Source: Blastococcus colisei (lineage in GTDB: Bacteria; Actinomycetota; Actinomycetes; Mycobacteriales; Geodermatophilaceae). From it: a stretch of 64,000 bases of DNA. A program made the position numbers and the translations under genes. Location of the stretch: NCBI RefSeq assembly GCF_006717095.1, contig NZ_VFQE01000001.1, forward strand, positions 1,116,001 to 1,180,000, in the 5' to 3' direction. The stretch's first letter is position 1, and each line of letters begins with the position of its first letter. This document shows, one piece after another, positions 1-64,000 of the stretch. The notes under the pieces were generated by a model. That model was given only the letters and a program-made list of their open reading frames with translations. It had not been told where the DNA came from and searched no databases.

Positions 1-61
1 CCGCCAGCAGGACCACCCGCAGAGGACTCCGGGTCGATGTCGGTTCGTCGGCCGTGGTCAC
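1..61 (-). CDS. Start of a membrane/secreted protein, probably DUF305 (partial)
   Basis: Reading the minus strand from position 61 there is a GTG start 2-3 nt after a strong GAGGAGG ribosome site. It opens a frame that runs off the window edge and begins VTTADEPTSTRSPLRVVLLA. The last residues look like the start of a hydrophobic signal or anchor segment. It lies directly downstream of the DUF3105 gene on the same strand. In actinobacteria DUF3105 genes are commonly followed by a DUF305 (copper/ferritin-like) gene, so I infer that identity from position only; no DUF305 residues are visible here. Confidence 0.55.
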   Translation of the reverse strand, partial: MTTADEPTSTRSPLRVVLLA

Positions 62-98
62 GGTCCTCCTCGGTGTCGTCCGGTGCTCTGGCAGCGGG

Positions 99-845
99 TC
101 AGGGGGCGGCCGTCTCGGCCGGCGCCTCGGTGCCCGTCGCGCCGTCGGGCTCCTCGAGCAGCGGGTCCGCGGCGAACGTGGGGTTCTCGCAGCTGGCACC
201 GGGCTCAGGAGTGAACTCGGCGTTCAGCGTGAGGAAGTCGGCGAACTGCTTGATGCGGATGTCGTCGACGCTGTCGACCTTGAGCTGGTGGCCCCACGAC
301 TGGAGGGAGATGGGTGAGTCCAGCCCCTCGACGGGGGACAGCATCCGCCCGGACTCGTCCTCGACGAGCGCGGCAAGGGTGTCGATCTCGTCCTGCGAGA
401 GAGCCTCGGGGTCGTAGGTGATCCAGACGGCGCCGTGCTCGAGGCTGTGCACGGCGTTCTCGTGCCGGATGTCGACGTCGTAGACCGTGCCCGTGCAGTC
501 GGCCCAGTCCGGGGGCGGGGCGTGCGGACCACCCACCGGCGGCGACTGCTCGTAGTCGACCGGAGTGGTGACGTGCTCCGCGGACAGGTCGTCGTAGACC
601 TGGACCCCGTCGATCTCGTCGACCGCCTCGACCCGGTTGGCGTTGGACTCGTTCACCTGGACCACGGCGTAGGTGATGACCGCGGCGGCGAACACCACCA
701 CGGCGAGGGCGCCGGCGATAAGGCCCCAGGGCCGCTGCGGGGCGACGACGTTGGCCGCCGGACGGGTGCGTCCGCCCTTGCCGGCCGTGGCGCCCTTGCC
801 GGCAGGCCTGCCGTTGCCGCTCGCGGGCTTGCGGTCCTTGGCCAA
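99..845 (-). CDS. DUF3105 domain membrane protein
   Basis: A 248-residue protein of unknown function. The first 40 residues are Lys/Gly/Ala-rich and cytoplasmic, followed by a single membrane segment at about residues 42-64. The extracytoplasmic part matches the DUF3105 family as I know it: the VGGPHAPPP, CTGTVYD and NAVHSLEHGAVWITYDP stretches, with conserved His and Glu, and a late Cys (SCENP). The start is TTG at 845, chosen because GAGGAG lies about 7 nt upstream; the nearby ATG at 858 is in another frame. It is probably co-transcribed with the DUF305-like gene downstream. Its promoter region (846-1006) is shared with the divergent argS. Confidence 0.85.
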   Translation of the reverse strand: MAKDRKPASGNGRPAGKGATAGKGGRTRPAANVVAPQRPWGLIAGALAVVVFAAAVITYAVVQVNESNANRVEAVDEIDGVQVYDDLSAEHVTTPVDYEQSPPVGGPHAPPPDWADCTGTVYDVDIRHENAVHSLEHGAVWITYDPEALSQDEIDTLAALVEDESGRMLSPVEGLDSPISLQSWGHQLKVDSVDDIRIKQFADFLTLNAEFTPEPGASCENPTFAADPLLEEPDGATGTEAPAETAAP

Positions 846-994
846 GGCCTCTCCTCATGCTGACGTGACGCTTACGGGGGATGCGGGCACGGACGGCCCT
901 CGCCGGACGAGTCTAGGTCGGGGCCCTGTGCAGACCCTGTGAGCGTGAGAATCCTGTGGCCGGGCGGGTCGACGGGGCAGCCGAGGCCGGTCAG

Positions 995-1000
995 TACGCT
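995..1000 (+). promoter_or_regulatory. -10 box of a leaderless argS promoter
   Basis: TACGCT fits TANNNT and ends 6 nt before the GTG at 1007. That spacing is typical of actinobacterial leaderless transcripts, and no Shine-Dalgarno sequence precedes the start. It supports 1007 rather than an upstream GTG at 956 as the argS start. Confidence 0.6.
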
Positions 1001-1006
1001 CGTGCG

Positions 1007-2668
1007 GTGACACCTGAGCAGCTGCGGAACGTCGTCCGGACCGTCGTGGCCGCGGCCGTCGACCGTGGCGCCCTCGCGGTCGAGGTGCCCGACGAGGTCG
1101 TGGTCGAGCGCCCGAAGAACCGGGCGCACGGCGACTACGCCACCAACATCGCCCTCCGGCTGGCCAAGGCCGCCGGCCGGCCGCCGCGCGAGGTGGCCGA
1201 GCTGCTGGCCGGCGACCTCGCCGCGCAGCCCGGCATCGCGGCGGTCGACGTCGCCGGCCCCGGCTTCCTCAACATCACCCTCGCCCAGGGCGCGCTCGGC
1301 CGGATCGCGGTCGACGCGGTCACGGCCGGGGCCGCGTACGGGCGAACCGAGGTGCTGGCCGGCCAGAGGCTCAACCTGGAGTTCGTCTCGTCGAACCCGA
1401 CGGGTCCGGTCCACATCGGCGGCACCCGCTGGGCGGCTGTGGGCGACGCACTGGGCCGGCTGCTCGAGGCCAGCGGTGCCGACGTCACCCGGGAGTTCTA
1501 CCTCAACGACGCCGGGGCGCAGATCGACCGGTTCGCCAAGAGCTTGCACGCCGCCGCGCTCGGCAGGCCCGTGCCGGAGGACGGGTACGCCGGGAGCTAC
1601 ATCGGGGAGATCGCCCGCCAGGTCGTGGCCCGTGAGCCCGGGCTGCTCGACCGGCCCGCCGACGAGCAGCTGGCGGTGTTCCGCGCCCACGGCGTGGAGC
1701 TGATGGTCGCGGAGATCCGCAGCTCGCTGGTCGCGCTCGGCGTCGAGTTCGACGTCTTCTTCTCCGAGACGAGCCTGCACGAGTCCGGAGCCCTGGAGAA
1801 GGCGGTGGCCCGGCTGCGCGAGCAGGGGCACGTCTTCGAGCATGACGGGGCCGTCTGGCTGCGGACGACGGACTTCGGCGACGACAAGGACCGGGTACTC
1901 ATCAGGGCCGACGGCGAGCCGACCTACTTCGCCGCCGACTGCGCCTACTACCTGGACAAGCGGGCCCGTGGCTTCGATCGCGTCGTGATCATGCTGGCCT
2001 CGGACCACTCGGGGTACGTGGGCCGCTACAAGGCACTCGTCGCGGCGACCGGCGACGACCCCGACGCCCATCTCGAGATCCTCATCGGGCAGCTGGTCAA
2101 CCTGCTGCGGGACGGCGAGCCGGTGCGGATGAGCAAGCGCGCGGGCAACGTCGTCACCCTCGACGACCTCGTCGAGGCCATCGGGGTCGACGCGACCCGG
2201 TACGCGCTGGCCCGGGCATCCGTCGACCAGCAGATCGACGTGGACGTCGACCAGTGGACGCGGAAGACCAACGACAACCCGGTCTTCTACGTCCAGTACG
2301 CGCACGCCCGGATCTCCTCGGTGCTGCGCAACGCCACCGACCTGGGCCTGGCCCTGGGAGAGGCCAGGGACGTCGACGTCACCCAGCTGGTGCACGAGCG
2401 GGAGAGCGACCTGCTCCGGGCGATCGGCGAGTTCCCCCGGGTGCTGACGGCAGCCGCCGAGCTGCGGGCGCCGCACCGGGTCGCGCGCTACCTGGAGGAG
2501 CTGGCCGGTACCTACCACCGGTTCTACGACTCCTGCCGCGTGCTGCCCCGCGGCGATGAGGAGGCCACGGCGCTGACCACCGCGCGGCTCTGGCTGTGCG
2601 CGGCCACGGCGACCGTGCTGCGCAACGGCCTCGACGTCCTCGGTGTCTCCGCCCCGGAGCGGATGTGA
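1007..2668 (+). CDS. argS: Arginyl-tRNA synthetase
   Basis: Class I aminoacyl-tRNA synthetase charging tRNA-Arg with arginine in the cytoplasm. About 553 residues, normal for the family. Visible motifs: an N-terminal additional domain with the NVVRTVV and [13 protein letters not shown] stretches; the HIGH-type signature VHIGGTR after SSNPTGP; FYLNDAG; and the KMSKS-type loop VRMSKRAGN. The C-terminal part is the helical DALR anticodon-binding domain (VQYAHARI). The GTG at 1007 is preferred over 956 because a -10 box lies 6 nt before it and the protein then begins VTPEQLRN, as in relatives. Its stop overlaps the start of lysA by 4 nt. Confidence 0.97.
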
Positions 2669-4191
2669 GGGCGCACCCTGCGGGACCGCTGCACGGCAAC
2701 ATCCAGCAGCCGACCGCCGCGGGTGCGCCGCCGAGCGACCTCGGCGTCCTGGACCCGCACGTCTGGCCACGCTCGGCCGAGCGGGTCGACGGCGAGTTGC
2801 ACGTGGGCGGACGCCCGGTCACCGAGCTGGCCCGCGAGCACGGCACCCCGCTGTTCGTCCTCGACGAGGGCGACTTCCGTGGCCGGGCCGCCGACTTCGC
2901 GACCGCGTTCGCCGACGCCGACGTGCACTACGCCTCGAAGGCATTCCTCTGCGGGCAGGTGGCCCGCTGGATCGCCGAGGACGGCCTGCACCTGGACGCC
3001 TGCAGCGGCAACGAGCTCGCCCTGGCGCTGGCCGCAGGCTTCCCCGCCGAGCGGATCGCGCTGCACGGCAACAACAAGTCGCTGGTGGAGCTCCGCCTGG
3101 CCGTCGACTCGGGGATCGGGCACATCGTGCTGGACTCCTTCGACGAGATCGACCGGCTCGTCCCGCTGGCCGAGGCGCGGGTGGCCGCGGGCGGTGCGCC
3201 GGTGCCCGTGCTGATCCGCGCGACGGTGGGCATCGAGGCCCACACCCACGAGTTCATCGCCACCGCGCACGAGGACCAGAAGTTCGGCTTCTCCCTGGCC
3301 ACCGGTGACGCGCTGGCGGCTGCCGTCCGGGTGATCCGGGAGCCGGCACTGCTGCTCACCGGGCTGCACAGCCACATCGGCTCGCAGATCTTCGACACCG
3401 CCGGCTTCGAGGCCGCCGCCCACCGGATCGTCGGGCTGCTCGGCCAGGTGCAGCAGGCCACCGGCGAGCTGCTGGGGGAGCTGAACCTCGGCGGAGGGTT
3501 CGGCATCGCCTACCTGGCCGAGGACGACCCGGTCACCCCGGCGGACGTCGCCGTCCGGCTGCGGTCGGTCGTCGCCGCGGAGTGCGCTGCCCTCGGGCTG
3601 CCGGTGCCCCGCCTGGCCGTCGAGCCCGGCCGGGCCATCGCCGGGCCGGGCACCGTCACCCTGTACGAGATCGGCACGATCAAGCCGGTCCGCCTGGGCG
3701 CCAGCGGTGCCCCCGGCACGCCGATGGTGCGCAACTACGTCTCCGTCGACGGCGGCATGAGCGACAACATCCGTACCGCCCTCTACGACGCGAGCTACAC
3801 CTGCGTCCTGGCCAACCGGACCTCCGAGGCCCCGCCGGCGCTCTGCCGCGTGGTGGGCAAGCACTGCGAGAGCGGCGACATCCTCGTCCGCGACCTGTGG
3901 CTGCCATCGGACGTGCAGCCCGGCGACCTGCTCGCGGTCGCCGCCACGGGCGCCTACTGCTGGTCGATGGCCAGCAACTACAACTACCTGCTGAAGCCGC
4001 CGGTGGTCGCCGTGCGGGACGGCGGGGCGGAAGAGATCGTGCGGCGTCAGACGCTCTCCGACGTGTTCGCCCTCGACGCCGTCCTCGCGGGCTCGCCCGC
4101 GCCCTCGCCGGCGCCCTCCCAGCCGGCGCCCGAACACCCCGTGGGAGCTGGCTCGGCGAGCTCGCGAGTCGATGAGAAGGCATGGTCGTGA
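2665..4191 (+). CDS. lysA: Diaminopimelate decarboxylase
   Basis: PLP enzyme of fold type III that decarboxylates meso-diaminopimelate to lysine, the last step of the pathway. 508 residues from the GTG at 2665. Visible: the PLP lysine in [17 protein letters not shown], the phosphate-binding [14 protein letters not shown], the active-site cysteine in CESGDIL, and [11 protein letters not shown]. The C-terminus ends in a Pro/Ala/Ser-rich tail of about 40 residues that is not part of the catalytic fold. The start overlaps the argS stop (GTGA), so the two are likely translationally coupled; argS-lysA adjacency is known from Corynebacterium. The longer frame upstream lies inside argS and was rejected. 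Confidence 0.96.
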
Positions 4192-5477
4192 AGCCCTTGA
4201 AGGTTGCCCTGCTCGGCTGCGGGACCGTCGGCAGCGCCGTCCTGCGCCTGATCGACGAACAGGCCGACGACCTCGCCGCCCGCGTCGGGCGCCCCGTCGA
4301 GGTGGCCGGCATCGCGGTGCGCCGTCCGGCCCACCACCCCGACGTCCCGCAGCACCTGCTCACCACCGACGCCCAGGCCCTGGTCAGCCGCGACGACGTC
4401 GACCTCGTCGTCGAGGTGATCGGTGGCATCGAGCCGGCCCGGACGCTGATCCTGGCCGCCTTCGAGGCGGGCAAGTCGGTGGTCAGCGCCAACAAGGCCC
4501 TGCTGGCCGACGACGGGCCGGCCCTGCACGCCGCCGCGGCGAAGTCCGGCGTCGACCTCTACTACGAGGCCGCGGTCGCCGGCGCCATCCCGCTGCTGCG
4601 ACCGCTGCGCGAGTCGCTGGCCGGCGACCAGCTCCGCCGCGTGGTCGGCATCGTCAACGGGACCACGAACTACATCCTGTCCCGCATGGCCGAGACCGGC
4701 GCCGGCTTCGCCGAGGCGCTCGCCGAGGCCACCGAGCTCGGGTACGCCGAGGCCGATCCGACCGCCGACGTCGACGGGTTCGACGCCGCGGCCAAGGCGG
4801 CGATCCTCGCCTCGCTGGCCTTCCACACCCCCGTGTCGGCCGCCGACGTCTACCGCGAGGGCATCTCGGCGGTGTCGGCCACCGACGTCGCGCGGGCCGC
4901 CGAGATCGGCTGCACGGTCAAGCTGCTGGCCATCTGCGAGCGGGTGGAGAACGGGAACGGCGACTCGGTCGCCGTCCGCGTGCACCCCGCGATGATCCCG
5001 ACCACGCACCCGCTGGCGTCGGTCGGCGGCGCGTTCAACGCGGTGTTCGTCGAGGCCGAGGCGGCCGGGCAGCTGATGTTCTACGGGCAGGGCGCAGGCG
5101 GAGAGCCGACGGCCAGCGCCGTCCTCGGCGACCTCGTGGCCGTCGCGCGCAACCGGCTGGCCGGGGCCTCGGGCCAGGGGCCGACCGGATACGCCAACCT
5201 CGACGTCCGGCCCATCGCCGACACCCCGACCCGCTACCACGTCAGCCTCGACGTGGCCGACAAGCCGGGCGTGCTGGCGACCGTCGCGCAGGAGTTCGCC
5301 CGGCACGAGGTGAGCATCGCCACCGTCCGCCAGGACGGGCACGGCGATGCGGCCACGCTGGTGATCGTCACCCACAGCGCCCCCGACGCCGCGCTGTCTG
5401 CCACCATCGCCGCGCTGCGGGACATGCCCGCCGTGCGGGGGGTCACGAGCGTGCTGCGCGTGGAGGGGTTGTCATGA
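4188..5477 (+). CDS. hom: Homoserine dehydrogenase
   Basis: NAD(P)-dependent reduction of aspartate semialdehyde to homoserine, the branch point to threonine and methionine. About 429 residues. Seen: the dinucleotide motif GCGTVGSAV near the N-terminus, [17 protein letters not shown], the catalytic-domain stretch [13 protein letters not shown], and a C-terminal ACT domain (about residues 350-425; [15 protein letters not shown]) expected to bind threonine for feedback control. Start choice: GTG at 4188 overlaps the lysA stop by 4 nt and has GAGAAGG at 7 nt; the ATG at 4182 is only 1 nt from that site. Either is in frame. Confidence 0.96.
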
Positions 5478-6562
5478 GCGTCTCGGGGACGACGGTGTCG
5501 CCCGGCTGGCCGGGGCTGATCGAGGCCTACCGCTCCCGCCTGCCGGTGAGCGACGACACCCCGGTGGTGACGCTCCAGGAGGGCGCGACCCCGCTGCTCC
5601 CGGCGCCGGAGCTCTCCCGTCGCACCGGCTGCGAGGTGTTCCTCAAGGTCGAGGGCGCCAACCCGACCGGCTCCTTCAAGGACCGCGGCATGACGATGGC
5701 GATCACCAAGGCCGTCGAGGAGGGGGCGAAGGCGGTCATCTGCGCCTCGACGGGGAACACCAGCGCGAGCGCCGCGGCCTACGCCGCCCGCGCCGGGCTC
5801 ACCTGCGCGGTGCTCGTGCCGCAGGGCAAGATCGCGATGGGCAAGCTGGCCCAGGCGCTGGTGCACGGCGCGCAGCTGCTCCAGGTCGAGGGCAACTTCG
5901 ACGACTGCCTGGCACTGGCCAGCAAGCTCGCGATCGACTACCCGGTCAGCCTGGTCAACAGCGTCAACCAGTACCGCATCGAGGGACAGAAGACCGCGTC
6001 CTTCGAGATCGTCGACGTCCTGGGCGACGCCCCCGACATCCACTGCCTGCCGGTCGGGAACGCCGGCAACATCACCGCCTACTGGCAGGGCTACCGCGAG
6101 TACTGCGCCGACTCCGACGCCCCCGGCCCCGCCTCGCGCACCCCGCGCATGTGGGGCTTCCAGGCCGCCGGTGCCGCGCCGATCGTCAGCGGTCAGGTCG
6201 TGGAGAACCCGAGCACGATCGCCACCGCCATCCGGATCGGCAACCCGGCGTCGTGGACCAAGGCCCTGGCCGCACGCGACGAGTCCGGCGGCCGCATCGA
6301 CGCCGTCACCGACCGCGCGATCCTGGCCGCCTACCGGCTGCTGGCCCGAAGCGTTGCGGTCTTCGTCGAGCCGGCGTCGGCGGCCTCGGTCGCCGGGCTG
6401 CTGCAGGTCGCCGCAGCCGGTGAGCTGGAGCCCGGGCAGCGCATCGTCTGCACCGTCACGGGCAACGGGCTCAAGGATCCCGAGTGGGCGATCTCGGGCG
6501 CGCCGGCCCCGGTCACCATTCCCGTGGACGCGGCGGCCGCCGCCGCCCAGCTCGGATTGTGA
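5474..6562 (+). CDS. thrC: Threonine synthase
   Basis: PLP-dependent conversion of O-phosphohomoserine to threonine. 362 residues, the short form usual in actinobacteria. The PLP lysine is in [11 protein letters not shown] and the phosphate/Ser-Thr cluster is [23 protein letters not shown] and [11 protein letters not shown] are further family signatures. The ATG at 5474 overlaps the hom stop (ATGA), and the gene ends overlapping thrB, so hom-thrC-thrB form one coupled unit. Confidence 0.96.
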
Positions 6563-7503
6563 GCCATGCGGTGCGGGTCCGTGTGCCCGCCACCAGCGCG
6601 AACCTCGGGCCGGCGTTCGACTGCGCCGGCCTGGCGCTGACCTGCCACGACGTCCTCGAGTTCGCCGTCCTCCCGTCCGGCCTCGAGGTGTCGGTCTCCG
6701 GCGTCGGCGCCGGGGAGCTGCCGGCCGACGAGTCGCACCTCGTCGTCCGCGCGTTCCGGGCGGCCTCTGCCGGCCTCGGCTGGACGCCGCCGGGGCTGCG
6801 CGTCGTCGCGGAGAACGGCATCCCGCAGGGGCGGGGGATGGGTTCCTCCGCCGCGGCCGTCGTCGCGGGGGTGCTGGGTGCCTGGGCGCTGTGCCCCGAC
6901 GTCGAGGCGATCGACCTCGACGCCGTCCTCCGGCTGACCACGGAGCTGGAAGGGCATCCCGACAACGTCGCCGCCTGTCTGCTCGGGGGCGCCACGCTGT
7001 CGTGGATGACGCCGGACGGCGCCCGTGCCGACCGGCTGGAGGTCGACGCCACCGTCACGCCCGTCGTCCTCGTCCCCGGCGACACGCTGTCCACGCACGT
7101 GGCCCGGGGCCTGCTGCCCGACGTCGTTCCGCACGGCGACGCCGCGCATGCAGCCGGCCGGGCCGCGCTCCTCGTGCACGCGCTGACCCGCGAGCCCGGC
7201 CTCCTGCTCGAGGCGACCGAGGACCGGCTGCACCAGCGGCAGCGGGCCGCCGCGATGCCGGAGTCGCTCGCGCTGCTCGACGCGCTGCGCGGGCAGGGGC
7301 TGCCCGCCGTGGTCTCCGGCGCGGGCCCGAGCCTGCTCGTCCTCGCCCAGGGGTCGTCCGGCGCCGGGGGCGACCCCTCCACCGCGGACCACCTCCGGAC
7401 CATCGGTGAACTGGCCCCACCGAGCTGGACGGTCCTCCCGCTGGAGGTGGACGTGCACGGGGCGCGCGTGCTCGATGAAAACCCTCAGGTATCGTCTCGG
7501 TAA
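6559..7503 (+). CDS. thrB: Homoserine kinase
   Basis: GHMP-family kinase phosphorylating homoserine with ATP to give the ThrC substrate. 314 residues from a GTG at 6559 that overlaps the thrC stop by 4 nt; the protein then begins [20 protein letters not shown], the expected N-terminal GHMP motif. The ATP loop is [12 protein letters not shown], and [13 protein letters not shown] follows. It is the last gene of the aspartate-family cluster. The next gene, rho, has its own promoter. Confidence 0.95.
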
Positions 7504-7531
7504 CGAGGAACACACGCCGGACCCACCGGTG

Positions 7532-7561
7532 TTGTCACGGTCTGTGAGCTGCGTCTAGGCT
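7532..7561 (+). promoter_or_regulatory. rho promoter with long leader
   Basis: TTGTCA (7532-7537), an 18-bp spacer, then TAGGCT (7556-7561): a good housekeeping sigma-70/SigA type promoter. A start near 7568 would leave a leader of about 180 nt before rho. The leader is pyrimidine-rich in places (7610-7660), as might suit Rho autoregulation, which is known for rho in other bacteria; here that is only a suggestion. Confidence 0.55.
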
Positions 7562-7748
7562 CACGGCGTAGCCGCCCACTCGGGTGAGCCTCGCGCGGGG
7601 CCGAAGCAGACGATCTCTCTTCGCCGCTGATCCGCCTCGCATCTTTCGACCCGATCCCTTCTGCGTTCCCGCCTCCGGGCCGGACCTCCGGGGACCGGGG
7701 CACCCCCTGCGCTGCAACGCGCAGGTCACCGCAGGGAAGGACCTGTAC

Positions 7749-9857
7749 GTGAGTGAAACCACCGACCTCGAGGTGACCGGTACGCAGGACGCTGCCGGCC
7801 CGACCGAGGCGACTGCCGCTTCTGGGACGACGGGCAGCCCCCGTCGCCGCGGCAACGGACTGTCGGGGATGCTGCTGCCCGAGCTGCAACGGCTCGCCGG
7901 CGAGCTGGGCATCTCCGGCACCGGCCGGATGCGCAAGGGCGACCTCGTCGCCGCCATCTCCGCCCGCCAGGTGGGCGGCGGCGACGCCCCGGCCGGCGGC
8001 GCGCCCGCGGCCCGCGTCCCCGAGGCCCGTGGCGTCGCGGCGACGTCCGCGCCCCTGGAGGCCCCCGTCAGCGGTGGCGCCAACGGCGGCCCGCTGACCG
8101 GCGCGACCGAGACGCCCGAGGCGGTACGTCCCACCCGCACGCGTCGTGGCGCCAGCCGCCCCGCCGGCTCGCCGTCGGCCGATGCGGCCCCCGCAGGCGA
8201 GACGACCGAGATCCCCGCTGCCATCGAGTCCGCCGCTCCGGCCGCGCCCTCCACCGACGACGCCCCCGCCGACGGCGACCAGCGCACCGAGGGGGACCGC
8301 CCCCAGCGCAGCCGCGACCGTGGCCGTAACCGCGGCGACCGTGACGGAGCCCCCCGCGACGCTGCTCCCCGCGACGGTGGCAACAACCGTGACGGCGGCA
8401 ACCGTGACGGCGGCGGCGCCCGCGACGGGGGTAACCGTGACGGCGGCAGCGCTCGCGACGGCGGCGCCCGCGACGGCGGCACCCGTGACGGCAACCGTGG
8501 TCCCGACCGCGGCGACCGCAACGACCGGGGCGGACGTCCGGACAACCGGAACGACAACCGCAACGACGGCCGGACCAACACCAACGATGACGACGACGAC
8601 GACTTCGAGGGTGGCCGAGGTCGCCGCGGCCGTCGCTACCGGGACCGCAACAAGCGCGGCGGCAACTCCGGTGGCGGCCGCGACCGCTACGACCAGGGCG
8701 AGCCGACGGTCAGCGAGGACGACGTCCTGCTCCCCGTCGCGGGCATCCTCGACGTCCTCGACAACTACGCGTTCGTCCGGACCTCGGGGTACCTGACCGG
8801 CCCGAACGACGTGTACGTCTCGCTGTCGCAGGTTCGCCGCTACGGCCTGCGCCGCGGCGACGCCATCACCGGCGCCGTCCGCCAGCCGCGTGAGGGCGAG
8901 CGCAAGGACAAGTACAACGCGCTCGTCCGGCTGGACACCGTCAACGGGCTCGAGCCCGACCAGGCGAAGAACCGTGCCGAGTTCACCAAGCTGACCCCGC
9001 TCTACCCGCAGGAGCGCCTGCGGCTGGAGACCGAGCCGCACGTGCTGACCACCCGGGTCCTCGACCTGGTCATGCCGATCGGCAAGGGTCAGCGCGCCCT
9101 GATCGTCAGCCCGCCGAAGGCCGGAAAGACGATGGTCCTGCAGGCGCTGGCCAACGCGATCACGACCAACAACCCCGAGTGCCACCTGATGGTCGTCCTG
9201 GTCGACGAGCGGCCCGAAGAGGTCACCGACATGCAGCGCTCGGTGAAGGGCGAGGTCATCGCCTCCACCTTCGACCGGCCGCCGGCCGACCACACGACGG
9301 TCGCCGAGCTCTCCATCGAGCGGGCCAAGCGCCTGGTCGAGATGGGCCACGACGTCGTCGTCCTGCTGGACTCGATCACCCGCCTGGGCCGCGCCTACAA
9401 CCTGGCGGCCCCTGCCAGCGGGCGCATCCTCTCCGGTGGTGTCGACTCCACGGCGCTCTACCCGCCCAAGCGCTTCCTCGGCGCGGCCCGCAACATCGAG
9501 AACGGCGGCTCGCTCACGATCATCGCCTCGGCGCTGGTCGAGACCGGCTCCACGATGGACACGGTCATCTTCGAGGAGTTCAAGGGCACCGGTAACGCCG
9601 AGATCAAGCTCGACCGCCGCCTGGCGGACAAGCGGGTCTTCCCGGCGGTCGACGTGAACGCGTCGGGCACCCGCAAGGAAGAGATCCTGATGAACCCCGA
9701 CGAGCTGGCGATCGTCATCAAGCTGCGCCGGGTGCTCGCCGCGCTCGAGCCGCAGCAGGCCCTGGAACTGCTCCTGGACAAGCTGAAGAAGACGCGCAAC
9801 AACGTCGAGTTCCTCATGCAGATCCAGAAGACGACGCTCGGGCCGACGAACGACTGA
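7749..9857 (+). CDS. rho: Transcription termination factor Rho, with Asp/Gly/Arg/Asn-rich insert
   Basis: Hexameric RNA-dependent ATPase that ends transcription. About 702 residues, much longer than E. coli Rho (419), as is usual in actinobacteria. Order: Rho-N helical domain (LPELQRLAGELGI, about residues 40-70); a low-complexity region (about 75-320) that includes about seven RDGG repeats, Asn/Arg runs and a run of six Asp; the RNA-binding cold-shock fold (NYAFVRTSGYLTG); then the ATPase with Walker A SPPKAGKT, VDERPEEVTD, LLDSITRLGRAYN and Q-loop YPPKRFLGAARN. The GTG at 7749 has GGGAAGG at 8 nt. The frame is open further upstream, but nothing supports an earlier start. Confidence 0.96.
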   Translation: MSETTDLEVTGTQDAAGPTEATAASGTTGSPRRRGNGLSGMLLPELQRLAGELGISGTGRMRKGDLVAAISARQVGGGDAPAGGAPAARVPEARGVAATSAPLEAPVSGGANGGPLTGATETPEAVRPTRTRRGASRPAGSPSADAAPAGETTEIPAAIESAAPAAPSTDDAPADGDQRTEGDRPQRSRDRGRNRGDRDGAPRDAAPRDGGNNRDGGNRDGGGARDGGNRDGGSARDGGARDGGTRDGNRGPDRGDRNDRGGRPDNRNDNRNDGRTNTNDDDDDDFEGGRGRRGRRYRDRNKRGGNSGGGRDRYDQGEPTVSEDDVLLPVAGILDVLDNYAFVRTSGYLTGPNDVYVSLSQVRRYGLRRGDAITGAVRQPREGERKDKYNALVRLDTVNGLEPDQAKNRAEFTKLTPLYPQERLRLETEPHVLTTRVLDLVMPIGKGQRALIVSPPKAGKTMVLQALANAITTNNPECHLMVVLVDERPEEVTDMQRSVKGEVIASTFDRPPADHTTVAELSIERAKRLVEMGHDVVVLLDSITRLGRAYNLAAPASGRILSGGVDSTALYPPKRFLGAARNIENGGSLTIIASALVETGSTMDTVIFEEFKGTGNAEIKLDRRLADKRVFPAVDVNASGTRKEEILMNPDELAIVIKLRRVLAALEPQQALELLLDKLKKTRNNVEFLMQIQKTTLGPTND

Positions 9858-9872
9858 ACGAACCCCGGTGCG

Positions 9873-9905
9873 GTCGGCCGGTCTCCTTCTGGGAGACTGG
9901 CCGAC
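9873..9905 (+). terminator. Terminator hairpin after rho
   Basis: A 14-bp stem (GTCGGCCGGTCTCC pairing to GGAGACTGGCCGAC, one G-T pair) with a 5-nt loop, starting 15 nt after the rho stop. It has no following T-run, as is common for actinobacterial terminators. Confidence 0.7.
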
Positions 9906-9992
9906 TGAGCCCCGCCGGCGGCGCGGAATGACCATCGGCCCGCCGGCGTTCGACCACACGAACACGACAGACTTCTCGGAAGAGGCGCAGGC

Positions 9993-10244
9993 ATGAAGAG
10001 CGACATCCACCCGGCCTACAACGTCACCACGGTGACCTGTGGCTGCGGCAACACGTTTCAGACGCGCAGCACGTCCCCGACCGGTCAGCTGACCGTCGAG
10101 GTCTGCTCGGCGTGCCACCCCTTCTACACCGGCAAGCAGAAGATCCTCGACACCGGTGGCCGCGTCGCCCGCTTCGAGAAGCGGTTCGGCAAGCGTGCCC
10201 CCGCCGGTGCCGAGACGGCCGGTTCCGAGGCCGCCGGCAAGTAG
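9993..10244 (+). CDS. rpmE: 50S ribosomal protein L31 (zinc-binding form)
   Basis: 83 residues. The N-terminus [10 protein letters not shown] and the CGC (C16, C18) plus CSAC (C38, C41) cysteine pairs mark the zinc-containing C+ form of L31, which bridges the ribosomal subunits. [21 protein letters not shown] is also typical (key residues Y47, G49, R57, F60). A ribosome site (GAAGAGG) lies about 10 nt before the ATG. The extra Ala/Gly-rich tail of about 12 residues is common in actinobacteria. Its own terminator follows. The C+ form implies expression when zinc is sufficient. Confidence 0.96.
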
Positions 10245-10250
10245 CTCCTC

Positions 10251-10295
10251 CGACGGCGCCCGTGCCGCCCCCACCCGGGGCGGGGCGGGCGCCGT
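10251..10295 (+). terminator. Terminator hairpin after rpmE
   Basis: A long GC stem: GACGGCGCCCG pairs perfectly with CGGGCGCCGTC, and the inner GCCCC pairs with GGGGC. It begins 7 nt after the rpmE stop. No T-run follows. Confidence 0.7.
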
Positions 10296-10346
10296 CGTCA
10301 TGTCCGCAGCCGTGTCCCGGCGTGTCCGTCCGAGAGGAGTCCACCG

Positions 10347-11411
10347 ATGAGCGCCCCCGACCGCCTCTCGGCGCTGCTCGACGAGCACGCCTCCCTGGAG
10401 CGCGAGCTCGCCGATCCGGCGGTGCACGCCGACCAGTCCCGGGCCCGGCGCCTGGGCCGCCGCTACGCCCAGCTCGCTCCGCTCGTGGAGACCGCCCGGG
10501 CACTGGACGAGACACGCGGCGACCTGGCGACGGCGCGCGAGCTGGCGGGTGAGGACGCGTCGTTCGCGGCCGAGGCCGCCTCGCTGGAGCAGCGGGTCGA
10601 GGAGCTCACCGACCGGCTGCGCGAACAGCTCCTGCCCCGGGACCCCGACGACGACAAGGACGTCATCCTCGAGATCAAGGCGGGGGAGGGTGGGGCCGAG
10701 TCGGCACTGTTCGCCGGCGACCTGCTGCGCATGTACCTGCGCTACGCCGAGCGCCGCGGCTGGTCGACCGAGGTGCTCGACGCCGTCGACGCCGAGCTCG
10801 GCGGCTACAAGGACGTCGCGGTCGCCATCAAGTCGCGCGGCGACGAGGGGATCTGGTCCCGGCTGAAGTTCGAGGGCGGCGTCCACCGGGTGCAGCGGGT
10901 GCCGGTCACCGAGTCGCAGGGCCGCATCCACACCTCCGCTGCGGGCGTCCTCGTGCTGCCCGAGGCCGAGGAGGTCGACGTCACCGTCGACCCGAACGAC
11001 CTGCGCATCGACGTCTTCCGGTCGTCGGGTCCCGGTGGGCAGAGCGTGAACACCACCGACTCCGCCGTCCGCATCACCCACCTGCCCAGCGGCATCGTGG
11101 TCAGCTCGCAGAACGAGAAGAGCCAGCTGCAGAACCGGGAGTCCGCGCTGCGGGTGCTGCGCTCGCGACTGCTGGCCGCCGCCCGCGAGGAGGCCGACGC
11201 CCTCGCCAGCGACCAGCGGCGCAGCCAGGTCCGGACCATGGACCGCAGCGAGCGGGTGCGCACCTACAACTTCCCGGAGAACCGGATCGCCGACCACCGC
11301 GTCGGCTACAAGGCGCACAACCTCGACCAGGTGATCGATGGTGACCTCGATGCGGTGATCGACGCACTGGTGGCCGCGCACACCGCGGAGCTGCTGGCGG
11401 CCGGCTCCTGA
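10347..11411 (+). CDS. prfA: Peptide chain release factor 1
   Basis: Reads UAA and UAG stop codons on the ribosome. 354 residues, standard length. The stop-codon recognition tripeptide is PVT within [14 protein letters not shown], and the peptidyl-hydrolysis GGQ is in [14 protein letters not shown]; the Gln is the PrmC methylation site. GAGAGGAG lies about 8 nt before the ATG. prmC follows at once, so the factor and its methylase are made together. Confidence 0.97.
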
Positions 11412-11425
11412 ACATCAGGCCACTG

Positions 11426-12262
11426 ATGACCGCCGCCGTCCGCCGGCTGACCGACCGCGGTGTCGAGTCCGCTCGTGTGGACGCCGAGCTGCTGCTCGCC
11501 CACGTCCTCGGCGTCCCGCGCCGCCGGCTGCTCACCCTCGACGAGGTGACGGACGACGACGCCGCCCGGTTCGGAAGGCTCGTCGAGCAGCGGGCCGACC
11601 GGGTGCCCCTGCAGCACCTCACCGGTCGTGCGCCGTTCCGCTTCCTGGAGCTGGCGGTCGGGCCCGGGGTGTTCGTCCCCCGGCCGGAGACCGAGCAGCT
11701 CGCCGGCTGGGCGCTCGAGCGGCTGGCCGGTGCCGCCGAACCCCTCGTCGTCGACCTCGGCGCGGGCTCCGGGGCGCTCGCCCTGTCGATCGCGCACGAG
11801 CACCGCGGTGCGCGCGTCACCGCCGTCGAGCGCGACCCCGGTGCGATCGAGTGGACCCGGCACAACGCCGCCGTCCGGGCCGCGGCGGGGGACACGCCGG
11901 TCGAGGTTCTCGCGGGCGACATGACCGACCCCACGCTGCTACCGGAGCTGGACGGCACCGTCGACCTCGTGGTGTCCAACCCGCCCTACGTGCCCGACGG
12001 CGCCCGCGTGCCCCGCGAGGTGGCCGACCACGACCCGCCGCTGGCGCTCTGGGGCGGTCCCGACGGCCTGGACGTCGTCCGCGGGCTCCTGGTCACCGCC
12101 GCGCGGCTGCTGCGTACCGGGGCCTGGCTCGGCATCGAGCACGCCGACCAGCAGGGCGGCTCGCTGCCCGCGCTGGTCCGGGCGCACGGCGGCTTCGCCA
12201 ACGTCCAGGACCACCTCGACCTGGCCGGGCGCCCCCGGTTCACCACCGCCCGCCGGGTGTGA
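11426..12262 (+). CDS. prmC: Release-factor glutamine methyltransferase
   Basis: SAM-dependent N5-methylation of the GGQ glutamine of RF1/RF2. 278 residues. The helical N-terminal domain is followed by motif I VVDLGAGSGALALSIA and the catalytic NPPY (VSNPPYVPDGA) that marks this family. It starts 14 nt after prfA with a weak ribosome site, suggesting coupling. Confidence 0.94.
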   Translation: MTAAVRRLTDRGVESARVDAELLLAHVLGVPRRRLLTLDEVTDDDAARFGRLVEQRADRVPLQHLTGRAPFRFLELAVGPGVFVPRPETEQLAGWALERLAGAAEPLVVDLGAGSGALALSIAHEHRGARVTAVERDPGAIEWTRHNAAVRAAAGDTPVEVLAGDMTDPTLLPELDGTVDLVVSNPPYVPDGARVPREVADHDPPLALWGGPDGLDVVRGLLVTAARLLRTGAWLGIEHADQQGGSLPALVRAHGGFANVQDHLDLAGRPRFTTARRV

Positions 12263-12289
12263 TCCGGTCGTGGGGGAGACTCCCTGTCC

Positions 12290-12931
12290 GTGGCTGACCT
12301 CTTCGACTGCGCCGATCCGGAGCAGCGCGCCGCCGGGCTCGACGCCGCGGCTGCCGCCATCGCCCGCGGTGAGCTCGTCCTGATCCCGACCGACACGGTC
12401 TACGGCGTCGCGGCCGACGCGTTCACGCCGGCTGCGGTCACCGGGCTGCTGGCCGCGAAGAACCGCGGCCGCACGATGCCGGTCCCCGTCCTGATCGGCG
12501 AGGCCTCCACCCTGGCCGGTCTCGTGGTGAACCTGCCGCCCGCGGCCCACGAGCTGGCCCAGGCGTTCTGGCCCGGCGGCCTGACCCTGGTGCTCGAGCA
12601 CGCACCCTCCCTGGCCTGGGACCTCGGCGACGCCCAGGGCACCGTCGCCGTCCGGCTCCCGGACGACGACGTCGCCCGCGACCTGTTGCGGAAGACGGGA
12701 CCCCTCGCCGTCTCCAGCGCCAACCGTTCCGGGCGGCCGGCCGCGACGACGGCGGGTCAGGCGGTGGAGCAGCTGGGAAGCCACGCGGCCGTCGTCCTGG
12801 ACGGCGGCGCGCGGGAGGGCTCGGCGGCCAGCACCATCGTCGACTGCACCGGTCCGGTGCCGCGCGTGCTCCGGATCGGCGCCATCAGCGTCGACCGCCT
12901 GCGCGACGTCGTCCCGAACATCACCGACTGA
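12290..12931 (+). CDS. tsaC: L-threonylcarbamoyladenylate synthase (Sua5/YciO/YrdC family)
   Basis: Makes threonylcarbamoyl-AMP from threonine, bicarbonate and ATP for t6A37 modification of tRNAs. 213 residues, so a YrdC-only form without the C-terminal Sua5 domain. Family signatures: PTDTVYGVAADA, KNRGRTMPVPVL, WPGGLTLVL, VAVRLPDD, SSANRSG, and STIVDCT near the end. The GTG start lies 28 nt after prmC; GAGACT 8 nt before it could be a -10 box, so it may be made both from read-through and from its own leaderless message. Confidence 0.92.
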   Translation: MADLFDCADPEQRAAGLDAAAAAIARGELVLIPTDTVYGVAADAFTPAAVTGLLAAKNRGRTMPVPVLIGEASTLAGLVVNLPPAAHELAQAFWPGGLTLVLEHAPSLAWDLGDAQGTVAVRLPDDDVARDLLRKTGPLAVSSANRSGRPAATTAGQAVEQLGSHAAVVLDGGAREGSAASTIVDCTGPVPRVLRIGAISVDRLRDVVPNITD

Positions 12932-13332
12932 GCCGACGCGAGTGGGCCCGGAGGGTCCGCGGAGCGGCGGCTCGCAGGCCTGGGGTCCCGACGAGCGGGG
13001 GCCCGGAGGGCTCCCCGAGGAGCGGACGGCAGCGGCTCAGCGCGCGAGGGGTACGGCACGTGGCCGCGGTGCAGTCCTGAGGACTGCCATGTCGTGGCCG
13101 CGGTGCAGTCCGGAGGACTGCCATGTCATGGCCGCGGCGCGATCCGGAGGATCGCAGTGTCATAGTGGGGGATCGCCGCACGTCCTAGCCGGGGCACCGC
13201 GGGCAGCCGCAGCGAGTTCGACGGAGTGGGGGTCGGAGATGAGCGCGCCGTCCTCCAGCCACCGCGCCGTCGTCGCCGATGCCCGTAGGCGGTCCGTCGC
13301 CCGTCACTGCCCGATCAGCGCCACCTGATCCC
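12932..13332. other. 401-bp gene-free stretch with repeats
   Basis: No credible gene. It holds two related GC-rich segments (12948-12985 and 13000-13040, both containing GGGCCCGGAGGG) and then the three 34-bp units at 13060-13161. It ends with the region before the wecA-like gene, where GATCAGCGCCACCTGATC (13314-13331) is a short inverted repeat directly before the GTG. The open frame through here has repeat-derived residues only. Confidence 0.6.
13060..13161. repeat. Three tandem 34-bp units, each with a 7-bp stem hairpin
   Basis: Units at 13060-13093, 13094-13127 and 13128-13161. Each contains an inverted repeat with 3-nt centre: GCAGTCC-TGA-GGACTGC (13071-13087), GCAGTCC-GGA-GGACTGC (13105-13121) and GCGATCC-GGA-GGATCGC (13139-13155). 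In the third unit the two arms have changed together and still pair perfectly. The units are contiguous with no spacers, so this is not CRISPR. Confidence 0.85.
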
Positions 13333-14601
13333 GTGCGCGAGTACGCCGTCGTCCTCCTCACCGCCGCGCTGGTCACCTTCCTGACCACCCCGGTGGTGCG
13401 CATGGTCGCCATCCGGGCGCGGATGATGGCGGCCCCACGCGAGCGGGACGTGCACGTCATCCCCACCCCCCGCGGCGGCGGCGTCGCGATGTACCTCGGC
13501 GTGGCCGCGGCCATCCTGGTCGCCACGCGGCTGCCGGCGCTGCAGCGGACGTTCGAGGACTCCCAGACGATCGCGGTCCTCGTCGCGGGCGGGCTGATCT
13601 GCCTGCTCGGCGTCCTCGACGACCGGTGGGGCCTGGACGCGCTGACGAAATTGACCGGTCAGATCGCGGCCGCGGGGGTCATGGTCCTGCTGGGCGTGCA
13701 GTTGGCCTTCCTGTTCCTGCCGGTCGCCGACATCGGCACGATCTCGCTCGGTCCCGACATCGGTGTGCCGCTGACGATCCTGCTGACGGTCGCGACGGTG
13801 AACGCGCTGAACTTCATCGACGGTCTCGACGGTCTCGCGGCCGGCGTCTCCGCCATCGCGGCGCTGGCCTTCTTCGCCTACAGCTACCACCTCGGGATGG
13901 TCGGCTACGACGACGTGGCCAGCGCCCCGGCGCTGATCACCGCGGTTCTCGCCGGCGCCTGCATCGGCTTCCTGCCGCACAACTTCAGTCCGGCGCGGAT
14001 CTTCATGGGCGACTCCGGCTCGATGCTCGTCGGCCTGATGCTCTCGGCGGCGGCGGTCACGGCGACCGGCGGGGTGGACCCCCAGTCCTTCGACTCGGCG
14101 GCCACCCTGCTGCCGCTGGCGCTACCGCTGCTGGTCCCGATCGCGATCCTGTTCATCCCGTTCGTCGACCTGCTGATGGCCGTCGTCCGGCGCACCCGCA
14201 AGGGTCAGTCACCGTTCTCGCCGGACAAGATGCACCTGCACCACCGGCTGCTCTCGATCGGCCACTCGCACCGGCGTGCGGTGCTGGTCATGTACTTCTG
14301 GGCGGCGCTGCTGTCCTTCGGCGCCGTGGGCCTGTCGATCACCGGCGGTCAGGCGGAGCTGGTCGTGGCGATCGCCGTCCTGCTGGTGGTGGGCGTCGTG
14401 GTCGTGCTCAGTCCGCGCGCCCGCCGGGCCGCGCGGGAGGCGCGGGCGGCGGAGCTGGCCGCGCAGCGCGAGCGCAGCCGCGCCGAGCACCCCACGGCCC
14501 GCGCCGTCCGGGCGCACGCCGCCGGGCGACCGCCTCGTCCCGGCGAGGGAACCGCCAGGACGACGCCACGTACTCCTGACACCCGAAAGGCCCTCCGATG
14601 A
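13333..14601 (+). CDS. Undecaprenyl-phosphate sugar-1-phosphate transferase (WecA/Rfe type)
   Basis: Polytopic membrane enzyme moving GlcNAc-1-P (or a related sugar phosphate) from UDP to the lipid carrier. In mycobacteria the orthologue begins arabinogalactan linker synthesis and sits beside atpI-atpB as here. About 422 residues with some ten or eleven hydrophobic segments. Motifs: PTPRGGG, GVLDDRWGLDALTK (Asp pair), NALNFIDGLDGLAAG, FMGDSGSMLVG and the cytoplasmic His motif KMHLHHRLL. The C-terminal tail is long, Arg/Ala-rich and cytoplasmic. The GTG at 13333 gives VREYAVVLLTAA as in streptomycetes; an in-frame ATG at 13279 would add 18 residues. The stop overlaps the next gene (ATGA). Confidence 0.88.
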   Translation: MREYAVVLLTAALVTFLTTPVVRMVAIRARMMAAPRERDVHVIPTPRGGGVAMYLGVAAAILVATRLPALQRTFEDSQTIAVLVAGGLICLLGVLDDRWGLDALTKLTGQIAAAGVMVLLGVQLAFLFLPVADIGTISLGPDIGVPLTILLTVATVNALNFIDGLDGLAAGVSAIAALAFFAYSYHLGMVGYDDVASAPALITAVLAGACIGFLPHNFSPARIFMGDSGSMLVGLMLSAAAVTATGGVDPQSFDSAATLLPLALPLLVPIAILFIPFVDLLMAVVRRTRKGQSPFSPDKMHLHHRLLSIGHSHRRAVLVMYFWAALLSFGAVGLSITGGQAELVVAIAVLLVVGVVVVLSPRARRAAREARAAELAAQRERSRAEHPTARAVRAHAAGRPPRPGEGTARTTPRTPDTRKALR

Positions 14602-15086
14602 CTGTTGCAGGACCGCGCCCCACCCGGGGTGACGCACCCTGGGACATCTCCTTCCTCCGGGTCGGCGCCTCGGTCACCGCAGTGGCTGCACTCGTCGGGG
14701 CGCTGGTCACCGGCGTGGTCGGCGGCTGGCCGGACGCCGTGGGAGTACTCATCGGCGCCGCGATCGTTACGGCCTTCTTCGCGGTGTCCGGCGTGGTCAT
14801 CGCGTGGGCCGGCCGGATCGACGACACCTTCACCCTCCCCGCCGCCCTGGGCATGTTCTTCGTCAAGGCGGTCGTCCTCTTCGGCGTGCTGAATGCGCTG
14901 CCGGAGGACGGCTGGCTGGACCGTCGGACGCTCGCGTGGACCGTCGTCGTAGGGGCACTGCTGTGGAGCCTGGTCCAGCTCCGGTGGGTGTGGACGCGCC
15001 AGCTCTACTACGTGCCGCCCCCCGCGCCGCCCACGGCCTCGGGGACGCCCCGCCCGGACCCGGAAAAGCCCGCGTCAGGCGGCTGA
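14598..15086 (+). CDS. Small membrane protein at the atpI position
   Basis: 162 residues with four hydrophobic segments (about residues 22-45, 48-70, 80-100, 112-130) and a Pro-rich C-terminal tail. No clear sequence motif, but the position directly before the atp genes and the four-helix layout match the ATP synthase protein I family, implicated elsewhere in c-ring assembly or Mg transport. The ATG at 14598 overlaps the previous stop; CGAAAGG lies about 6 nt before it. Confidence 0.65.
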   Translation: MTVAGPRPTRGDAPWDISFLRVGASVTAVAALVGALVTGVVGGWPDAVGVLIGAAIVTAFFAVSGVVIAWAGRIDDTFTLPAALGMFFVKAVVLFGVLNALPEDGWLDRRTLAWTVVVGALLWSLVQLRWVWTRQLYYVPPPAPPTASGTPRPDPEKPASGG

Positions 15087-15090
15087 GATA

Positions 15091-15429
15091 GTGTCCGACC
15101 CGATGGCCGAGGACAGCCCTGCTCGTGGAGAGGCTCGACCTCGACCTGCACGTCCGCCCCGGCAGGGCAGCGGTGCCGAGACCGGTTACGCGGTCATCGG
15201 GACGATGATCTCCGGAATGGCCGTGTGGGGCGGGGCCGGGTGGCTGCTCGACCAGTGGTGGGACACGCGAGTGTTCTTCCCGGTCGGCGTCATCCTCGGC
15301 ATGGCTGTGGCGATCTACCTGGTGGTCGCCCGGTACGGAGCCATCGACCCGGCCCCGGGTCAGTGGTCAGCAGGAAACACCCCGGGCGGACGACGGAGCC
15401 GGCCCAGGACGCAGAAGGGACAACGGTGA
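15091..15429 (+). CDS. AtpZ/AtpI-like two-helix protein
   Basis: 112 residues. Two membrane segments (about 33-55 and 60-80) with GWLLDQWWDTRVFFPVGVILGM, whose G-x-x-hydrophobic pattern with D resembles the AtpZ/AtpI family (GxxLDxxxxT). The termini are basic and Pro-rich. It starts with GTG 4 nt after the preceding gene and overlaps atpB by 4 nt, so it is firmly in the ATP synthase operon. Known relatives assist F1Fo assembly. Confidence 0.75.
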   Translation: MSDPMAEDSPARGEARPRPARPPRQGSGAETGYAVIGTMISGMAVWGGAGWLLDQWWDTRVFFPVGVILGMAVAIYLVVARYGAIDPAPGQWSAGNTPGGRRSRPRTQKGQR

Positions 15430-16250
15430 CCCCCAGCGCCCTCGCGCTCGACGGCGTGCTCGCTGCCGAAGGATCGGGCGACGGCTTCCAGGCCCCCGGA
15501 CTCGGCGAGTTCTACCCCGAGGTGATCGCCAGTTTCTCGCTGCTCGGCATCGACTTCGAGATCACCCGGATCACCCTCATCCTCTGGGTGGCGACGCTGG
15601 CGATGATCGCTTTCCTCGTGGCCACGGTGCGCAACCCGCAGATCGTCCCCGGCAAGCTGCAGTTCGTGGGGGAGTCGGGTTACTCGCTGGTGCGCGACGG
15701 CATCGCGCGTGACGTGGTGGGGCCCAGGGGCCTGCCGTTCGCCCCGTTCCTTGCCTCGCTGTTCTTCTTCATCCTCGCGAACAACCTGATGGCGATCATC
15801 CCGTTCGCGCAGATCTCGCCGATGTCGAAGTTCGCCTTCCCGCTGGTGCTCGCCGCGATCTGCTGGGTCCTCTACATCTACATCGGAATCCGCGAGCAGG
15901 GAGTCGGGAAGTACTTCAAGGACATCCTCTTCCTTCCCGGCGTGCCCAAGCCGATGTACATCCTGGTCACCCCGATCGAGATCCTCCAGAACTTCATCGT
16001 GCGACCGTTCACGTTGGCGGTTCGACTCTTCGCCAACATGTTCGCCGGCCACATGCTGCTGGTCGTCTTCTCCCTCGGCGCGGTCTACCTGTTCAGCCGG
16101 GACAACTTCTCGATCGTCTTCGGGCCGGTCTCCGCGCTGATGGCGATCGTGATGACCTTCTTCGAGTTGCTGGTCATCTTCCTGCAGGCCTACGTCTTCA
16201 CCGTGCTGATGGGCACGTACCTCAACGGTTCGATCGAGGCCGAGCACTGA
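15426..16250 (+). CDS. atpB: ATP synthase Fo subunit a
   Basis: Membrane stator subunit forming the proton half-channels. 274 residues from a GTG at 15426 that overlaps the previous stop; AGAAGGGA precedes it. The essential arginine is in LAVRLFANMFAGH, with Pro/Asn/Gln in the neighbouring helices (FFILANNLM, PIEILQNFI). The N-terminus (GDGFQAPGLGEFYPE) is periplasmic. A 103-nt gap with no clear feature precedes atpE. Confidence 0.97.
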   Translation: MTPSALALDGVLAAEGSGDGFQAPGLGEFYPEVIASFSLLGIDFEITRITLILWVATLAMIAFLVATVRNPQIVPGKLQFVGESGYSLVRDGIARDVVGPRGLPFAPFLASLFFFILANNLMAIIPFAQISPMSKFAFPLVLAAICWVLYIYIGIREQGVGKYFKDILFLPGVPKPMYILVTPIEILQNFIVRPFTLAVRLFANMFAGHMLLVVFSLGAVYLFSRDNFSIVFGPVSALMAIVMTFFELLVIFLQAYVFTVLMGTYLNGSIEAEH

Positions 16251-16281
16251 GCGAACCGCTACACGAACGTCACACCCCTGA

Positions 16282-16581
<300 letters not shown>

Positions 16582-16632
16582 TCCGTACCGTCTGAGTACG
16601 GTGACCGACTCTGAGACAGGGACACTGAGAGC

Positions 16633-17211
16633 ATGAGCATCCTCGCTGCGGAGAGCGCCAATCCGCTCCTCCCGCCCGTGGGCGAGATCATCATCGGACT
16701 GATCGCCTTCGCGATCGTGCTGTTCGTGATGTTCAAGTTCGTCGCACCGCGCTTCGAGCAGGTCTTCCAGGCCCGGCGCGAGGCGATCGAGGGCGGCATC
16801 GAGCGGGCCGAGGCCATGCAGGCCGAGGCCAAGGCCGCGCTGGAGCAGTACCGCGCCCAGCTGGCCGAGGCGCGCAACGAGGCCGCACAGATCCGCGACC
16901 AGGCCCGTGCCGAGGGGCAGCAGATCCTCGAGGGGCTGCGCAGCCAGGCGCAGGAGGAATCGGCGCGCATCGTCGCCCGCGGCGAGGAGCAGCTGGCAAG
17001 CGCGCGCCAGCAGGTGGTCAACGAGCTGCGTGGCCAGATCGGCACGCTCGCCGTCCAGCTGGCGGGTCAGGTCGTGGGCGAGTCCCTCGCCGACGACGCC
17101 CGGCGCAGCGGCACGGTCGACCGCTTCCTCGCCGAGCTCGACGGCATGGCGGCCGGCAGCCCGGACGGACGGACCGGTGGGGCGACCAGCGTCTCGGGGA
17201 GCCACCGTTGA
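16633..17211 (+). CDS. atpF: ATP synthase Fo subunit b
   Basis: 192 residues. One N-terminal membrane helix (about 17-38, IIIGLIAFAIVLFVMFKFV) followed by a long charged coiled-coil (about 45-150), the peripheral stalk linking Fo to delta. The C-terminal 20 residues are Gly/Ser-rich. Its stop overlaps the atpH ATG by one base (TGATG). Confidence 0.95.
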   Translation: MSILAAESANPLLPPVGEIIIGLIAFAIVLFVMFKFVAPRFEQVFQARREAIEGGIERAEAMQAEAKAALEQYRAQLAEARNEAAQIRDQARAEGQQILEGLRSQAQEESARIVARGEEQLASARQQVVNELRGQIGTLAVQLAGQVVGESLADDARRSGTVDRFLAELDGMAAGSPDGRTGGATSVSGSHR

Positions 17212-18086
17212 TGGAGGCCTCCAGCCGGGCGGCACTGGCCGAGGCGCGCGAGCGCCTGGACCAGCTGAGTCGTCCGGCCTCCGGCGTCCTGGAGAAGGCG
17301 AAGGACCGGCTGACCGGGCAGCCCGCGCGGGCTGCGTCGGGACCTGAGCTGCTGGCCCTGGCCGACGAGCTGTTCGCCGTCGGCCGGCTGCTGAACGGCC
17401 AGCTCTCGCTGCGCCGGGCACTGTCGGACCCGGCGGGCCGTCCGGAGGACCGGGCGGCCCTTGCCCAGCGGCTCTTCGGCTCGAAGGTGTCGTCGACGGC
17501 CCTGGACATGGTGGAGACCGTCGCGCGCCAGCGCTGGTCCCACCCCATCGACCTCGTCGACGCCTTCGCCGCACTGGCGACCGAGGCGTCGTTGGACGCG
17601 GCGGACGCCCGCGGGGAGCTCGACACCGTCGAGGACGAGCTGTTCCGCTTCGGCCGCATCGTCGCCGGTGACCGCGAGCTGGGCCGCATCCTCAGCGACC
17701 GCAAGGCCCCGGCCGAGGGCAAGAGCGCGCTGCTGGACCGGCTGCTCTCGGGACGGGTCAGCCCGGTCACCGAGCAGCTGCTGCGCAACGTGCTCACCGG
17801 TCCCCACGTCGGCAGCGCGGAGAACGCCGTCGAGCGGCTCTCCGAGGTGGCCAGCCGGCGCCGGGGCCAGTCCGTGGCCCGCGTCACGACCGCCGTGCCG
17901 CTCACCGACGCCCAGGAGCAGCGGCTGACCGAGGTGCTCCGCCGGATCTACGGGCGGACCGTCAATCTGCAGGTCTCCGTCGACCCGGGCGTGCTCGGCG
18001 GCCTGATCGTCCAGGTGGGCGATGAGGTCATCGACGGCAGCATCGCCCACCGCCTGGAAGCCGCCGAGCGGCGCCTGGCCGGCTGA
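17211..18086 (+). CDS. atpH: ATP synthase F1 subunit delta
   Basis: 291 residues, longer than the roughly 180-residue E. coli protein because of an extra N-terminal region (to about residue 100), as in other high-GC actinobacteria; it is not the b-delta fusion seen in mycobacteria, since a full b gene precedes it. The family signature is the C-terminal [15 protein letters not shown] and the final [16 protein letters not shown]. The ATG at 17211 overlaps the atpF stop. Confidence 0.94.
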
Positions 18087-18138
18087 CCGCCCCACCGACC
18101 GACCACCCAGACACCACCCGCAGGGAAGAGGACGACCC

Positions 18139-19776
<1,638 letters not shown>

Positions 19777-19779
19777 CCC

Positions 19780-20763
19780 ATGGCAGCCTCCCTCCGCGCG
19801 CTGCGGCGCCGCATCCGCTCCACCCAGTCGACGAAGAAGATCTTCTCGGCCCAGGAGCTGATCGCCGGTGCCCGCATCGTGCGCGCCCAGGCCCGGGTCG
19901 AGGCGTCCAAGCCCTACGCCCGGGAGATCACGCGGGTGCTCTCGGCGCTGGCGTCGTCGGCGTCGCTGGACCACCCGTTGCTGAGCGAGCGGCAGAACCC
20001 GCGTCGTGCGGCGGTCCTCGTGATCACCTCCGACCGCGGGTTCGCCGGCTCGTACAACGTCAACGTCCTGCGGCGCACGGAAGAGCTGCTCTCGTTGCTG
20101 CGGCAGGAGGGCAAGGAGCCGGTCCTCTACGTGGTCGGCCGCAAGGGGGAGACGTACTACTCCTTCCGCGACCGCGAGATGGCCGAGACCTTCACCGGCT
20201 TCTCGGAGCAGCCCGGTTACGAGGACGCGCAGAGGGTCGGCTCCGCGCTCATCGACGTCTTCACCGCGGGTGAGGACGACGAGGACGGCGACGCAGGTGC
20301 CGACGGCATCCTGGGCGTGGACGAGCTGCACATCGTCTACACCGAGTTCCGCTCGCTCCTCTCCCAGGTGCCCGTCGCCAAGCGGATGGCACCGCTGGAG
20401 GTGGAGGAGGTCGAGGAGTTCGACTACGAGCGGGAGGACAGGGAATCGAGCGCAGCGAGCGGCGGTTCCGGCGACTCCGGCGTCCCGACGTCCTACGAGT
20501 TCGAGCCGTCCGCCGAGGGGCTCCTCGACGCGCTGCTGCCGAAGTACGTCACCACCCGGATCTACGCGGCGATGCTCGAGGCGGCCGCCTCGGAGTCGGC
20601 GTCGCGGCGCCGCGCGATGAAGTCGGCCTCGGACAACGCCGAGGAGCTGGCTAAGAACCTTTCCCGGCAGGCCAACCAGGCCCGCCAGGCCGAGATCACC
20701 CAGGAAATCAGTGAGATCGTCGGTGGCTCCGACGCGCTGGTGTCCGCCGGTGCCGGCGACTGA
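19780..20763 (+). CDS. atpG: ATP synthase F1 subunit gamma, with two insertions
   Basis: Central rotor shaft, 327 residues against about 290-305 for most. The N-terminal helix is [18 protein letters not shown] and the C-terminal helix [23 protein letters not shown]. Two extra stretches are seen. At about residues 163-176 there is an acidic loop ([15 protein letters not shown]) that matches the mycobacterial gamma loop known from M. tuberculosis and linked to blocked ATP hydrolysis. At about residues 216-240 there is a Ser/Gly/Glu-rich insert encoded by a repetitive GAGCGCAGCGAGCGG stretch (20449-20463). It starts 3 nt after atpA. Confidence 0.96.
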
Positions 20764-22284
<1,521 letters not shown>

Positions 22285-22300
22285 TCCGCCACGACGACCG

Positions 22301-22333
22301 GACGGCCGGGCTCCTCTTCGGGGCCCGGCCGTC
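22301..22333 (+). terminator. Strong terminator after atpD
   Basis: GACGGCCGGGC (22301-22311) pairs perfectly with GCCCGGCCGTC (22323-22333) around an 11-nt loop, 16 nt after the atpD stop. It should stop the atp operon before atpC. Confidence 0.8.
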
Positions 22334-22477
22334 CGCCGTTGTGCGCCCGATGAGGCTCCGGATCCCCTGATCGGGGGGACGGGCCGTCACCCGAGTGAGT
22401 GGATCGGGGCTACTGTTCCTCCTGGTCAGCCCTCGGGGTGCCGACCATTCGACCGATGAGCCCGAGCCCCGGGCACC

Positions 22478-22690
22478 GTGACGAGGATCGACGTGGACCT
22501 GGACGACGCCATGCGAGCGAACGTGGAATCCGACAGTGCCGACCCCGGCTGGACCTGGCCCCCGTACGCGCCGGTGCAGTCGGTCGACGGGGAACCCTTC
22601 GGCACCGACGAGTGGGCCCCCGCCTCGACCGTCCGACGTCCCTGGGTCCGGCTCGGTCGCTGGACGCTGCTGTACCGCCGGGCCGCCTGA
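22478..22690 (+). CDS. Small hypothetical protein
   Basis: 70 residues, MTRIDVDLDDAMRANVESD at the start, Trp/Pro-rich in the middle and ending in a basic RLGRWTLLYRRAA. I do not recognise it. It has no good ribosome site; TACTGT at 22411-22416 is a possible -10 box some way upstream. It lies in the gap between the atpD terminator and the TnpB element. The residue composition looks protein-like (acidic start, few Arg runs), but a chance frame cannot be excluded. Confidence 0.35.
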   Translation: MTRIDVDLDDAMRANVESDSADPGWTWPPYAPVQSVDGEPFGTDEWAPASTVRRPWVRLGRWTLLYRRAA

Positions 22691-22699
22691 CCACGACCC

Positions 22700-22760
22700 C
22701 TTCCGCTCCGCCCTTCGCAGGCTCAGCGCGGCCGAAGCGGCCCGTGCCGGGGAGCTGGCC
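22700..22760. repeat. Possible degenerate copy of the dispersed palindromic repeat
   Basis: Contains the core-like TTCGCAGGCTCAGCGCGG (22719-22736), similar to the CTCGCAxGCTCG cores at 22823, 25350, 38800 and 49101, but the flanking arms pair poorly. Confidence 0.35.
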
Positions 22761-22800
22761 CGGGGCTGCGCATGCTCGACGACGACATGGCGCTCGTACA

Positions 22801-22860
22801 AGGAACCCGTCCTCCCCACCCCTCGCATGCTCGGGGCGGTGCCCTGGACGGGGCCGGTGC
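22801..22860. repeat. Dispersed palindromic repeat, copy A
   Basis: Core CTCGCATGCTCGGGGCGG between arms CCCGTCC (22806-22812) and GGACGGG (22846-22852). Same family as 25329-25382, 38779-38835 and 49081-49135. It abuts the left side of the TnpB element. Confidence 0.65.
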
Positions 22861-22947
22861 CGATCGCCTCGCTAGTACCGCGGCCGGCAATGTTTGCCGT
22901 CGATGACGGCTCGCGGTTTTGTCGGTGGTGTGGGGCAGGGTGCGGGC

Positions 22948-24207
22948 GTGCCTCGTCGTCGGGAGTCGTCCGCGCCGCCGGTGGTGTACCGGACGGCGCG
23001 GGTGGCGCTGCGGGTGACGGTCGGTCAGCGGCGGCGGCTGTTCGGGTTGCTGCGGTCGGGTGGGGATGTGTGGGCGGCGGTGCTGCTGCTCAACCGCTGG
23101 CGCCGGCAGCGTGGTGACCGGCCGATCGTGGGCTATCAGGAGCTGTGCCGGGAGCTGGCCGCCGCCGGGGAGGGCACCTTCGGTGAGCTGTCCACCGTGG
23201 GCGCCCGGTCGGTGCTGCGGGCCTACTCGGATGCGTGGATGAGCGCGGCCCGACGCCGCCGGGCCGGCGACGAGACGGCGCGGTTTCCGCGCCGGCGGCG
23301 GGGGCTGGTGCCGGTCCGCTTCTACGCCGGCACCTTCACCGTGACCGGCGGGCGGGTGCGGCTGCCGGTGGCTCGCGGCCGCCCGCCGTTGTGGGTGCGG
23401 CTGGCCCGCCCGCTCCCGTACCCCGCGGAACAGGTGCGCTCGGTGCGGCTGACGTGTGCTGGGCGGCGGCTGTGCCTGGAGGTCACCGCCGAGGTCCCGG
23501 TCGCGGTCTACCCGGCGGGGGCGGGCCCGGATCCGGCTCGGGTCGCCGGCGTGGATCTGGGCATCATCCATCCCTATGCCGTTCTCGCTCCCGGCGGCGG
23601 CGAGGGGCCGGAGGCGGCGCTGCTGGTGTCGGGGCGGGCGCTGCGGGCCGAGCACCGGCTGCACCTGGCCGAGGCCAAGGCCCGCGCCCGCGCCGCCGCC
23701 CGACGCGCCCCGGCCCGGGGGCAGCGCGGCTCCCGGCGGTGGAAGCAGTTCCGCCGGCGCGGCCGCGCGCTGGAGGGCCGGCACCGCCGGCGACTCGGCC
23801 AGGCCCGGCACGAAGCCGCCAAGGCGGTCGTGTCCTGGGCCGTCGGGCAGCGGATCGGCACCCTGGCCGTGGGCGATCCGCGCGGCGTGCTGGCCCGCGA
23901 CGCCGGGCGGCGGCAGAACAAGGCCGTCCGCGACTGGGCCGTCGGTGACCTGCTGCGGGCGCTGGCCGACAAGGCCGCACAGGCCGGCATCGCCGTCGAG
24001 CTGGTCGACGAGCGGGGCACCTCCTCCACCTGCCCGGCGTGCGCCGCCGCGTGGCCAAGCCGCGGGGGCGGGTCTTTGACTGCCGGCACTGCCGGTTCAC
24101 CGGGCACCGCGATCTGGTCGGTGCCGCCAACATCGCCACCCGCACCACCGCCGTCGCCGGTGGCGGCACCGGTGGTGGACCTGTCGTCGGCGGTTCGTCG
24201 CCGGTGA
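22948..24207 (+). pseudogene. tnpB: TnpB RNA-guided nuclease family, frameshifted in the zinc finger
   Basis: Homologue of the TnpB nucleases, ancestors of Cas12. Seen in order: N-terminal helical/WED region (TARVALRVTVGQRRRLF), RuvC-I with catalytic Asp in VAGVDLGIIHPYAV, the basic helical part (RRWKQFRRRGRAL), and RuvC-II AVGDPRG, where Gly-Asp replaces the usual Glu-Asp. About 46 residues later comes VDERGTSSTCPAC, with a Glu that could replace it. After that CPAC the frame is wrong: the expected RGRVFDCRHCRFTGHRD and AANIA, which hold the second zinc pair and RuvC-III Asp, are in another frame from about 24047. One base seems lost. The start is uncertain (GTG 22948 or 22981). Probably inactive unless the shift is a sequence error or recoded. 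Confidence 0.8.
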
Positions 24208-24222
24208 CCACGCACCGTCGAG

Positions 24223-24350
24223 CCGGCCGGCACCTGCCCGGTGCCGGCCGGTCCCGGCGTGATCCCCGTCGCGGACTGATCAGCCGGCCCCCCGGCCGGC
24301 CGATCCCCACCGATCCGGTGGGTCGCGGCGGCGGGTCCATCTGGCCCGCC
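24223..24350 (+). ncRNA. Candidate omega-type guide RNA scaffold downstream of tnpB
   Basis: Four successive hairpins: 24223-24251 (12-bp perfect stem CCGGCCGGCACC), 24283-24300 (7-bp GCCGGCC), 24306-24322 (7-bp CCCACCG) and 24330-24350 (6-bp GGCGGG). TnpB elements are known to make an omegaRNA from the tnpB 3' end to the right end of the element, so the place and structure fit. Whether it is transcribed is not shown by sequence. Confidence 0.45.
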
Positions 24351-24453
24351 GTGGCCCGCCCCGCAACCGGTCCTGGTTCCGGGGAGTCGCTCGCCGGCAC
24401 CCGCCGCGAGGATCAGGCACCGCCCCCCGGGCGAACCTTGCCTGACACGGCAC

Positions 24454-24459
24454 TAGAGT
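24454..24459 (+). promoter_or_regulatory. Probable -10 box for atpC
   Basis: TAGAGT, 31 nt before the atpC start. The -35 region is weak (GCGAAC at 17 bp; a TTGCCT lies too close). It gives atpC a promoter of its own, needed because a terminator follows atpD. Confidence 0.4.
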
Positions 24460-24490
24460 GGAGGCCCCGTCCGTGATCCCGAGGAGTGTC

Positions 24491-24880
24491 GTGGCGACCC
24501 TGCAGGTCGAGTTGGTGGCCGTCGAGCGGAAGATCTGGTCCGGCGAGGCGACGATGGTCATCGCCCGCACGACCGAGGGTGAGCTGGGCGTGCTGCCCGG
24601 TCATGCACCGCTGCTGGGCGAGCTGGCCGGAGGCGGCGTGGTCACGATCCGCACCGAATCCGGCGAGGACGTCGTGGTCGCCGCTCACGGCGGGTTCCTC
24701 TCGGTGACCGAGCGGGGGGTGTCGATCCTCGCCGAGACGGCGGAGATCGCCGGCGAGATCGACGTCGAGCGGGCGCGCGAGGCGCTGCGTCGTGCCGAGG
24801 GCAACGGGGACGACCCGGAGGCCGTCGACGCGGCCCGTCGTGCGCAGTCCCGCCTGCGGGCAGCCGGCGAGAGCGCCTGA
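24491..24880 (+). CDS. atpC: ATP synthase F1 subunit epsilon
   Basis: Rotor-stalk subunit, 129 residues. Beta-sandwich domain [46 protein letters not shown], then a helical C-terminal domain ([10 protein letters not shown]-like, about residues 90-125). The GTG at 24491 has CGAGGAG at 4-5 nt; the frame's earlier GTG at 24458 overlaps the promoter box and was rejected. Normally atpD is followed directly by atpC; here 2.2 kb with a terminator and TnpB element lies between. The DUF2550 gene that follows is the usual neighbour. Confidence 0.93.
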
Positions 24881-24921
24881 TCCACCCCCGCTGACCGATC
24901 CGCGTCGTAGCCGGTCGCCCC

Positions 24922-25323
24922 GTGAACACGGTCCTGCTGGTCCTGCTCGGCGGTCTCGTCGTAGCGCTGGTCGTCGCCTTCCTGCTGCGCCGCCGTTTCC
25001 TGCTCTCCGGCCTCGGCGCGGTCACCATGTGGCTGCGTCCCGTCGGCTCGGCCCGCTGGTCGGTGGGCGTCGCCTGGTATGCCGGCGACATGCTCCTCTG
25101 GTACCGCGGGCTCTCCCTCGCCGTCCGGCCGCACGAACGCTTCTGCCGCTCGGGCCTGCGCGTGGAGTCCCGCCGCAGCGCGGGGCGGGACGACCTCGCC
25201 CTGCCCTCGGACGTGGTGGTCCTCGCCATCGCTACCCCGGAAGGGCCGCGCGAGCTGGCGATGGACAGCTCGACGGTGACCGGCTTCCTGTCCTGGGTGG
25301 AGTCGGCCCCACCCGGCAGTTAG
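24922..25323 (+). CDS. DUF2550 membrane-anchored protein
   Basis: 133 residues, one N-terminal membrane helix (about 3-25) followed by a soluble cytoplasmic domain with GAVTMWLRP and WSVGVAWYAGDMLLWYRGLSLAVRP (key W, Y, G, D positions), the pattern of DUF2550. This family follows atpC in most actinobacteria; its function is unknown. It begins 41 nt after atpC with no good ribosome site. A palindromic repeat sits just past its stop. Confidence 0.85.
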   Translation: MNTVLLVLLGGLVVALVVAFLLRRRFLLSGLGAVTMWLRPVGSARWSVGVAWYAGDMLLWYRGLSLAVRPHERFCRSGLRVESRRSAGRDDLALPSDVVVLAIATPEGPRELAMDSSTVTGFLSWVESAPPGS

Positions 25324-25328
25324 CGGAA

Positions 25329-25382
25329 GGACCCCCTGCCACCCACCACTCGCACGCTCGCGGCGGGGCCCTGCAGGGGGCC
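25329..25382. repeat. Dispersed palindromic repeat, copy B
   Basis: Arms GGACCCCCTGC (25329-25339) and GCAGGGGGCC (25373-25382) around the core ACCACTCGCACGCTCGCGGCGGG. It fills the gap between the stops of two convergent genes (25323 and 25385), so it may act as a two-way terminator. Confidence 0.8.
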
Positions 25383-25384
25383 GA

Positions 25385-26005
25385 TCAGTCGGTCGTGGTG
25401 GCCCGAGCTGCGGCCGCGCGCTGGGTGTGGGCACCGCTGTGCGCTCCCGGCTCCCAGAGGATGTCGCCGTCGGGGTTGGCGACCCGGGACAGGATGAACA
25501 GCAGGTCCGAGAGCCGGTTGAGGTAGCGGGCGGTCTCGGCGTTGGTGCGCTCGGCGTCGACCTCCAACAGGGCCCACACGCTGCGCTCGGCCCGCCGGGC
25601 CACCACGCGCGCCTGGTGCAGCAGCGCCGCGGCCGGGGTGCCGCCGGGGAGGATGAAGCTGTCGAGCTTCGGCAACGACGCGTTGTACTCGTCGCAGGCC
25701 GCCTCCAGCCGCTCGGTGTAGGCCGACGTCACCCGCAGCGGCGGGTACTTCGGGTCCGGGGTGATCGGCGTGCAGAGATCCGCGCCGACGTCGAACAGGT
25801 CGTTCTGGATGCTGCGCAGCAGGTCGACGACGGCGGGGTCCGGGGCGCCCAGCGCCAGCACGGTCCCGAGCACGCTGTTGGCCTCGTCCACGTCGGCATA
25901 GGCGACCAGACGTGGATCGGTCTTGGCGACCCGGCTCATGTCGCCGAGGTGGGTCTGGCCGGCGTCGCCGGTCTTCGTGTAGATGCGGGTGAGCCGGACG
26001 GTCAT
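25385..26005 (-). CDS. Cob(I)alamin adenosyltransferase, PduO type
   Basis: Adds the adenosyl group from ATP to cob(I)alamin, making the cofactor used by the mutases at 27.8 and 50.4 kb. 206 residues. PduO/ATR signatures: YTKTGDAGQTHLGD (ATP site), DEANSVLG, QNDLFDVGADL, FILPGG and RRAERSVWAL followed by NAETARYLNRLSDLLFILSR. The ATG at 26005 has TAGGCT 7 nt upstream on the minus strand (26013-26018), a leaderless arrangement. The frame stays open upstream across the murA promoter, which is not coding. Confidence 0.93.
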   Translation of the reverse strand: MTVRLTRIYTKTGDAGQTHLGDMSRVAKTDPRLVAYADVDEANSVLGTVLALGAPDPAVVDLLRSIQNDLFDVGADLCTPITPDPKYPPLRVTSAYTERLEAACDEYNASLPKLDSFILPGGTPAAALLHQARVVARRAERSVWALLEVDAERTNAETARYLNRLSDLLFILSRVANPDGDILWEPGAHSGAHTQRAAAARATTTD

Positions 26006-26012
26006 GCTCCGC

Positions 26013-26018
26013 AGCCTA
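26013..26018 (-). promoter_or_regulatory. -10 box of the adenosyltransferase gene
   Basis: TAGGCT on the minus strand, 7 nt before the ATG at 26005. It is divergent to the murA -10 box about 50 bp away. Confidence 0.5.
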
Positions 26019-26066
26019 GGACCCGGTGCGCACCGGCTCCGGCCGGGCGGCGGTGGCCGCCCGCCG

Positions 26067-26072
26067 TAGGGT
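26067..26072 (+). promoter_or_regulatory. -10 box of a leaderless murA promoter
   Basis: TAGGGT, 6 nt before the GTG at 26079. Confidence 0.5.
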
Positions 26073-26078
26073 GGTCCG

Positions 26079-27359
26079 GTGGAGTGCTTCGAGGTGACCG
26101 GCGGCACCGCCCTGACCGGGCGGGTACGGGTCACCGGTGCCAAGAACAGCGCGCTCAAGCTCATGGCGGCCGCGTTGCTCGCGCCCGGCCGGACCACGAT
26201 CGACGAGGTCCCCGACATCCTCGACGTCGCGATCATGGGCGAGGTGCTGCGCCGGCTGGGTTGCGAGGTGGACTACCAGCGCACGGCCGGGGGTGGTGGC
26301 GGGGGACGGGTGCTGATCGACGTCCCCGACAAGCCGTCCACCGAGACCGACTACGACCTCGTCCGCAGGATGCGCGCCTCCATCAGCGTGCTGGGGCCGC
26401 TGGTGGCCCGCTGCGGCAGCGCCCGCGTGGCACTGCCGGGCGGCGATGCCATCGGCTCCCGCGGGCTCGACATGCACATCGCGGGCCTGGAGCGGCTGGG
26501 TGCCACGATCGTCAGCGAGCACGGCTTCCTGGTGGCCACGGCGCCCCGGCTGTCCGGGACGTCGATCTGGCTGGACTTCCCGTCGGTGGGCGCCACCGAG
26601 AACCTGGTCATGGCCGCGGTGCTCGCCGGCGGGACCACCGTCATCGACAACGCCGCGCGCGAGCCGGAGATCGTCGACCTCTGCTCGATGCTGCGCGCCA
26701 TGGGCGCCCACATCGAGGGGGCCGGTACCTCGACGATCACCGTCGAAGGCGTGGAGGCGCTCTCGCCGGTGAGCTACACGACCGTGCCCGACCGCATCGT
26801 GGCGGGCACCTGGGCGGTCGGCGCGGTGATGACACGTGGCGACGTCGTCATCGAACGGGCCGTCGCCGAGCACCTCGCGGTGGCGCTGGACAAGCTCGCC
26901 GACGCCGGGGCGACGGTCGAGGCGCGGTCCGACGGCCTACGGGTCGCCATGACCGAGCGGCCGCGCTGCGTCGACATCGTGACGCTGCCCTTCCCCGGCT
27001 TCCCGACCGATCTCCAGCCGATGGCGGTCGCGCTCGCCGCGGTCTCGACCGGGACGGCCCTGATCACGGAGAACGTCTTCGAGGGCCGGTTCATGTTCGT
27101 CAACGAGCTGGTGCGGCTGGGGGCCGACGTACGCATCGACGGTCACCACGCCGTCGTCCGCGGGCGGGAGCGGCTGTCCAGCGCGCCGGTCGTCGCCACC
27201 GACATCCGTGCCGGTGCCGGGCTGGTGCTGGCCGGGCTGGTCTCCGACGGCGTCACCGAGGTGCAGGAGGTGCACCACGTCGACCGTGGATACCCGGACT
27301 TCGTCCAGCAGCTGCAGGGGCTCGGGGCGCGGGTCGAGCGGACGCAGCGACCCGGCTGA
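26079..27359 (+). CDS. murA: UDP-GlcNAc 1-carboxyvinyltransferase, fosfomycin-insensitive type
   Basis: First committed step of peptidoglycan synthesis, joining enolpyruvate from PEP to UDP-GlcNAc. 426 residues. Seen: [17 protein letters not shown] (substrate Lys-Asn), [29 protein letters not shown] and a C-terminal GARVERTQ. The catalytic loop reads PGGDAIG with Asp at residue 123 where E. coli has Cys115. The same Cys-to-Asp change is known in mycobacteria and makes MurA insensitive to fosfomycin, so intrinsic resistance is expected. Confidence 0.95.
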
Positions 27360-27363
27360 CCCG

Positions 27364-27693
27364 TCAGGGGCCGGGAAAGGTGGAGGCCAGGGAGCGGGCG
27401 CGGGCGGCGTCCTCCGGGAACACGAACACGTCGGCCCGGTGCGGAGCCGGGCACCGCACGGTCGACCGGATCCCTGCGTCGGAGAGCACCGCGCGCAGCG
27501 CGAGCGCCGACTCCCTGCGGGAGAGAGTGGCCACCAGGGTGAGCAGGCCCTCCTCCACCGGCGGCGTCGGTGCCCCTCGTCCGTACCCGGTGCCGAACGC
27601 CCAGCGCAGGAAGAGCGCGATCAGGGCCAGGACGATGAATGCGATCACCGGTCCCACGAGGTAGTGCAGGCTGCTGCCCGCGCCGATCGGCAT
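27364..27693 (-). CDS. Small membrane protein, function unknown
   Basis: 109 residues: one membrane helix (about 12-34, VGPVIAFIVLALIALFLRW) and a cytoplasmic domain with VATLSRRESALALRAVLSDAGI and DVFVFPEDAARARSLAS. That domain recalls small DUF2007-like putative signal-transduction folds, in which a repeated beta-alpha unit handles a residue pair, but I cannot assign it. The ATG at 27693 was chosen over longer starts because AGGAGGT lies 4-5 nt upstream. It is convergent with murA (4 nt apart) and divergent from meaA. Confidence 0.7.
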   Translation of the reverse strand: MPIGAGSSLHYLVGPVIAFIVLALIALFLRWAFGTGYGRGAPTPPVEEGLLTLVATLSRRESALALRAVLSDAGIRSTVRCPAPHRADVFVFPEDAARARSLASTFPGP

Positions 27694-27755
27694 GCCGACC
27701 TCCTGTCCGCGACCCCGTTCGAGTGTGCCACCGGTCACGCTCCCCGGCCGGAGCT

Positions 27756-27771
27756 GCTACCGGCGGGTAAC
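27756..27771. promoter_or_regulatory. Palindromic operator upstream of meaA (GYTACC-N4-GGTARC)
   Basis: GCTACCGGCGGGTAAC. Near-identical 16-bp sites occur at 36597-36612 and 44274-44289 upstream of two other genes of the same pathway. It ends 5 bp before the meaA -10 box, a position suited to repression. Confidence 0.7.
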
Positions 27772-27776
27772 CGCCC

Positions 27777-27782
27777 TACACT
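27777..27782 (+). promoter_or_regulatory. -10 box of meaA
   Basis: TACACT, 8 nt before the ATG at 27791, directly downstream of the palindromic operator. Confidence 0.5.
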
Positions 27783-27790
27783 CCGCCGGT

Positions 27791-29821
27791 ATGCCGTTCC
27801 CTTCGTCGCCGGAGGAGCGTGACCGTCCGTGGGTCATGCGCACCTACGCCGGACACTCCTCGCCGGCCGAGTCCAACGCCCTGTACCGGCGCAACCTGGC
27901 GAAGGGGCAGACCGGTCTCTCGGTCGCCTTCGACCTGCCCACGCAGACCGGCTACGACCCCGACGACGAGCTCGCCGTCGGTGAGGTCGGCAAGGTCGGC
28001 GTCCCGGTCACCCACATCGGCGACATGCGCGCGCTCTTCGACGGCATCCCGCTCGACGAGATGAACACGTCGATGACGATCAACGCGACCGCGATGTGGC
28101 TGCTCGCGCTCTACCAGGCGGTCGCGGAGGAGCACGGCCACGACGTCAGCACGCTCGCGGGGACGACGCAGAACGACATCATCAAGGAGTACCTGTCGCG
28201 GGGGACCTACGTCTTCCCGCCGGCTCCGTCGATGCGGCTGATCACCGACATGGTCGCCTACACGGTGACGACCATGCCGAAGTGGAACCCCATCAACATC
28301 TGCAGCTACCACCTGCAGGAGGCCGGGGCCACGCCGGAGCAGGAGATCGCCTACGCCATCAGCACGGCCATCGCCGTCCTCGACTCCGTCCGTGACTCCG
28401 GGCAGGTGCCGCAGGAGAAGTTCGGCGAGGTCGTCGCGCGCATCTCCTTCTTCGTCAACGCGGGCGTCCGCTTCGTCGAGGAGATGTGCAAGATGCGTGC
28501 CTTCACCCAGCTCTGGGACGAGCTGACGAAGGAGCGCTACGGCGTCGAGGACCCCAAGCACCGCCGCTTCCGCTACGGGGTGCAGGTCAACTCCCTGGGG
28601 CTGACGGAGGCGCAGCCGGAGAACAACGTCCAGCGGATCGTGCTCGAGATGCTCGCGGTGACGCTGTCCCGCGACGCGCGAGCCCGTGCTGTGCAGCTGC
28701 CGGCCTGGAACGAGGCGCTCGGGCTGCCCCGGCCGTGGGATCAGCAGTGGTCGCTCCGGCTCCAGCAGGTGCTGGCCTACGAGACCGACCTGCTCGAGTA
28801 CGAGGACCTGTTCACCGGGTCGGTCGTCGTCGAGCGAAAGGTCGCCGGGCTCATCGAGGGCGCCAGGGCCGAGATGGCGCGTGTCGAGGAGATGGGCGGC
28901 GCCGTCGCGGCGGTCGAGTCCGGCTACATGAAGAGCGCGATGGTCGGTTCGCTGGCCGAGCGCCGCCGCCGGATCGAGAGCGGCGCGGACGTCGTCGTCG
29001 GCGTCAACAAGTTCGAGACCACCGAGCCCAATCCGCTCACCGCCGACCTCGACACGGCGATCATGGTCGTCGACCCGGCCGTGGAGGCCGCGGCGCAGGA
29101 GGCGGTGCGGACGTGGCGCGCCGAGCGCGACCAGGGAAGGTGCGACGAGGCGCTCGACGCCCTGCGAGAGGCGGCGGGCAGCGACGTCAACCTGATGGCC
29201 GCGACCCTCGACTGCGCCCGCGCCGGGGTGACGACGGGGGAGTGGGCCGGGGTGCTGCGCGAGGTGTTCGGTGAATACCGGGCGCCTACCGGCGTCGCCG
29301 CGGCGACCGGCGGCGGGGAGGCCGACGCCACCCTCACCGAGGTACGCGAGCGGGTCCGTGCCACCGGGGAGGAGATCGGTGGGCGGCTGCGCTTCCTGGT
29401 CGGCAAGCCCGGGCTCGACGGGCACTCCAACGGCGCCGAGCAGATCGCCGTGCGGGCCCGGGACGCCGGCTTCGAGGTGGTCTACCAGGGCATTCGCCTC
29501 ACCCCGGCGCAGATCGTCTCCGCGGCGGTCGAGGAGGACGTGCACGTGGTCGGTCTGTCGGTGCTGTCCGGATCCCACCTCCAGGTGGTCCCGAGCGTGC
29601 TCCAGGGCCTCAAGGACGCCGGACTCGACGACGTCCCGGTCGTCGTCGGCGGGATCATCCCCGACAGCGACGCCCGCCGGCTGCGCGAGCAGGGCGTGGC
29701 CCGGGTCTTCACGCCGAAGGACTTCGGGCTGACCGAGATCATGGGTCATGTCGTCGACGTGATCCGTGAGGCCCATGACCTCCCCGCCCACCCCGACCAG
29801 AAGGTGCCGACGCCGGTCTGA
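27791..29821 (+). CDS. meaA: Ethylmalonyl-CoA mutase (MeaA)
   Basis: Coenzyme-B12 mutase converting ethylmalonyl-CoA to methylsuccinyl-CoA. 676 residues: TIM-barrel domain (RTYAGHSSPAESN, GLSVAFDLPTQTGYD, TSMTINATAMW, ICSYHLQEAGAT) then a C-terminal B12-binding domain (about 540-665) with LDGHSNGAEQ (the DxHxxG cobalt ligand), SVLSGSHL and GGIIP. The substrate-site residues are Tyr in RTYAG and Arg in KEYLSRGTY, as in mutases acting on dicarboxylic acyl-CoAs; the sequence tracks Streptomyces MeaA closely, which separates it from methylmalonyl-CoA mutase. The ATG at 27791 lies 8 nt after TACACT; the preceding frame covers the operator. See ccr, the dehydrogenase and epimerase for pathway partners. 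Confidence 0.92.
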   Translation: MPFPSSPEERDRPWVMRTYAGHSSPAESNALYRRNLAKGQTGLSVAFDLPTQTGYDPDDELAVGEVGKVGVPVTHIGDMRALFDGIPLDEMNTSMTINATAMWLLALYQAVAEEHGHDVSTLAGTTQNDIIKEYLSRGTYVFPPAPSMRLITDMVAYTVTTMPKWNPINICSYHLQEAGATPEQEIAYAISTAIAVLDSVRDSGQVPQEKFGEVVARISFFVNAGVRFVEEMCKMRAFTQLWDELTKERYGVEDPKHRRFRYGVQVNSLGLTEAQPENNVQRIVLEMLAVTLSRDARARAVQLPAWNEALGLPRPWDQQWSLRLQQVLAYETDLLEYEDLFTGSVVVERKVAGLIEGARAEMARVEEMGGAVAAVESGYMKSAMVGSLAERRRRIESGADVVVGVNKFETTEPNPLTADLDTAIMVVDPAVEAAAQEAVRTWRAERDQGRCDEALDALREAAGSDVNLMAATLDCARAGVTTGEWAGVLREVFGEYRAPTGVAAATGGGEADATLTEVRERVRATGEEIGGRLRFLVGKPGLDGHSNGAEQIAVRARDAGFEVVYQGIRLTPAQIVSAAVEEDVHVVGLSVLSGSHLQVVPSVLQGLKDAGLDDVPVVVGGIIPDSDARRLREQGVARVFTPKDFGLTEIMGHVVDVIREAHDLPAHPDQKVPTPV

Positions 29822-29828
29822 CGTCGGC

Positions 29829-29834
29829 TAGCGT
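29829..29834 (+). promoter_or_regulatory. -10 box of the crotonase-family gene
   Basis: TAGCGT, 6 nt before the ATG at 29841, 7 nt after the meaA stop. Confidence 0.45.
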
Positions 29835-29840
29835 CGGGCC

Positions 29841-30611
29841 ATGACTGACGGCGCACCCCGGGTCGAGCGCAACGGCGACATCGTCTGCATCACGATGACG
29901 CGGGGAGCCCGGCGCAACGGGCTCTCGCGCGAGCACGTCGGGCAGCTGCTGGCCGCGTTCACCGACGCCGGTGCCGGCGACGCTGCTGGGATCGTGCTGG
30001 CGGCCGAGGGCCCGGTGTTCAGCGCGGGGCACGACTTCCGCGACGTCGTGGACCGTCCGCTGCCCGAGGTGCGCAGCCTGCTCGCGCTCTGCACGCAGCT
30101 CATGCAGACCATCGAGAGCGTTCCCCAGGTCGTCGTCGCGCGGGTGCAGGGGCACGCGGTCGCTGCGGGCTGCCAGCTGGTGGCCTCGTGCGACCTCGCG
30201 GTCGCCGCGGAGTCTGCCGGCTTCGCCGCTCCCGGTGGCAAGGGCGGCTGGTTCTGCCACACCCCGATGGTGCCGATCGCGCGGAACGTGGGCCGCAAGC
30301 GTGCCATGGAGCTCGCGTTGACCGGCGACATGATCGACGCCCGGACGGCGCTGGACTGGGGGCTGGTGAACCGGGTGGTGCCGGACGACGAACTGGACGG
30401 TGCCGTCACCGAGCTGATGCGTCGCGCGACGCGGGGATCCCGGACCAGCAAGGCGCTCGGCAAGCAGACGATGTACGCCCAGCTGGACCGACCGGAGCGC
30501 GACGCCTACGCGATCGCGGTCGAGGTGATGGCTGCCGCCAGCCAGCTGCCGTCGGCGTCGGAGTGGGGCGCGTCGTTCCTGGAGAAGCGCCGTCCGGTCT
30601 GGACCGACTAG
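29841..30611 (+). CDS. Enoyl-CoA hydratase/isomerase family protein
   Basis: 256 residues of the crotonase fold, acting on acyl-CoA thioesters. Oxyanion-hole stretches SAGHDFRDV and HAVAAGCQLVASCDLAVA are present. The usual catalytic glutamates are not clear: the second acidic position reads SCDLAV and GFAAPGGKGGWFCHTP follows, which resembles the ECHDC3-like subgroup of unknown substrate. It may supply crotonyl-CoA hydration or a side reaction for the neighbouring pathway, but that is inferred from position only. The next 198 bp (30612-30809) carry no convincing promoter. Confidence 0.8.
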   Translation: MTDGAPRVERNGDIVCITMTRGARRNGLSREHVGQLLAAFTDAGAGDAAGIVLAAEGPVFSAGHDFRDVVDRPLPEVRSLLALCTQLMQTIESVPQVVVARVQGHAVAAGCQLVASCDLAVAAESAGFAAPGGKGGWFCHTPMVPIARNVGRKRAMELALTGDMIDARTALDWGLVNRVVPDDELDGAVTELMRRATRGSRTSKALGKQTMYAQLDRPERDAYAIAVEVMAAASQLPSASEWGASFLEKRRPVWTD

Positions 30612-30809
30612 CGCGGGATTCCCCCGGGAGCGTGAATCGGCGCACATCCCGGCATGACCGGGCGACGGGTTGCATTGACCCTTCCGTGCAGAACCTGTGG
30701 GGCCTCACGCAGCGGCGTGCCCTGGACTACGGACGGATGACGACCGCCGGCTGTTGACGCCGGCCGCGCTCGTCGTCCCCTCCCCATCCTTCGAAAGGCC
30801 CTCCCTCTC

Positions 30810-32162
30810 GTGCTCGCTCGTCTCCGCCGCGTGCCGTTCGCGGCGCAGGTACTCCTCGCCCTCGTCGTGGGCGTCGCCCTCGGCCTCGTCGCCCGTGAGA
30901 TGGGCGCCGTCTCCGACGGCTCGCCCAACTGGCTGACCAGCACCCTCCAGACCATCGGCAGCACCTTCGTCACGCTGCTGAAGACTCTCGTCCCACCGCT
31001 GATCGTCACCGCGGTGATCGTCAGCATCGCCAACCTCAGGCAGGTCTCGAACGCCGCGCGCCTGGCCGGTCAGACCCTCCTGTGGTTCGCGATCACCGCC
31101 CTGATCGCGGTCGCGATCGGCATCGGCCTCGGCCTGCTCACCGAGCCGGGCCGCAACAGCTCGGTGGACGCCGCCGCGCAGACCGAGCCGGGCACCACCG
31201 GCTCCTGGTGGGGTTTCCTCAACGGGCTCGTGCCGCAGAACGTCTTCGGCCTGCAGGGCTCGGCCGAGGGCGCGCTGTCGTTCAACGTGCTCCAGTTGAT
31301 CGTTCTCTCGGCCGCGATCGGCATCGCCGCGCTCAAGGTCGGCGAGGCGGCCGAGCCGTTCCTCGGCTTCGTCCGTTCCGCACTGGCCATCGTCCAGAAG
31401 GTGCTCTGGTGGGTCATCCTGCTCGCGCCGCTGGGCACCGTCGGCCTGATCGGCAACGCGGTCGCCACGTACGGCTGGGAGTCCCTCGGCTCGCTCGGTG
31501 TCTTCGCCGGCGCCGTCTACGCGGGTCTCGCGCTGGTGCTGTTCGTCGTCTACCCGGTGCTCCTGCGCGCCCACGGCCTCTCGCCGCTGCGGTACTTCGC
31601 GGGCGCATGGCCGGCCATCCAGCTGGCCTTCGTCTCCCGCTCCTCGATCGGCACGCTGCCGGTGACCGAGCGGGTCACCGAGCAGAACCTCGGCGTCCCG
31701 CGGTCCTACGCCTCGTTCGCCGTCCCGCTGGGCGCGACGACGAAGATGGACGGCTGCGCGGCGATCTACCCGGCCCTGGCCGCCATCTTCGTGGCCCAGT
31801 TCTTCGGCGTGGACCTGGCGTTCACCGACTACCTGCTGATCGTGCTGGTCTCGGTCATCGGCTCCGCGGCCACCGCGGGGACGACGGGCGCGGTCGTCAT
31901 GCTCACGCTGACGCTGTCCACCCTGGGCCTCCCGCTGGCCGGCGTCGGCCTGCTGCTGGCCGTCGACCCGATCCTCGACATGGGCCGCACCGCGGTGAAC
32001 GTCGCCGGTCAGGCGCTCGTGCCGACCATCGTGGCCAAGCGCGAGGGCATCCTCGACGTCGAGCGCTACCGGTCGACCTCCACCGTCGACCCGCTGTCCC
32101 GGGTCGAGGAGCGCGCAGGTGTGGACGTCGACCTGCGTCGTCCGGAGCCCGTCACGGTCTGA
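30810..32162 (+). CDS. Dicarboxylate/amino acid:cation symporter (DAACS family)
   Basis: Inner-membrane Na+ or H+ coupled uptake of C4-dicarboxylates or glutamate/aspartate. 450 residues, eight membrane helices plus two re-entrant loops. Hallmarks: the serine-rich hairpin SRSSIGTLP, the cation-site GATTKMDG (family norm GATxNMDG), and DPILDMGRTAVNVAG, with Asp/Arg/Asn binding the substrate carboxylates. The GTG start follows GAAAGGCCCTCC. A supply of malate or succinate would link to the pathway genes nearby, but the substrate cannot be told from sequence. Confidence 0.9.
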   Translation: MLARLRRVPFAAQVLLALVVGVALGLVAREMGAVSDGSPNWLTSTLQTIGSTFVTLLKTLVPPLIVTAVIVSIANLRQVSNAARLAGQTLLWFAITALIAVAIGIGLGLLTEPGRNSSVDAAAQTEPGTTGSWWGFLNGLVPQNVFGLQGSAEGALSFNVLQLIVLSAAIGIAALKVGEAAEPFLGFVRSALAIVQKVLWWVILLAPLGTVGLIGNAVATYGWESLGSLGVFAGAVYAGLALVLFVVYPVLLRAHGLSPLRYFAGAWPAIQLAFVSRSSIGTLPVTERVTEQNLGVPRSYASFAVPLGATTKMDGCAAIYPALAAIFVAQFFGVDLAFTDYLLIVLVSVIGSAATAGTTGAVVMLTLTLSTLGLPLAGVGLLLAVDPILDMGRTAVNVAGQALVPTIVAKREGILDVERYRSTSTVDPLSRVEERAGVDVDLRRPEPVTV

Positions 32163-32182
32163 GCCGCAGGACCGCACGACCC

Positions 32183-32220
32183 GGCCGGTCCGGTCCTCCT
32201 CGCGGGGGACCGGGCCGGCC
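32183..32220. terminator. Bidirectional terminator hairpin
   Basis: GGCCGGTCCGGTCC (32183-32196) pairs with GGACCGGGCCGGCC (32207-32220), one T-G pair, 10-nt loop. It lies between the convergent symporter and lipoprotein genes. Confidence 0.7.
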
Positions 32221-32231
32221 GTCGTCGTGGA

Positions 32232-33113
32232 TCAATCGGTCAGGTCGGCGCAGCCGGACTCGCCGGGCAGGAGCGGACGGAAGGTCACCGACCAGCGCCT
32301 GCCGTCGTCGGTGACCCACGGGGTGGTCGCGTTGGCGTCCCGGGCTGCGGCGAGCAGTGTCTGCGCCCGGTCCCCGGTCGCGGTGACGCAGCTGACGTCG
32401 CCGAGGCCGCCGACCGGCTCGCCCGGCAGGTCGGGACCGGGCCAGGGCAGCTCCGGCTGCGGCAGGTCGTCGCCGGGGTCCACCCACGGGGAGACGACCG
32501 CCGCGACGGCCTCGGGCTCGTAGGCCTCCGTCGCGCGGCCCAGATCTGTCACCGAGGCGAGGAAGTCGCTGAGCTCCTCCCGGGCTGCCGCCTGCTCCGG
32601 CGTGATCCCGGTGTCGGGAGGGCCGGCGGGACCGGGAAGGTCGGAGGACGCCCCGAGCGCGTAGACCTCGCGGACGTAGGTGTCCGATGCGGTCACGAGG
32701 GTGAACCGGGTCGACGGGACATCGGCGATCGGCGGGCTGCCGAGGTCGCCGGTCTCGTCGACGCCGGCAGCCAGGGCCCGGTCCACGACGTCGGTCACCT
32801 GCCCGGGCTCGATCTCGGCCACCTGCAGATTGGGCAGCGCCGGGCCGGGATAGATCGCCGGCACGGGGCCCTCGGTGATCACCCGCCCGTCGGCGTAGAC
32901 GCTCACGATCGGCAGCCGCGCGGCGAGCATCATCGGCGTCACGAAGCCACCGGTGTGCTCCACCTGGAGCACCAGGCCCTCCTCCGGCGCCGCCACCGAC
33001 GACGGGGCCGCCGGGTCGCCGGGACTCGCCGTGCCGCCCCGCTCGGCGCACGCCGTCAGGGCCAGGACCAGGGCGAGTGCCGTGGCCGGCCGCGCCGCCC
33101 GCATGATCGTCAT
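32232..33113 (-). CDS. Putative lipoprotein
   Basis: About 293 residues. A signal peptide with lipobox LTAC ([15 protein letters not shown]) means the protein is lipid-anchored outside the membrane. The rest has no domain I can name; it includes [32 protein letters not shown], a pattern I recall from hypothetical lipoproteins in actinobacteria. Two cysteines near the end (SCVTATG, SGCADL) may pair. Two in-frame ATGs (33113, 33104) are possible; neither has an ideal ribosome site. It is divergent from nucS. Confidence 0.75.
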
Positions 33114-33171
33114 GCTCCTGTCGACGACGGGGCGGCGGGCAGGGTTCCCGCGCCCGGTACCGTCGGCGCCC

Positions 33172-33843
33172 GTGCGCCTGGTCATCGCCCGCTGCTCCGT
33201 CGATTACATCGGGCGGCTCACCGCCCACCTCCCCATGGCGACCCGCCTGTTGCTGGTGAAGGCCGACGGCTCGGTGTCCATCCACGCCGACGACCGCGCC
33301 TACAAGCCGCTGAACTGGATGACGCCGCCCTGCACGCTCAGGGACGAGCTGGCCGACGGGTCGGGCACCTGGACGGTCACGAACAAGGCCGGCGAGCAGC
33401 TGATCATCACGATCGAGGCGGTCGAGCACGACCACTCCCACGAACTGGGTGTCGACCCCGGCCTGCAGAAGGACGGCGTCGAGGCCGAGCTCCAGCGCCT
33501 GCTCGCCCTGCACGTGGAGACCTTCGGGGCCGGCTGGTCGCTGGTCCGCCGCGAGTACCCGACGGCGATCGGTCCGGTCGACCTGCTGTGCCGCGACGCG
33601 AGCGGGACCACCGTCGCCGTCGAGATCAAGCGGCGCGGCGAGATCGACGGCGTCGAGCAGCTCACCCGGTACCTGGAACTGCTCAACCGCGACCCGCTGC
33701 TGGCCCCGGTCAAGGGTGTGTTCGCCGCGCAGGAGATCAAGCCGCAGGCGCGGGTGCTCGCCACCGACCGCGGCATCGAGTGCGTGACCGTCGACTACGC
33801 CGTCCTCAAGGGCACCGACGACCCTTCCGCCCGGCTCTTCTGA
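33172..33843 (+). CDS. nucS: Mismatch endonuclease NucS
   Basis: Cuts both strands at G-T, G-G and T-T mismatches; replaces MutS/MutL in most actinobacteria. 223 residues. Start [20 protein letters not shown] and [13 protein letters not shown] match the N-terminal dimerisation domain; the nuclease core is the PD-(D/E)xK set [32 protein letters not shown] 33172 is 8 nt after TACCGT. Its last 49 nt overlap the end of the convergent M28 peptidase gene. The C-terminal residues SARLF resemble the tail reported to contact the sliding clamp. Confidence 0.94.
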
Positions 33844-34985
33844 CCCGCCTCGACCGGCTGGAGCCAGCCGGCCAGGGCGGCGGCGTCCATCCGCAGGATC
33901 TGCATCGCCAGATCCGTGGTGACCGTCGCGAGGACGTCGCGGTCGCTGTGGATGTTCTTGTTCGCGCTGTCGGCGCCTTCGATGGTGAGCACCGCGGGGA
34001 TGCCGCCGTCGAGGAACGGCACGTGGTCGCTGGCGAAGGGGTTCAGCGACGTCTCCACCGCGAGTCCGGTCCAGGTCGCGGCCGCCCGGGCCAGGTCGTC
34101 GATCAACGCCGCGGACAACGGCGCGCCCTCGAGCAGCACGGTCGGCGCCGCGGTGTTGAGCGAGCCGACCATGTCGAGGTTCAGCACCGCGCGGATCCGT
34201 GCCCGCTCGTGCGGGGCCAGTGCCGCGACGTACTGACGGCTGCCGTGCAGGCCCTGTTCCTCGCCGCCGAAGAGGATCACCCGCAGGTCGTGGCGCCACG
34301 ACCGCCCGGCGAGCACCCGGCCCAGTTCCAGGGCGCCGGCCGAACCGCTCCCGTTGTCGTCGGCACCCGGCGCCGGCGCCGACGGTCCACCCGGGGTGTT
34401 GACGGAGTCGAGGTGCGCGGTCACGAGGACGACGGCCCGGTCACCGGTTCCCGTCCCGGGCAGCTCACCGACGACGTTCGCGCTCGACCCGGTGCCCACC
34501 GTGATCGAGTGCCGGGTGACCGCGAAGCCGGAGCCGGCCAGCCGGTCCGACGACCAGTCGGCCGCCTCGCCGAATCCGGTGCTCCACGAGTGCCGCGTCG
34601 GCAGCCCGGTGAGGAACCGCATCGACTCGTCGAAGGACTGCGGCGAGAGGCCGGCCAGCAGGCCGGCCGTGTCGTCGTCCGCCGGCCCCGCCTCGACGGA
34701 CGGGCGGTCGACGACGACGACCGCGCCCGCCGGCAGGTGCTCGATCCGCCAGTCGGCGTGCTCGTCGGCCCCCTCGGGCCGCCGGGGAGCCGGCACTCCG
34801 CCGGCGACCAGGTCGACGACCAGGTGCCGCCCGTGGTCCAGGAGGACCGGGACCTCCGGGTGCTGCACCTGGAACGACCGGCCGACCTGGGTCACCAGGG
34901 CCGGCCGCACCGCTCGCCCGTCCGCCGCCCACTCGAAGACCTGGTCCCCGAGCCGGATCGACGCACCCTCGCCGGGGACGCTCAT
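33795..34985 (-). CDS. M28-family aminopeptidase
   Basis: 396-residue zinc peptidase. Metal ligands of the M28 type: VTAHLDSV (His, Asp), [15 protein letters not shown] (Asp), [12 protein letters not shown] (catalytic Glu-Glu), LNLDMVGS (Asp) and SDHVPF (His). No signal peptide is visible, so it may be cytoplasmic. The ATG at 34985 has GAGGAG 5 nt upstream. The 3' end overlaps nucS by 49 nt tail to tail. The two genes upstream on this strand, a small conserved protein and an M43 protease, follow at short spacing and may share the transcript. Confidence 0.88.
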
Positions 34986-34995
34986 GCCACTCCTC

Positions 34996-35316
34996 TCAGT
35001 CATCGGCCCTCCGTCGGACCTCGAGCCGGTCCGGCCCCAGGTGCACGACCTCCAGCACCTGCTGGCCGCCCCGGTCCGTGCTCACCGCCACCGTGTCGCC
35101 CGCGGCCGTCTCCCACCGACCGGGCACCGGCTCCCGGGCATCCCCCCGGCCCACGGCCCACTCCGTGAACGAGCCGTCGTCGGAGAACTCGATCCCGTCC
35201 CGCCCTCGGGCCGGGGGGAACGCGTAGTCGGAGGGCCGGTAGACCGCGACGTCCCCGTGGTCCTCCTCGAACGAGTGCATCCAGCGCTTCGCCAGGCCCG
35301 GCAGAGGCGTCGGCAT
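34996..35316 (-). CDS. Conserved small protein of unknown function
   Basis: 106 residues beginning MPTPLPGLAKRWMHSFEEDHGDVAVYRP and PARGRDGIEF, then GRWETA; the WxHSxEED...VYRPxxYxFPPARGRxGxEF pattern recurs in actinobacterial and cyanobacterial proteins that I know only as hypothetical. The beta-rich end suggests a lipocalin-like or stand-alone beta domain. It sits 8 nt from the M43 protease and 10 nt from the M28 gene, in one likely operon. Confidence 0.75.
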   Translation of the reverse strand: MPTPLPGLAKRWMHSFEEDHGDVAVYRPSDYAFPPARGRDGIEFSDDGSFTEWAVGRGDAREPVPGRWETAAGDTVAVSTDRGGQQVLEVVHLGPDRLEVRRRADD

Positions 35317-35324
35317 CGCTGGGC

Positions 35325-36335
35325 CTAGACCGGGGTGGCCATGCTGGAGGTCTGCCCCAGCGAGTTGCGGACGCCGTCGAGGCAGGCGGCCATGCGAGCG
35401 GCTTGGCCGCCGGTGAACATCACCATCCCGCGGTCATCGGTGTAGTCCATGTAGTCGTAGAACAGATCGCCGTGCGGACCGTTGCCGCAGGTGACGTGCG
35501 GGAACGACGGCACCCCGAAGTTGGGTCCGCCGGCGTTCGGGGTGTCCGCCACCTCGTCGGTGCCCGCGCACCCGGTGCCGTCGTCACCCCAGATGTGGAA
35601 CAGGTTCAGGTAGTGGCCGATCTCGTGGGTCGTCGTCCGACCCAGGTCGAACGGCGCGCTGGCGGTGCCCGTGGTCCCGAAGCCGGTGTGCAGGCAGACC
35701 ACGCCGTCGGTCTCCGGCGGCCCTCCCGGGAACTGCGCGTACCCGAGCAGGCCGCCCCCGAGCTGGCACACCCAGATGTTGAGGTAGCGGTCCGCCGGCC
35801 AGGGGTCGACGCCGCCGGTGGCTGCGCTCTTCACCCGGTCGTCGGAGTCGAACGCGGTCACGTCGGCGCGCGTGCGGGTGATTCCCGACGTCGGCTGCCC
35901 GTCCGGGTCGGTCGTCGCCAGCGCGAACTCGATGCGGGTGTCGGCGATCAGCCTCGAGAAGGGCTCCGGGACGATGTCCCTGTCCGCGTTGGTGGCGCGG
36001 AAGTCCTGGTTGAGCACGTCGATCTGGCTGTGCACCTGCTCGTCGGGAATGTTCTGCGCGTCGGTGTTCCAGACGACGTGCACGACGACGGGGATGCGCA
36101 CGACGCCCCCGAAGCGCTCTGTGCCACCGGCCGCCAGGAAGGCCAGCGTGCCGTTCTCGATGGCCGACCGCGCGTCGCGGTAGGCGGACGACTCGTTGAG
36201 CAGCCGGCGGTGGACGGTCATCGCGCCACACCCCCGCCGCGCGGGGACGTCGCCCTGGGGCCGGCGCGGGCTGACGACGTCGGGGCCCCTGGCGGTGCTG
36301 CCCGAACCCGGCGCGGTGTTCTCGTTGTCGGTCAT
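35325..36335 (-). CDS. M43-family (pappalysin-like) zinc metalloprotease
   Basis: About 336 residues. The extended zinc motif [16 protein letters not shown] has the three ligands and catalytic Glu (HExxHxxxxxH), with Cys pairs after it ([19 protein letters not shown]) and the Met-turn in [10 protein letters not shown], as in cytophagalysin/ulilysin-type M43B enzymes. No standard signal peptide is visible, though this group is normally secreted; a non-classical route or a missed start is possible. ATG 36335 was chosen over a frame start at 36362; neither has a strong ribosome site. Confidence 0.88.
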
Positions 36336-36681
36336 GCCTGTCGCCGTCCCTTCGTTCCCCACGGGGCGCCGTGCCCCCCGGGCGGCTTCGCGTCGACCGC
36401 CGACCTGCGGGCGGCAACGGTGGGACGGGCCGGGAACTCGCGCTCTGACCGGCGTGGGACCGGCTCCGGGCCGGGGATTGTCGGCCGCGAGGCGGCTCGT
36501 CCACGGCGGTCAGGATAGGGCCCGACGACCGGCTGTGGGGCCGTTCCCTGCGTCGTGTGCACGACGGCCGGACGCCGGTCCGCCGGGCGCGACGGGGTTA
36601 CCGGCGGGTAGCCACCGGGCGTGCGGTGCGGCGCGGGTGAGAGACTGCCCGCGATCACCGCCGGTGGGAGGAGAGGGCAAC
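36336..36681. other. 346-bp divergent intergenic region
   Basis: Lies between the divergent M43 protease and the hydroxyacyl-CoA dehydrogenase. It contains the operator at 36597-36612, a possible -10 GAGACT (36641-36646) and the ribosome site GGAGGAGAGGG (36667-36677). No open frame here looks coding. Confidence 0.6.
36597..36612. promoter_or_regulatory. Palindromic operator upstream of the hydroxyacyl-CoA dehydrogenase
   Basis: GTTACCGGCGGGTAGC, matching the meaA site (GCTACCGGCGGGTAAC) at 14 of 16 positions and, by inversion, closer still. It lies 70-85 nt before the GTG start. Confidence 0.7.
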
Positions 36682-38463
36682 GTGGCCAGGGAACTGAACG
36701 AGGTCGGCGTCGTGGGGCTGGGCACCATGGGTGCCGGCATCGCCGAGGTGCTCGCACGGGCGGGCCTGTCGGTCACGGCCGTGGAGGTCACCGACGAGGC
36801 ACTGGCGCGCGGCCGCGGGCACGTCGAGCAGTCCACCGACCGTGCCGTGAGCCGCGGCAAGCTCGACCCCGCCGACCGGGACACCATCTTCGAGCGGATC
36901 CGCTTCAGCACGTCGCTCGAGGACCTCGCGAACGCCGAACTCGTCATCGAGGCCATCCCCGAGCGGATGGAGCTCAAGGCCGACGTCTTCGCCAAGCTCG
37001 ACAAGATCTGCCCGCCGGACACCATCCTGGCGACCAACACGTCGAGCCTCTCGGTCACCGAGCTGTCGGTCGTGACCGGCCGGCCGAGCAAGGTCATCGG
37101 GATGCACTTCTTCAACCCCGCCCCGGTCATGAAGCTGGTCGAGGTGGTGCGCACCGTCGTCACGGAGCCGTCAGTGGTCGAGGACGTCGAGGCGCTGGCC
37201 GATCGGCTCGGCAAGGTCGACGTCACGATCGGCGACAAGGCCGGTTTCATCGCCAACGCGCTGCTCTTCGGCTACCTCAACCACGCCGTCTCGATGTACG
37301 AGAACCGCTACGCCAGCCGCGAGGACATCGACGCCGCCATGCGGCTGGGCTGCGGCCTGCCGATGGGCCCGCTCGCGCTGATGGACCTCATCGGCATCGA
37401 CACCGCCTACGAGATCCTCGACACGATGTACAAGCAGTCGCGCAACCGGCTGCACGCGCCCAGCCCCGTCATCAAGCAGATGATGACCGCGGGGCTGCTG
37501 GGCCGGAAGTCAGGCCGCGGCTTCTACTCCTACGCCGAGCCCGGCTCCGCCGAGGTCGTGGCCGACGCGGCCACCCCTGCCGCGGGCGGGGCCGCGGAGG
37601 GCGCCCGCGACGTCGCGACCGTCGGCGTCGTCGGATCCGGCACCATGGCCACCGGCATCATCGAGGTCGTGGCCAAGGGCGGCTACGACGTGCGCTTCGT
37701 CGCCCGGTCGCCCGAGAAGGTGGACGCGGTCACCACGGCGCTCACCAAGTCCCTCGACAAGCAGGTCGTGCGCGGCCGGCTCGAGGAGACCGTCAAGGAC
37801 CAGATCCTCGCCCGCGTCTCGGGGACGACGTCGCTCGACGACCTGGCCGACCGCGACCTGATCATCGAGGCCGTCGTCGAGTCGCTGGGGGTCAAGGAGG
37901 CGCTGTTCGCCAACCTCGGTGAGATCGCCAGGCCCGGCGCCGTGCTGGCCACCACCACGTCCAGCCTGCCGGTCATCGAGTGCGCCACAGCCAGCGGCCG
38001 CCCGGCCTCAGTCGTCGGCATGCACTTCTTCAACCCCGCACAGGTCATGAAGCTGGTGGAGGTCGTCAGCACGATCTCCACGGCGCCCGACGTGGCCGCC
38101 ACCGCACACGCGGTGAGCGCGAAGCTCGGCAAGCACGCGGTGTCCTGCACCGACCGCGCGGGATTCATCGTCAACGCCCTGCTCTTCCCGTACCTGAACG
38201 ACGCCGTGAAGATGCTCGAGGCGCACTACGCGACCGCCGACGACATCGACGCGGCCATGAAGGTCGGCTGTGGCTACCCGATGGGCCCCTTCGAGCTGCT
38301 GGACGTCGTCGGCCTCGACGTCTCCCTGGCCATCGAGAAGGAGCTCTACACCGAGTTCCGCGAGCCCGGCTTCGCCCCGGCGCCGCTCCTCGAGCACCTG
38401 GTCACCGCCGGTTACCTGGGTCGCAAGACCGGCCGCGGGTTCCGGGACTACGCCGGCCGCTGA
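36682..38463 (+). CDS. Duplicated 3-hydroxyacyl(butyryl)-CoA dehydrogenase
   Basis: 593 residues made of two tandem copies of the short-type dehydrogenase (each about 290 residues). Copy 1: GVVGLGTMGAGIAEVLA (NAD site), NTSSLSVTEL, MHFFNPAPVMKLVEVV, PMGPLALMDLIG. Copy 2: GVVGSGTMATGIIEVVA, TTSSLPVIECA, MHFFNPAQVMKLVEVV, PMGPFELLDVVG. Both keep the catalytic His-Glu stretch (HFFNP then E), so both sites may work. Known relatives in streptomycetes interconvert acetoacetyl-CoA and 3-hydroxybutyryl-CoA, the second step of the ethylmalonyl-CoA pathway. GTG 36682 follows a strong GGAGGAGAGG. The shared palindrome upstream ties it to meaA and ccr. Confidence 0.92.
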   Translation: MARELNEVGVVGLGTMGAGIAEVLARAGLSVTAVEVTDEALARGRGHVEQSTDRAVSRGKLDPADRDTIFERIRFSTSLEDLANAELVIEAIPERMELKADVFAKLDKICPPDTILATNTSSLSVTELSVVTGRPSKVIGMHFFNPAPVMKLVEVVRTVVTEPSVVEDVEALADRLGKVDVTIGDKAGFIANALLFGYLNHAVSMYENRYASREDIDAAMRLGCGLPMGPLALMDLIGIDTAYEILDTMYKQSRNRLHAPSPVIKQMMTAGLLGRKSGRGFYSYAEPGSAEVVADAATPAAGGAAEGARDVATVGVVGSGTMATGIIEVVAKGGYDVRFVARSPEKVDAVTTALTKSLDKQVVRGRLEETVKDQILARVSGTTSLDDLADRDLIIEAVVESLGVKEALFANLGEIARPGAVLATTTSSLPVIECATASGRPASVVGMHFFNPAQVMKLVEVVSTISTAPDVAATAHAVSAKLGKHAVSCTDRAGFIVNALLFPYLNDAVKMLEAHYATADDIDAAMKVGCGYPMGPFELLDVVGLDVSLAIEKELYTEFREPGFAPAPLLEHLVTAGYLGRKTGRGFRDYAGR

Positions 38464-38466
38464 GAC

Positions 38467-38772
38467 GTGCCCCGCCGCCGGCCGAGCGCCGGTCCGCGAT
38501 CCCCGGATCGCGGACCGGCCCGGCGGACTGAGCAGGTCGAGCAGGCGGCCGACGGCGACTGGGTGGTCCGTCCGGTCACCGGTGCCGCCACGGGGAAGGC
38601 CTACCGCTGCCCGGGGTGCGATCAGGAGATCCGGCCCGGGACGCCGCACGTGGTGACCTGGGCGGCGTACGCGCGCGACTCCGACCTCGATCCCTGGGAC
38701 ACCGAGTCGGCCGCCGACCTGCGTCGGCACTGGCACACCGCGTGCTGGCGGGCGCGGGACCGCCGGCGGTGA
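38467..38772 (+). CDS. Small zinc-ribbon-like conserved protein
   Basis: 101 residues: a basic N-terminus and a compact domain with CPGCDQEIRPGTPHVVTW and HWHTACW, so Cys-x2-Cys and His-x3-Cys could bind one zinc. The same arrangement occurs in actinobacterial proteins often labelled ATP/GTP-binding without proof. It starts with GTG 3 nt after the dehydrogenase stop and is followed by a palindromic repeat, so it ends the transcript. Confidence 0.7.
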   Translation: MPRRRPSAGPRSPDRGPARRTEQVEQAADGDWVVRPVTGAATGKAYRCPGCDQEIRPGTPHVVTWAAYARDSDLDPWDTESAADLRRHWHTACWRARDRRR

Positions 38773-38778
38773 AAGAGG

Positions 38779-38835
38779 GCCACCCTTCCCCCCACGCCTC
38801 GCAGGCTCGGCGCGGGGACTGGCGAAGGGTGGCCG
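38779..38835. repeat. Dispersed palindromic repeat, copy C
   Basis: Perfect 11-bp arms GGCCACCCTTC (38779-38789) and GAAGGGTGGCC (38825-38835) around the core CCTCGCAGGCTCGGCGCGGG. It lies between two convergent genes. Confidence 0.8.
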
Positions 38836-38883
38836 ATCCAGTGCGCCACCAGACTCGCGACGGACCGTCACGACGCCGTTGCA

Positions 38884-39504
38884 TCACCTCATCAGCACCG
38901 CGCTGACGACGACGTTGTCGCGGTAGCTGCGCCTGTCTCGGTCGAACTCACCGCCGCAGGTGATCAGTCGCAGCTCGGCCCGGGGCGTGGGCCCGTAGAC
39001 GTCCTCGGTCGGGAACTCGTTCTTGGGATGACGTTCCGTGGCGGTGACGCTGAAACGGACCGTGCTCCCGTCGGCGCGGTCGACCAGCACCTCGTCGCCG
39101 ACGACCAGCTCGTCGAGCCGGAAGAACACCGCGGGCCCGTCCCGTGAGTCGACGTGACCGGCGATGACGGACGGTCCCACGTCGCCGGGCACGGCACCGT
39201 CGGCGAACCAGCCGGCCCGATCGAAGTCCTCCGGTGGCACCAGCGTGCCGGTGGCGTCGGTGCGCAAGCGCAGCAGTTCGCTGTCCACCCCCATGGCCGG
39301 CACCCGCACTCGAACCGGCGGCGCCGCGGTGCCCACGGTGCCGCGCTCGGCCACCACGGGGACCGGCGTGGCGGCGGCCTCGGTCGCCGGGACGGTCGCG
39401 CCCGGATGAACCAGCGCGACCGTGCCGGCGATCAGCGCGGTGCCGGCGAGCAGCCGCCAAAGCAGCGGCTGCACGGGCCGCCGCGGCCGACGGTGGGAGC
39501 TCAC
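38884..39504 (-). CDS. Class E/F sortase
   Basis: 206-residue membrane-anchored transpeptidase: basic N-terminus, membrane helix (about 12-33) and a sortase barrel with catalytic His in IAGHVDS, Cys in LITCGGEFD and Arg in SYRDNVVV. The sequence around them fits the actinobacterial class F group. It is 10 nt downstream of a DUF4397 gene on the same strand, whose protein has a C-terminal membrane helix and basic tail. That pairing suggests enzyme and substrate, although the tail has no LPxTG or LAxTG. Confidence 0.9.
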   Translation of the reverse strand: MSSHRRPRRPVQPLLWRLLAGTALIAGTVALVHPGATVPATEAAATPVPVVAERGTVGTAAPPVRVRVPAMGVDSELLRLRTDATGTLVPPEDFDRAGWFADGAVPGDVGPSVIAGHVDSRDGPAVFFRLDELVVGDEVLVDRADGSTVRFSVTATERHPKNEFPTEDVYGPTPRAELRLITCGGEFDRDRRSYRDNVVVSAVLMR

Positions 39505-39514
39505 CGGACGCGCC

Positions 39515-40372
39515 TCAGGAACGGGCGACGTGCCGGGCCCGACCGCGGCGCGACCGCCGGCCCACCAGCAGGCCGGCGAGGACCGTGAGGCCCAACGCGC
39601 CGCCCACGACGGCCGGGTCCAGCTCGCCGGCCGCAGTCCCGCCGGCTCCCGTCTCCACGCCGCCGGTGGGGACCGTGCCCGAGCCCGCGGCGTCCAGGAC
39701 CGTGCGCACGGTCAATCCGCCCTCGGGCCGGTCCAGGACGAAGAGGCTGTACACCGAGCCCGGGGCCAGGTCCAGCGGCAGGTCGGTGGCCTCGCCGTCC
39801 ACCGTGAGCTGGAGCGCACCGGCGTCGCCGGGCACGGCGGCGTAGTTCCCGGCCTCCGCGAAGGCCAGGTCGGTGGCCAGACCCGTGCCGCCGACGGAGG
39901 CGTCCAGGGTCGGTGCACCGGCAGCGGCGGAGATGACCCGCACTCGGGCCTGGCCGGACGGCGGCAGCGTGAGGTCGTCCTCGAGAACCTCCAGGCCGAG
40001 GTCGGCGAAGCGGCCGACCCCGGCGACGGTGCGGGCGTCCTCGGTACCGATCTCCACGGTGGTCGACAGCACGGGCGGGGCGGTCGGGTCGGCGCCGGCC
40101 TCCCGCATGCTCACCGTGTAGACCCCCGCGGGCACGCCCTGGTAGTCGGAGATGGTCCCGTAGCCGACGCCAGGCACCGTGAGCAGCGCCGTCCCGTCGC
40201 CCGGGTCGGCGACCGAGTCGACATAGACGTCGACCGCCGGGGTGTCCGGCGAGAGGTGGGCCAGGCGCAGCAGTCCGTCCTCCGCGGCGGTGGCCCCCGC
40301 CACCGCGGGGGCGACGAGCAGGAAGCCGGCACTCATCGCGACGACGGACAGCACACGGGTCGACCGGACCAC
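39515..40372 (-). CDS. DUF4397 secreted, C-terminally anchored protein
   Basis: 285 residues. Signal peptide at 1-29 (LSVVAMSAGFLLVAPAVAGA), then two DUF4397 beta-sandwich repeats: LRLAHLSPDTPAVDVYVD and ARVRVISAAAGAPTLDASV. The C-terminus is a hydrophobic helix (VGGALGLTVLAGLLVG) plus RRSRRGRARH, the layout of a cell-wall sorting signal without a clear sortase motif. Start: GTG at 40372 with GGAGGAA 4-5 nt before it, giving a complete signal peptide. DUF4397 function is unknown; it occurs on cell surfaces. Confidence 0.85.
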   Translation of the reverse strand: MVRSTRVLSVVAMSAGFLLVAPAVAGATAAEDGLLRLAHLSPDTPAVDVYVDSVADPGDGTALLTVPGVGYGTISDYQGVPAGVYTVSMREAGADPTAPPVLSTTVEIGTEDARTVAGVGRFADLGLEVLEDDLTLPPSGQARVRVISAAAGAPTLDASVGGTGLATDLAFAEAGNYAAVPGDAGALQLTVDGEATDLPLDLAPGSVYSLFVLDRPEGGLTVRTVLDAAGSGTVPTGGVETGAGGTAAGELDPAVVGGALGLTVLAGLLVGRRSRRGRARHVARS

Positions 40373-40457
40373 AGTTCCTCCAGCAGGTTCGGGAGCGGAC
40401 CGGAAGAGGCCCTGCGGTCCATTCGGCCACTCCACGCGACTCCTGTCCAACCGAGGG

Positions 40458-41378
40458 TCACGGGGAGGCCTCGGCGACCAGCGCGTCGGGCGCAGATGCG
40501 TAGCGGTAGGACAGCAGAACGCCGTCGTCGGTGACCTCCACGCGGTCGGGGGCGAAGGGCGGCAGCTGGGCCTCCAACCAGGTGCGCAGTTCCGCGGTGG
40601 CCGCCTCGCCGGCGCCGACCGGCGCGGTCCCCACGGCGTCGAGCAGCACGGTGCGCGCCGGCCCCTCGGCGCCCTCGGCCCGAGGGAACTCGGCCACGCC
40701 GAGGCCTTCCCGGGCGGTGAGCACCGCCAGCAGGGAGAGCAGCCGCATGTCCACGTCGGCCGACCCCAGCACTCCCGCGGCCTCCTCTGCGGCGCGCGTC
40801 GTGGGGTTGGCCAGCACCGCCTCGGCCAGCGTCCGCCGCCGGTCGAGGTGGTCTGCCGTCGGGATGCCGGGGGAGGGGTCGACCAGGACGAGGCCGTCGA
40901 AGCGGGCGACCACCCGGCCACCGGGCGCTGCGGAGCCGTCGGTCACCGTGAGGACGAGGTCGTCCGGGCCGGTGGGCCGGTCGGTCGCCACCAGGTCGTC
41001 GGGCGCTCCGGCGACGATCAGGTCGTCGCGCACGTCGCCCTCGGCTCGCAGCTGTGTGCCAGGAGGCAGCTCGCGGTCGGCCCAGTCCAGGAGGGCAGCC
41101 GCAGCGGGAGCCTGCGCGGCGGTGCCGGCCACCGGGGCGCTGTCAGGGGCGGTCCTCGTCCCCGCGGTCATGGTGGCCGCGCTCCCGGTCGGTCGGCTGC
41201 CCTGGGCGTCGGACCGGTCCCCCTGCTCCAGCCCCACCAGCAGGCCGGCCGCCGCCGCTGCCAGCATCACGGCGAGCGCCACCACGAAGACGAGCCGTCC
41301 GCGTCGGCTGCCGAGTGCTGCGCCGAGCGGACCCCCGGCGCGGTGCCGGGGACGGTGCCGTGCACGGCGGGTCGGCAC
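40458..41378 (-). CDS. Membrane-anchored protein of unknown function
   Basis: 306 residues. A basic N-terminus and one membrane helix (about 29-50, LVFVVALAVMLAAAAAGLLVG) are followed by an Ala/Thr/Ser-rich linker and an extracytoplasmic domain with LLDWADRELPPGTQLRAEG, DDLVLTV and LAVLTAREGLGVAEFPRAEG. I do not recognise the domain; it has no cysteines and no metal-site motif. A GTG start is assumed. It lies between the DivIVA-like gene and the DUF4397/sortase pair on the same strand, with an 85-nt gap to DUF4397, so it may belong to the same surface or envelope group. Confidence 0.7.
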   Translation of the reverse strand: MPTRRARHRPRHRAGGPLGAALGSRRGRLVFVVALAVMLAAAAAGLLVGLEQGDRSDAQGSRPTGSAATMTAGTRTAPDSAPVAGTAAQAPAAAALLDWADRELPPGTQLRAEGDVRDDLIVAGAPDDLVATDRPTGPDDLVLTVTDGSAAPGGRVVARFDGLVLVDPSPGIPTADHLDRRRTLAEAVLANPTTRAAEEAAGVLGSADVDMRLLSLLAVLTAREGLGVAEFPRAEGAEGPARTVLLDAVGTAPVGAGEAATAELRTWLEAQLPPFAPDRVEVTDDGVLLSYRYASAPDALVAEASP

Positions 41379-41482
41379 CGCACCTCCTCCCCGGCGTCCG
41401 TGGACGGCTGTGCCCCCAGGATGCCGCTGTCCCGCGAACAGTGGTGCGGTGGCTCGCTACCGCGGGTGGTACGCCACCGGCG

Positions 41483-42727
41483 TCAGAGCCGGCCGTGGGA
41501 GACCGGCTGGACGGCGGTGTCGGCGTTCTCCGCTCGAACCGCCGGCTGGTCGATGGCCTGGGTCGGCGGGCCCTGGACCGGAGCCTGTGTGGCGCCGGGC
41601 CGCGGGGGCATGGGGAGCTGGCGGGTCGTCGGCTCCGGACGGGTGGGCTGACGGGCCGCAGCCGCCTCGCCCTCGCCGCGGGAAGCGGTGGGGGATGCCA
41701 TGGCCGGGGCCGGCGCCGTGACCGGTGCTGTCGCACCGGTCTGCGGAGTGGGCGACGGACGGCGCTCGGTCTCCCCGGCGGGAGCAGCCTGCGACGTGCC
41801 GCTCGACGTGGTGGCCGGAGTCTGGCCGGCCGCGGGTGAGGACGGCTGCGCGTCCGCGGGTGCGTGCCGGGGGGGCGCCTGCTGGGGCTGTGCCTGCTGC
41901 TGCGGCTGAGGGGACGACTGCCGCGGACGGTCGCCGAGGTCCGGAAGGCTGCTGAGCAGCTGACGGGCCTGCAGGAGCCGGTTGGTGAGCTCGTCCCGGA
42001 CGTCGCGGATCGCTTCGGCCTTGGCCTCCGCCTCGGCGATGAGCTGCGCCGCATGCTGCTCGGCCGTGGCGATGCGCTGACGGGCGGCCTGGGTGGAGAC
42101 GCGCTCGCGCTCCTCCTCCGCCGCGGCGGCCTCGGCACGGCGCGCGCGCTGCGCGATGTCGAAGTCCTCCTCGACCTTCGCCCGGCGGGCCTGCGACTCG
42201 GCGTCGAGGCGGGCCACCCGCTCCTGGGCCTTGGCGACGAGTTCGTCGGCGCGCTGCTGCGCCTTCTGCGCGATCTGCTCGGCCTGCTGGTGGGCCTCGG
42301 TGAGCATCCGCTCGACCTCGGCCTGCCCGGCGGCGTGCCGCTCGAGCAGTGCGCGCTCCTCGGCGGCGGTCTGCTCGCGGACGGCCTGGGCGTCGAGCTC
42401 GGCGGCGCGGCGGATCTCGCCGGCCTCCTCCTCGGCGAGCTGCAGCATGTGCTGGATGCGCTCGCTGATGTTCTCGAACGTGGGGGCCGACGCCGTCGCG
42501 GCCTTGCGGCGCAGCGACTCGATCTCGCCGTGGAGGGCGGACAGCTGGCCCGCGAGGTCGGCCGAGCGGCTGACTGCGGCGTCGCGGTCGGCGAGGGCGA
42601 CCCGGAAGTCGGCCTCGAGACGCTCGATCGTGTCGGCCACCTGGCTGCGGTCGTACCCCCGCAGGACCACGTCGAACGAGTGCTGAGCCTCGTGGATCGG
42701 CAGCAGATCGCGGCGGGGATCGTTCAT
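41483..42727 (-). CDS. DivIVA-like coiled-coil protein
   Basis: 414 residues. N-terminal DivIVA-type stretch (FDVVLRGYDRSQVADTIERLEADF, about residues 17-40), a long coiled-coil rich in Glu/Ala/Arg (about 40-255), then a disordered Pro/Gln/Ala/Thr-rich tail of about 150 residues. This build is shared with actinobacterial polar growth or cytoskeletal proteins (DivIVA/Scy/FilP class), which scaffold cell-wall synthesis; the exact role is inferred. Start ATG 42727 has GGGAGAC at 0-4 nt; ATG 42736 is an alternative. Confidence 0.8.
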   Translation of the reverse strand: MNDPRRDLLPIHEAQHSFDVVLRGYDRSQVADTIERLEADFRVALADRDAAVSRSADLAGQLSALHGEIESLRRKAATASAPTFENISERIQHMLQLAEEEAGEIRRAAELDAQAVREQTAAEERALLERHAAGQAEVERMLTEAHQQAEQIAQKAQQRADELVAKAQERVARLDAESQARRAKVEEDFDIAQRARRAEAAAAEEERERVSTQAARQRIATAEQHAAQLIAEAEAKAEAIRDVRDELTNRLLQARQLLSSLPDLGDRPRQSSPQPQQQAQPQQAPPRHAPADAQPSSPAAGQTPATTSSGTSQAAPAGETERRPSPTPQTGATAPVTAPAPAMASPTASRGEGEAAAARQPTRPEPTTRQLPMPPRPGATQAPVQGPPTQAIDQPAVRAENADTAVQPVSHGRL

Positions 42728-42805
42728 GTCTCCCATCCTCGCAGACGCGCGGAGGCACTGTCAGCGTGTCGGGGGGAGTCGCCGGTACCAGCAGTCCCGG
42801 CTGTC

Positions 42806-42848
42806 CCCTGCGCCACGCCCCGGCTGCGGACCGGGGCGTGGCGCAGGG
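42806..42848 (-). terminator. Terminator of ccr
   Basis: A perfect 18-bp stem, CCCTGCGCCACGCCCCGG (42806-42823) with its complement at 42831-42848, 7-nt loop, beginning 22 nt after the ccr stop on the minus strand. It also shields the DivIVA-like gene that follows. Confidence 0.85.
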
Positions 42849-42869
42849 TGCCGTCAGGGGTGGGTGGGT

Positions 42870-44201
42870 TCAGACTCCACGGAAGCGGTTGATCGCCTCG
42901 AGGTGCTGCTCGCGCTTCTCGGCGTTCCGGACGCCGAGCCCTTCCTCGGGAGCCAGGGTCAGCACGCCGACCTTGCCCTGGTGGGCGTTGCGGTGGACGT
43001 CGAGGGCGGCCTGGCCGACCTCCTCCATCGGGTAGACCTTGGACAGGGTCGGGTGGATGAGGCCCTTGTCGATGAGCCGGTTGGCCTCCCACGCCTCCTT
43101 GTAGTTGGCGAAGTGGGAGCTGAGGATCTTCTTCAGGTTCATCCAGAGGTAGCGGTTGTCGTAGGAGTGCATGTAGCCGGTGGTCGAGGCGCAGGTGACG
43201 ATCGTCCCGCCCTTCTTGGCCACGTAGACGCTGGCGCCGAAGGTCTCCCGGCCGGGGTGCTCGAAGACGATGTCGACGTCCTCGCCGCCGGTGAGCTCCC
43301 GGATCTTCTTCCCGAGGCGCTGCCACTCCTTGGGATCCTGGGTGTTCTCGTCCTTCCAGAACGCGTACTGCTCGGCGGAGCGGTCGATGACCAGCTCGGC
43401 GCCCATCCGCCGGACGATCTCGGCCTTCTCCGGGCTGCTCACGACGCAGACCGGGATGGCGCCGCCGTTGAGGGCCATCTGGGTGGCGTAGGAGCCCAGG
43501 CCGCCGGAGGCGCCCCAGATCAGGACGGTGTCGCCCTGCTTCATGTTTGCGCCGTTGCGGCTGACCAGCTGGCGGTAGGCGGTGGAGTTGACCAGCCCGG
43601 GGGCGGCGGCCTCCTCCCAGGAGAGGTGGCCGGGCTTGGGCATCAGCTGGTTGCTCTTGACCAGGGCCAGCTCGGCCAGGCCGCCGAAGTTGGTCTCGAA
43701 GCCCCAGATCCGCTGCTGCGGGTCCATCATCGTGTCGTCGTGGCCGGCCGGGTCCTCCAGCTCGACCGACAGGCAGTGCGCGACGACCTCGTCACCGGGC
43801 TTCCACTTGTTCACCCCCGGGCCGACCTTGAGGACGACGCCGGCGAGGTCGGAGCCCACCACGTGGTAGGGCAGGTCGTGCTTCTTGGTCAGCTCGGAGA
43901 CGCGGCCGTACCGCTCCAGGAAGCCGAAGGTCGAGACCGGCTCGAAGATCGACGTCCAGACGGTGTTGTAGTTCACCGAGGACGCCATGACGGCGACGAT
44001 CGCCTCGCCCGGGCCGAGCTCCGGTGTGGGGACCTCCTCCACGTGCAGGGACTTGCGCGGGTCCTTCTCCTTGGTGGTGAGGCCCTCGAACATGTCCTGC
44101 TCGTCCTTGCGCACCAGCACCGCGCGGTAGGACTCGGGTACTGCCAGGCCACCCACGGCGTCCAGCTGGTCGCTGAGGATGGCGTCCCTGATCTCGTTCA
44201 C
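42870..44201 (-). CDS. ccr: Crotonyl-CoA carboxylase/reductase
   Basis: NADPH-dependent reductive carboxylation of crotonyl-CoA to ethylmalonyl-CoA, the signature reaction of the ethylmalonyl-CoA pathway and a source of polyketide extender units. 443 residues of the medium-chain reductase superfamily. Seen: SSVNYNTVWTSIFEPVSTF, YHVVGSDLAGVV, EDPAGHDDTMMDPQQRIWGFETNFGG (a Ccr-specific insert), NADPH site IWGASGGLGSYA, and FEHPGRETFG with His and Glu in the CO2 pocket. GTG 44201 was chosen because CAGGAG lies 5-6 nt before it; the ATG at 44228 lacks a ribosome site. Its promoter carries the shared palindrome (44274-44289). Confidence 0.95.
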   Translation of the reverse strand: MNEIRDAILSDQLDAVGGLAVPESYRAVLVRKDEQDMFEGLTTKEKDPRKSLHVEEVPTPELGPGEAIVAVMASSVNYNTVWTSIFEPVSTFGFLERYGRVSELTKKHDLPYHVVGSDLAGVVLKVGPGVNKWKPGDEVVAHCLSVELEDPAGHDDTMMDPQQRIWGFETNFGGLAELALVKSNQLMPKPGHLSWEEAAAPGLVNSTAYRQLVSRNGANMKQGDTVLIWGASGGLGSYATQMALNGGAIPVCVVSSPEKAEIVRRMGAELVIDRSAEQYAFWKDENTQDPKEWQRLGKKIRELTGGEDVDIVFEHPGRETFGASVYVAKKGGTIVTCASTTGYMHSYDNRYLWMNLKKILSSHFANYKEAWEANRLIDKGLIHPTLSKVYPMEEVGQAALDVHRNAHQGKVGVLTLAPEEGLGVRNAEKREQHLEAINRFRGV

Positions 44202-44271
44202 GCGAACTCCTGGGTCATCTGTGGCCATCGTCGGCCGGCTCGGAGGCGGTACGGGCGGTACGGGTGGCGCG

Positions 44272-44300
44272 ATGTTACCGATGGGTAACCGGATGGTCGA
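44272..44300 (-). promoter_or_regulatory. ccr promoter overlapping the operator
   Basis: On the minus strand TCGACC (44300-44295), a 17-bp spacer and TAACAT (44277-44272). The 16-bp palindrome lies over the spacer end and the -10 box, so a bound protein would block RNA polymerase. Confidence 0.55.
44274..44289. promoter_or_regulatory. Palindromic operator upstream of ccr
   Basis: GTTACCGATGGGTAAC, a perfect GTTACC/GGTAAC inverted repeat with a 4-nt centre. Same motif as 27756-27771 and 36597-36612. Confidence 0.75.
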
Positions 44301-44306
44301 GTCGGG

Positions 44307-44765
44307 TCAGCGGGTCGGGTGGTCCGCCGGCTGCACGAGCTCCACGAGCACGCCGCCGGCGTCCTTCGGGTGGACGAAGTTGACCCGGCTGTCGGCGGTG
44401 CCACGCTTGGGGACGTCGTAGAGCAGGCGCAGGCCGCGCTCGCGCAGGGTCGCGCTGACCGCCTCGACGTCGTCGACCCGGAAGGCGAGCTGCTGCAGAC
44501 CGGGCCCGCTGCGGCCGATGAACTTCGCGATGGTCGACTCAGGGGTCAACGGCGCCAGCAGCTGGATGCGGGTGTCGCCGTCGCCGACGGCGAGCATGGC
44601 CTCGCGGACGCCCTGCTCCTCGTTGGTCTCCTCGTGCACCGACCGGACGCCGAAGGCCTGCGCGTAGAACGCGATCGCCTCGTCGAGGTCGGGCACCGCG
44701 ATGCCGACGTGGTCGATGGTGGTGAACAGCTCGCCGGGCAGCCCGGCACGCGTCTGGTTGGTCAC
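44307..44765 (-). CDS. mce: Methylmalonyl/ethylmalonyl-CoA epimerase
   Basis: Interconverts the 2R and 2S forms of methylmalonyl-CoA (and ethylmalonyl-CoA). 152 residues of the glyoxalase fold. Metal ligands and signatures: TTIDHVGIAVPDLDEAI (His), HEETNEEQGVREAML, LQQLAFRVDDV (the family has His here in LHHIAF; this protein reads LQQLAF, a change at a metal-ligand position), RVNFVHPKDAGGVLVELVQ. GTG 44765 is 6 nt after CAAGAT, a possible leaderless -10. It is upstream of ccr on the same strand, but the ccr promoter lies between them. Confidence 0.88.
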   Translation of the reverse strand: MTNQTRAGLPGELFTTIDHVGIAVPDLDEAIAFYAQAFGVRSVHEETNEEQGVREAMLAVGDGDTRIQLLAPLTPESTIAKFIGRSGPGLQQLAFRVDDVEAVSATLRERGLRLLYDVPKRGTADSRVNFVHPKDAGGVLVELVQPADHPTR

Positions 44766-44784
44766 CCGGGCATCTTGCCGCCAA

Positions 44785-44799
44785 GACGTCTGAGACGTC
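44785..44799. promoter_or_regulatory. GACGTC-TGA-GACGTC double site upstream of mce
   Basis: Two GACGTC palindromes separated by 3 bp, making a 15-bp inverted and direct repeat, 20-34 bp before the mce start. It could be an operator; if mce starts at 44801 instead it would be coding. Confidence 0.35.
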
Positions 44800-44974
44800 A
44801 CACCGATGTGGCAGGCTTCACGGCCGGGTGACCGGCATCCGGCGGGCCGTCGCTCGTTGCACCCAGCGATTCAGCACAGTCCTATCCTGAGGGGCAGTCC
44901 GACCCGCGCGTCCGCGCGTTCTGCCCTGTAGACACGGTCGCCGGCGTCGGCGGCCCGGCACTGGAGGTCCCCCT

Positions 44975-46180
44975 GTGAGCGAGAACAACAGAGCCCGCTC
45001 GGTCATCGTCAGCGGCGCCCGCACCCCGATGGGCCGGCTGCTCGGCTCGCTCAAGGACTTCTCCGCAGCCGACCTCGGTGGCGTCGCGATCAAGGCGGCC
45101 CTGGAGCGGGCCGGCATCTCCGGCGACCAGGTCGACTACGTGATCATGGGTCAGGTCATCCAGGCCGGCGCCGGCCAGAACCCGGCCCGCCCGGCTGCGG
45201 TCGCCGGCGGCATCCCGATGTCGGTGCCGTCGTTCACGCTGAACAAGGTGTGCCTCTCCGGCCTCGATGCGATCGCGCTGGCCGACCAGCTGATCCGCGC
45301 CGGCGAGTTCGACGTCGTCGTCGCCGGTGGCATGGAGTCGATGACCCAGGCCCCGCACCTGCTCGCCAACTCGCGCTCGGGCACCAAGTACGGCGACACC
45401 ACGCTCGTCGACTCGATGGCGCACGACGGCCTCTCCGACACCTTCGACCAGGTGGCGATGGGTGTGCTCACCGAGCAGGCCAACTCGCGGTACGACCTGA
45501 CCCGCGAGGAGCAGGACGAATTCGCCGCGGCGAGCCACCAGAAGGCCGCGCGGGCGGCCAAGGACGGGATCTTCGACGAGGAGATCACCCCGGTGCTCAT
45601 CCCGCAGCGCAAGGGCGACCCGATCGAGTTCCGCGAGGACGAGGGCATCCGCCCCGACACGACCGCCGAGAGCCTGTCGAAGCTCAAGCCGGCCTTCGCC
45701 AAGGACGGGACGATCACCGCCGGCACCGCGTCGCAGATCTCCGACGGCGCCTGCGCGGTCGTGGTGATGAGCGCCGAGAAGGCGGCCGAGCTGGGCATCA
45801 CCCCGATCGCCGAGATCGGCGCCCACGGGGTCGTCGCCGGCCCGGACGCCACCCTGCAGAGCCAGCCGTCGCGGGCCATCCAGAAGGCCTGCGCGCGCGA
45901 GGGCATCGATCCTGCGGATCTCGACCTGGTCGAGCTCAACGAGGCCTTCGCCGCCGTGGGCATCGTGTCCACCCGCGAGCTGGGCATCGACCCCGAGAAG
46001 GTCAACCCCAACGGTGGCGCCATCGCCCTCGGCCATCCGGTCGGCATGAGCGGCGCCCGTATCGTGCTCGACCTGGCGCTCGAGCTGCGGCGCCGTGGCG
46101 GCGGCGTGGGGGCCGCGGCGCTGTGCGGCGGTGGCGGTCAGGGCGACGCCCTGATCCTGCACGTGCCCGCCAAGAGTTGA
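44975..46180 (+). CDS. Acetyl-CoA C-acetyltransferase (thiolase)
   Basis: Condenses two acetyl-CoA to acetoacetyl-CoA, the entry to the ethylmalonyl-CoA route (and to PHB), or runs in reverse. 401 residues. The nucleophilic Cys is in [12 protein letters not shown], then [24 protein letters not shown] (His) and the second catalytic Cys in [12 protein letters not shown] 44975 has GGAGG 7 nt upstream. It is divergent from mce and followed by meaB. Confidence 0.93.
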
Positions 46181-46245
46181 GCGAGCTCGACCGGAGACGG
46201 AGCAGTTCAGCGCACGTGGCTGACGAGCGCCAGCAGGGCAGTCAC

Positions 46246-47283
46246 GTGAGTCCGGAAGGACTCGCCGTCCAGACGGACGCCCCCGACGCCACGACGGGGC
46301 AATCGCTCACCCGCCGCTCCCGGCGTGCAGCCGACGTCCCCACCTTGGTCGAGCGTGCCCGCGAGGGGGACGCCCGTTCGGTGGCCCGGCTGATCTCCCT
46401 CGTCGAGGACGCCAGCCCCGCCCTGCGCGAGGTCGCCGCTGCGCTGGCCCCGCACACCGGCCGGGCCCAGGTCCTGGGGCTGACCGGCTCCCCGGGCGTC
46501 GGCAAGTCGACGACCACGACCGCCCTGGTGCGGGCGCTGCGCGCCGTCGGCAAGCGCGTCGGCGTGCTCGCCGTCGACCCGTCGTCCCCCTTCTCCGGCG
46601 GTGCCCTGCTGGGTGACCGCGTCCGGATGCAGGACCACGCCGGCGACAGCGGGGTCTACATCCGCTCGATGGCCTCGCGCGGGCACCTCGGCGGGCTCTC
46701 CTGGGCCACCCCGCAGGCACTGCGCGTGCTCGACGCCGCCGGCTGCGACGTCGTGCTCGTCGAGACCGTCGGCGTGGGGCAGTCCGAGCTGGAGATCGCC
46801 TCGCTGGCCGACACCACGCTCGTGCTGGTCGCCCCCGGGATGGGCGACGGGATCCAGGCGGCGAAGGCCGGGATCCTCGAGGTGGCCGACGTCTTCGTCG
46901 TCAACAAGGCCGACCGGGACGGCGCCGACACCACCGTCCGCGATCTCCGCTACATGCTGTCCCTGGGTGGCCGGCACTCCGAGGCCGGCCACTGGCGGCC
47001 GCCCATCGTGAAGACGGTGGCCAGCCGGGACACCGACAACGGCATGGACCAGGTGCTCGAGAAGATCGAGGCGCACCGCCAGTGGCTGGAGTCCTCGGGC
47101 GAGGCGCACCGGCGGCGCAGCGAGCGGGCGGCGCGGGAGATCGAGGCGATCGCGCTGGCCTCCCTGCGCGAGCGGATGGGCGACGTGCACGGCTCGGCGG
47201 CGCTGGGCACGCTGGCCGACCGGGTCGTGGCGGGGAAGTCCGACCCCTTCCGGGCGGCGGACGAGCTGCTCGACCAACTCTGA
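46246..47283 (+). CDS. meaB: MeaB-type GTPase chaperone of B12 mutases
   Basis: G3E-family GTPase that loads and protects adenosylcobalamin-dependent acyl-CoA mutases. About 345 residues. Walker A GSPGVGKSTT, Mg site VDPSSPFSGGALLGDRVRM, switch/Walker B LVETVGVGQSE, base recognition NKAD, and a C-terminal dimerisation arm (about 270-330). It has no B12 domain of its own, so it serves the separate mutases MeaA and IcmA. GTG 46246 was preferred over GTG 46216 because AGCAGGG lies 7 nt before it; both are in frame. Confidence 0.93.
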   Translation: MSPEGLAVQTDAPDATTGQSLTRRSRRAADVPTLVERAREGDARSVARLISLVEDASPALREVAAALAPHTGRAQVLGLTGSPGVGKSTTTTALVRALRAVGKRVGVLAVDPSSPFSGGALLGDRVRMQDHAGDSGVYIRSMASRGHLGGLSWATPQALRVLDAAGCDVVLVETVGVGQSELEIASLADTTLVLVAPGMGDGIQAAKAGILEVADVFVVNKADRDGADTTVRDLRYMLSLGGRHSEAGHWRPPIVKTVASRDTDNGMDQVLEKIEAHRQWLESSGEAHRRRSERAAREIEAIALASLRERMGDVHGSAALGTLADRVVAGKSDPFRAADELLDQL

Positions 47284-47319
47284 CCTGCGCCCCCCACGTC
47301 GGCCCGTGAGGATGGACCG

Positions 47320-47340
47320 ATGAACGGGCTACGGCGATGA
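47320..47340 (+). CDS. Possible six-codon upstream reading frame
   Basis: ATG AAC GGG CTA CGG CGA TGA; GAGGAT ends 6 nt before the ATG and could be a -10 box of a leaderless message. Its stop overlaps the ATG of the next gene (ATGA), so it could couple translation of that gene, which has no ribosome site. Confidence 0.3.
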   Translation: MNGLRR

Positions 47341-48806
47341 ACGGCAAGGCAGATGCCGTGGTGGTCGGAGCGGGACCGAACGGTCTGGCGGCCGCACTCC
47401 GGTTGTCCGCGGCCGGGCTCCGCGTCCAGGTCGTCGAGGCGGCCGAGCGTCCCGGTGGCGGGATGCGCACCGAGGAGCTGATGCGTCCCGGGTACCACCA
47501 CGACGTCTGCTCGATCGTGCAGCCGATGGCGGCGGCCGCTCCGTTCTTCCGCGAGTTCGACCCCGAGAGCCGCGGTGTGCGGCTGGCACAGCCGGAGATC
47601 AACTTCGCGCATCCGCTCCATGGTGGACGGGCGGCGCTGTCCTACCGCTCGCTCGAGCAGACCACCGCAGGACTGGGCGAGGACGGGGCGGCCTACCGGC
47701 GGCTGTTCGGGCCGCTGGTCGAGCACGGCACCGATGTCGTCGACTTCTTCCTGACCAGCCGGCTGCGCCGGCTGCCCACGCGCAGCGTGCCGCAGATCGC
47801 CCAGTTCGGGCTCAACGGCCTACCCAACGTGCGCTGGCTGGCGAACCGGTACTTCGACACCGAGGAGGCGAAGGCACTCCTCGGCGGCGCCGCCGCGCAC
47901 GGCATGCTCGACCTGAGCCAGCCGCTGACCTCCGCGCTCGGCATGCTCCTGACGATGCTGTCGCACCACGTCGGCTGGCCGCTCATCGAGGGCGGTTCGC
48001 AGAAGCTCGCCGACGCGATGGTCGCCGCACTCGAGGAGCAGGGCAGCGAGGTGGTGACCGGTCACCACGTCACCGACCTGCGCGAGTTCGACGGCGTTCC
48101 CGCGGTGCTGCTGAACACCACGCCCGAGGCCTTCGTCGGGATGGCCGGCGACCGGGTGCACGAGGGCTACCGCCGATGGGTGTCCCGCTACCGGCACGGC
48201 GCGGGTGTCTTCAAGATCGACTGGATCCTGTCCGAGCCGGTGCCGTGGACGAACCCCGATGTCCGGCGGGCCGGGACCATCCACGTCGCGGGCGACCTGG
48301 ACGAGACGATCGCCGGTGAGCGGGCACCCAACCAGGGACAGCTGACCGACAGGCCCTACGTGCTGGCGGTGCAGCCGACGGTGCCCGACCCCACCCGCGC
48401 ACCGGAGGGCGGGCACATCTTCTGGGCCTACGTGCACGTACCGCACGGGGCCGACGTCGACATGACCGAGGCCATCGAGAACCAGATCGAGCGGTTCGCA
48501 CCGGGATTCCGCGACACCGTCGTCGAGCGGTACACGAAGAACGCCGTCGCCATGGAGCAGTGGAATCCCAGCTACCTCGGCGGGGACATCTCGAACGGAC
48601 AGGCGACGCTGCGCCAGATGCTGGCCCGGCCGGTGCCGCGCTGGAACACCTACAAGACCCCGGTGACGGGCGTCTACCTCGCCTCGGCCGCCACCCCGCC
48701 CGGGCCGGCGGTCCACGGCGCGTGCGGCGACAACGCCGCGCAGGTGGCCCTGCGCGAGGTCTTCGGCGTCCGGGAGGTCCCGCCACTGCGCCCCGCCCTC
48801 CGCTGA
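47337..48806 (+). CDS. FAD-dependent oxidoreductase, phytoene desaturase/carotenoid isomerase-like
   Basis: 489 residues. N-terminal FAD site VVVGAGPNGLAAALRLSAAGLRV with the following EAAERPGGGMRTEEL, and the C-terminal FAD stretch TPVTGVYLASAATPPGPAVHGACGDNAA, as in the phytoene desaturase/CrtI-CrtH group. Middle parts (QPMAAAAPFFREF, LSHHVGWPLIEGGSQKLADAM) match actinobacterial members whose substrates are unproven. No carotenoid genes are nearby, so the substrate is open. It lies 53 nt after meaB. Confidence 0.85.
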   Translation: MNGKADAVVVGAGPNGLAAALRLSAAGLRVQVVEAAERPGGGMRTEELMRPGYHHDVCSIVQPMAAAAPFFREFDPESRGVRLAQPEINFAHPLHGGRAALSYRSLEQTTAGLGEDGAAYRRLFGPLVEHGTDVVDFFLTSRLRRLPTRSVPQIAQFGLNGLPNVRWLANRYFDTEEAKALLGGAAAHGMLDLSQPLTSALGMLLTMLSHHVGWPLIEGGSQKLADAMVAALEEQGSEVVTGHHVTDLREFDGVPAVLLNTTPEAFVGMAGDRVHEGYRRWVSRYRHGAGVFKIDWILSEPVPWTNPDVRRAGTIHVAGDLDETIAGERAPNQGQLTDRPYVLAVQPTVPDPTRAPEGGHIFWAYVHVPHGADVDMTEAIENQIERFAPGFRDTVVERYTKNAVAMEQWNPSYLGGDISNGQATLRQMLARPVPRWNTYKTPVTGVYLASAATPPGPAVHGACGDNAAQVALREVFGVREVPPLRPALR

Positions 48807-48868
48807 CTTCGCGCGTCCTTCTCGCCGATCTGCGCATGGATGCGGTCATCCCGGCCGCACAACCGCGT

Positions 48869-49678
48869 TCAGGCGTATCGCGGCGCGTTCAGCGCCGCCG
48901 CGATACGGGCGACCAGGGCGACGGGATCGCGCAGATCCGCGGCGGTCGCGAAGATCACCGTCCACCCGGCCGCGGTGGGCCGGTTCAGCCGCCGTCTGTC
49001 CTTGCCGACCTGCTGCGCTTCGCCGTGCCAGACGCTTTCGTACTCCACGGCGACCTTGCGCTCGGGCCAGCCGAATGAAAGGACCTCCCTGCCCCCACCA
49101 CTCGCAAGCTCGCGGCGGGCCCCTGCAGGGAGGCCGCGGTGCAGCATCAATCGCAGCCGGGTCTGCTGAGGCGACTGGGCGAGCCCGTCGGCACGTGCGG
49201 CCGCCAGACGGATCGCTCGACAGCCCGGGCCGGTGGTCGCCGTGGCCGCCGCCCGCGGGTCCGCCGGCGTGACCAGGCGCGAGCGCAGGAACTGGTCCAG
49301 GCACACCACCGCCTCGTCCGGGGGCTCGATGCGGGCGAGGTCCAACGCCGTCCGCAGCGGGGTGGTGACGAGGACGCCGTCCCGCCGCACGACGTCCTCC
49401 TCGGCAAGGTGGCGGGGGGTCACTTGGAGACCGCGTACCGCGCCGGCTCGCCGGCCGGCGGCCAGGGTGCACTCGACGGGGTCGTCGCGTTGCGTTCCGC
49501 CAGGTCGACTCCCCACATCACCGCCGCCCTGCGCCCGCGGAGGACGGCCCCCGGCAGCAGTAGGACCGCGGCAGCACGGGCACGCCGCCGGTGGGTGACG
49601 GGCAGCGATGTGCAGGCGTACACGTCGGGGAACAGCCGCCGCACGCAGCTGTGCCGGTCGGACGGGAGTTCGAGTCAC
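48869..49678 (-). pseudogene. Decayed DUF559 endonuclease-like gene
   Basis: A relative of the DUF559/AbiEi-type proteins numerous in Geodermatophilaceae. The pieces are in two frames. VTRTPVRPAQLR opens at 49678, then the expected next 25 or so residues are missing and the sequence continues in another frame as RRLFPDVYACTSLPVTH (from 49644) to MWGVDLAERN. Near 49490 one base is out and the frame returns to DDPVECTLAAG, EEDVVRRDGVLVTTPLRTALDLAR, and the nuclease-like end GWPERKVAVEYESVWHGEAQQVGKDRRRLNR (key Glu, Tyr, Trp-His). A copy of the dispersed palindromic repeat (49081-49135) replaces the region between LMLHRG and FGWPE. At least three lesions, so not functional. Confidence 0.75.
49081..49135. 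repeat. Dispersed palindromic repeat, copy D, inside a gene
   Basis: Arms GGACCTCCCTGC (49081-49092) and GCAGGGAGGCC (49125-49135) around ACCACTCGCAAGCTCGCGGCGGG, nearly the same core as copy B. It lies within the DUF559 pseudogene. Confidence 0.8.
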
Positions 49679-49834
49679 CCCGGCACCCTGCCGCGTCCAG
49701 CGAGAACACCGCGGGGGCTGTCCACAGCCTGGATCGCGCTCGGACGCACGGCGGCGGTTCTGCCGCGCTGACAACCGCCGTCATGCGCATATCGGCGGCA
49801 ACCCGCAGTGCAACAGGCGCAGCGCCGGCACCGG

Positions 49835-49840
49835 TAGCGT
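49835..49840 (+). promoter_or_regulatory. -10 box of marR
   Basis: TAGCGT, 7 nt before the ATG at 49848; leaderless arrangement. Confidence 0.45.
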
Positions 49841-49847
49841 TCGATGC

Positions 49848-50372
49848 ATGGTCCGACCGCTGGGGCTGCCCTTCGACCCCATCGAGCGGGCCGGCGAGAC
49901 CTGGGAGAAGCACTTCGGCCCCGCCTCCTCGATGCGCGCCGCGACGAGCATCTTCCGGGTGCAGCAGATCCTGCTGGCCCGGTTCGACGACGCGCTCAGG
50001 CCGCACGCGCTGACCTTCGCCCGCTACGAGGTGCTCGTGCTGCTCACGTTCAGCCGCACGGGGAACCTGCCGCTCAAGGTGATCGGCAGCCGGCTGATGG
50101 TGCACCCGACCAGCGTCACGAACGCGATCGACCGGCTCGTCGCCGCGGGGTACGTCGTGCGTCGGCCGAACCCGGACGACGGCCGGGGCGTGCTCGCCTG
50201 CATCACCGACGGCGGCCGGCAGGTGGTGACGACGGCGACGGCGGCGCTCACCGACCTGGACTTCGGCCTCGCCGACGTGCCCGAGGACGAGCGGGCGGCG
50301 CTCTTCGACATCCTCAAGCGGGTGCGGCTCGGTGCCGGCGACGTGGCAGGTGCAGCCGGCCCGGCCGATTGA
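49848..50372 (+). CDS. MarR-family transcriptional regulator
   Basis: 174 residues. Winged helix-turn-helix of the MarR type: RYEVLVLLTFSRTGNLPLKVIGSRLMVHPTSVTNAIDRLVAAGYVVRRPNPDDGRGVLACIT, in which the recognition helix is PTSVTNAIDRL and the wing carries the DGRG turn. The N-terminal 35 residues and C-terminal helix form the dimer interface. Stop at 50372 is 10 bp before the 22-bp palindrome in front of icmA. MarR proteins typically bind such palindromes, so control of icmA, perhaps with an acyl-CoA as ligand, is inferred. The frame is open upstream to 49608 but that part overlaps the pseudogene region. Confidence 0.9.
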   Translation: MVRPLGLPFDPIERAGETWEKHFGPASSMRAATSIFRVQQILLARFDDALRPHALTFARYEVLVLLTFSRTGNLPLKVIGSRLMVHPTSVTNAIDRLVAAGYVVRRPNPDDGRGVLACITDGGRQVVTTATAALTDLDFGLADVPEDERAALFDILKRVRLGAGDVAGAAGPAD

Positions 50373-50381
50373 TCGACGCCG

Positions 50382-50403
50382 GATAGTTGGACGTCCTACT
50401 ATC
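50382..50403. promoter_or_regulatory. 22-bp palindromic operator overlapping the icmA -10 box
   Basis: GATAGT-x-GGACGTCC-x-ACTATC, perfect except for the T-T positions 50388 and 50397. The right half includes TACTAT (50397-50402), which ends 6 nt before the ATG at 50409 and so is a leaderless -10 box. A protein bound here would cover the promoter. Confidence 0.75.
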
Positions 50404-50408
50404 GGACC

Positions 50409-52088
50409 ATGGGACAGGACGCTCGGCAGCGGTGGCAGCAGCGGTACGACGCGGCGCTGGCAGGCGGCAAGGTCCGCGACGCCGACTTCACGACGCTCTC
50501 CGGCGTCGAGGTCGACCCGGTCTACGGGCCCGCCGACGAGTCCGCCGTCGAGAACTTCGAGCGGATCGGCTATCCGGGTGAGTTCCCCTTCACCCGGGGT
50601 CTGCACGCCACCGGCTACCGCGGCCGGGCCTGGACCATCCGGCAGTTCGCGGGCTTCGGGAACGCGAAGCAGACCAACGAGCGCTACAAGATGATCCTGG
50701 CCGAGGGCGGGGGAGGGCTGTCGGTCGCCTTCGACATGCCCACGCTCATGGGCCGCGACTCCGACGACCCGCGCGCGCTCGGCGAGGTCGGGCACTGCGG
50801 CGTCGCGATCGACACCGCCGCCGACATGGACGTCCTCTTCGACGGCATCGACCTCGAGGCCACGACGACGTCGATGACGATCAGCGGCCCCGCCGTCCCG
50901 GTGTTCTGCATGTACCTGGTGGCCGCCGAGCGCCAGGGTGCCGACATCGGGAAGCTCAACGGCACGCTGCAGACCGACATCTTCAAGGAGTACATCGCGC
51001 AGAAGGAGTGGCTGTTCGCGCCCGAGCCGCACCTGCGCCTGATCGGCGACCTCATGGAGTACTGCGCCGAGCACATCCCGGCCTACAAGCCGATCTCGGT
51101 GTCCGGCTACCACATCCGCGAGGCGGGCTCGACCGCCGCGCAGGAGCTCGCCTTCACCCTCGCCGACGGCTTCGCCTACGTGGAACTCGGGCTCTCCCGC
51201 GGCCTCGACATCGAGCAGTTCGCCCCCGGCCTGTCGTTCTTCTTCGACTCCCACCTGGACTTCTTCGAAGAGATCGCCAAGTTCCGCGCGGCTCGCCGCA
51301 TCTGGGCCCGGTGGCTGCGCGACGTCTACGGCGCGACGACGGAGAAGGCCCAGCAACTGCGGTTCCACACCCAGACGGCCGGGGTCAGCCTCACCGCCCA
51401 GCAGCCGGACAACAACATCACCCGGACGGCGGTCGAGGCCCTTGCCGCCATCCTCGGCGGCACCCAGTCACTGCACACCAACGCCCTCGACGAGGTGCTC
51501 GCTCTGCCGAGTGCGAAGGCCGCCCAGATCGCGCTGCGCACCCAGCAGGTGATCGCCGAGGAGACCGGCGTGATGAACGTGGCCGACCCACTCGGCGGCT
51601 CCTGGTACGTCGAGGCGCTCACCGACGAGATGGAGCGGCAGGCGGAGGAGATCTTCGCTCGCATCACGGACATGAGCGCCGACGGCACGATGACGGCGGG
51701 CATCCTGCGCGGCATCGAGGACGGCTGGTTCACCGGCGAGATCGCCGAGGCCGCGTTCGTCTACCAGCGGGCGCTGGAGAAGGGCGACAAGAAGGTCGTC
51801 GGGGTCAACACCCTGACCGGGTCGGTGGAGGCCCACGACACCCTCGACATCCTCCGCGTCAGCCACCAGGTCGAGCTCGACCAGAAGGCCGAGCTCGCCG
51901 GGCGCCGGAAGACCCGGGACGACGACACCGCGCGGGCAGCCGTGCAGCGGATGGTGGAGGTCGGGCGCACGGAGGAGAACATGCTTCCCGCGATGCTGGA
52001 CGCCGTCCGCGCCGAGGCGACCCTGGGCGAGATCTGCGACGCGCTCCGCGCCGAATGGGGCCAGTACACCGAACCCGCAAGGTTCTAG
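50409..52088 (+). CDS. icmA: Isobutyryl-CoA mutase large subunit
   Basis: Coenzyme-B12 mutase interconverting isobutyryl-CoA and n-butyryl-CoA. 559 residues, no C-terminal B12-binding domain, so it needs a small subunit (IcmB), which is not in the window. Motifs: WTIRQFAGFGNAKQTNERY, GLSVAFDMPTLMGRDSDD, SVSGYHIREAGST. The substrate residues are Phe80 (in TIRQF) and Gln198 (in EYIAQKEW), the two that mark isobutyryl-CoA mutase; methylmalonyl-CoA mutase has Tyr89 and Arg207. General similarity searches would call it methylmalonyl-CoA mutase. ATG 50409 follows a -10 box by 6 nt, inside a MarR-type palindrome. Confidence 0.92.
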   Translation: MGQDARQRWQQRYDAALAGGKVRDADFTTLSGVEVDPVYGPADESAVENFERIGYPGEFPFTRGLHATGYRGRAWTIRQFAGFGNAKQTNERYKMILAEGGGGLSVAFDMPTLMGRDSDDPRALGEVGHCGVAIDTAADMDVLFDGIDLEATTTSMTISGPAVPVFCMYLVAAERQGADIGKLNGTLQTDIFKEYIAQKEWLFAPEPHLRLIGDLMEYCAEHIPAYKPISVSGYHIREAGSTAAQELAFTLADGFAYVELGLSRGLDIEQFAPGLSFFFDSHLDFFEEIAKFRAARRIWARWLRDVYGATTEKAQQLRFHTQTAGVSLTAQQPDNNITRTAVEALAAILGGTQSLHTNALDEVLALPSAKAAQIALRTQQVIAEETGVMNVADPLGGSWYVEALTDEMERQAEEIFARITDMSADGTMTAGILRGIEDGWFTGEIAEAAFVYQRALEKGDKKVVGVNTLTGSVEAHDTLDILRVSHQVELDQKAELAGRRKTRDDDTARAAVQRMVEVGRTEENMLPAMLDAVRAEATLGEICDALRAEWGQYTEPARF

Positions 52089-52267
52089 CGAGGATTCGCT
52101 GGGCCCGCGACGGAGAAGCCGGGAACGGCACTGGGTCGCGGTACGGGACGTGAGCCGCCTGCGAGGGTCGTGCAGCACGGCGGGGCCGGAGGCTCCCCGG
52201 GCTGTGCGACGGAAGGGCTCCGCGCAGGTCGGGGACGGCCCCTGGCCGCGGTGTCGACCGGTAGGGA

Positions 52268-52273
52268 GACAAT
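52268..52273 (+). promoter_or_regulatory. -10-like box of the YbbN-like gene
   Basis: GACAAT, 6 nt before the ATG at 52280. The 190 bp before this start hold only a GC-rich stretch (52155-52220) loosely like the dispersed repeat in reverse. Confidence 0.4.
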
Positions 52274-52279
52274 AGGTAC

Positions 52280-53245
52280 ATGCAGCCCACGCGTCCCGGA
52301 CGTCCCGACCCACGGGCTGCGGCCCAGCAGGCACAGCTGGCGGCCGCCATGTCCGGCGCCGTCGACCTCGCCGCCGTCAAGGCCCGCTCCGAGGCCGCCG
52401 CCCGCGCCGCAGCCGCCCCGCCGCCCGACGCCGAGGTGCCGGGCGGGGCGCCGGGTGCGGCGGTGGTCGACGTCACCGAGGCCACCTTCCAGGCGGAGGT
52501 GCTCGACCGCTCCTTCCAGGTGCCGGTCGTCCTCGACCTGTGGGCGGAGTGGTGCGGACCGTGCAAGCAGCTGTCCCCGGTGCTGGAGCGGCTGGCGGCC
52601 GAGGGTGGGGGCTCCTGGGTGCTGGCCAAGGTGGACGTCGACGCCAACCCGGCGCTCGCCCAGGGTCTGCGGGTGCAGGGCATCCCCGCGGTCAAGGCGG
52701 TGTGGCAGGGACAGCTGGTCGCGGAGTTCAACGGCGCCATCCCGGAGGAGCAGGCCCGGCAGTTCGTCACCGAGCTGGTGAAGGCGACGACCGGGGGTGC
52801 GCTGACCGGGGGCGAACCCGGCGAGGCCGACGTCGAGGACCCGCGGCTGGACGCCGCGGAGGCGGCCCTCGAGCGGGGAGACCTGGCCGCTGCCGAGGCG
52901 GCGTACCGCTCGATCCTCGACACCGAACCGGAGCACCCGGAGGCGGCCCTGGCGCTGCGGCAGGTGCAGCTCTTCCGCCGCGCAGAGGAGGCCGGGCCCG
53001 ATGCCCTGGCCGCGGCGGACGCCGCTCCCGACGACGTCACCGCGCAGACCCGGGCCGCGGACTTCCTGCTGGGCACGGGCAACATCGAGGCCGCCTTCGA
53101 CCGGCTGCTCGACGTCGTCCGGCGCGCCTCCGGCGAGGACCGCGACCGGGCACGCACCCATCTGGTCGAGCTGTTCGCGGTCGTCGGTGACGAGGACCCG
53201 CGGGTGGGCGCGGCCCGGCGTCAGCTCATGGCTGCCCTGTTCTAG
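52280..53245 (+). CDS. Thioredoxin-TPR protein (YbbN/CnoX-like)
   Basis: 321 residues. A low-complexity Ala-rich N-terminus (1-60), a thioredoxin domain (about 62-170) with the redox pair in WAEWCGPCKQLSPVLERL and the cis-Pro in QGIPAVKAV, then a C-terminal TPR-like helical domain (about 185-320; AAEAALERGDLAAAEAAYRSIL). In E. coli the equivalent CnoX lacks CxxC and is a chaperedoxin; this one keeps CGPC, so it may also act as an oxidoreductase. Cytoplasmic. Confidence 0.9.
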   Translation: MQPTRPGRPDPRAAAQQAQLAAAMSGAVDLAAVKARSEAAARAAAAPPPDAEVPGGAPGAAVVDVTEATFQAEVLDRSFQVPVVLDLWAEWCGPCKQLSPVLERLAAEGGGSWVLAKVDVDANPALAQGLRVQGIPAVKAVWQGQLVAEFNGAIPEEQARQFVTELVKATTGGALTGGEPGEADVEDPRLDAAEAALERGDLAAAEAAYRSILDTEPEHPEAALALRQVQLFRRAEEAGPDALAAADAAPDDVTAQTRAADFLLGTGNIEAAFDRLLDVVRRASGEDRDRARTHLVELFAVVGDEDPRVGAARRQLMAALF

Positions 53246-53257
53246 CAGTCGGTCGGC

Positions 53258-53955
53258 TCACGTGCCCACGTCGCAGGCGCTGACGCCCTCGACGAAGCCG
53301 GCGCGGAAGAGATCGACCAGCTGGAAGGCGGAGAGGTCGGCCGCTCCCAGGACGTCGTCCTCGACGCCGTACACGAGCAGGAACAGCACGCTCTCGTCGA
53401 GGTCTCCCGGGGAGGCCTGTACACCCGGCACCTCGCGGTCGAAGACCGCCGCGCTGAACCAGCCCGCGAGGCAGACCGCGGAACGCAGGGCGTCGGGATC
53501 TGCGGAACCCAGGCCCAGCTGACTGCGTGCGGCCAGGGCATAGGGGACGGCGATACCGGTGGCCACCGCGTAGTCGCCGATCCGGTAGACGTCCCGGGTC
53601 AGGTCCCGTTCGTCGTAGCCGACGAGGTTGCCCTCCTCGCAGTACACGAGGTCCCGGTCATCGGGCGCGCAGCCCGGCGCGGTGCCGACGAACGGCTCGA
53701 GCGCCGGCGGGTCGAACGACTCGCCGAAGACCTCGACGAAGGCGCGCTGCCAGAAGGCGGGCAGCGCCTGCTCGACGTAGCCGATCAGGTCGCGGTACGG
53801 CGCGTTGCCCTGCCGCCGGAAGTCGTCGTCCCGGCCGGTGGTGGTGGCTGCCGCGCCTCCGGCCGGCCGATGACCACTGTGGCGCAGCCGGTCAACCCGA
53901 CGGTCGTGACCGCCAGCGCGGCGGACACCGGACGATGCCGGAGCGGGCGGGCCAT
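53258..53955 (-). pseudogene. Truncated, frameshifted paralogue of the neighbouring metallopeptidase
   Basis: Starts at ATG 53955 with a lipoprotein signal (RPVSAALAVTTVGLTGCATVVIG), then loses frame around 53840. In the other frame it goes on with FRRQGNAPYRDLIGYVEQALPAFW, matching DYLSQGNAAFEDLVAIVDVTLPDFW of the intact gene, through to DLVYCEEGN, GDYAVATGIAVPYALAARSQLGL, RSAVCLAGW, VEGVSACDV. The metalloprotease core with its HExxH is missing, about 200 residues by comparison. So it is a deletion plus frameshift copy. It could still make the C-terminal domain alone if re-initiated, but nothing supports that. Confidence 0.7.
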
Positions 53956-54002
53956 GCCGGGTGCATCGGCGTTCCGGCGTCGCCGCGAACTCCCGTGCTT
54001 TC

Positions 54003-55400
54003 TCAGCGCTCGAGCTCGCAGGCGTCGCCGCCCTCGAGGAACCCGGTGCGGAAGGCGCCCACGAGCTCGAAGCCCGAGGCGTCGACGTTCGGGAAGACCC
54101 GGTCGTCCACACCGTAGGTCAGCAGGAACTGCACGGCCTCGTCGATGTCCCCGGGGCTGATGGCGGCATCGGGGAGGACGTCGGTGAATGCGTTGTTGTA
54201 CCACTGGGCCTGGTACCAGCCGGTCAGGCAGACGGCCGAGCGGGTAGCCGCCCCGTCGTCGGTGGAGAGCCCCGCCTGGTCGCGGACGGCCAGCGAGTAC
54301 GGCAGCGAGATCGCCGTCGCCAGGGCGAAGTCGCCGATTTCGTCGTAGGCGGGGGTGGCGAGGTCGGTCTCGTCGACGTAGACGGTGTTGTCCTCGGAGC
54401 AGTAGCCCAGGTCGCGGTCCTCCAGTCCCTCGCAGGCAGGGGCGGTGCCCTGGAAGCCCTCGACCGTCGGCGGCTCGAAGTCGCTCCCGAAAGCGGCCGG
54501 GAAGACCTCGCCCCAGAAGTCCGGCAGGGTGACGTCCACGATCGCCACCAGGTCCTCGAACGCGGCGTTGCCCTGACTGAGGTAGTCGACGTCGTTGGCG
54601 AACGCGGCCGCGGTGAACAGCCGGTCGGCGCCGAAGTCGTCCCTGCACGGCTCCAGCCCGCCGTCGAAGCCCTCGTAGAAGGCCGACACCCGGTCGAAGT
54701 ACGAGCCGTGCGCCTGGGTGTCGTCGGGGTCGCTGCCGACGTCGTCCCGCAGGAGCAGGAACCCCCGGACGACGTCGTCGAGCTCCGGCGTCCTGATGGA
54801 CACGTGCTGCGCCTCGCCCTCGGCGACCCAGGCCGTCCACGCGCCGGCCAGGCAGTCGGCCTGGGTCTCGTCCTGGATGCCGCGCTCGGAGAACCCGAAC
54901 CGGCCCTGCATGGCGTGGCCGAACTCGTGCGCCATGACGACCGGCACGAGGAAGCGGCCGTAGTCGCCGGCGAGCTCCTCCAGGAGGGCCCTGTCGTAGG
55001 CGATGAGGTCGCAGGCCGGGTCGTAGAACGCGTTCCCGGCCACCGAGTCCGGTGTGGTGGGCGACCCCTCGCAGCCGATGCCGGTCTCCGGGTAGGCGCC
55101 CTCGTCGATCGCGTCGGAGTCGACGGAGAAGTAGCCGTTCCGCAGCGGCGTGTACTCCTCGTCGAAGTACTCCGGGTAGGCCGCGATCCAGAACGTCTCG
55201 AGGTCGGCGAGCGCGTTGCGCGCGAACCGGTCGATCGGCTCGTCACTGACCCCGGTGATGGGGAACGCGTCGGCGGAGACGTCGACGGCCTCACCCGCCC
55301 CGGGCGAGGCCTGTCCCCGGACGACCTCGGTGCTGCAGCCGGTCAGCAGCAGACCGACGACGACGGCGGCGGGCAGGGCGCGGCGCAGGACCGACATCAT
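54003..55400 (-). CDS. Secreted neutral zinc metallopeptidase, lipoprotein
   Basis: 465 residues. Lipoprotein signal with lipobox LLTGCSTEVV, then a protease domain with VVMAHEFGHAMQGRFGF (HExxH zinc motif) and the downstream DETQADCLAGAWTAW (third ligand Glu/Asp), as in the YpfJ-like putative neutral zinc metallopeptidases. The C-terminal half (about 300-465) is a helical domain with paired cysteines (EPCRDDF, PACEGL, GYCSED, SAVCLTGW, DACELER). Start at the first of two ATGs (55400, 55397). A decayed paralogue follows. Confidence 0.88.
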   Translation of the reverse strand: MMSVLRRALPAAVVVGLLLTGCSTEVVRGQASPGAGEAVDVSADAFPITGVSDEPIDRFARNALADLETFWIAAYPEYFDEEYTPLRNGYFSVDSDAIDEGAYPETGIGCEGSPTTPDSVAGNAFYDPACDLIAYDRALLEELAGDYGRFLVPVVMAHEFGHAMQGRFGFSERGIQDETQADCLAGAWTAWVAEGEAQHVSIRTPELDDVVRGFLLLRDDVGSDPDDTQAHGSYFDRVSAFYEGFDGGLEPCRDDFGADRLFTAAAFANDVDYLSQGNAAFEDLVAIVDVTLPDFWGEVFPAAFGSDFEPPTVEGFQGTAPACEGLEDRDLGYCSEDNTVYVDETDLATPAYDEIGDFALATAISLPYSLAVRDQAGLSTDDGAATRSAVCLTGWYQAQWYNNAFTDVLPDAAISPGDIDEAVQFLLTYGVDDRVFPNVDASGFELVGAFRTGFLEGGDACELER

Positions 55401-55494
55401 CGCCGACGGGCTCCCCTTGTCAGTGGGCCGGACTCGCTCGGGGCGGCCGGCGGGTACGACAGCCGCCCCAGGATGCCCGGTCGAGAGCGCGCGC

Positions 55495-55522
55495 GGGGCA
55501 CTCCGGCGCGCCGGAGTGCCCC
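55495..55522 (-). terminator. Perfect 28-bp palindrome after glgB
   Basis: GGGGCACTCCGGCG (55495-55508) followed at once by its complement (55509-55522), 15 nt after the glgB stop on the minus strand. Probable terminator of the glucan operon. Confidence 0.75.
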
Positions 55523-55536
55523 TGCGGTGCAGCGGC

Positions 55537-58245
55537 TCAGCCTTCGTGCAGCAGCCAGACCGTGCCGAGCGGGGGCGCCGCCACGGTGGCCGAGTACGGC
55601 TGGCCGTGCCACGGCTCGGGCTCGGCCTCGACGCCGCCCAGGTTGCCCACCCCGGAGCCGCCGTAGCCCTCGGCGTCGGTGTTGAGCACCTCGCGCCAGT
55701 GCCCCTCGCGCGGCAGGCCGATCCGGTAGCCGTGGTGCGGGGCACCCGAGAAGTTGACGACGCAGGCCAGCGCGGATCCCTCGCCGGGACTCTCGCCGTC
55801 GTCGGCCGGCTTTCCGTACCGGAGGAACGACAGCACGTTGCCGGTGGCGTCATTGGCGTCGATCCACTGGAACCCGGCCGGGTCGACGTCCAGCGACCAC
55901 AGCGCGTCGAACTCCTTGTAGCGGCCGTTCAGGTCGGTCACCAACTGCAGGATTCCGCGGTGCGCCGGGTCGTCGAGGTGCCACCAGTCCAGCGAGCGGC
56001 TCTCCGCCCACTCGGCGTCCTGGGCGAACTCCGAGCCCATGAACAGCAGCTGCTTGCCGGGGTGGGCCCACATGTAGGCGAGGTAGGCGCGCAGGTTGGC
56101 CAGCTGCTGCCAGCGGTCGCCGGGCATCTTCCGCAGCATCGAGCCCTTGCCGTACACGACCTCGTCGTGGCTGATCGGCAGGACGTAGTTCTCGGAGTAG
56201 GCGTACATCATCGAGAACGTCAGCTGGCCGTGGTGGTAGCTGCGGTGCACCGGCGCTCGCTCGACGTAGGCCAGCGAGTCGTGCATCCAGCCCATGTTCC
56301 ACTTGAAGCCGAACCCCAGGCCGCCGAGATGCGTCGGCCGGGTGACGCCCGGCCACGCCGTCGACTCCTCGGCGATGGTCACGACGCCGGGCACCTCGCG
56401 GTACACGGTGGCGTTCATCTCCTGCAGGAACGCGACGGCCTCGAGGTTCTCGCGGCCGCCGTACTGGTTGGGCAGCCACTCGTCCCGCGAGTAGTCCAGG
56501 TAGAGCATCGACGCGACGGCATCCACCCGGACACCGTCGACGTGGAACTCCTTGCACCAGAAGAGCGCGTTGGCGACGAGGAAGTTGCGCACCTCGGAAC
56601 GGCCGAAGTCGAAGACGTAGGTGCCCCAGTCCAGCTGCTCGCCGCGCCGCGGGTCCGCGTGCTCGTACAGCGGGGTGCCGTCGAAGCGGGCGAGCGCCCA
56701 GTCGTCCTTGGGGAAGTGGGCGGGAACCCAGTCGACGATGACCCCGATGCCGGCCTGGTGGGCGCGGTCGATCAGGTAGCGCAGGTCGTCGGGGCTGCCG
56801 TAGCGCGACGTGGGCGCGTAGTAGGAGGTGACCTGGTAACCCCACGAGCCGCCGAAGGGATGCTCGGCCAGCGGCATGAACTCGATGTGGGTGAACCCCG
56901 CCGCCACCACGTAGTCGATGAGCTCGTCGGCCAGCTCGCGGTAGGAGAGCCCCTGGCGCCACGAGCCGACGTGCACCTCGTAGACGCTCATCGGCCGCTC
57001 GTGCCAGCCGGCGGCCGCCCGCTCGGCCAGCCAGGCGTCGTCGTTCCACTCGTAGGCGGACTCGGTGACCACCGAGGCGTTCAGCGGCGGGACCTCGGTG
57101 GCGAAGGCCATCGGGTCGGACTTCTGCCGCCAGGTGCCGTCGGCACCCAGGATGTGGAAGCGGTAGCGGCTGCCGGCCTGGACGCCGGGGATGAAGATCT
57201 CCCAGACGCCGGAAGAGCCCAGGGAGCGCAGCGGGTAGGCGCGCGCCTCCCAGTAGTCGAAGTCGCCGGTGACCTTCACGCCGCGGGCGCTGGGTGCCCA
57301 CACCGCGAACGAGACGCCCTCGACGGTGCCGCGCGGGGTGTCGTAGCGCCGGACGTGGGCGCCGAGAACCTCCCAGAGCCGCTCGTGCCGGCCCTCACGG
57401 ATGAGGTGCTGGTCGATCTCCCCGAGGGTGGGCATCCAGCGGTAGGGGTCGTCGACGGTGTAGGTGTTCTGCCCGCCCTCGCCGTCGCCGTACACGACCT
57501 CGATGCGGTAGTCGCCGGGCTGCTGCGGGAGGCGCGCCTCGTGGATGCCGCCGCCGTGGAGCTGCCGCGCCTCGTAGCGGGAGCCGTCCTCGTCCAGGAC
57601 GGCGACCGAGACGGCATCGGGTCGCAGCGTGCGGACCACCCAGCCGTCCCCGGTCCGATGGGTGCCCAGGACCCCGTGCGGGTCGTGCGCCCAGCCCTCG
57701 ACGACCGCCCGCAGGTCGTCGTCGCTGATCTCGCGCACCTCTGCCGAGGGGGAGGAGTGGCCGGGCTCGGCGTTCTGCAGGTCCGGCGGGGTGCTGGTCT
57801 CCAGGGCCGCGGACGGCGCGGCCGCGCGGTCCGCCGTCCCGCCCGGCGCCTGCGGGGTGCTCGGCTCGGCCGGGTCGGGGGAGGGGGCCACCGGCTGCTC
57901 GGCCGGCGTCCCGGTGCCGACGCCAGGCTCGGCGACGGGCGCCGGCGCCACCACCGGGGGGGTGATGGCTCCCGCGTCGGAGCCCGGCTCGGGGGTCGCC
58001 TTCGACGCCGCGCGCTTGGCGGGTGCCTTCTTCGCCGGCGCCTTCTTGGCGGGGGCCTTCGCGGGCGCCTTCTTCGCGGGTGCGGCCTTCTTCGTCGTCC
58101 GCTTGGCGGCCTTCTCGGCGGGTGGAGCGTTCACGACCGGTTCGCTGCCAGCAACGGCGTCTGCCGCCTCGACCTTCTCCTCGACGGCGCGCTGCAGGTC
58201 GTCCTTGTCGGACACGGGGCGCGCGCCCCGCTCGTCGCTGGTCAT
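55537..58245 (-). CDS. glgB: 1,4-alpha-glucan branching enzyme with Lys/Ala-rich N-terminal extension
   Basis: Makes alpha-1,6 branches in glucan. 902 residues, about 170 more than usual. Residues 1-35 include [19 protein letters not shown]; 48-85 are KKAPAK-type repeats like a histone H1 tail; 86-170 are Pro/Ala/Glu-rich. The enzyme proper then follows: N1 and CBM48 domains ([28 protein letters not shown]), and the GH13 barrel with [33 protein letters not shown] (nucleophile Asp), [12 protein letters not shown] (acid Glu) and [17 protein letters not shown] 58245 overlaps the preceding gene's stop (ATGA). Last gene of the glgE-treS-mak operon. Confidence 0.94.
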
Positions 58246-58601
58246 GCGTTCCCCTCGTCGGTCACCTGGGGCGTGTTCGGCTCCGCGGGGTCGGGGCTGG
58301 GCGGGCCCGGCTGCGGCGCCGGCGCGGCGGCGGCGTCACCCGGCTCTGCGACCGGGGCGGGTGCGACCACGGGATTGGCCGTCGCGCTGTTGTCCGCGGT
58401 GCTCTTCTCCGGTGTCACGCGCTCGGTCGGCGACGCCGTGGCCGCCGGCTCCTCCGCCTGCACCGGCTCGGGGGCGTTCACGATCGGCTCGCTGCCGGCG
58501 GCCGCATCGACCGCGGCGACGCGCTCCTCGACGGCACGCTGGAGGTCGTCCTTGTCGGCCACGCCTCCGCTGTCCGGGTTGCTTCCTCGGTCGGTCGTCA
58601 T
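58242..58601 (-). CDS. Small disordered protein duplicating the GlgB N-terminal extension
   Basis: 119 residues with no globular domain, Ala/Pro/Glu-rich. [20 protein letters not shown] then GSEPIVNAP near the start, and [11 protein letters not shown] plus [11 protein letters not shown] near the end, match the two ends of the GlgB extension ([51 protein letters not shown]). The Lys/Ala repeats in between are absent. It begins 46 nt after mak and overlaps glgB by 4 nt. I know no function; translational coupling to glgB and shared ends suggest a joint role or a recent tandem duplication. Confidence 0.75.
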
Positions 58602-58647
58602 AGTCTCGCCGTCCTCTGGGGTGCTCGGGTCTCGTGCGGCGGGCGCA

Positions 58648-60017
58648 TCACTCGTGGCTGGTCAGTCGGCTCAGCGAGTTCAGCGGGATCATCAGCCAGT
58701 GCGGACGGTTCCGTGCCTCGTAGACGCACTCGTAAACGCACTTGTCCGCCTCGAACGCCCGAAGGAGTGGTGATTCGCCGCACGGGTCCAGTCCGCTCGC
58801 GGTGGAGTAGCCAGTGCAGTACGCCGCCCGGTTGCGGGCCGCCCACTCCTGCGCCCGGTAGGCGCGCTGGGTGTCGTCGGGCTGCTCGACCAGCATGTGC
58901 CGGGCCGCGTAGTCGAAGCTGCGGAGCATGCCGGCGACGTCGCGCAGGGGGCTGTCGAGCTCGCGGCGGGAGGCCAGCGGCCGGGCCGGCTCGCCCTCGA
59001 AGTCCAGCACGATCCAGCCGGTCGCGGTGCGCAGCACCTGGCCCAGGTGCAGGTCCCCGTGGACCCGCTGGCGGACGACGGGCTCGCGGCTCTCGGCCAC
59101 CGCGGAATAGAGGGCCCGGATCCGCTCGGCGTGCTCGGCCAGTTGCGGCACGACCTCGATCGCCGCCGTCAGCCGGTCGTTCATCTGGGCGGCGACGGCG
59201 CCGTACCACTCGTCGTCGGCCGGCTCGGTGGGCAGCACCGCCGCCATGTCGGCGTGCACCGACGCGGTGGCCGCGCCCAGGCGCTCGCTCTCGCCGGCGA
59301 AGTCGCCCCCGACCTCGTCGGCGTGCAGGTCGCCCTCGGCGTAGAGGTCCCGGACGCTGGCGGTGGCCAGGCGCCAGCCGTCGCTGGCGTTGGGCACGAA
59401 GGTCTGCAGCATCGCGACGGTCGCGGGCGGGGTCGACGGGTCGTCGTCCTCATCGATCTCGATGTGCCCGAGCAGCGGGGCGATGTGCTCGTTCTCCGTG
59501 CTGCGGAGGGCGGCGTGGACCTCGACATCGGGATTGAGGCCCGGTTCCAGCCGGCGGAACAGCTTGAGGATGGCCTCCTGGCCGTAGATCAGCGACGTGT
59601 TGCTCTGCTCGCCGGAGACGATGTCGCCGGGCAGCCCCTCGGGGATGTAGGCGACCCCGGCCGGGTGGAAGTGCATCGGGCCGACGGTGGAGGCGTTGAC
59701 CAGGTGGATGAGCCACGACGGCGTCGCGTCCCGGTCGCGCATCGCGTCGTAGGCGTAGGTCTCCTTGCCGTCGTTGGCGATCGCGCCGACGAACGCCGAC
59801 TCCAGCTCCTCGGCGGGGTGGTCGCGCCACGACAGCGGCACGAGGTAGGTCTCCCGTGCGCCGTCGGCGTAGGTCACCCGGACGCGGTGCACCGACAGCA
59901 CCGGGTTGCCGCGGTCGAGGAAGAAGCCGTTCTCGCTCACCTCGGCCCACTCGCGCCCCTTGCCACCGAACCACCGCTGGTGCGGCATCCAGTCGCGGAA
60001 CAGGTCGGTGAGGGCCT

Positions 60018-60021
<4 letters not shown>
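58648..60021 (-). CDS. mak: Maltokinase
   Basis: ATP-dependent phosphorylation of maltose to maltose-1-phosphate, the GlgE substrate. 457 residues, aminoglycoside-kinase-like fold. Visible: [17 protein letters not shown] (N-terminal cap, conserved in Mak), [11 protein letters not shown] and the nucleotide-site lysine in AILKLFRR, the catalytic loop [14 protein letters not shown] and Mg-binding [11 protein letters not shown] 60021 overlaps the treS stop by 4 nt (ATGA), coupling the two enzymes. Confidence 0.94.
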
Positions 60022-61865
<1,844 letters not shown>

Positions 61866-61913
61866 CGGCGGGGACAGACCTCGTTCGGTTCGCGGGCGAT
61901 CAGGAGGGGAGGG

Positions 61914-63947
61914 TCAGGTGACCGGCGGCGGGAAGTGCGCCTGCCGGGGGAGGGTGACCGCGAAGACGTGGGCCGGCTCCCGGTAGGGGTCCAGCTCCAG
62001 GTAGTTGAACTGACCCCAGTCGTAGGAGGCGCCGCTGAGCTCGTCGGTGACGCCGAACCGCTCGTGCCAGTCCAGGCCGAGGACGGGCAGGTCCAGCGAC
62101 GTCGTCCCGATCTGGGTGTTGTGGCTGGACAGGTTCACCACGACGAGCACCGCGTCCTGCGACCCCGGGTCGGTCTTGGAGAAGCAGATCAGGTTCGGGT
62201 TGTCGACGGCGTGGAAGTGCAGCGTGCGCAGCTGCTGCAGGGCCGGGTGCGCGCGACGGATCTCGTTGAGCCGGCGCAGGTACGGCGCGAGGCTGCGCCC
62301 CGATGCCTCGGCGGCCGCCCAGTCGCGGGGGCGCAGCCGGTACTTCTCGCTGTCGAGGTACTCCTCGCTGCCGGGCTTCACCGCGACGTGCTCGAAGAGC
62401 TCGAACCCGGAGTAGACGCCCCAGGTCGGGCTCATCATCGACGCCAGCACGGCGCGGATCTTGAACATCGGCGGGCCGCCGAACTGCAGCGACTCGTGGA
62501 GGATGTCCGGGGTGTTCACGAAGAAGTTCGGCCGCATGTAGTGGCAGTTGGTGGCCAGCTCGCGGCCGTACTCCTCGAGCTCGCCGCGCTCGGTCCGCCA
62601 GGTGAAGTACGTGTAGGACTGGGTGAACCCGATGCGGGCCAGCTGGTGCATCATCGCCGGCCGGGTGAACGCCTCGGCGAGGAACAGCACGTCGGGATCG
62701 GTCCGCTTGACCTCCCAGATCAGCCAGTGCCAGAAGTTCAGCGGCTTGGTGTGCGGGTTGTCGACGCGGAAGATCTTCACGCCCGCGTCGATCCAGACCC
62801 GGATCACCCTCAGGCACTCGGCGTAGATGCCCTCGGGGTCGTTGTCGAAGTTGATCGGGTAGATGTCCTGGTACTTCTTGGGCGGGTTCTCCGCGTAGGC
62901 GATCGTGCCGTCGGGCTTGGTGGTGAACCACTCCGGGTGGGCCTCGACCCACGGGTGGTCCGGCGCGGCCTGCAGCGCGAAGTCCAGCGCCACCTCCATG
63001 CCCAGCTCGCGGGTCCGGGTGACGAAGGCCGTGAAGTCGTCCATGGTGCCCAGCTGCGGGTGGACGGCGTCGTGGCCGCCCTCGGCGCTGCCGATGGCCC
63101 ACGGGGAGCCGACGTCGTCCGGACCGATCTCGTGCGGGTTCCCGCCGGGGAACTCCTTGGAGTTCGGCCCCTTGCGGTTCACCGTGCCGATCGGGTGGAT
63201 CGGCGGCAGGTAGACGACGTCGAAGCCCATCTCCGCGACGGCCGGCAGGCGGTCCTGGGCGTTCGCGAACGTGCCGTGGGTGGGCTTGCCCCCGACGACC
63301 GGGCCCTCCGACCTCGGGAAGAACTCGTACCAGGAGCCGTAGAGCGCCTCCCGCCGGTCGACCCACACCTCGTAGCGGGGCGAGCGGGTGACCAGCTCGC
63401 GCACCGGGTGCTCGTGCAGGTAGCGCTGCAGGCCCGCGGCCAGGGCGGGCGCGATCCGGACGGTCAGCTCCTGCGAGGTGTCGCGCAGCGCGGCGGCCGC
63501 GGCGGCGACCCGGTCCCGGAAGTCGTCGCCGGCATCGGCCGCGACCCGGTCGAGCAACCGCGCGCCCTCCTCGAGGTCGTTGGCGAGATCCTCGGCCCCC
63601 TGGCCGGCCTCGACCTTCACCTCGACGGCGTGCCGCCAGGTGGCCAGCGGGTCGCTCCACGCCTCGACGCAGAAGCTCCAGCGCCCCTCGCGGTCGGGCA
63701 CCACGGTGGCGATCCAGCGGTCGGGCTCCGGGGGGAGCTTCGCCATGCGCACGAACGGACCGGTCGAGTCGTCCCCACCGGGTGCGGTCCACACGACGTT
63801 CGCCGCGACGGCGTCATGGCCTTCGCGGAACACGGTGGCCGTGATCGGCAGGTGCTCTCCCACCACCGCTCGGGCGGAGAAGGACCCGCAGGACACGACG
63901 GGGGCGACATCGGAGATGCCGAGGCGGAGATCAGCGCGGCCAGTCAT
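61914..63947 (-). CDS. glgE: Alpha-1,4-glucan:maltose-1-phosphate maltosyltransferase
   Basis: Adds maltosyl units from maltose-1-phosphate to alpha-glucan. 677 residues. GlgE features: N-terminal beta domain, FPRSEGPVVGGKPTHGTF, VVYLPPIHPIGTVNRKG, LDFALQAAPDHPWV, IFRVDNPHTKPLNFW (nucleophile Asp), VLFLAEAFTRPAMM (acid Glu), and YMRPNFFVNTPDIL. ATG 63947 lies 8 nt after TAGCGT on the minus strand. First gene of the operon glgE-treS-mak-small gene-glgB, a complete trehalose-to-branched-glucan route. The GlgE pathway is an established essential-by-toxicity route in M. tuberculosis. Confidence 0.96.
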   Translation of the reverse strand: MTGRADLRLGISDVAPVVSCGSFSARAVVGEHLPITATVFREGHDAVAANVVWTAPGGDDSTGPFVRMAKLPPEPDRWIATVVPDREGRWSFCVEAWSDPLATWRHAVEVKVEAGQGAEDLANDLEEGARLLDRVAADAGDDFRDRVAAAAAALRDTSQELTVRIAPALAAGLQRYLHEHPVRELVTRSPRYEVWVDRREALYGSWYEFFPRSEGPVVGGKPTHGTFANAQDRLPAVAEMGFDVVYLPPIHPIGTVNRKGPNSKEFPGGNPHEIGPDDVGSPWAIGSAEGGHDAVHPQLGTMDDFTAFVTRTRELGMEVALDFALQAAPDHPWVEAHPEWFTTKPDGTIAYAENPPKKYQDIYPINFDNDPEGIYAECLRVIRVWIDAGVKIFRVDNPHTKPLNFWHWLIWEVKRTDPDVLFLAEAFTRPAMMHQLARIGFTQSYTYFTWRTERGELEEYGRELATNCHYMRPNFFVNTPDILHESLQFGGPPMFKIRAVLASMMSPTWGVYSGFELFEHVAVKPGSEEYLDSEKYRLRPRDWAAAEASGRSLAPYLRRLNEIRRAHPALQQLRTLHFHAVDNPNLICFSKTDPGSQDAVLVVVNLSSHNTQIGTTSLDLPVLGLDWHERFGVTDELSGASYDWGQFNYLELDPYREPAHVFAVTLPRQAHFPPPVT

Positions 63948-63955
63948 CGCGGCCC

Positions 63956-63961
63956 ACGCTA
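63956..63961 (-). promoter_or_regulatory. -10 box of the glgE operon
   Basis: TAGCGT on the minus strand, 8 nt before the ATG at 63947. The remaining bases to 64000 show nothing I can assign. Confidence 0.45.
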
Positions 63962-64000
63962 CTGAGGTCCCGCCCCACCAGCACCTCGACCACGATCACG

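What the first reader, a model, noticed from the sequence alone, without database searches (positions are those of the whole stretch)
27756..44289. One 16-bp palindrome in front of three separated genes of the ethylmalonyl-CoA route
Seen: GCTACCGGCGGGTAAC before meaA (27756), GTTACCGGCGGGTAGC before the duplicated hydroxyacyl-CoA dehydrogenase (36597) and GTTACCGATGGGTAAC before ccr (44274). Consensus GYTACC-N4-GGTARC. At meaA it lies 5 bp from a -10 box; at ccr it overlaps a TCGACC-17-TAACAT promoter. I saw no other intergenic copy in 64 kb. Known: the three products act in one pathway. Inference: a TetR-like dimer encoded elsewhere coordinates them, an apparently undescribed regulon.
Basis: partly seen in the sequence, partly recalled or inferred. 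Interest (0 to 1): 0.8.

Follow-up and report, generated by a model that had tools for sequence, protein, structure and literature searches.

The report
Shared switch for fat-breakdown genes
A short mirror-image DNA word in front of three genes is most likely a control site shared by fat-breakdown and carbon-salvage genes across many actinobacteria, and the best candidate protein to read it is a relative of a known lipid sensor.

Summary
In detail: three exact intergenic palindromes, the only exact copies in the window and well above chance. The EMC-only reading is too narrow. Genome-wide, GYTACY-N4-RGTARC has nine exact places; eight precede beta-oxidation, electron-transfer or EMC genes. With at most one mismatch the site recurs before ccr (47 of 50 non-Streptomyces, 0 of 29 Streptomyces), meaA (25 of 27; 0 of 3 Streptomyces), fadA (23 of 23) and a FadE5-like acyl-CoA dehydrogenase (27 of 27). 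Best candidate reader: a FasR orthologue 153 kb from the meaA site, with a recognition-helix segment identical to M. tuberculosis FasR; its own promoter carries the word in 37 of 50 relatives, 6 of 6 Streptomyces included, and the published FasR co-crystal DNA holds two one-mismatch cores. Likely mechanism, inferred: a dimer covers the -10 box and is released by long-chain acyl-CoA. Against: nothing bound or expressed was measured, the copy at fasR in this genome is degenerate, and the mycobacterial repressor FdmR is an untested rival. Streptomyces ccr has a different palindrome and a neighbouring TetR gene.

The parts
27756..27771 (+). Operator GCTACCGGCGGGTAAC before meaA
   Evidence: Exact match; site within 1 mismatch in 25 of 27 non-Streptomyces meaA relatives, 0 of 3 Streptomyces
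27777..27782 (+). Probable -10 box TACACT of meaA, 5 bp after the operator
   Evidence: Sequence; TANNNT at this offset (20) in 8 of 25 relatives, at offset 11 in 11 of 25
27791..29821 (+). meaA-like gene, methylmalonyl-CoA mutase family, 676 aa (ethylmalonyl-CoA mutase by inference)
   Evidence: PF01642 E 2e-134, PF02310; under the NCBIfam methylmalonyl-CoA mutase cut-off, 558.8 of 876 bits
36597..36612 (+). Operator GTTACCGGCGGGTAGC before the duplicated hydroxyacyl-CoA dehydrogenase
   Evidence: Exact match; exact site in 7 of 14 anchored Geodermatophilaceae loci
36682..38463 (+). Two-unit 3-hydroxyacyl-CoA dehydrogenase, 593 aa
   Evidence: PF02737 and PF00725 twice each; NF005875 3-hydroxybutyryl-CoA dehydrogenase 672 bits, cut-off 319
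44274..44289 (-). Operator GTTACCCATCGGTAAC (minus strand) before ccr
   Evidence: Exact match; within 1 mismatch in 47 of 50 non-Streptomyces ccr loci, 34 exact, and in 0 of 29 Streptomyces loci
44272..44277 (-). Probable -10 box TAACAT of ccr, overlapping the operator
   Evidence: Sequence; TANNNT at this register in 42 of 47 relatives
44295..44300 (-). Possible -35 box TCGACC of ccr, 17 bp from the -10 box
   Evidence: Sequence
42870..44201 (-). ccr, crotonyl-CoA carboxylase/reductase, 443 aa
   Evidence: TIGR01751 604.7 bits, cut-off 378.55
44307..44765 (-). Methylmalonyl-CoA epimerase gene upstream of ccr on the same strand; no operator of its own in this window
   Evidence: TIGR03081 143.4 bits, cut-off 114.95; no copy within 1 mismatch between 44765 and 44975

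Best explanation
The palindrome (GYTACY-N4-RGTARC) is the operator of a conserved actinobacterial fatty-acid degradation regulon that includes the ethylmalonyl-CoA route. Its most likely reader is the TetR-family FasR orthologue at G000:C1:990329-990955 (minus strand), 153 kb from the meaA site. A dimer would bind the two TAC half-sites; at ccr and fadA the downstream half-site runs into the promoter -10 box, so binding should exclude RNA polymerase. When fatty acids are taken up, long-chain acyl-CoA would fill the ligand tunnel and release the protein, so that beta-oxidation (acyl-CoA dehydrogenase, fadAB), its electron acceptors (etfBA and an iron-sulphur oxidoreductase) and assimilation of the resulting acetyl-CoA (ccr, meaA, a malyl-CoA-lyase-like gene) rise together. 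Shown here: the sites, their positions, conservation, the neighbouring genes and the orthology of the regulator. Inferred: that this protein binds them, that it represses, and that long-chain acyl-CoA is the signal.
For: Own genome: eight of nine exact places precede beta-oxidation, electron-transfer or EMC genes. Relatives, YTACY-N4-RGTAR with at most 1 mismatch: ccr 47 of 50 non-Streptomyces, meaA 25 of 27, fadA 23 of 23 (all exact, 3 Streptomyces included), FadE5-like acyl-CoA dehydrogenase 27 of 27 (26 exact, 3 Streptomyces included), malyl-CoA-lyase-like gene 14 of 21. Background in Streptomyces ccr loci: 0 of 481 genes exact, 28 with 1 mismatch. The true half-site scored above the other 59 orderings of its letters for ccr (40 against at most 22), meaA (20 against 14) and fasR (15 of 25 against 9). 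Six other genomes: 25 forward matches against 3 for the reversed pattern; 18 of the 23 loci read, out of 36 places, precede such genes, judged by eye from the start of the protein. Reader: best PDB match is FasR 6o6p, E 6.5e-61, with IADRAGVSKPVLYQHF identical; one match in each of 50 of 50 genomes; own promoter with the word in 37 of 50 relatives, 13 exact, 6 of 6 Streptomyces with 1 mismatch. Control: of 47 TetR genes in the ccr loci only one has a copy within 1 mismatch, and that one shares meaA's site. The FasR co-crystal 25-mer holds two one-mismatch TACY-N4-RGTA cores, which random 25-mers do at about 1.3e-4 to 1.5e-4. M. tuberculosis FasR leaves DNA on acyl-CoA of C16 or longer (PMC7382501, passages).
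Against: No binding or expression was measured. In this genome alone fasR does not stand out among the 42 TetR genes: its promoter copy has 3 mismatches to the 16-letter word, and another TetR gene has 2. In 13 of 50 relatives the fasR promoter has no copy within 1 mismatch. The protein scores 259.2 bits against the NCBIfam FasR cut-off of 330. M. tuberculosis FasR activates fatty-acid synthesis, the opposite sign. Only the 12-letter core can be scored on the co-crystal oligo because the cores end at its ends; the best full 14-letter match inside it has 4 mismatches. FasR is present in all 50 genomes searched, Streptomyces included, so its presence cannot be correlated with the ccr site. One exact genome site precedes a glycosyltransferase with no evident role. 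Two of 27 meaA relatives, a Blastococcus and a Frankiales MAG, lack the site, and half of the anchored Geodermatophilaceae dehydrogenase loci do. TANNNT overlaps the operator in only 16 of 23 fadA and 11 of 25 meaA relatives.
Confidence: 0.7

Rival explanations
1. The reader is not FasR but another TetR protein with a similar helix, such as an orthologue of mycobacterial FdmR (Rv0238), a long-chain-acyl-CoA-responsive repressor of fatty-acid degradation. FasR itself would then be just one target of that protein.
For: FdmR is described with exactly this role (passage in PMC12403877). Two further TetR proteins of this genome match the FasR model weakly: L162 at 112.6 bits and L134 at 95.9 bits.
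Against: The published FasR DNA holds two cores of this word; no own-genome TetR gene other than fasR was shown to carry a conserved site. But this comparison across relatives was made for fasR only, and no FdmR sequence or operator was at hand.
Confidence: 0.2
2. The operator is read by FasR, but as an activator, as in M. tuberculosis, so the genes fall rather than rise when long-chain acyl-CoA accumulates.
For: The best-studied orthologue is an activator (passages in PMC7382501). At meaA the copy lies upstream of the TACACT box.
Against: At ccr the TANNNT box runs into the operator in 42 of 47 relatives and at fadA in 16 of 23, an unusual place for an activator site; catabolic genes switched off by their own substrate make little sense (inference).
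Confidence: 0.12
3. An EMC-only regulon with a dedicated regulator, comparable to CcrR of Methylobacterium.
For: Three of six strict exact genome copies are at EMC-route genes in this window.
Against: The same word precedes fadA in 23 of 23 and the acyl-CoA dehydrogenase in 27 of 27 relatives, also in Streptomyces where ccr lacks it.
Confidence: 0.02
4. Chance palindromes or a promoter-structure motif without a dedicated regulator.
For: With one mismatch allowed the word is no commoner in the genome than its reversed control.
Against: Exact copies 6 against 0; conservation at fixed positions before the same genes across orders, and 0 of 481 exact in background genes.
Confidence: 0.01

Closest known systems
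FasR (Rv3208) of Mycobacterium tuberculosis, TetR-type acyl-CoA sensor
   Same: Closest solved relative of the candidate reader (6o6p, E 6.5e-61), identical recognition-helix segment, similar operator cores, acyl-CoA of C16 or longer as effector there
   Different: There it activates fas-acpS, that is fatty-acid synthesis; here the sites mark degradation and the EMC route, placed as for a repressor. NCBIfam cut-off not reached
FdmR (Rv0238), mycobacterial repressor of fatty-acid degradation
   Same: Same pathway and type of signal (passage in PMC12403877)
   Different: Its operator and sequence could not be compared; the primary paper is not held. No EMC genes are mentioned in the passages seen
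CcrR of Methylobacterium extorquens AM1
   Same: A TetR protein that acts on an EMC-pathway gene (seen as a title in the reference list of PMC4606968)
   Different: An activator in an alphaproteobacterium by its title; here a wide fatty-acid regulon in Actinobacteria
FadR of Escherichia coli (recalled)
   Same: One acyl-CoA-released protein represses fatty-acid degradation
   Different: GntR family, unrelated protein; recalled, not compared here
RamB of Paracoccus denitrificans
   Same: Coordinates acetyl-CoA assimilation through the EMC pathway (abstract in the listing, PMC10370305)
   Different: Other regulator, other phylum; the listing speaks of the glyoxylate cycle, not of beta-oxidation

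Membership tests
FasR, NCBIfam NF053731 | Score over the curated equivalog cut-off of 330 bits | tested here: not met
   259.2 bits, E 2.4e-77, profile 1-196 of 199. It is therefore called a FasR orthologue and not filed as an NF053731 equivalog
FasR, NCBIfam NF053731 | Recognition-helix segment of the solved FasR | tested here: met
   IADRAGVSKPVLYQHF identical in the alignment to 6o6p
FasR, NCBIfam NF053731 | Operator like the known FasR DNA | tested here: inconclusive
   Two one-mismatch TACY-N4-RGTA cores in the co-crystal 25-mer, random rate about 1.5e-4; the flanks cannot be scored
FasR, NCBIfam NF053731 | Activates fas-acpS and leaves DNA on acyl-CoA of C16 or longer | not testable with these tools
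   Needs experiments; fas genes of this genome were not looked for
TetR-type fatty-acid degradation regulon (as a kind) | One palindrome shared by fad genes and by the promoter of a TetR gene | tested here: met
   fadA 23 of 23, acyl-CoA dehydrogenase 27 of 27, fasR 37 of 50 with at most 1 mismatch
FdmR regulon | Orthologue of Rv0238 and its operator | not tested
   No FdmR sequence or operator at hand. No model of that name appeared for the 40 of 42 TetR proteins scanned against NCBIfam, at E 1e-10 for 10 of them and 1e-20 for 30
EMC-specific regulon (CcrR-like) | Sites confined to EMC genes | tested here: not met
   Sites also before acyl-CoA dehydrogenase, fadAB and etfBA

The most novel reading that the evidence does not exclude
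FasR-type proteins are the actinobacterial counterpart of E. coli FadR: an old TetR-type acyl-CoA sensor whose original job is to hold down beta-oxidation, with the ethylmalonyl-CoA route as its outlet for acetyl-CoA. Mycobacteria would have turned the same protein and operator to activating fatty-acid synthesis, which gives the same logic with the opposite sign, and Streptomyces would have taken its EMC operon out of the regulon by means of a new palindrome and a neighbouring TetR gene.
Probability: 0.4. Interest if true: 0.75.

Novelty: new variant of a known kind. Interest (0 to 1): 0.6.

Why it matters
If true, it names a candidate master switch for fat use in a large group of soil and industrial actinobacteria and ties it to the pathway that turns the resulting acetyl-CoA into cell carbon and into ethylmalonyl- and methylmalonyl-CoA, which are polyketide building blocks (established biochemistry, recalled). 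A 2017 study of Streptomyces beta-oxidation states that regulatory signals for fatty-acid catabolism in these bacteria had not been described (PMC5539140, passage). It would also show one acyl-CoA sensor used for opposite halves of lipid metabolism in related bacteria, and a lineage (Streptomyces) in which one branch of the regulon was handed to another control site.

Tried and rejected
Autoregulation as a shortcut to the regulator in the own genome failed: none of 42 TetR genes has a copy within 1 mismatch of the 16-letter word in 200 bp upstream; the best (C1:2681265) has 2 and fasR 3. Only the comparison with relatives brought fasR out.

A TetR gene with an exact site in Aeromicrobium (L056:17513-18169) was considered and dropped: it shares the site with the divergent meaA, and its best match among the 42 own TetR proteins is only 36% identical over 85 residues.

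The TetR gene near the FadE5-like dehydrogenase (L121:6372-6998) was considered because of its position; no NCBIfam model matched at 1e-10 and it has no site of its own.

One-mismatch genome hits were not counted as sites, because they do not exceed the reversed control, although several precede acyl-CoA dehydrogenases (L022, L024), a FadD-like ligase (L125) or a lipid transporter (L122). Looser searches of exact 4-base palindromes in fasR promoters gave nothing above shuffles, a result against a strong, uniform fasR site.

Phylogenetic profiling of FasR was useless: it is in all 50 genomes searched. The background around non-Streptomyces ccr (73 of 759 genes exact) is not a clean control, since most of these are ccr, the dehydrogenase, thiolase, epimerase or neighbours that share their sites; the Streptomyces background was used instead.

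Papers: FdmR's and FasR's first descriptions are not held. One paper search with sequence terms returned only unrelated hits.


Full report
The window. The genome lies in or near the Geodermatophilaceae: its ccr protein is 94% identical to those of Blastococcus. Genes in the window were called by a small script, not taken from an annotation.

The sites. GCTACCGGCGGGTAAC at 27756, GTTACCGGCGGGTAGC at 36597 and GTTACCGATGGGTAAC at 44274 are real. They are the only exact TACC-N4-GGTA in 64 kb, where shuffles give 0.05 on average. The genes behind them are a mutase of the methylmalonyl-CoA mutase family, read as meaA; a two-unit 3-hydroxyacyl-CoA dehydrogenase; and crotonyl-CoA carboxylase/reductase. 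The name meaA, that is ethylmalonyl-CoA mutase, is an inference; the NCBIfam model for methylmalonyl-CoA mutase stays under its cut-off.

Beyond the window. GYTACC-N4-GGTARC occurs six times in 5.16 Mb, the reversed control not at all; TACC-N4-GGTA 23 times against 11. The relatives (below) showed that the inner base is a pyrimidine, so GYTACY-N4-RGTARC was searched: nine exact places. They lie before a 614-residue acyl-CoA dehydrogenase (C1:413506), an iron-sulphur oxidoreductase that I take to be EtfD-like (C1:435299), meaA, the dehydrogenase, ccr, etfBA (C1:1188903), fadAB (C1:1799976), an HpcH/HpaI aldolase that I take to be malyl-CoA-lyase-like (C2:48762), and a glycosyltransferase (C1:1726334). 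The labels EtfD-like, FadE5-like and malyl-CoA-lyase-like are mine, from protein starts, domains and recollection; the aldolase lies directly beside meaA in the three Streptomyces genomes, which fits an EMC role. Allowing one mismatch gave 41 places against 56 for the control, so these were not used as sites.

Conservation. Upstream stretches of 250-270 bases were scored with YTACY-N4-RGTAR. At most one mismatch: ccr, 47 of 50 non-Streptomyces loci (34 exact) and 0 of 29 loci grouped as Streptomyces (one of these is named only as Actinobacteria bacterium OV320); one truncated locus of the 80 was dropped. meaA: 25 of 27 non-Streptomyces, 0 of 3 Streptomyces. fadA: 23 of 23, all exact, Streptomyces included; 7 of the 30 genomes searched gave no fadA match at the threshold. 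FadE5-like dehydrogenase: 27 of 27, 26 exact, Streptomyces included; 3 of 30 genomes gave no match. Malyl-CoA-lyase-like gene: 14 of 21 anchored loci (22 loci from 21 of 30 genomes); the three Streptomyces loci have 3 mismatches. Duplicated dehydrogenase: exact in 7 of 14 anchored Geodermatophilaceae loci. Lineages with sites include Pseudonocardiaceae, Nocardioidaceae, Frankia and a Mycobacteriaceae MAG. Controls: in Streptomyces ccr loci 0 of 481 genes have an exact copy and 28 have one with 1 mismatch; among all 60 orderings of the half-site letters TTACY the true one scored highest for ccr, meaA and fasR.

Independent genomes. GTTACY-N4-RGTARC in six other genomes gave 25 forward matches against 3 for the reversed control, 36 distinct places. 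Loci were returned for 23 of them. In 18 of 23 the gene downstream is, by eye from its first residues, a beta-oxidation, electron-transfer or EMC gene; of the other five, one lies inside a gene, one has no called gene, and three precede a TetR or lipase-like gene, a methyltransferase-like gene and a small thioesterase-like gene.

The genome has 42 TetR genes. None has a copy within one mismatch of the 16-letter word in its own promoter. The candidate came from a published structure: the DNA crystallised with M. tuberculosis FasR (PMC7382501, passages) contains two copies of TACY-N4-RGTA with one mismatch each, which random 25-mers do at about 1.3e-4 to 1.5e-4. The oligo ends at the ends of these cores, so the outer letters cannot be judged. 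The orthologue here (L135:330-956, C1:990329-990955) matches FasR 6o6p with E 6.5e-61 and is identical over IADRAGVSKPVLYQHF; it scores 259 bits on the NCBIfam FasR model, under its cut-off of 330. Each of 50 genomes searched has one match (in the larger genomes only the first 62 candidates were scored). In 37 of 50 relatives the promoter of this gene has the word with at most one mismatch, 13 exact, and in all 6 Streptomyces with one mismatch. As a control, among 47 TetR genes lying in the ccr loci only one has such a copy, and it shares it with meaA. In the window's own genome the fasR copy is degenerate, AGAACCCGCCGGTAAC, at the same distance as in the relatives.

Mechanism. In ccr relatives the second half-site continues into a TANNNT hexamer in 42 of 47, in fadA in 16 of 23, in meaA in 11 of 25 with a further 8 of 25 having the hexamer nine bases on, as in this window; in the acyl-CoA dehydrogenase the hexamer starts three bases later in 17 of 27. 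This is where a repressor would exclude RNA polymerase. The first two letters of the hexamer are the operator's own, so the evidence is the final T alone (71% of 159 pooled sites). Before the acyl-CoA dehydrogenase this genome has two boxes 22 bases apart, and the eight relatives displayed show a second box or near-box at the same place. FasR of M. tuberculosis leaves DNA when acyl-CoA of C16 or longer binds. Carried over, fatty acids would switch on their own breakdown and the route that assimilates the acetyl-CoA. That last step is inference.

Streptomyces. All 29 loci grouped as Streptomyces lack the site at ccr while fadA, the acyl-CoA dehydrogenase and fasR keep it (3 of 3, 3 of 3, 6 of 6). 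All 29 have a same-strand TetR gene with the segment RRTFFRHF 373 to 2104 bases before ccr, and 23 of 29 have an exact GCCTG-N5-CAGGC before ccr, found in 0 of 50 non-Streptomyces loci even with one mismatch. Only 1 of 29 has it at the TetR gene's own promoter, so the link between the two is unproven.

Literature. Ten searches of the open-access library gave no paper describing this set of targets; the library lacks most subscription papers, and the first descriptions of FdmR and FasR are not held. What is known of FdmR here comes from passages in other papers.

Verdict. The palindrome as a conserved operator of a fatty-acid degradation regulon that includes the EMC route is well supported. 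FasR as reader is likely, not shown; repression and the acyl-CoA signal are inferred. After checking the counts, the odds for the best explanation were set at 0.70, slightly lower than my first estimate of 0.72, because in the own genome fasR does not stand out by itself.

Noticed in passing
L065-L120, the 29 loci grouped as Streptomyces, 373-2104 bp upstream of ccr: A same-strand TetR gene (RRTFFRHF segment) in 29 of 29 loci and a conserved palindrome GCCTG-N5-CAGGC before ccr in 23 of 29, absent from 50 of 50 non-Streptomyces loci.
   Followed up: partly
L121:4965-5022 (C1:413506 region) and relatives L271-L278: Two tandem boxes 22 bases apart before the 614-residue acyl-CoA dehydrogenase; a second box or near-box at the same place in the eight relatives displayed.
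   Followed up: partly
L016:6035-6050 (C1:1726334): An exact site 35 bp before a GT4-type glycosyltransferase followed by a methyltransferase, with no evident link to fatty-acid breakdown.
   Followed up: partly
L122:4055-4070 (C1:715154): GTTACTGGTGAGTAGG before an ABC ATPase and MlaE permease pair next to ribosomal-protein genes, possibly lipid import.
   Followed up: no
L058, L063, L064, L067, L072, L078, L102: In seven loci, mostly Pseudonocardiaceae, an exact copy lies between the divergent thiolase and epimerase genes, where the window has none.
   Followed up: no
L154:427-975 (C1:260843): A TetR protein just under the cut-off of the mycofactocin regulator MftR (220 of 224.9 bits), another long-chain-acyl-CoA-linked regulator (PMC8728441 title and abstract in listings).
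   Followed up: no
L162:315-1001 (C2:866425) and L134:472-1086 (C2:295498): Two further TetR proteins with weak matches to the FasR model, 112.6 and 95.9 bits; possible paralogues that could compete for the same operator.
   Followed up: no
L040:1138-1740 (C1:3612709): A TetR gene over the cut-off of the SACE_7040 family (261.8 of 250 bits) beside acyl-CoA carboxylase and acyl-CoA dehydrogenase genes.
   Followed up: no
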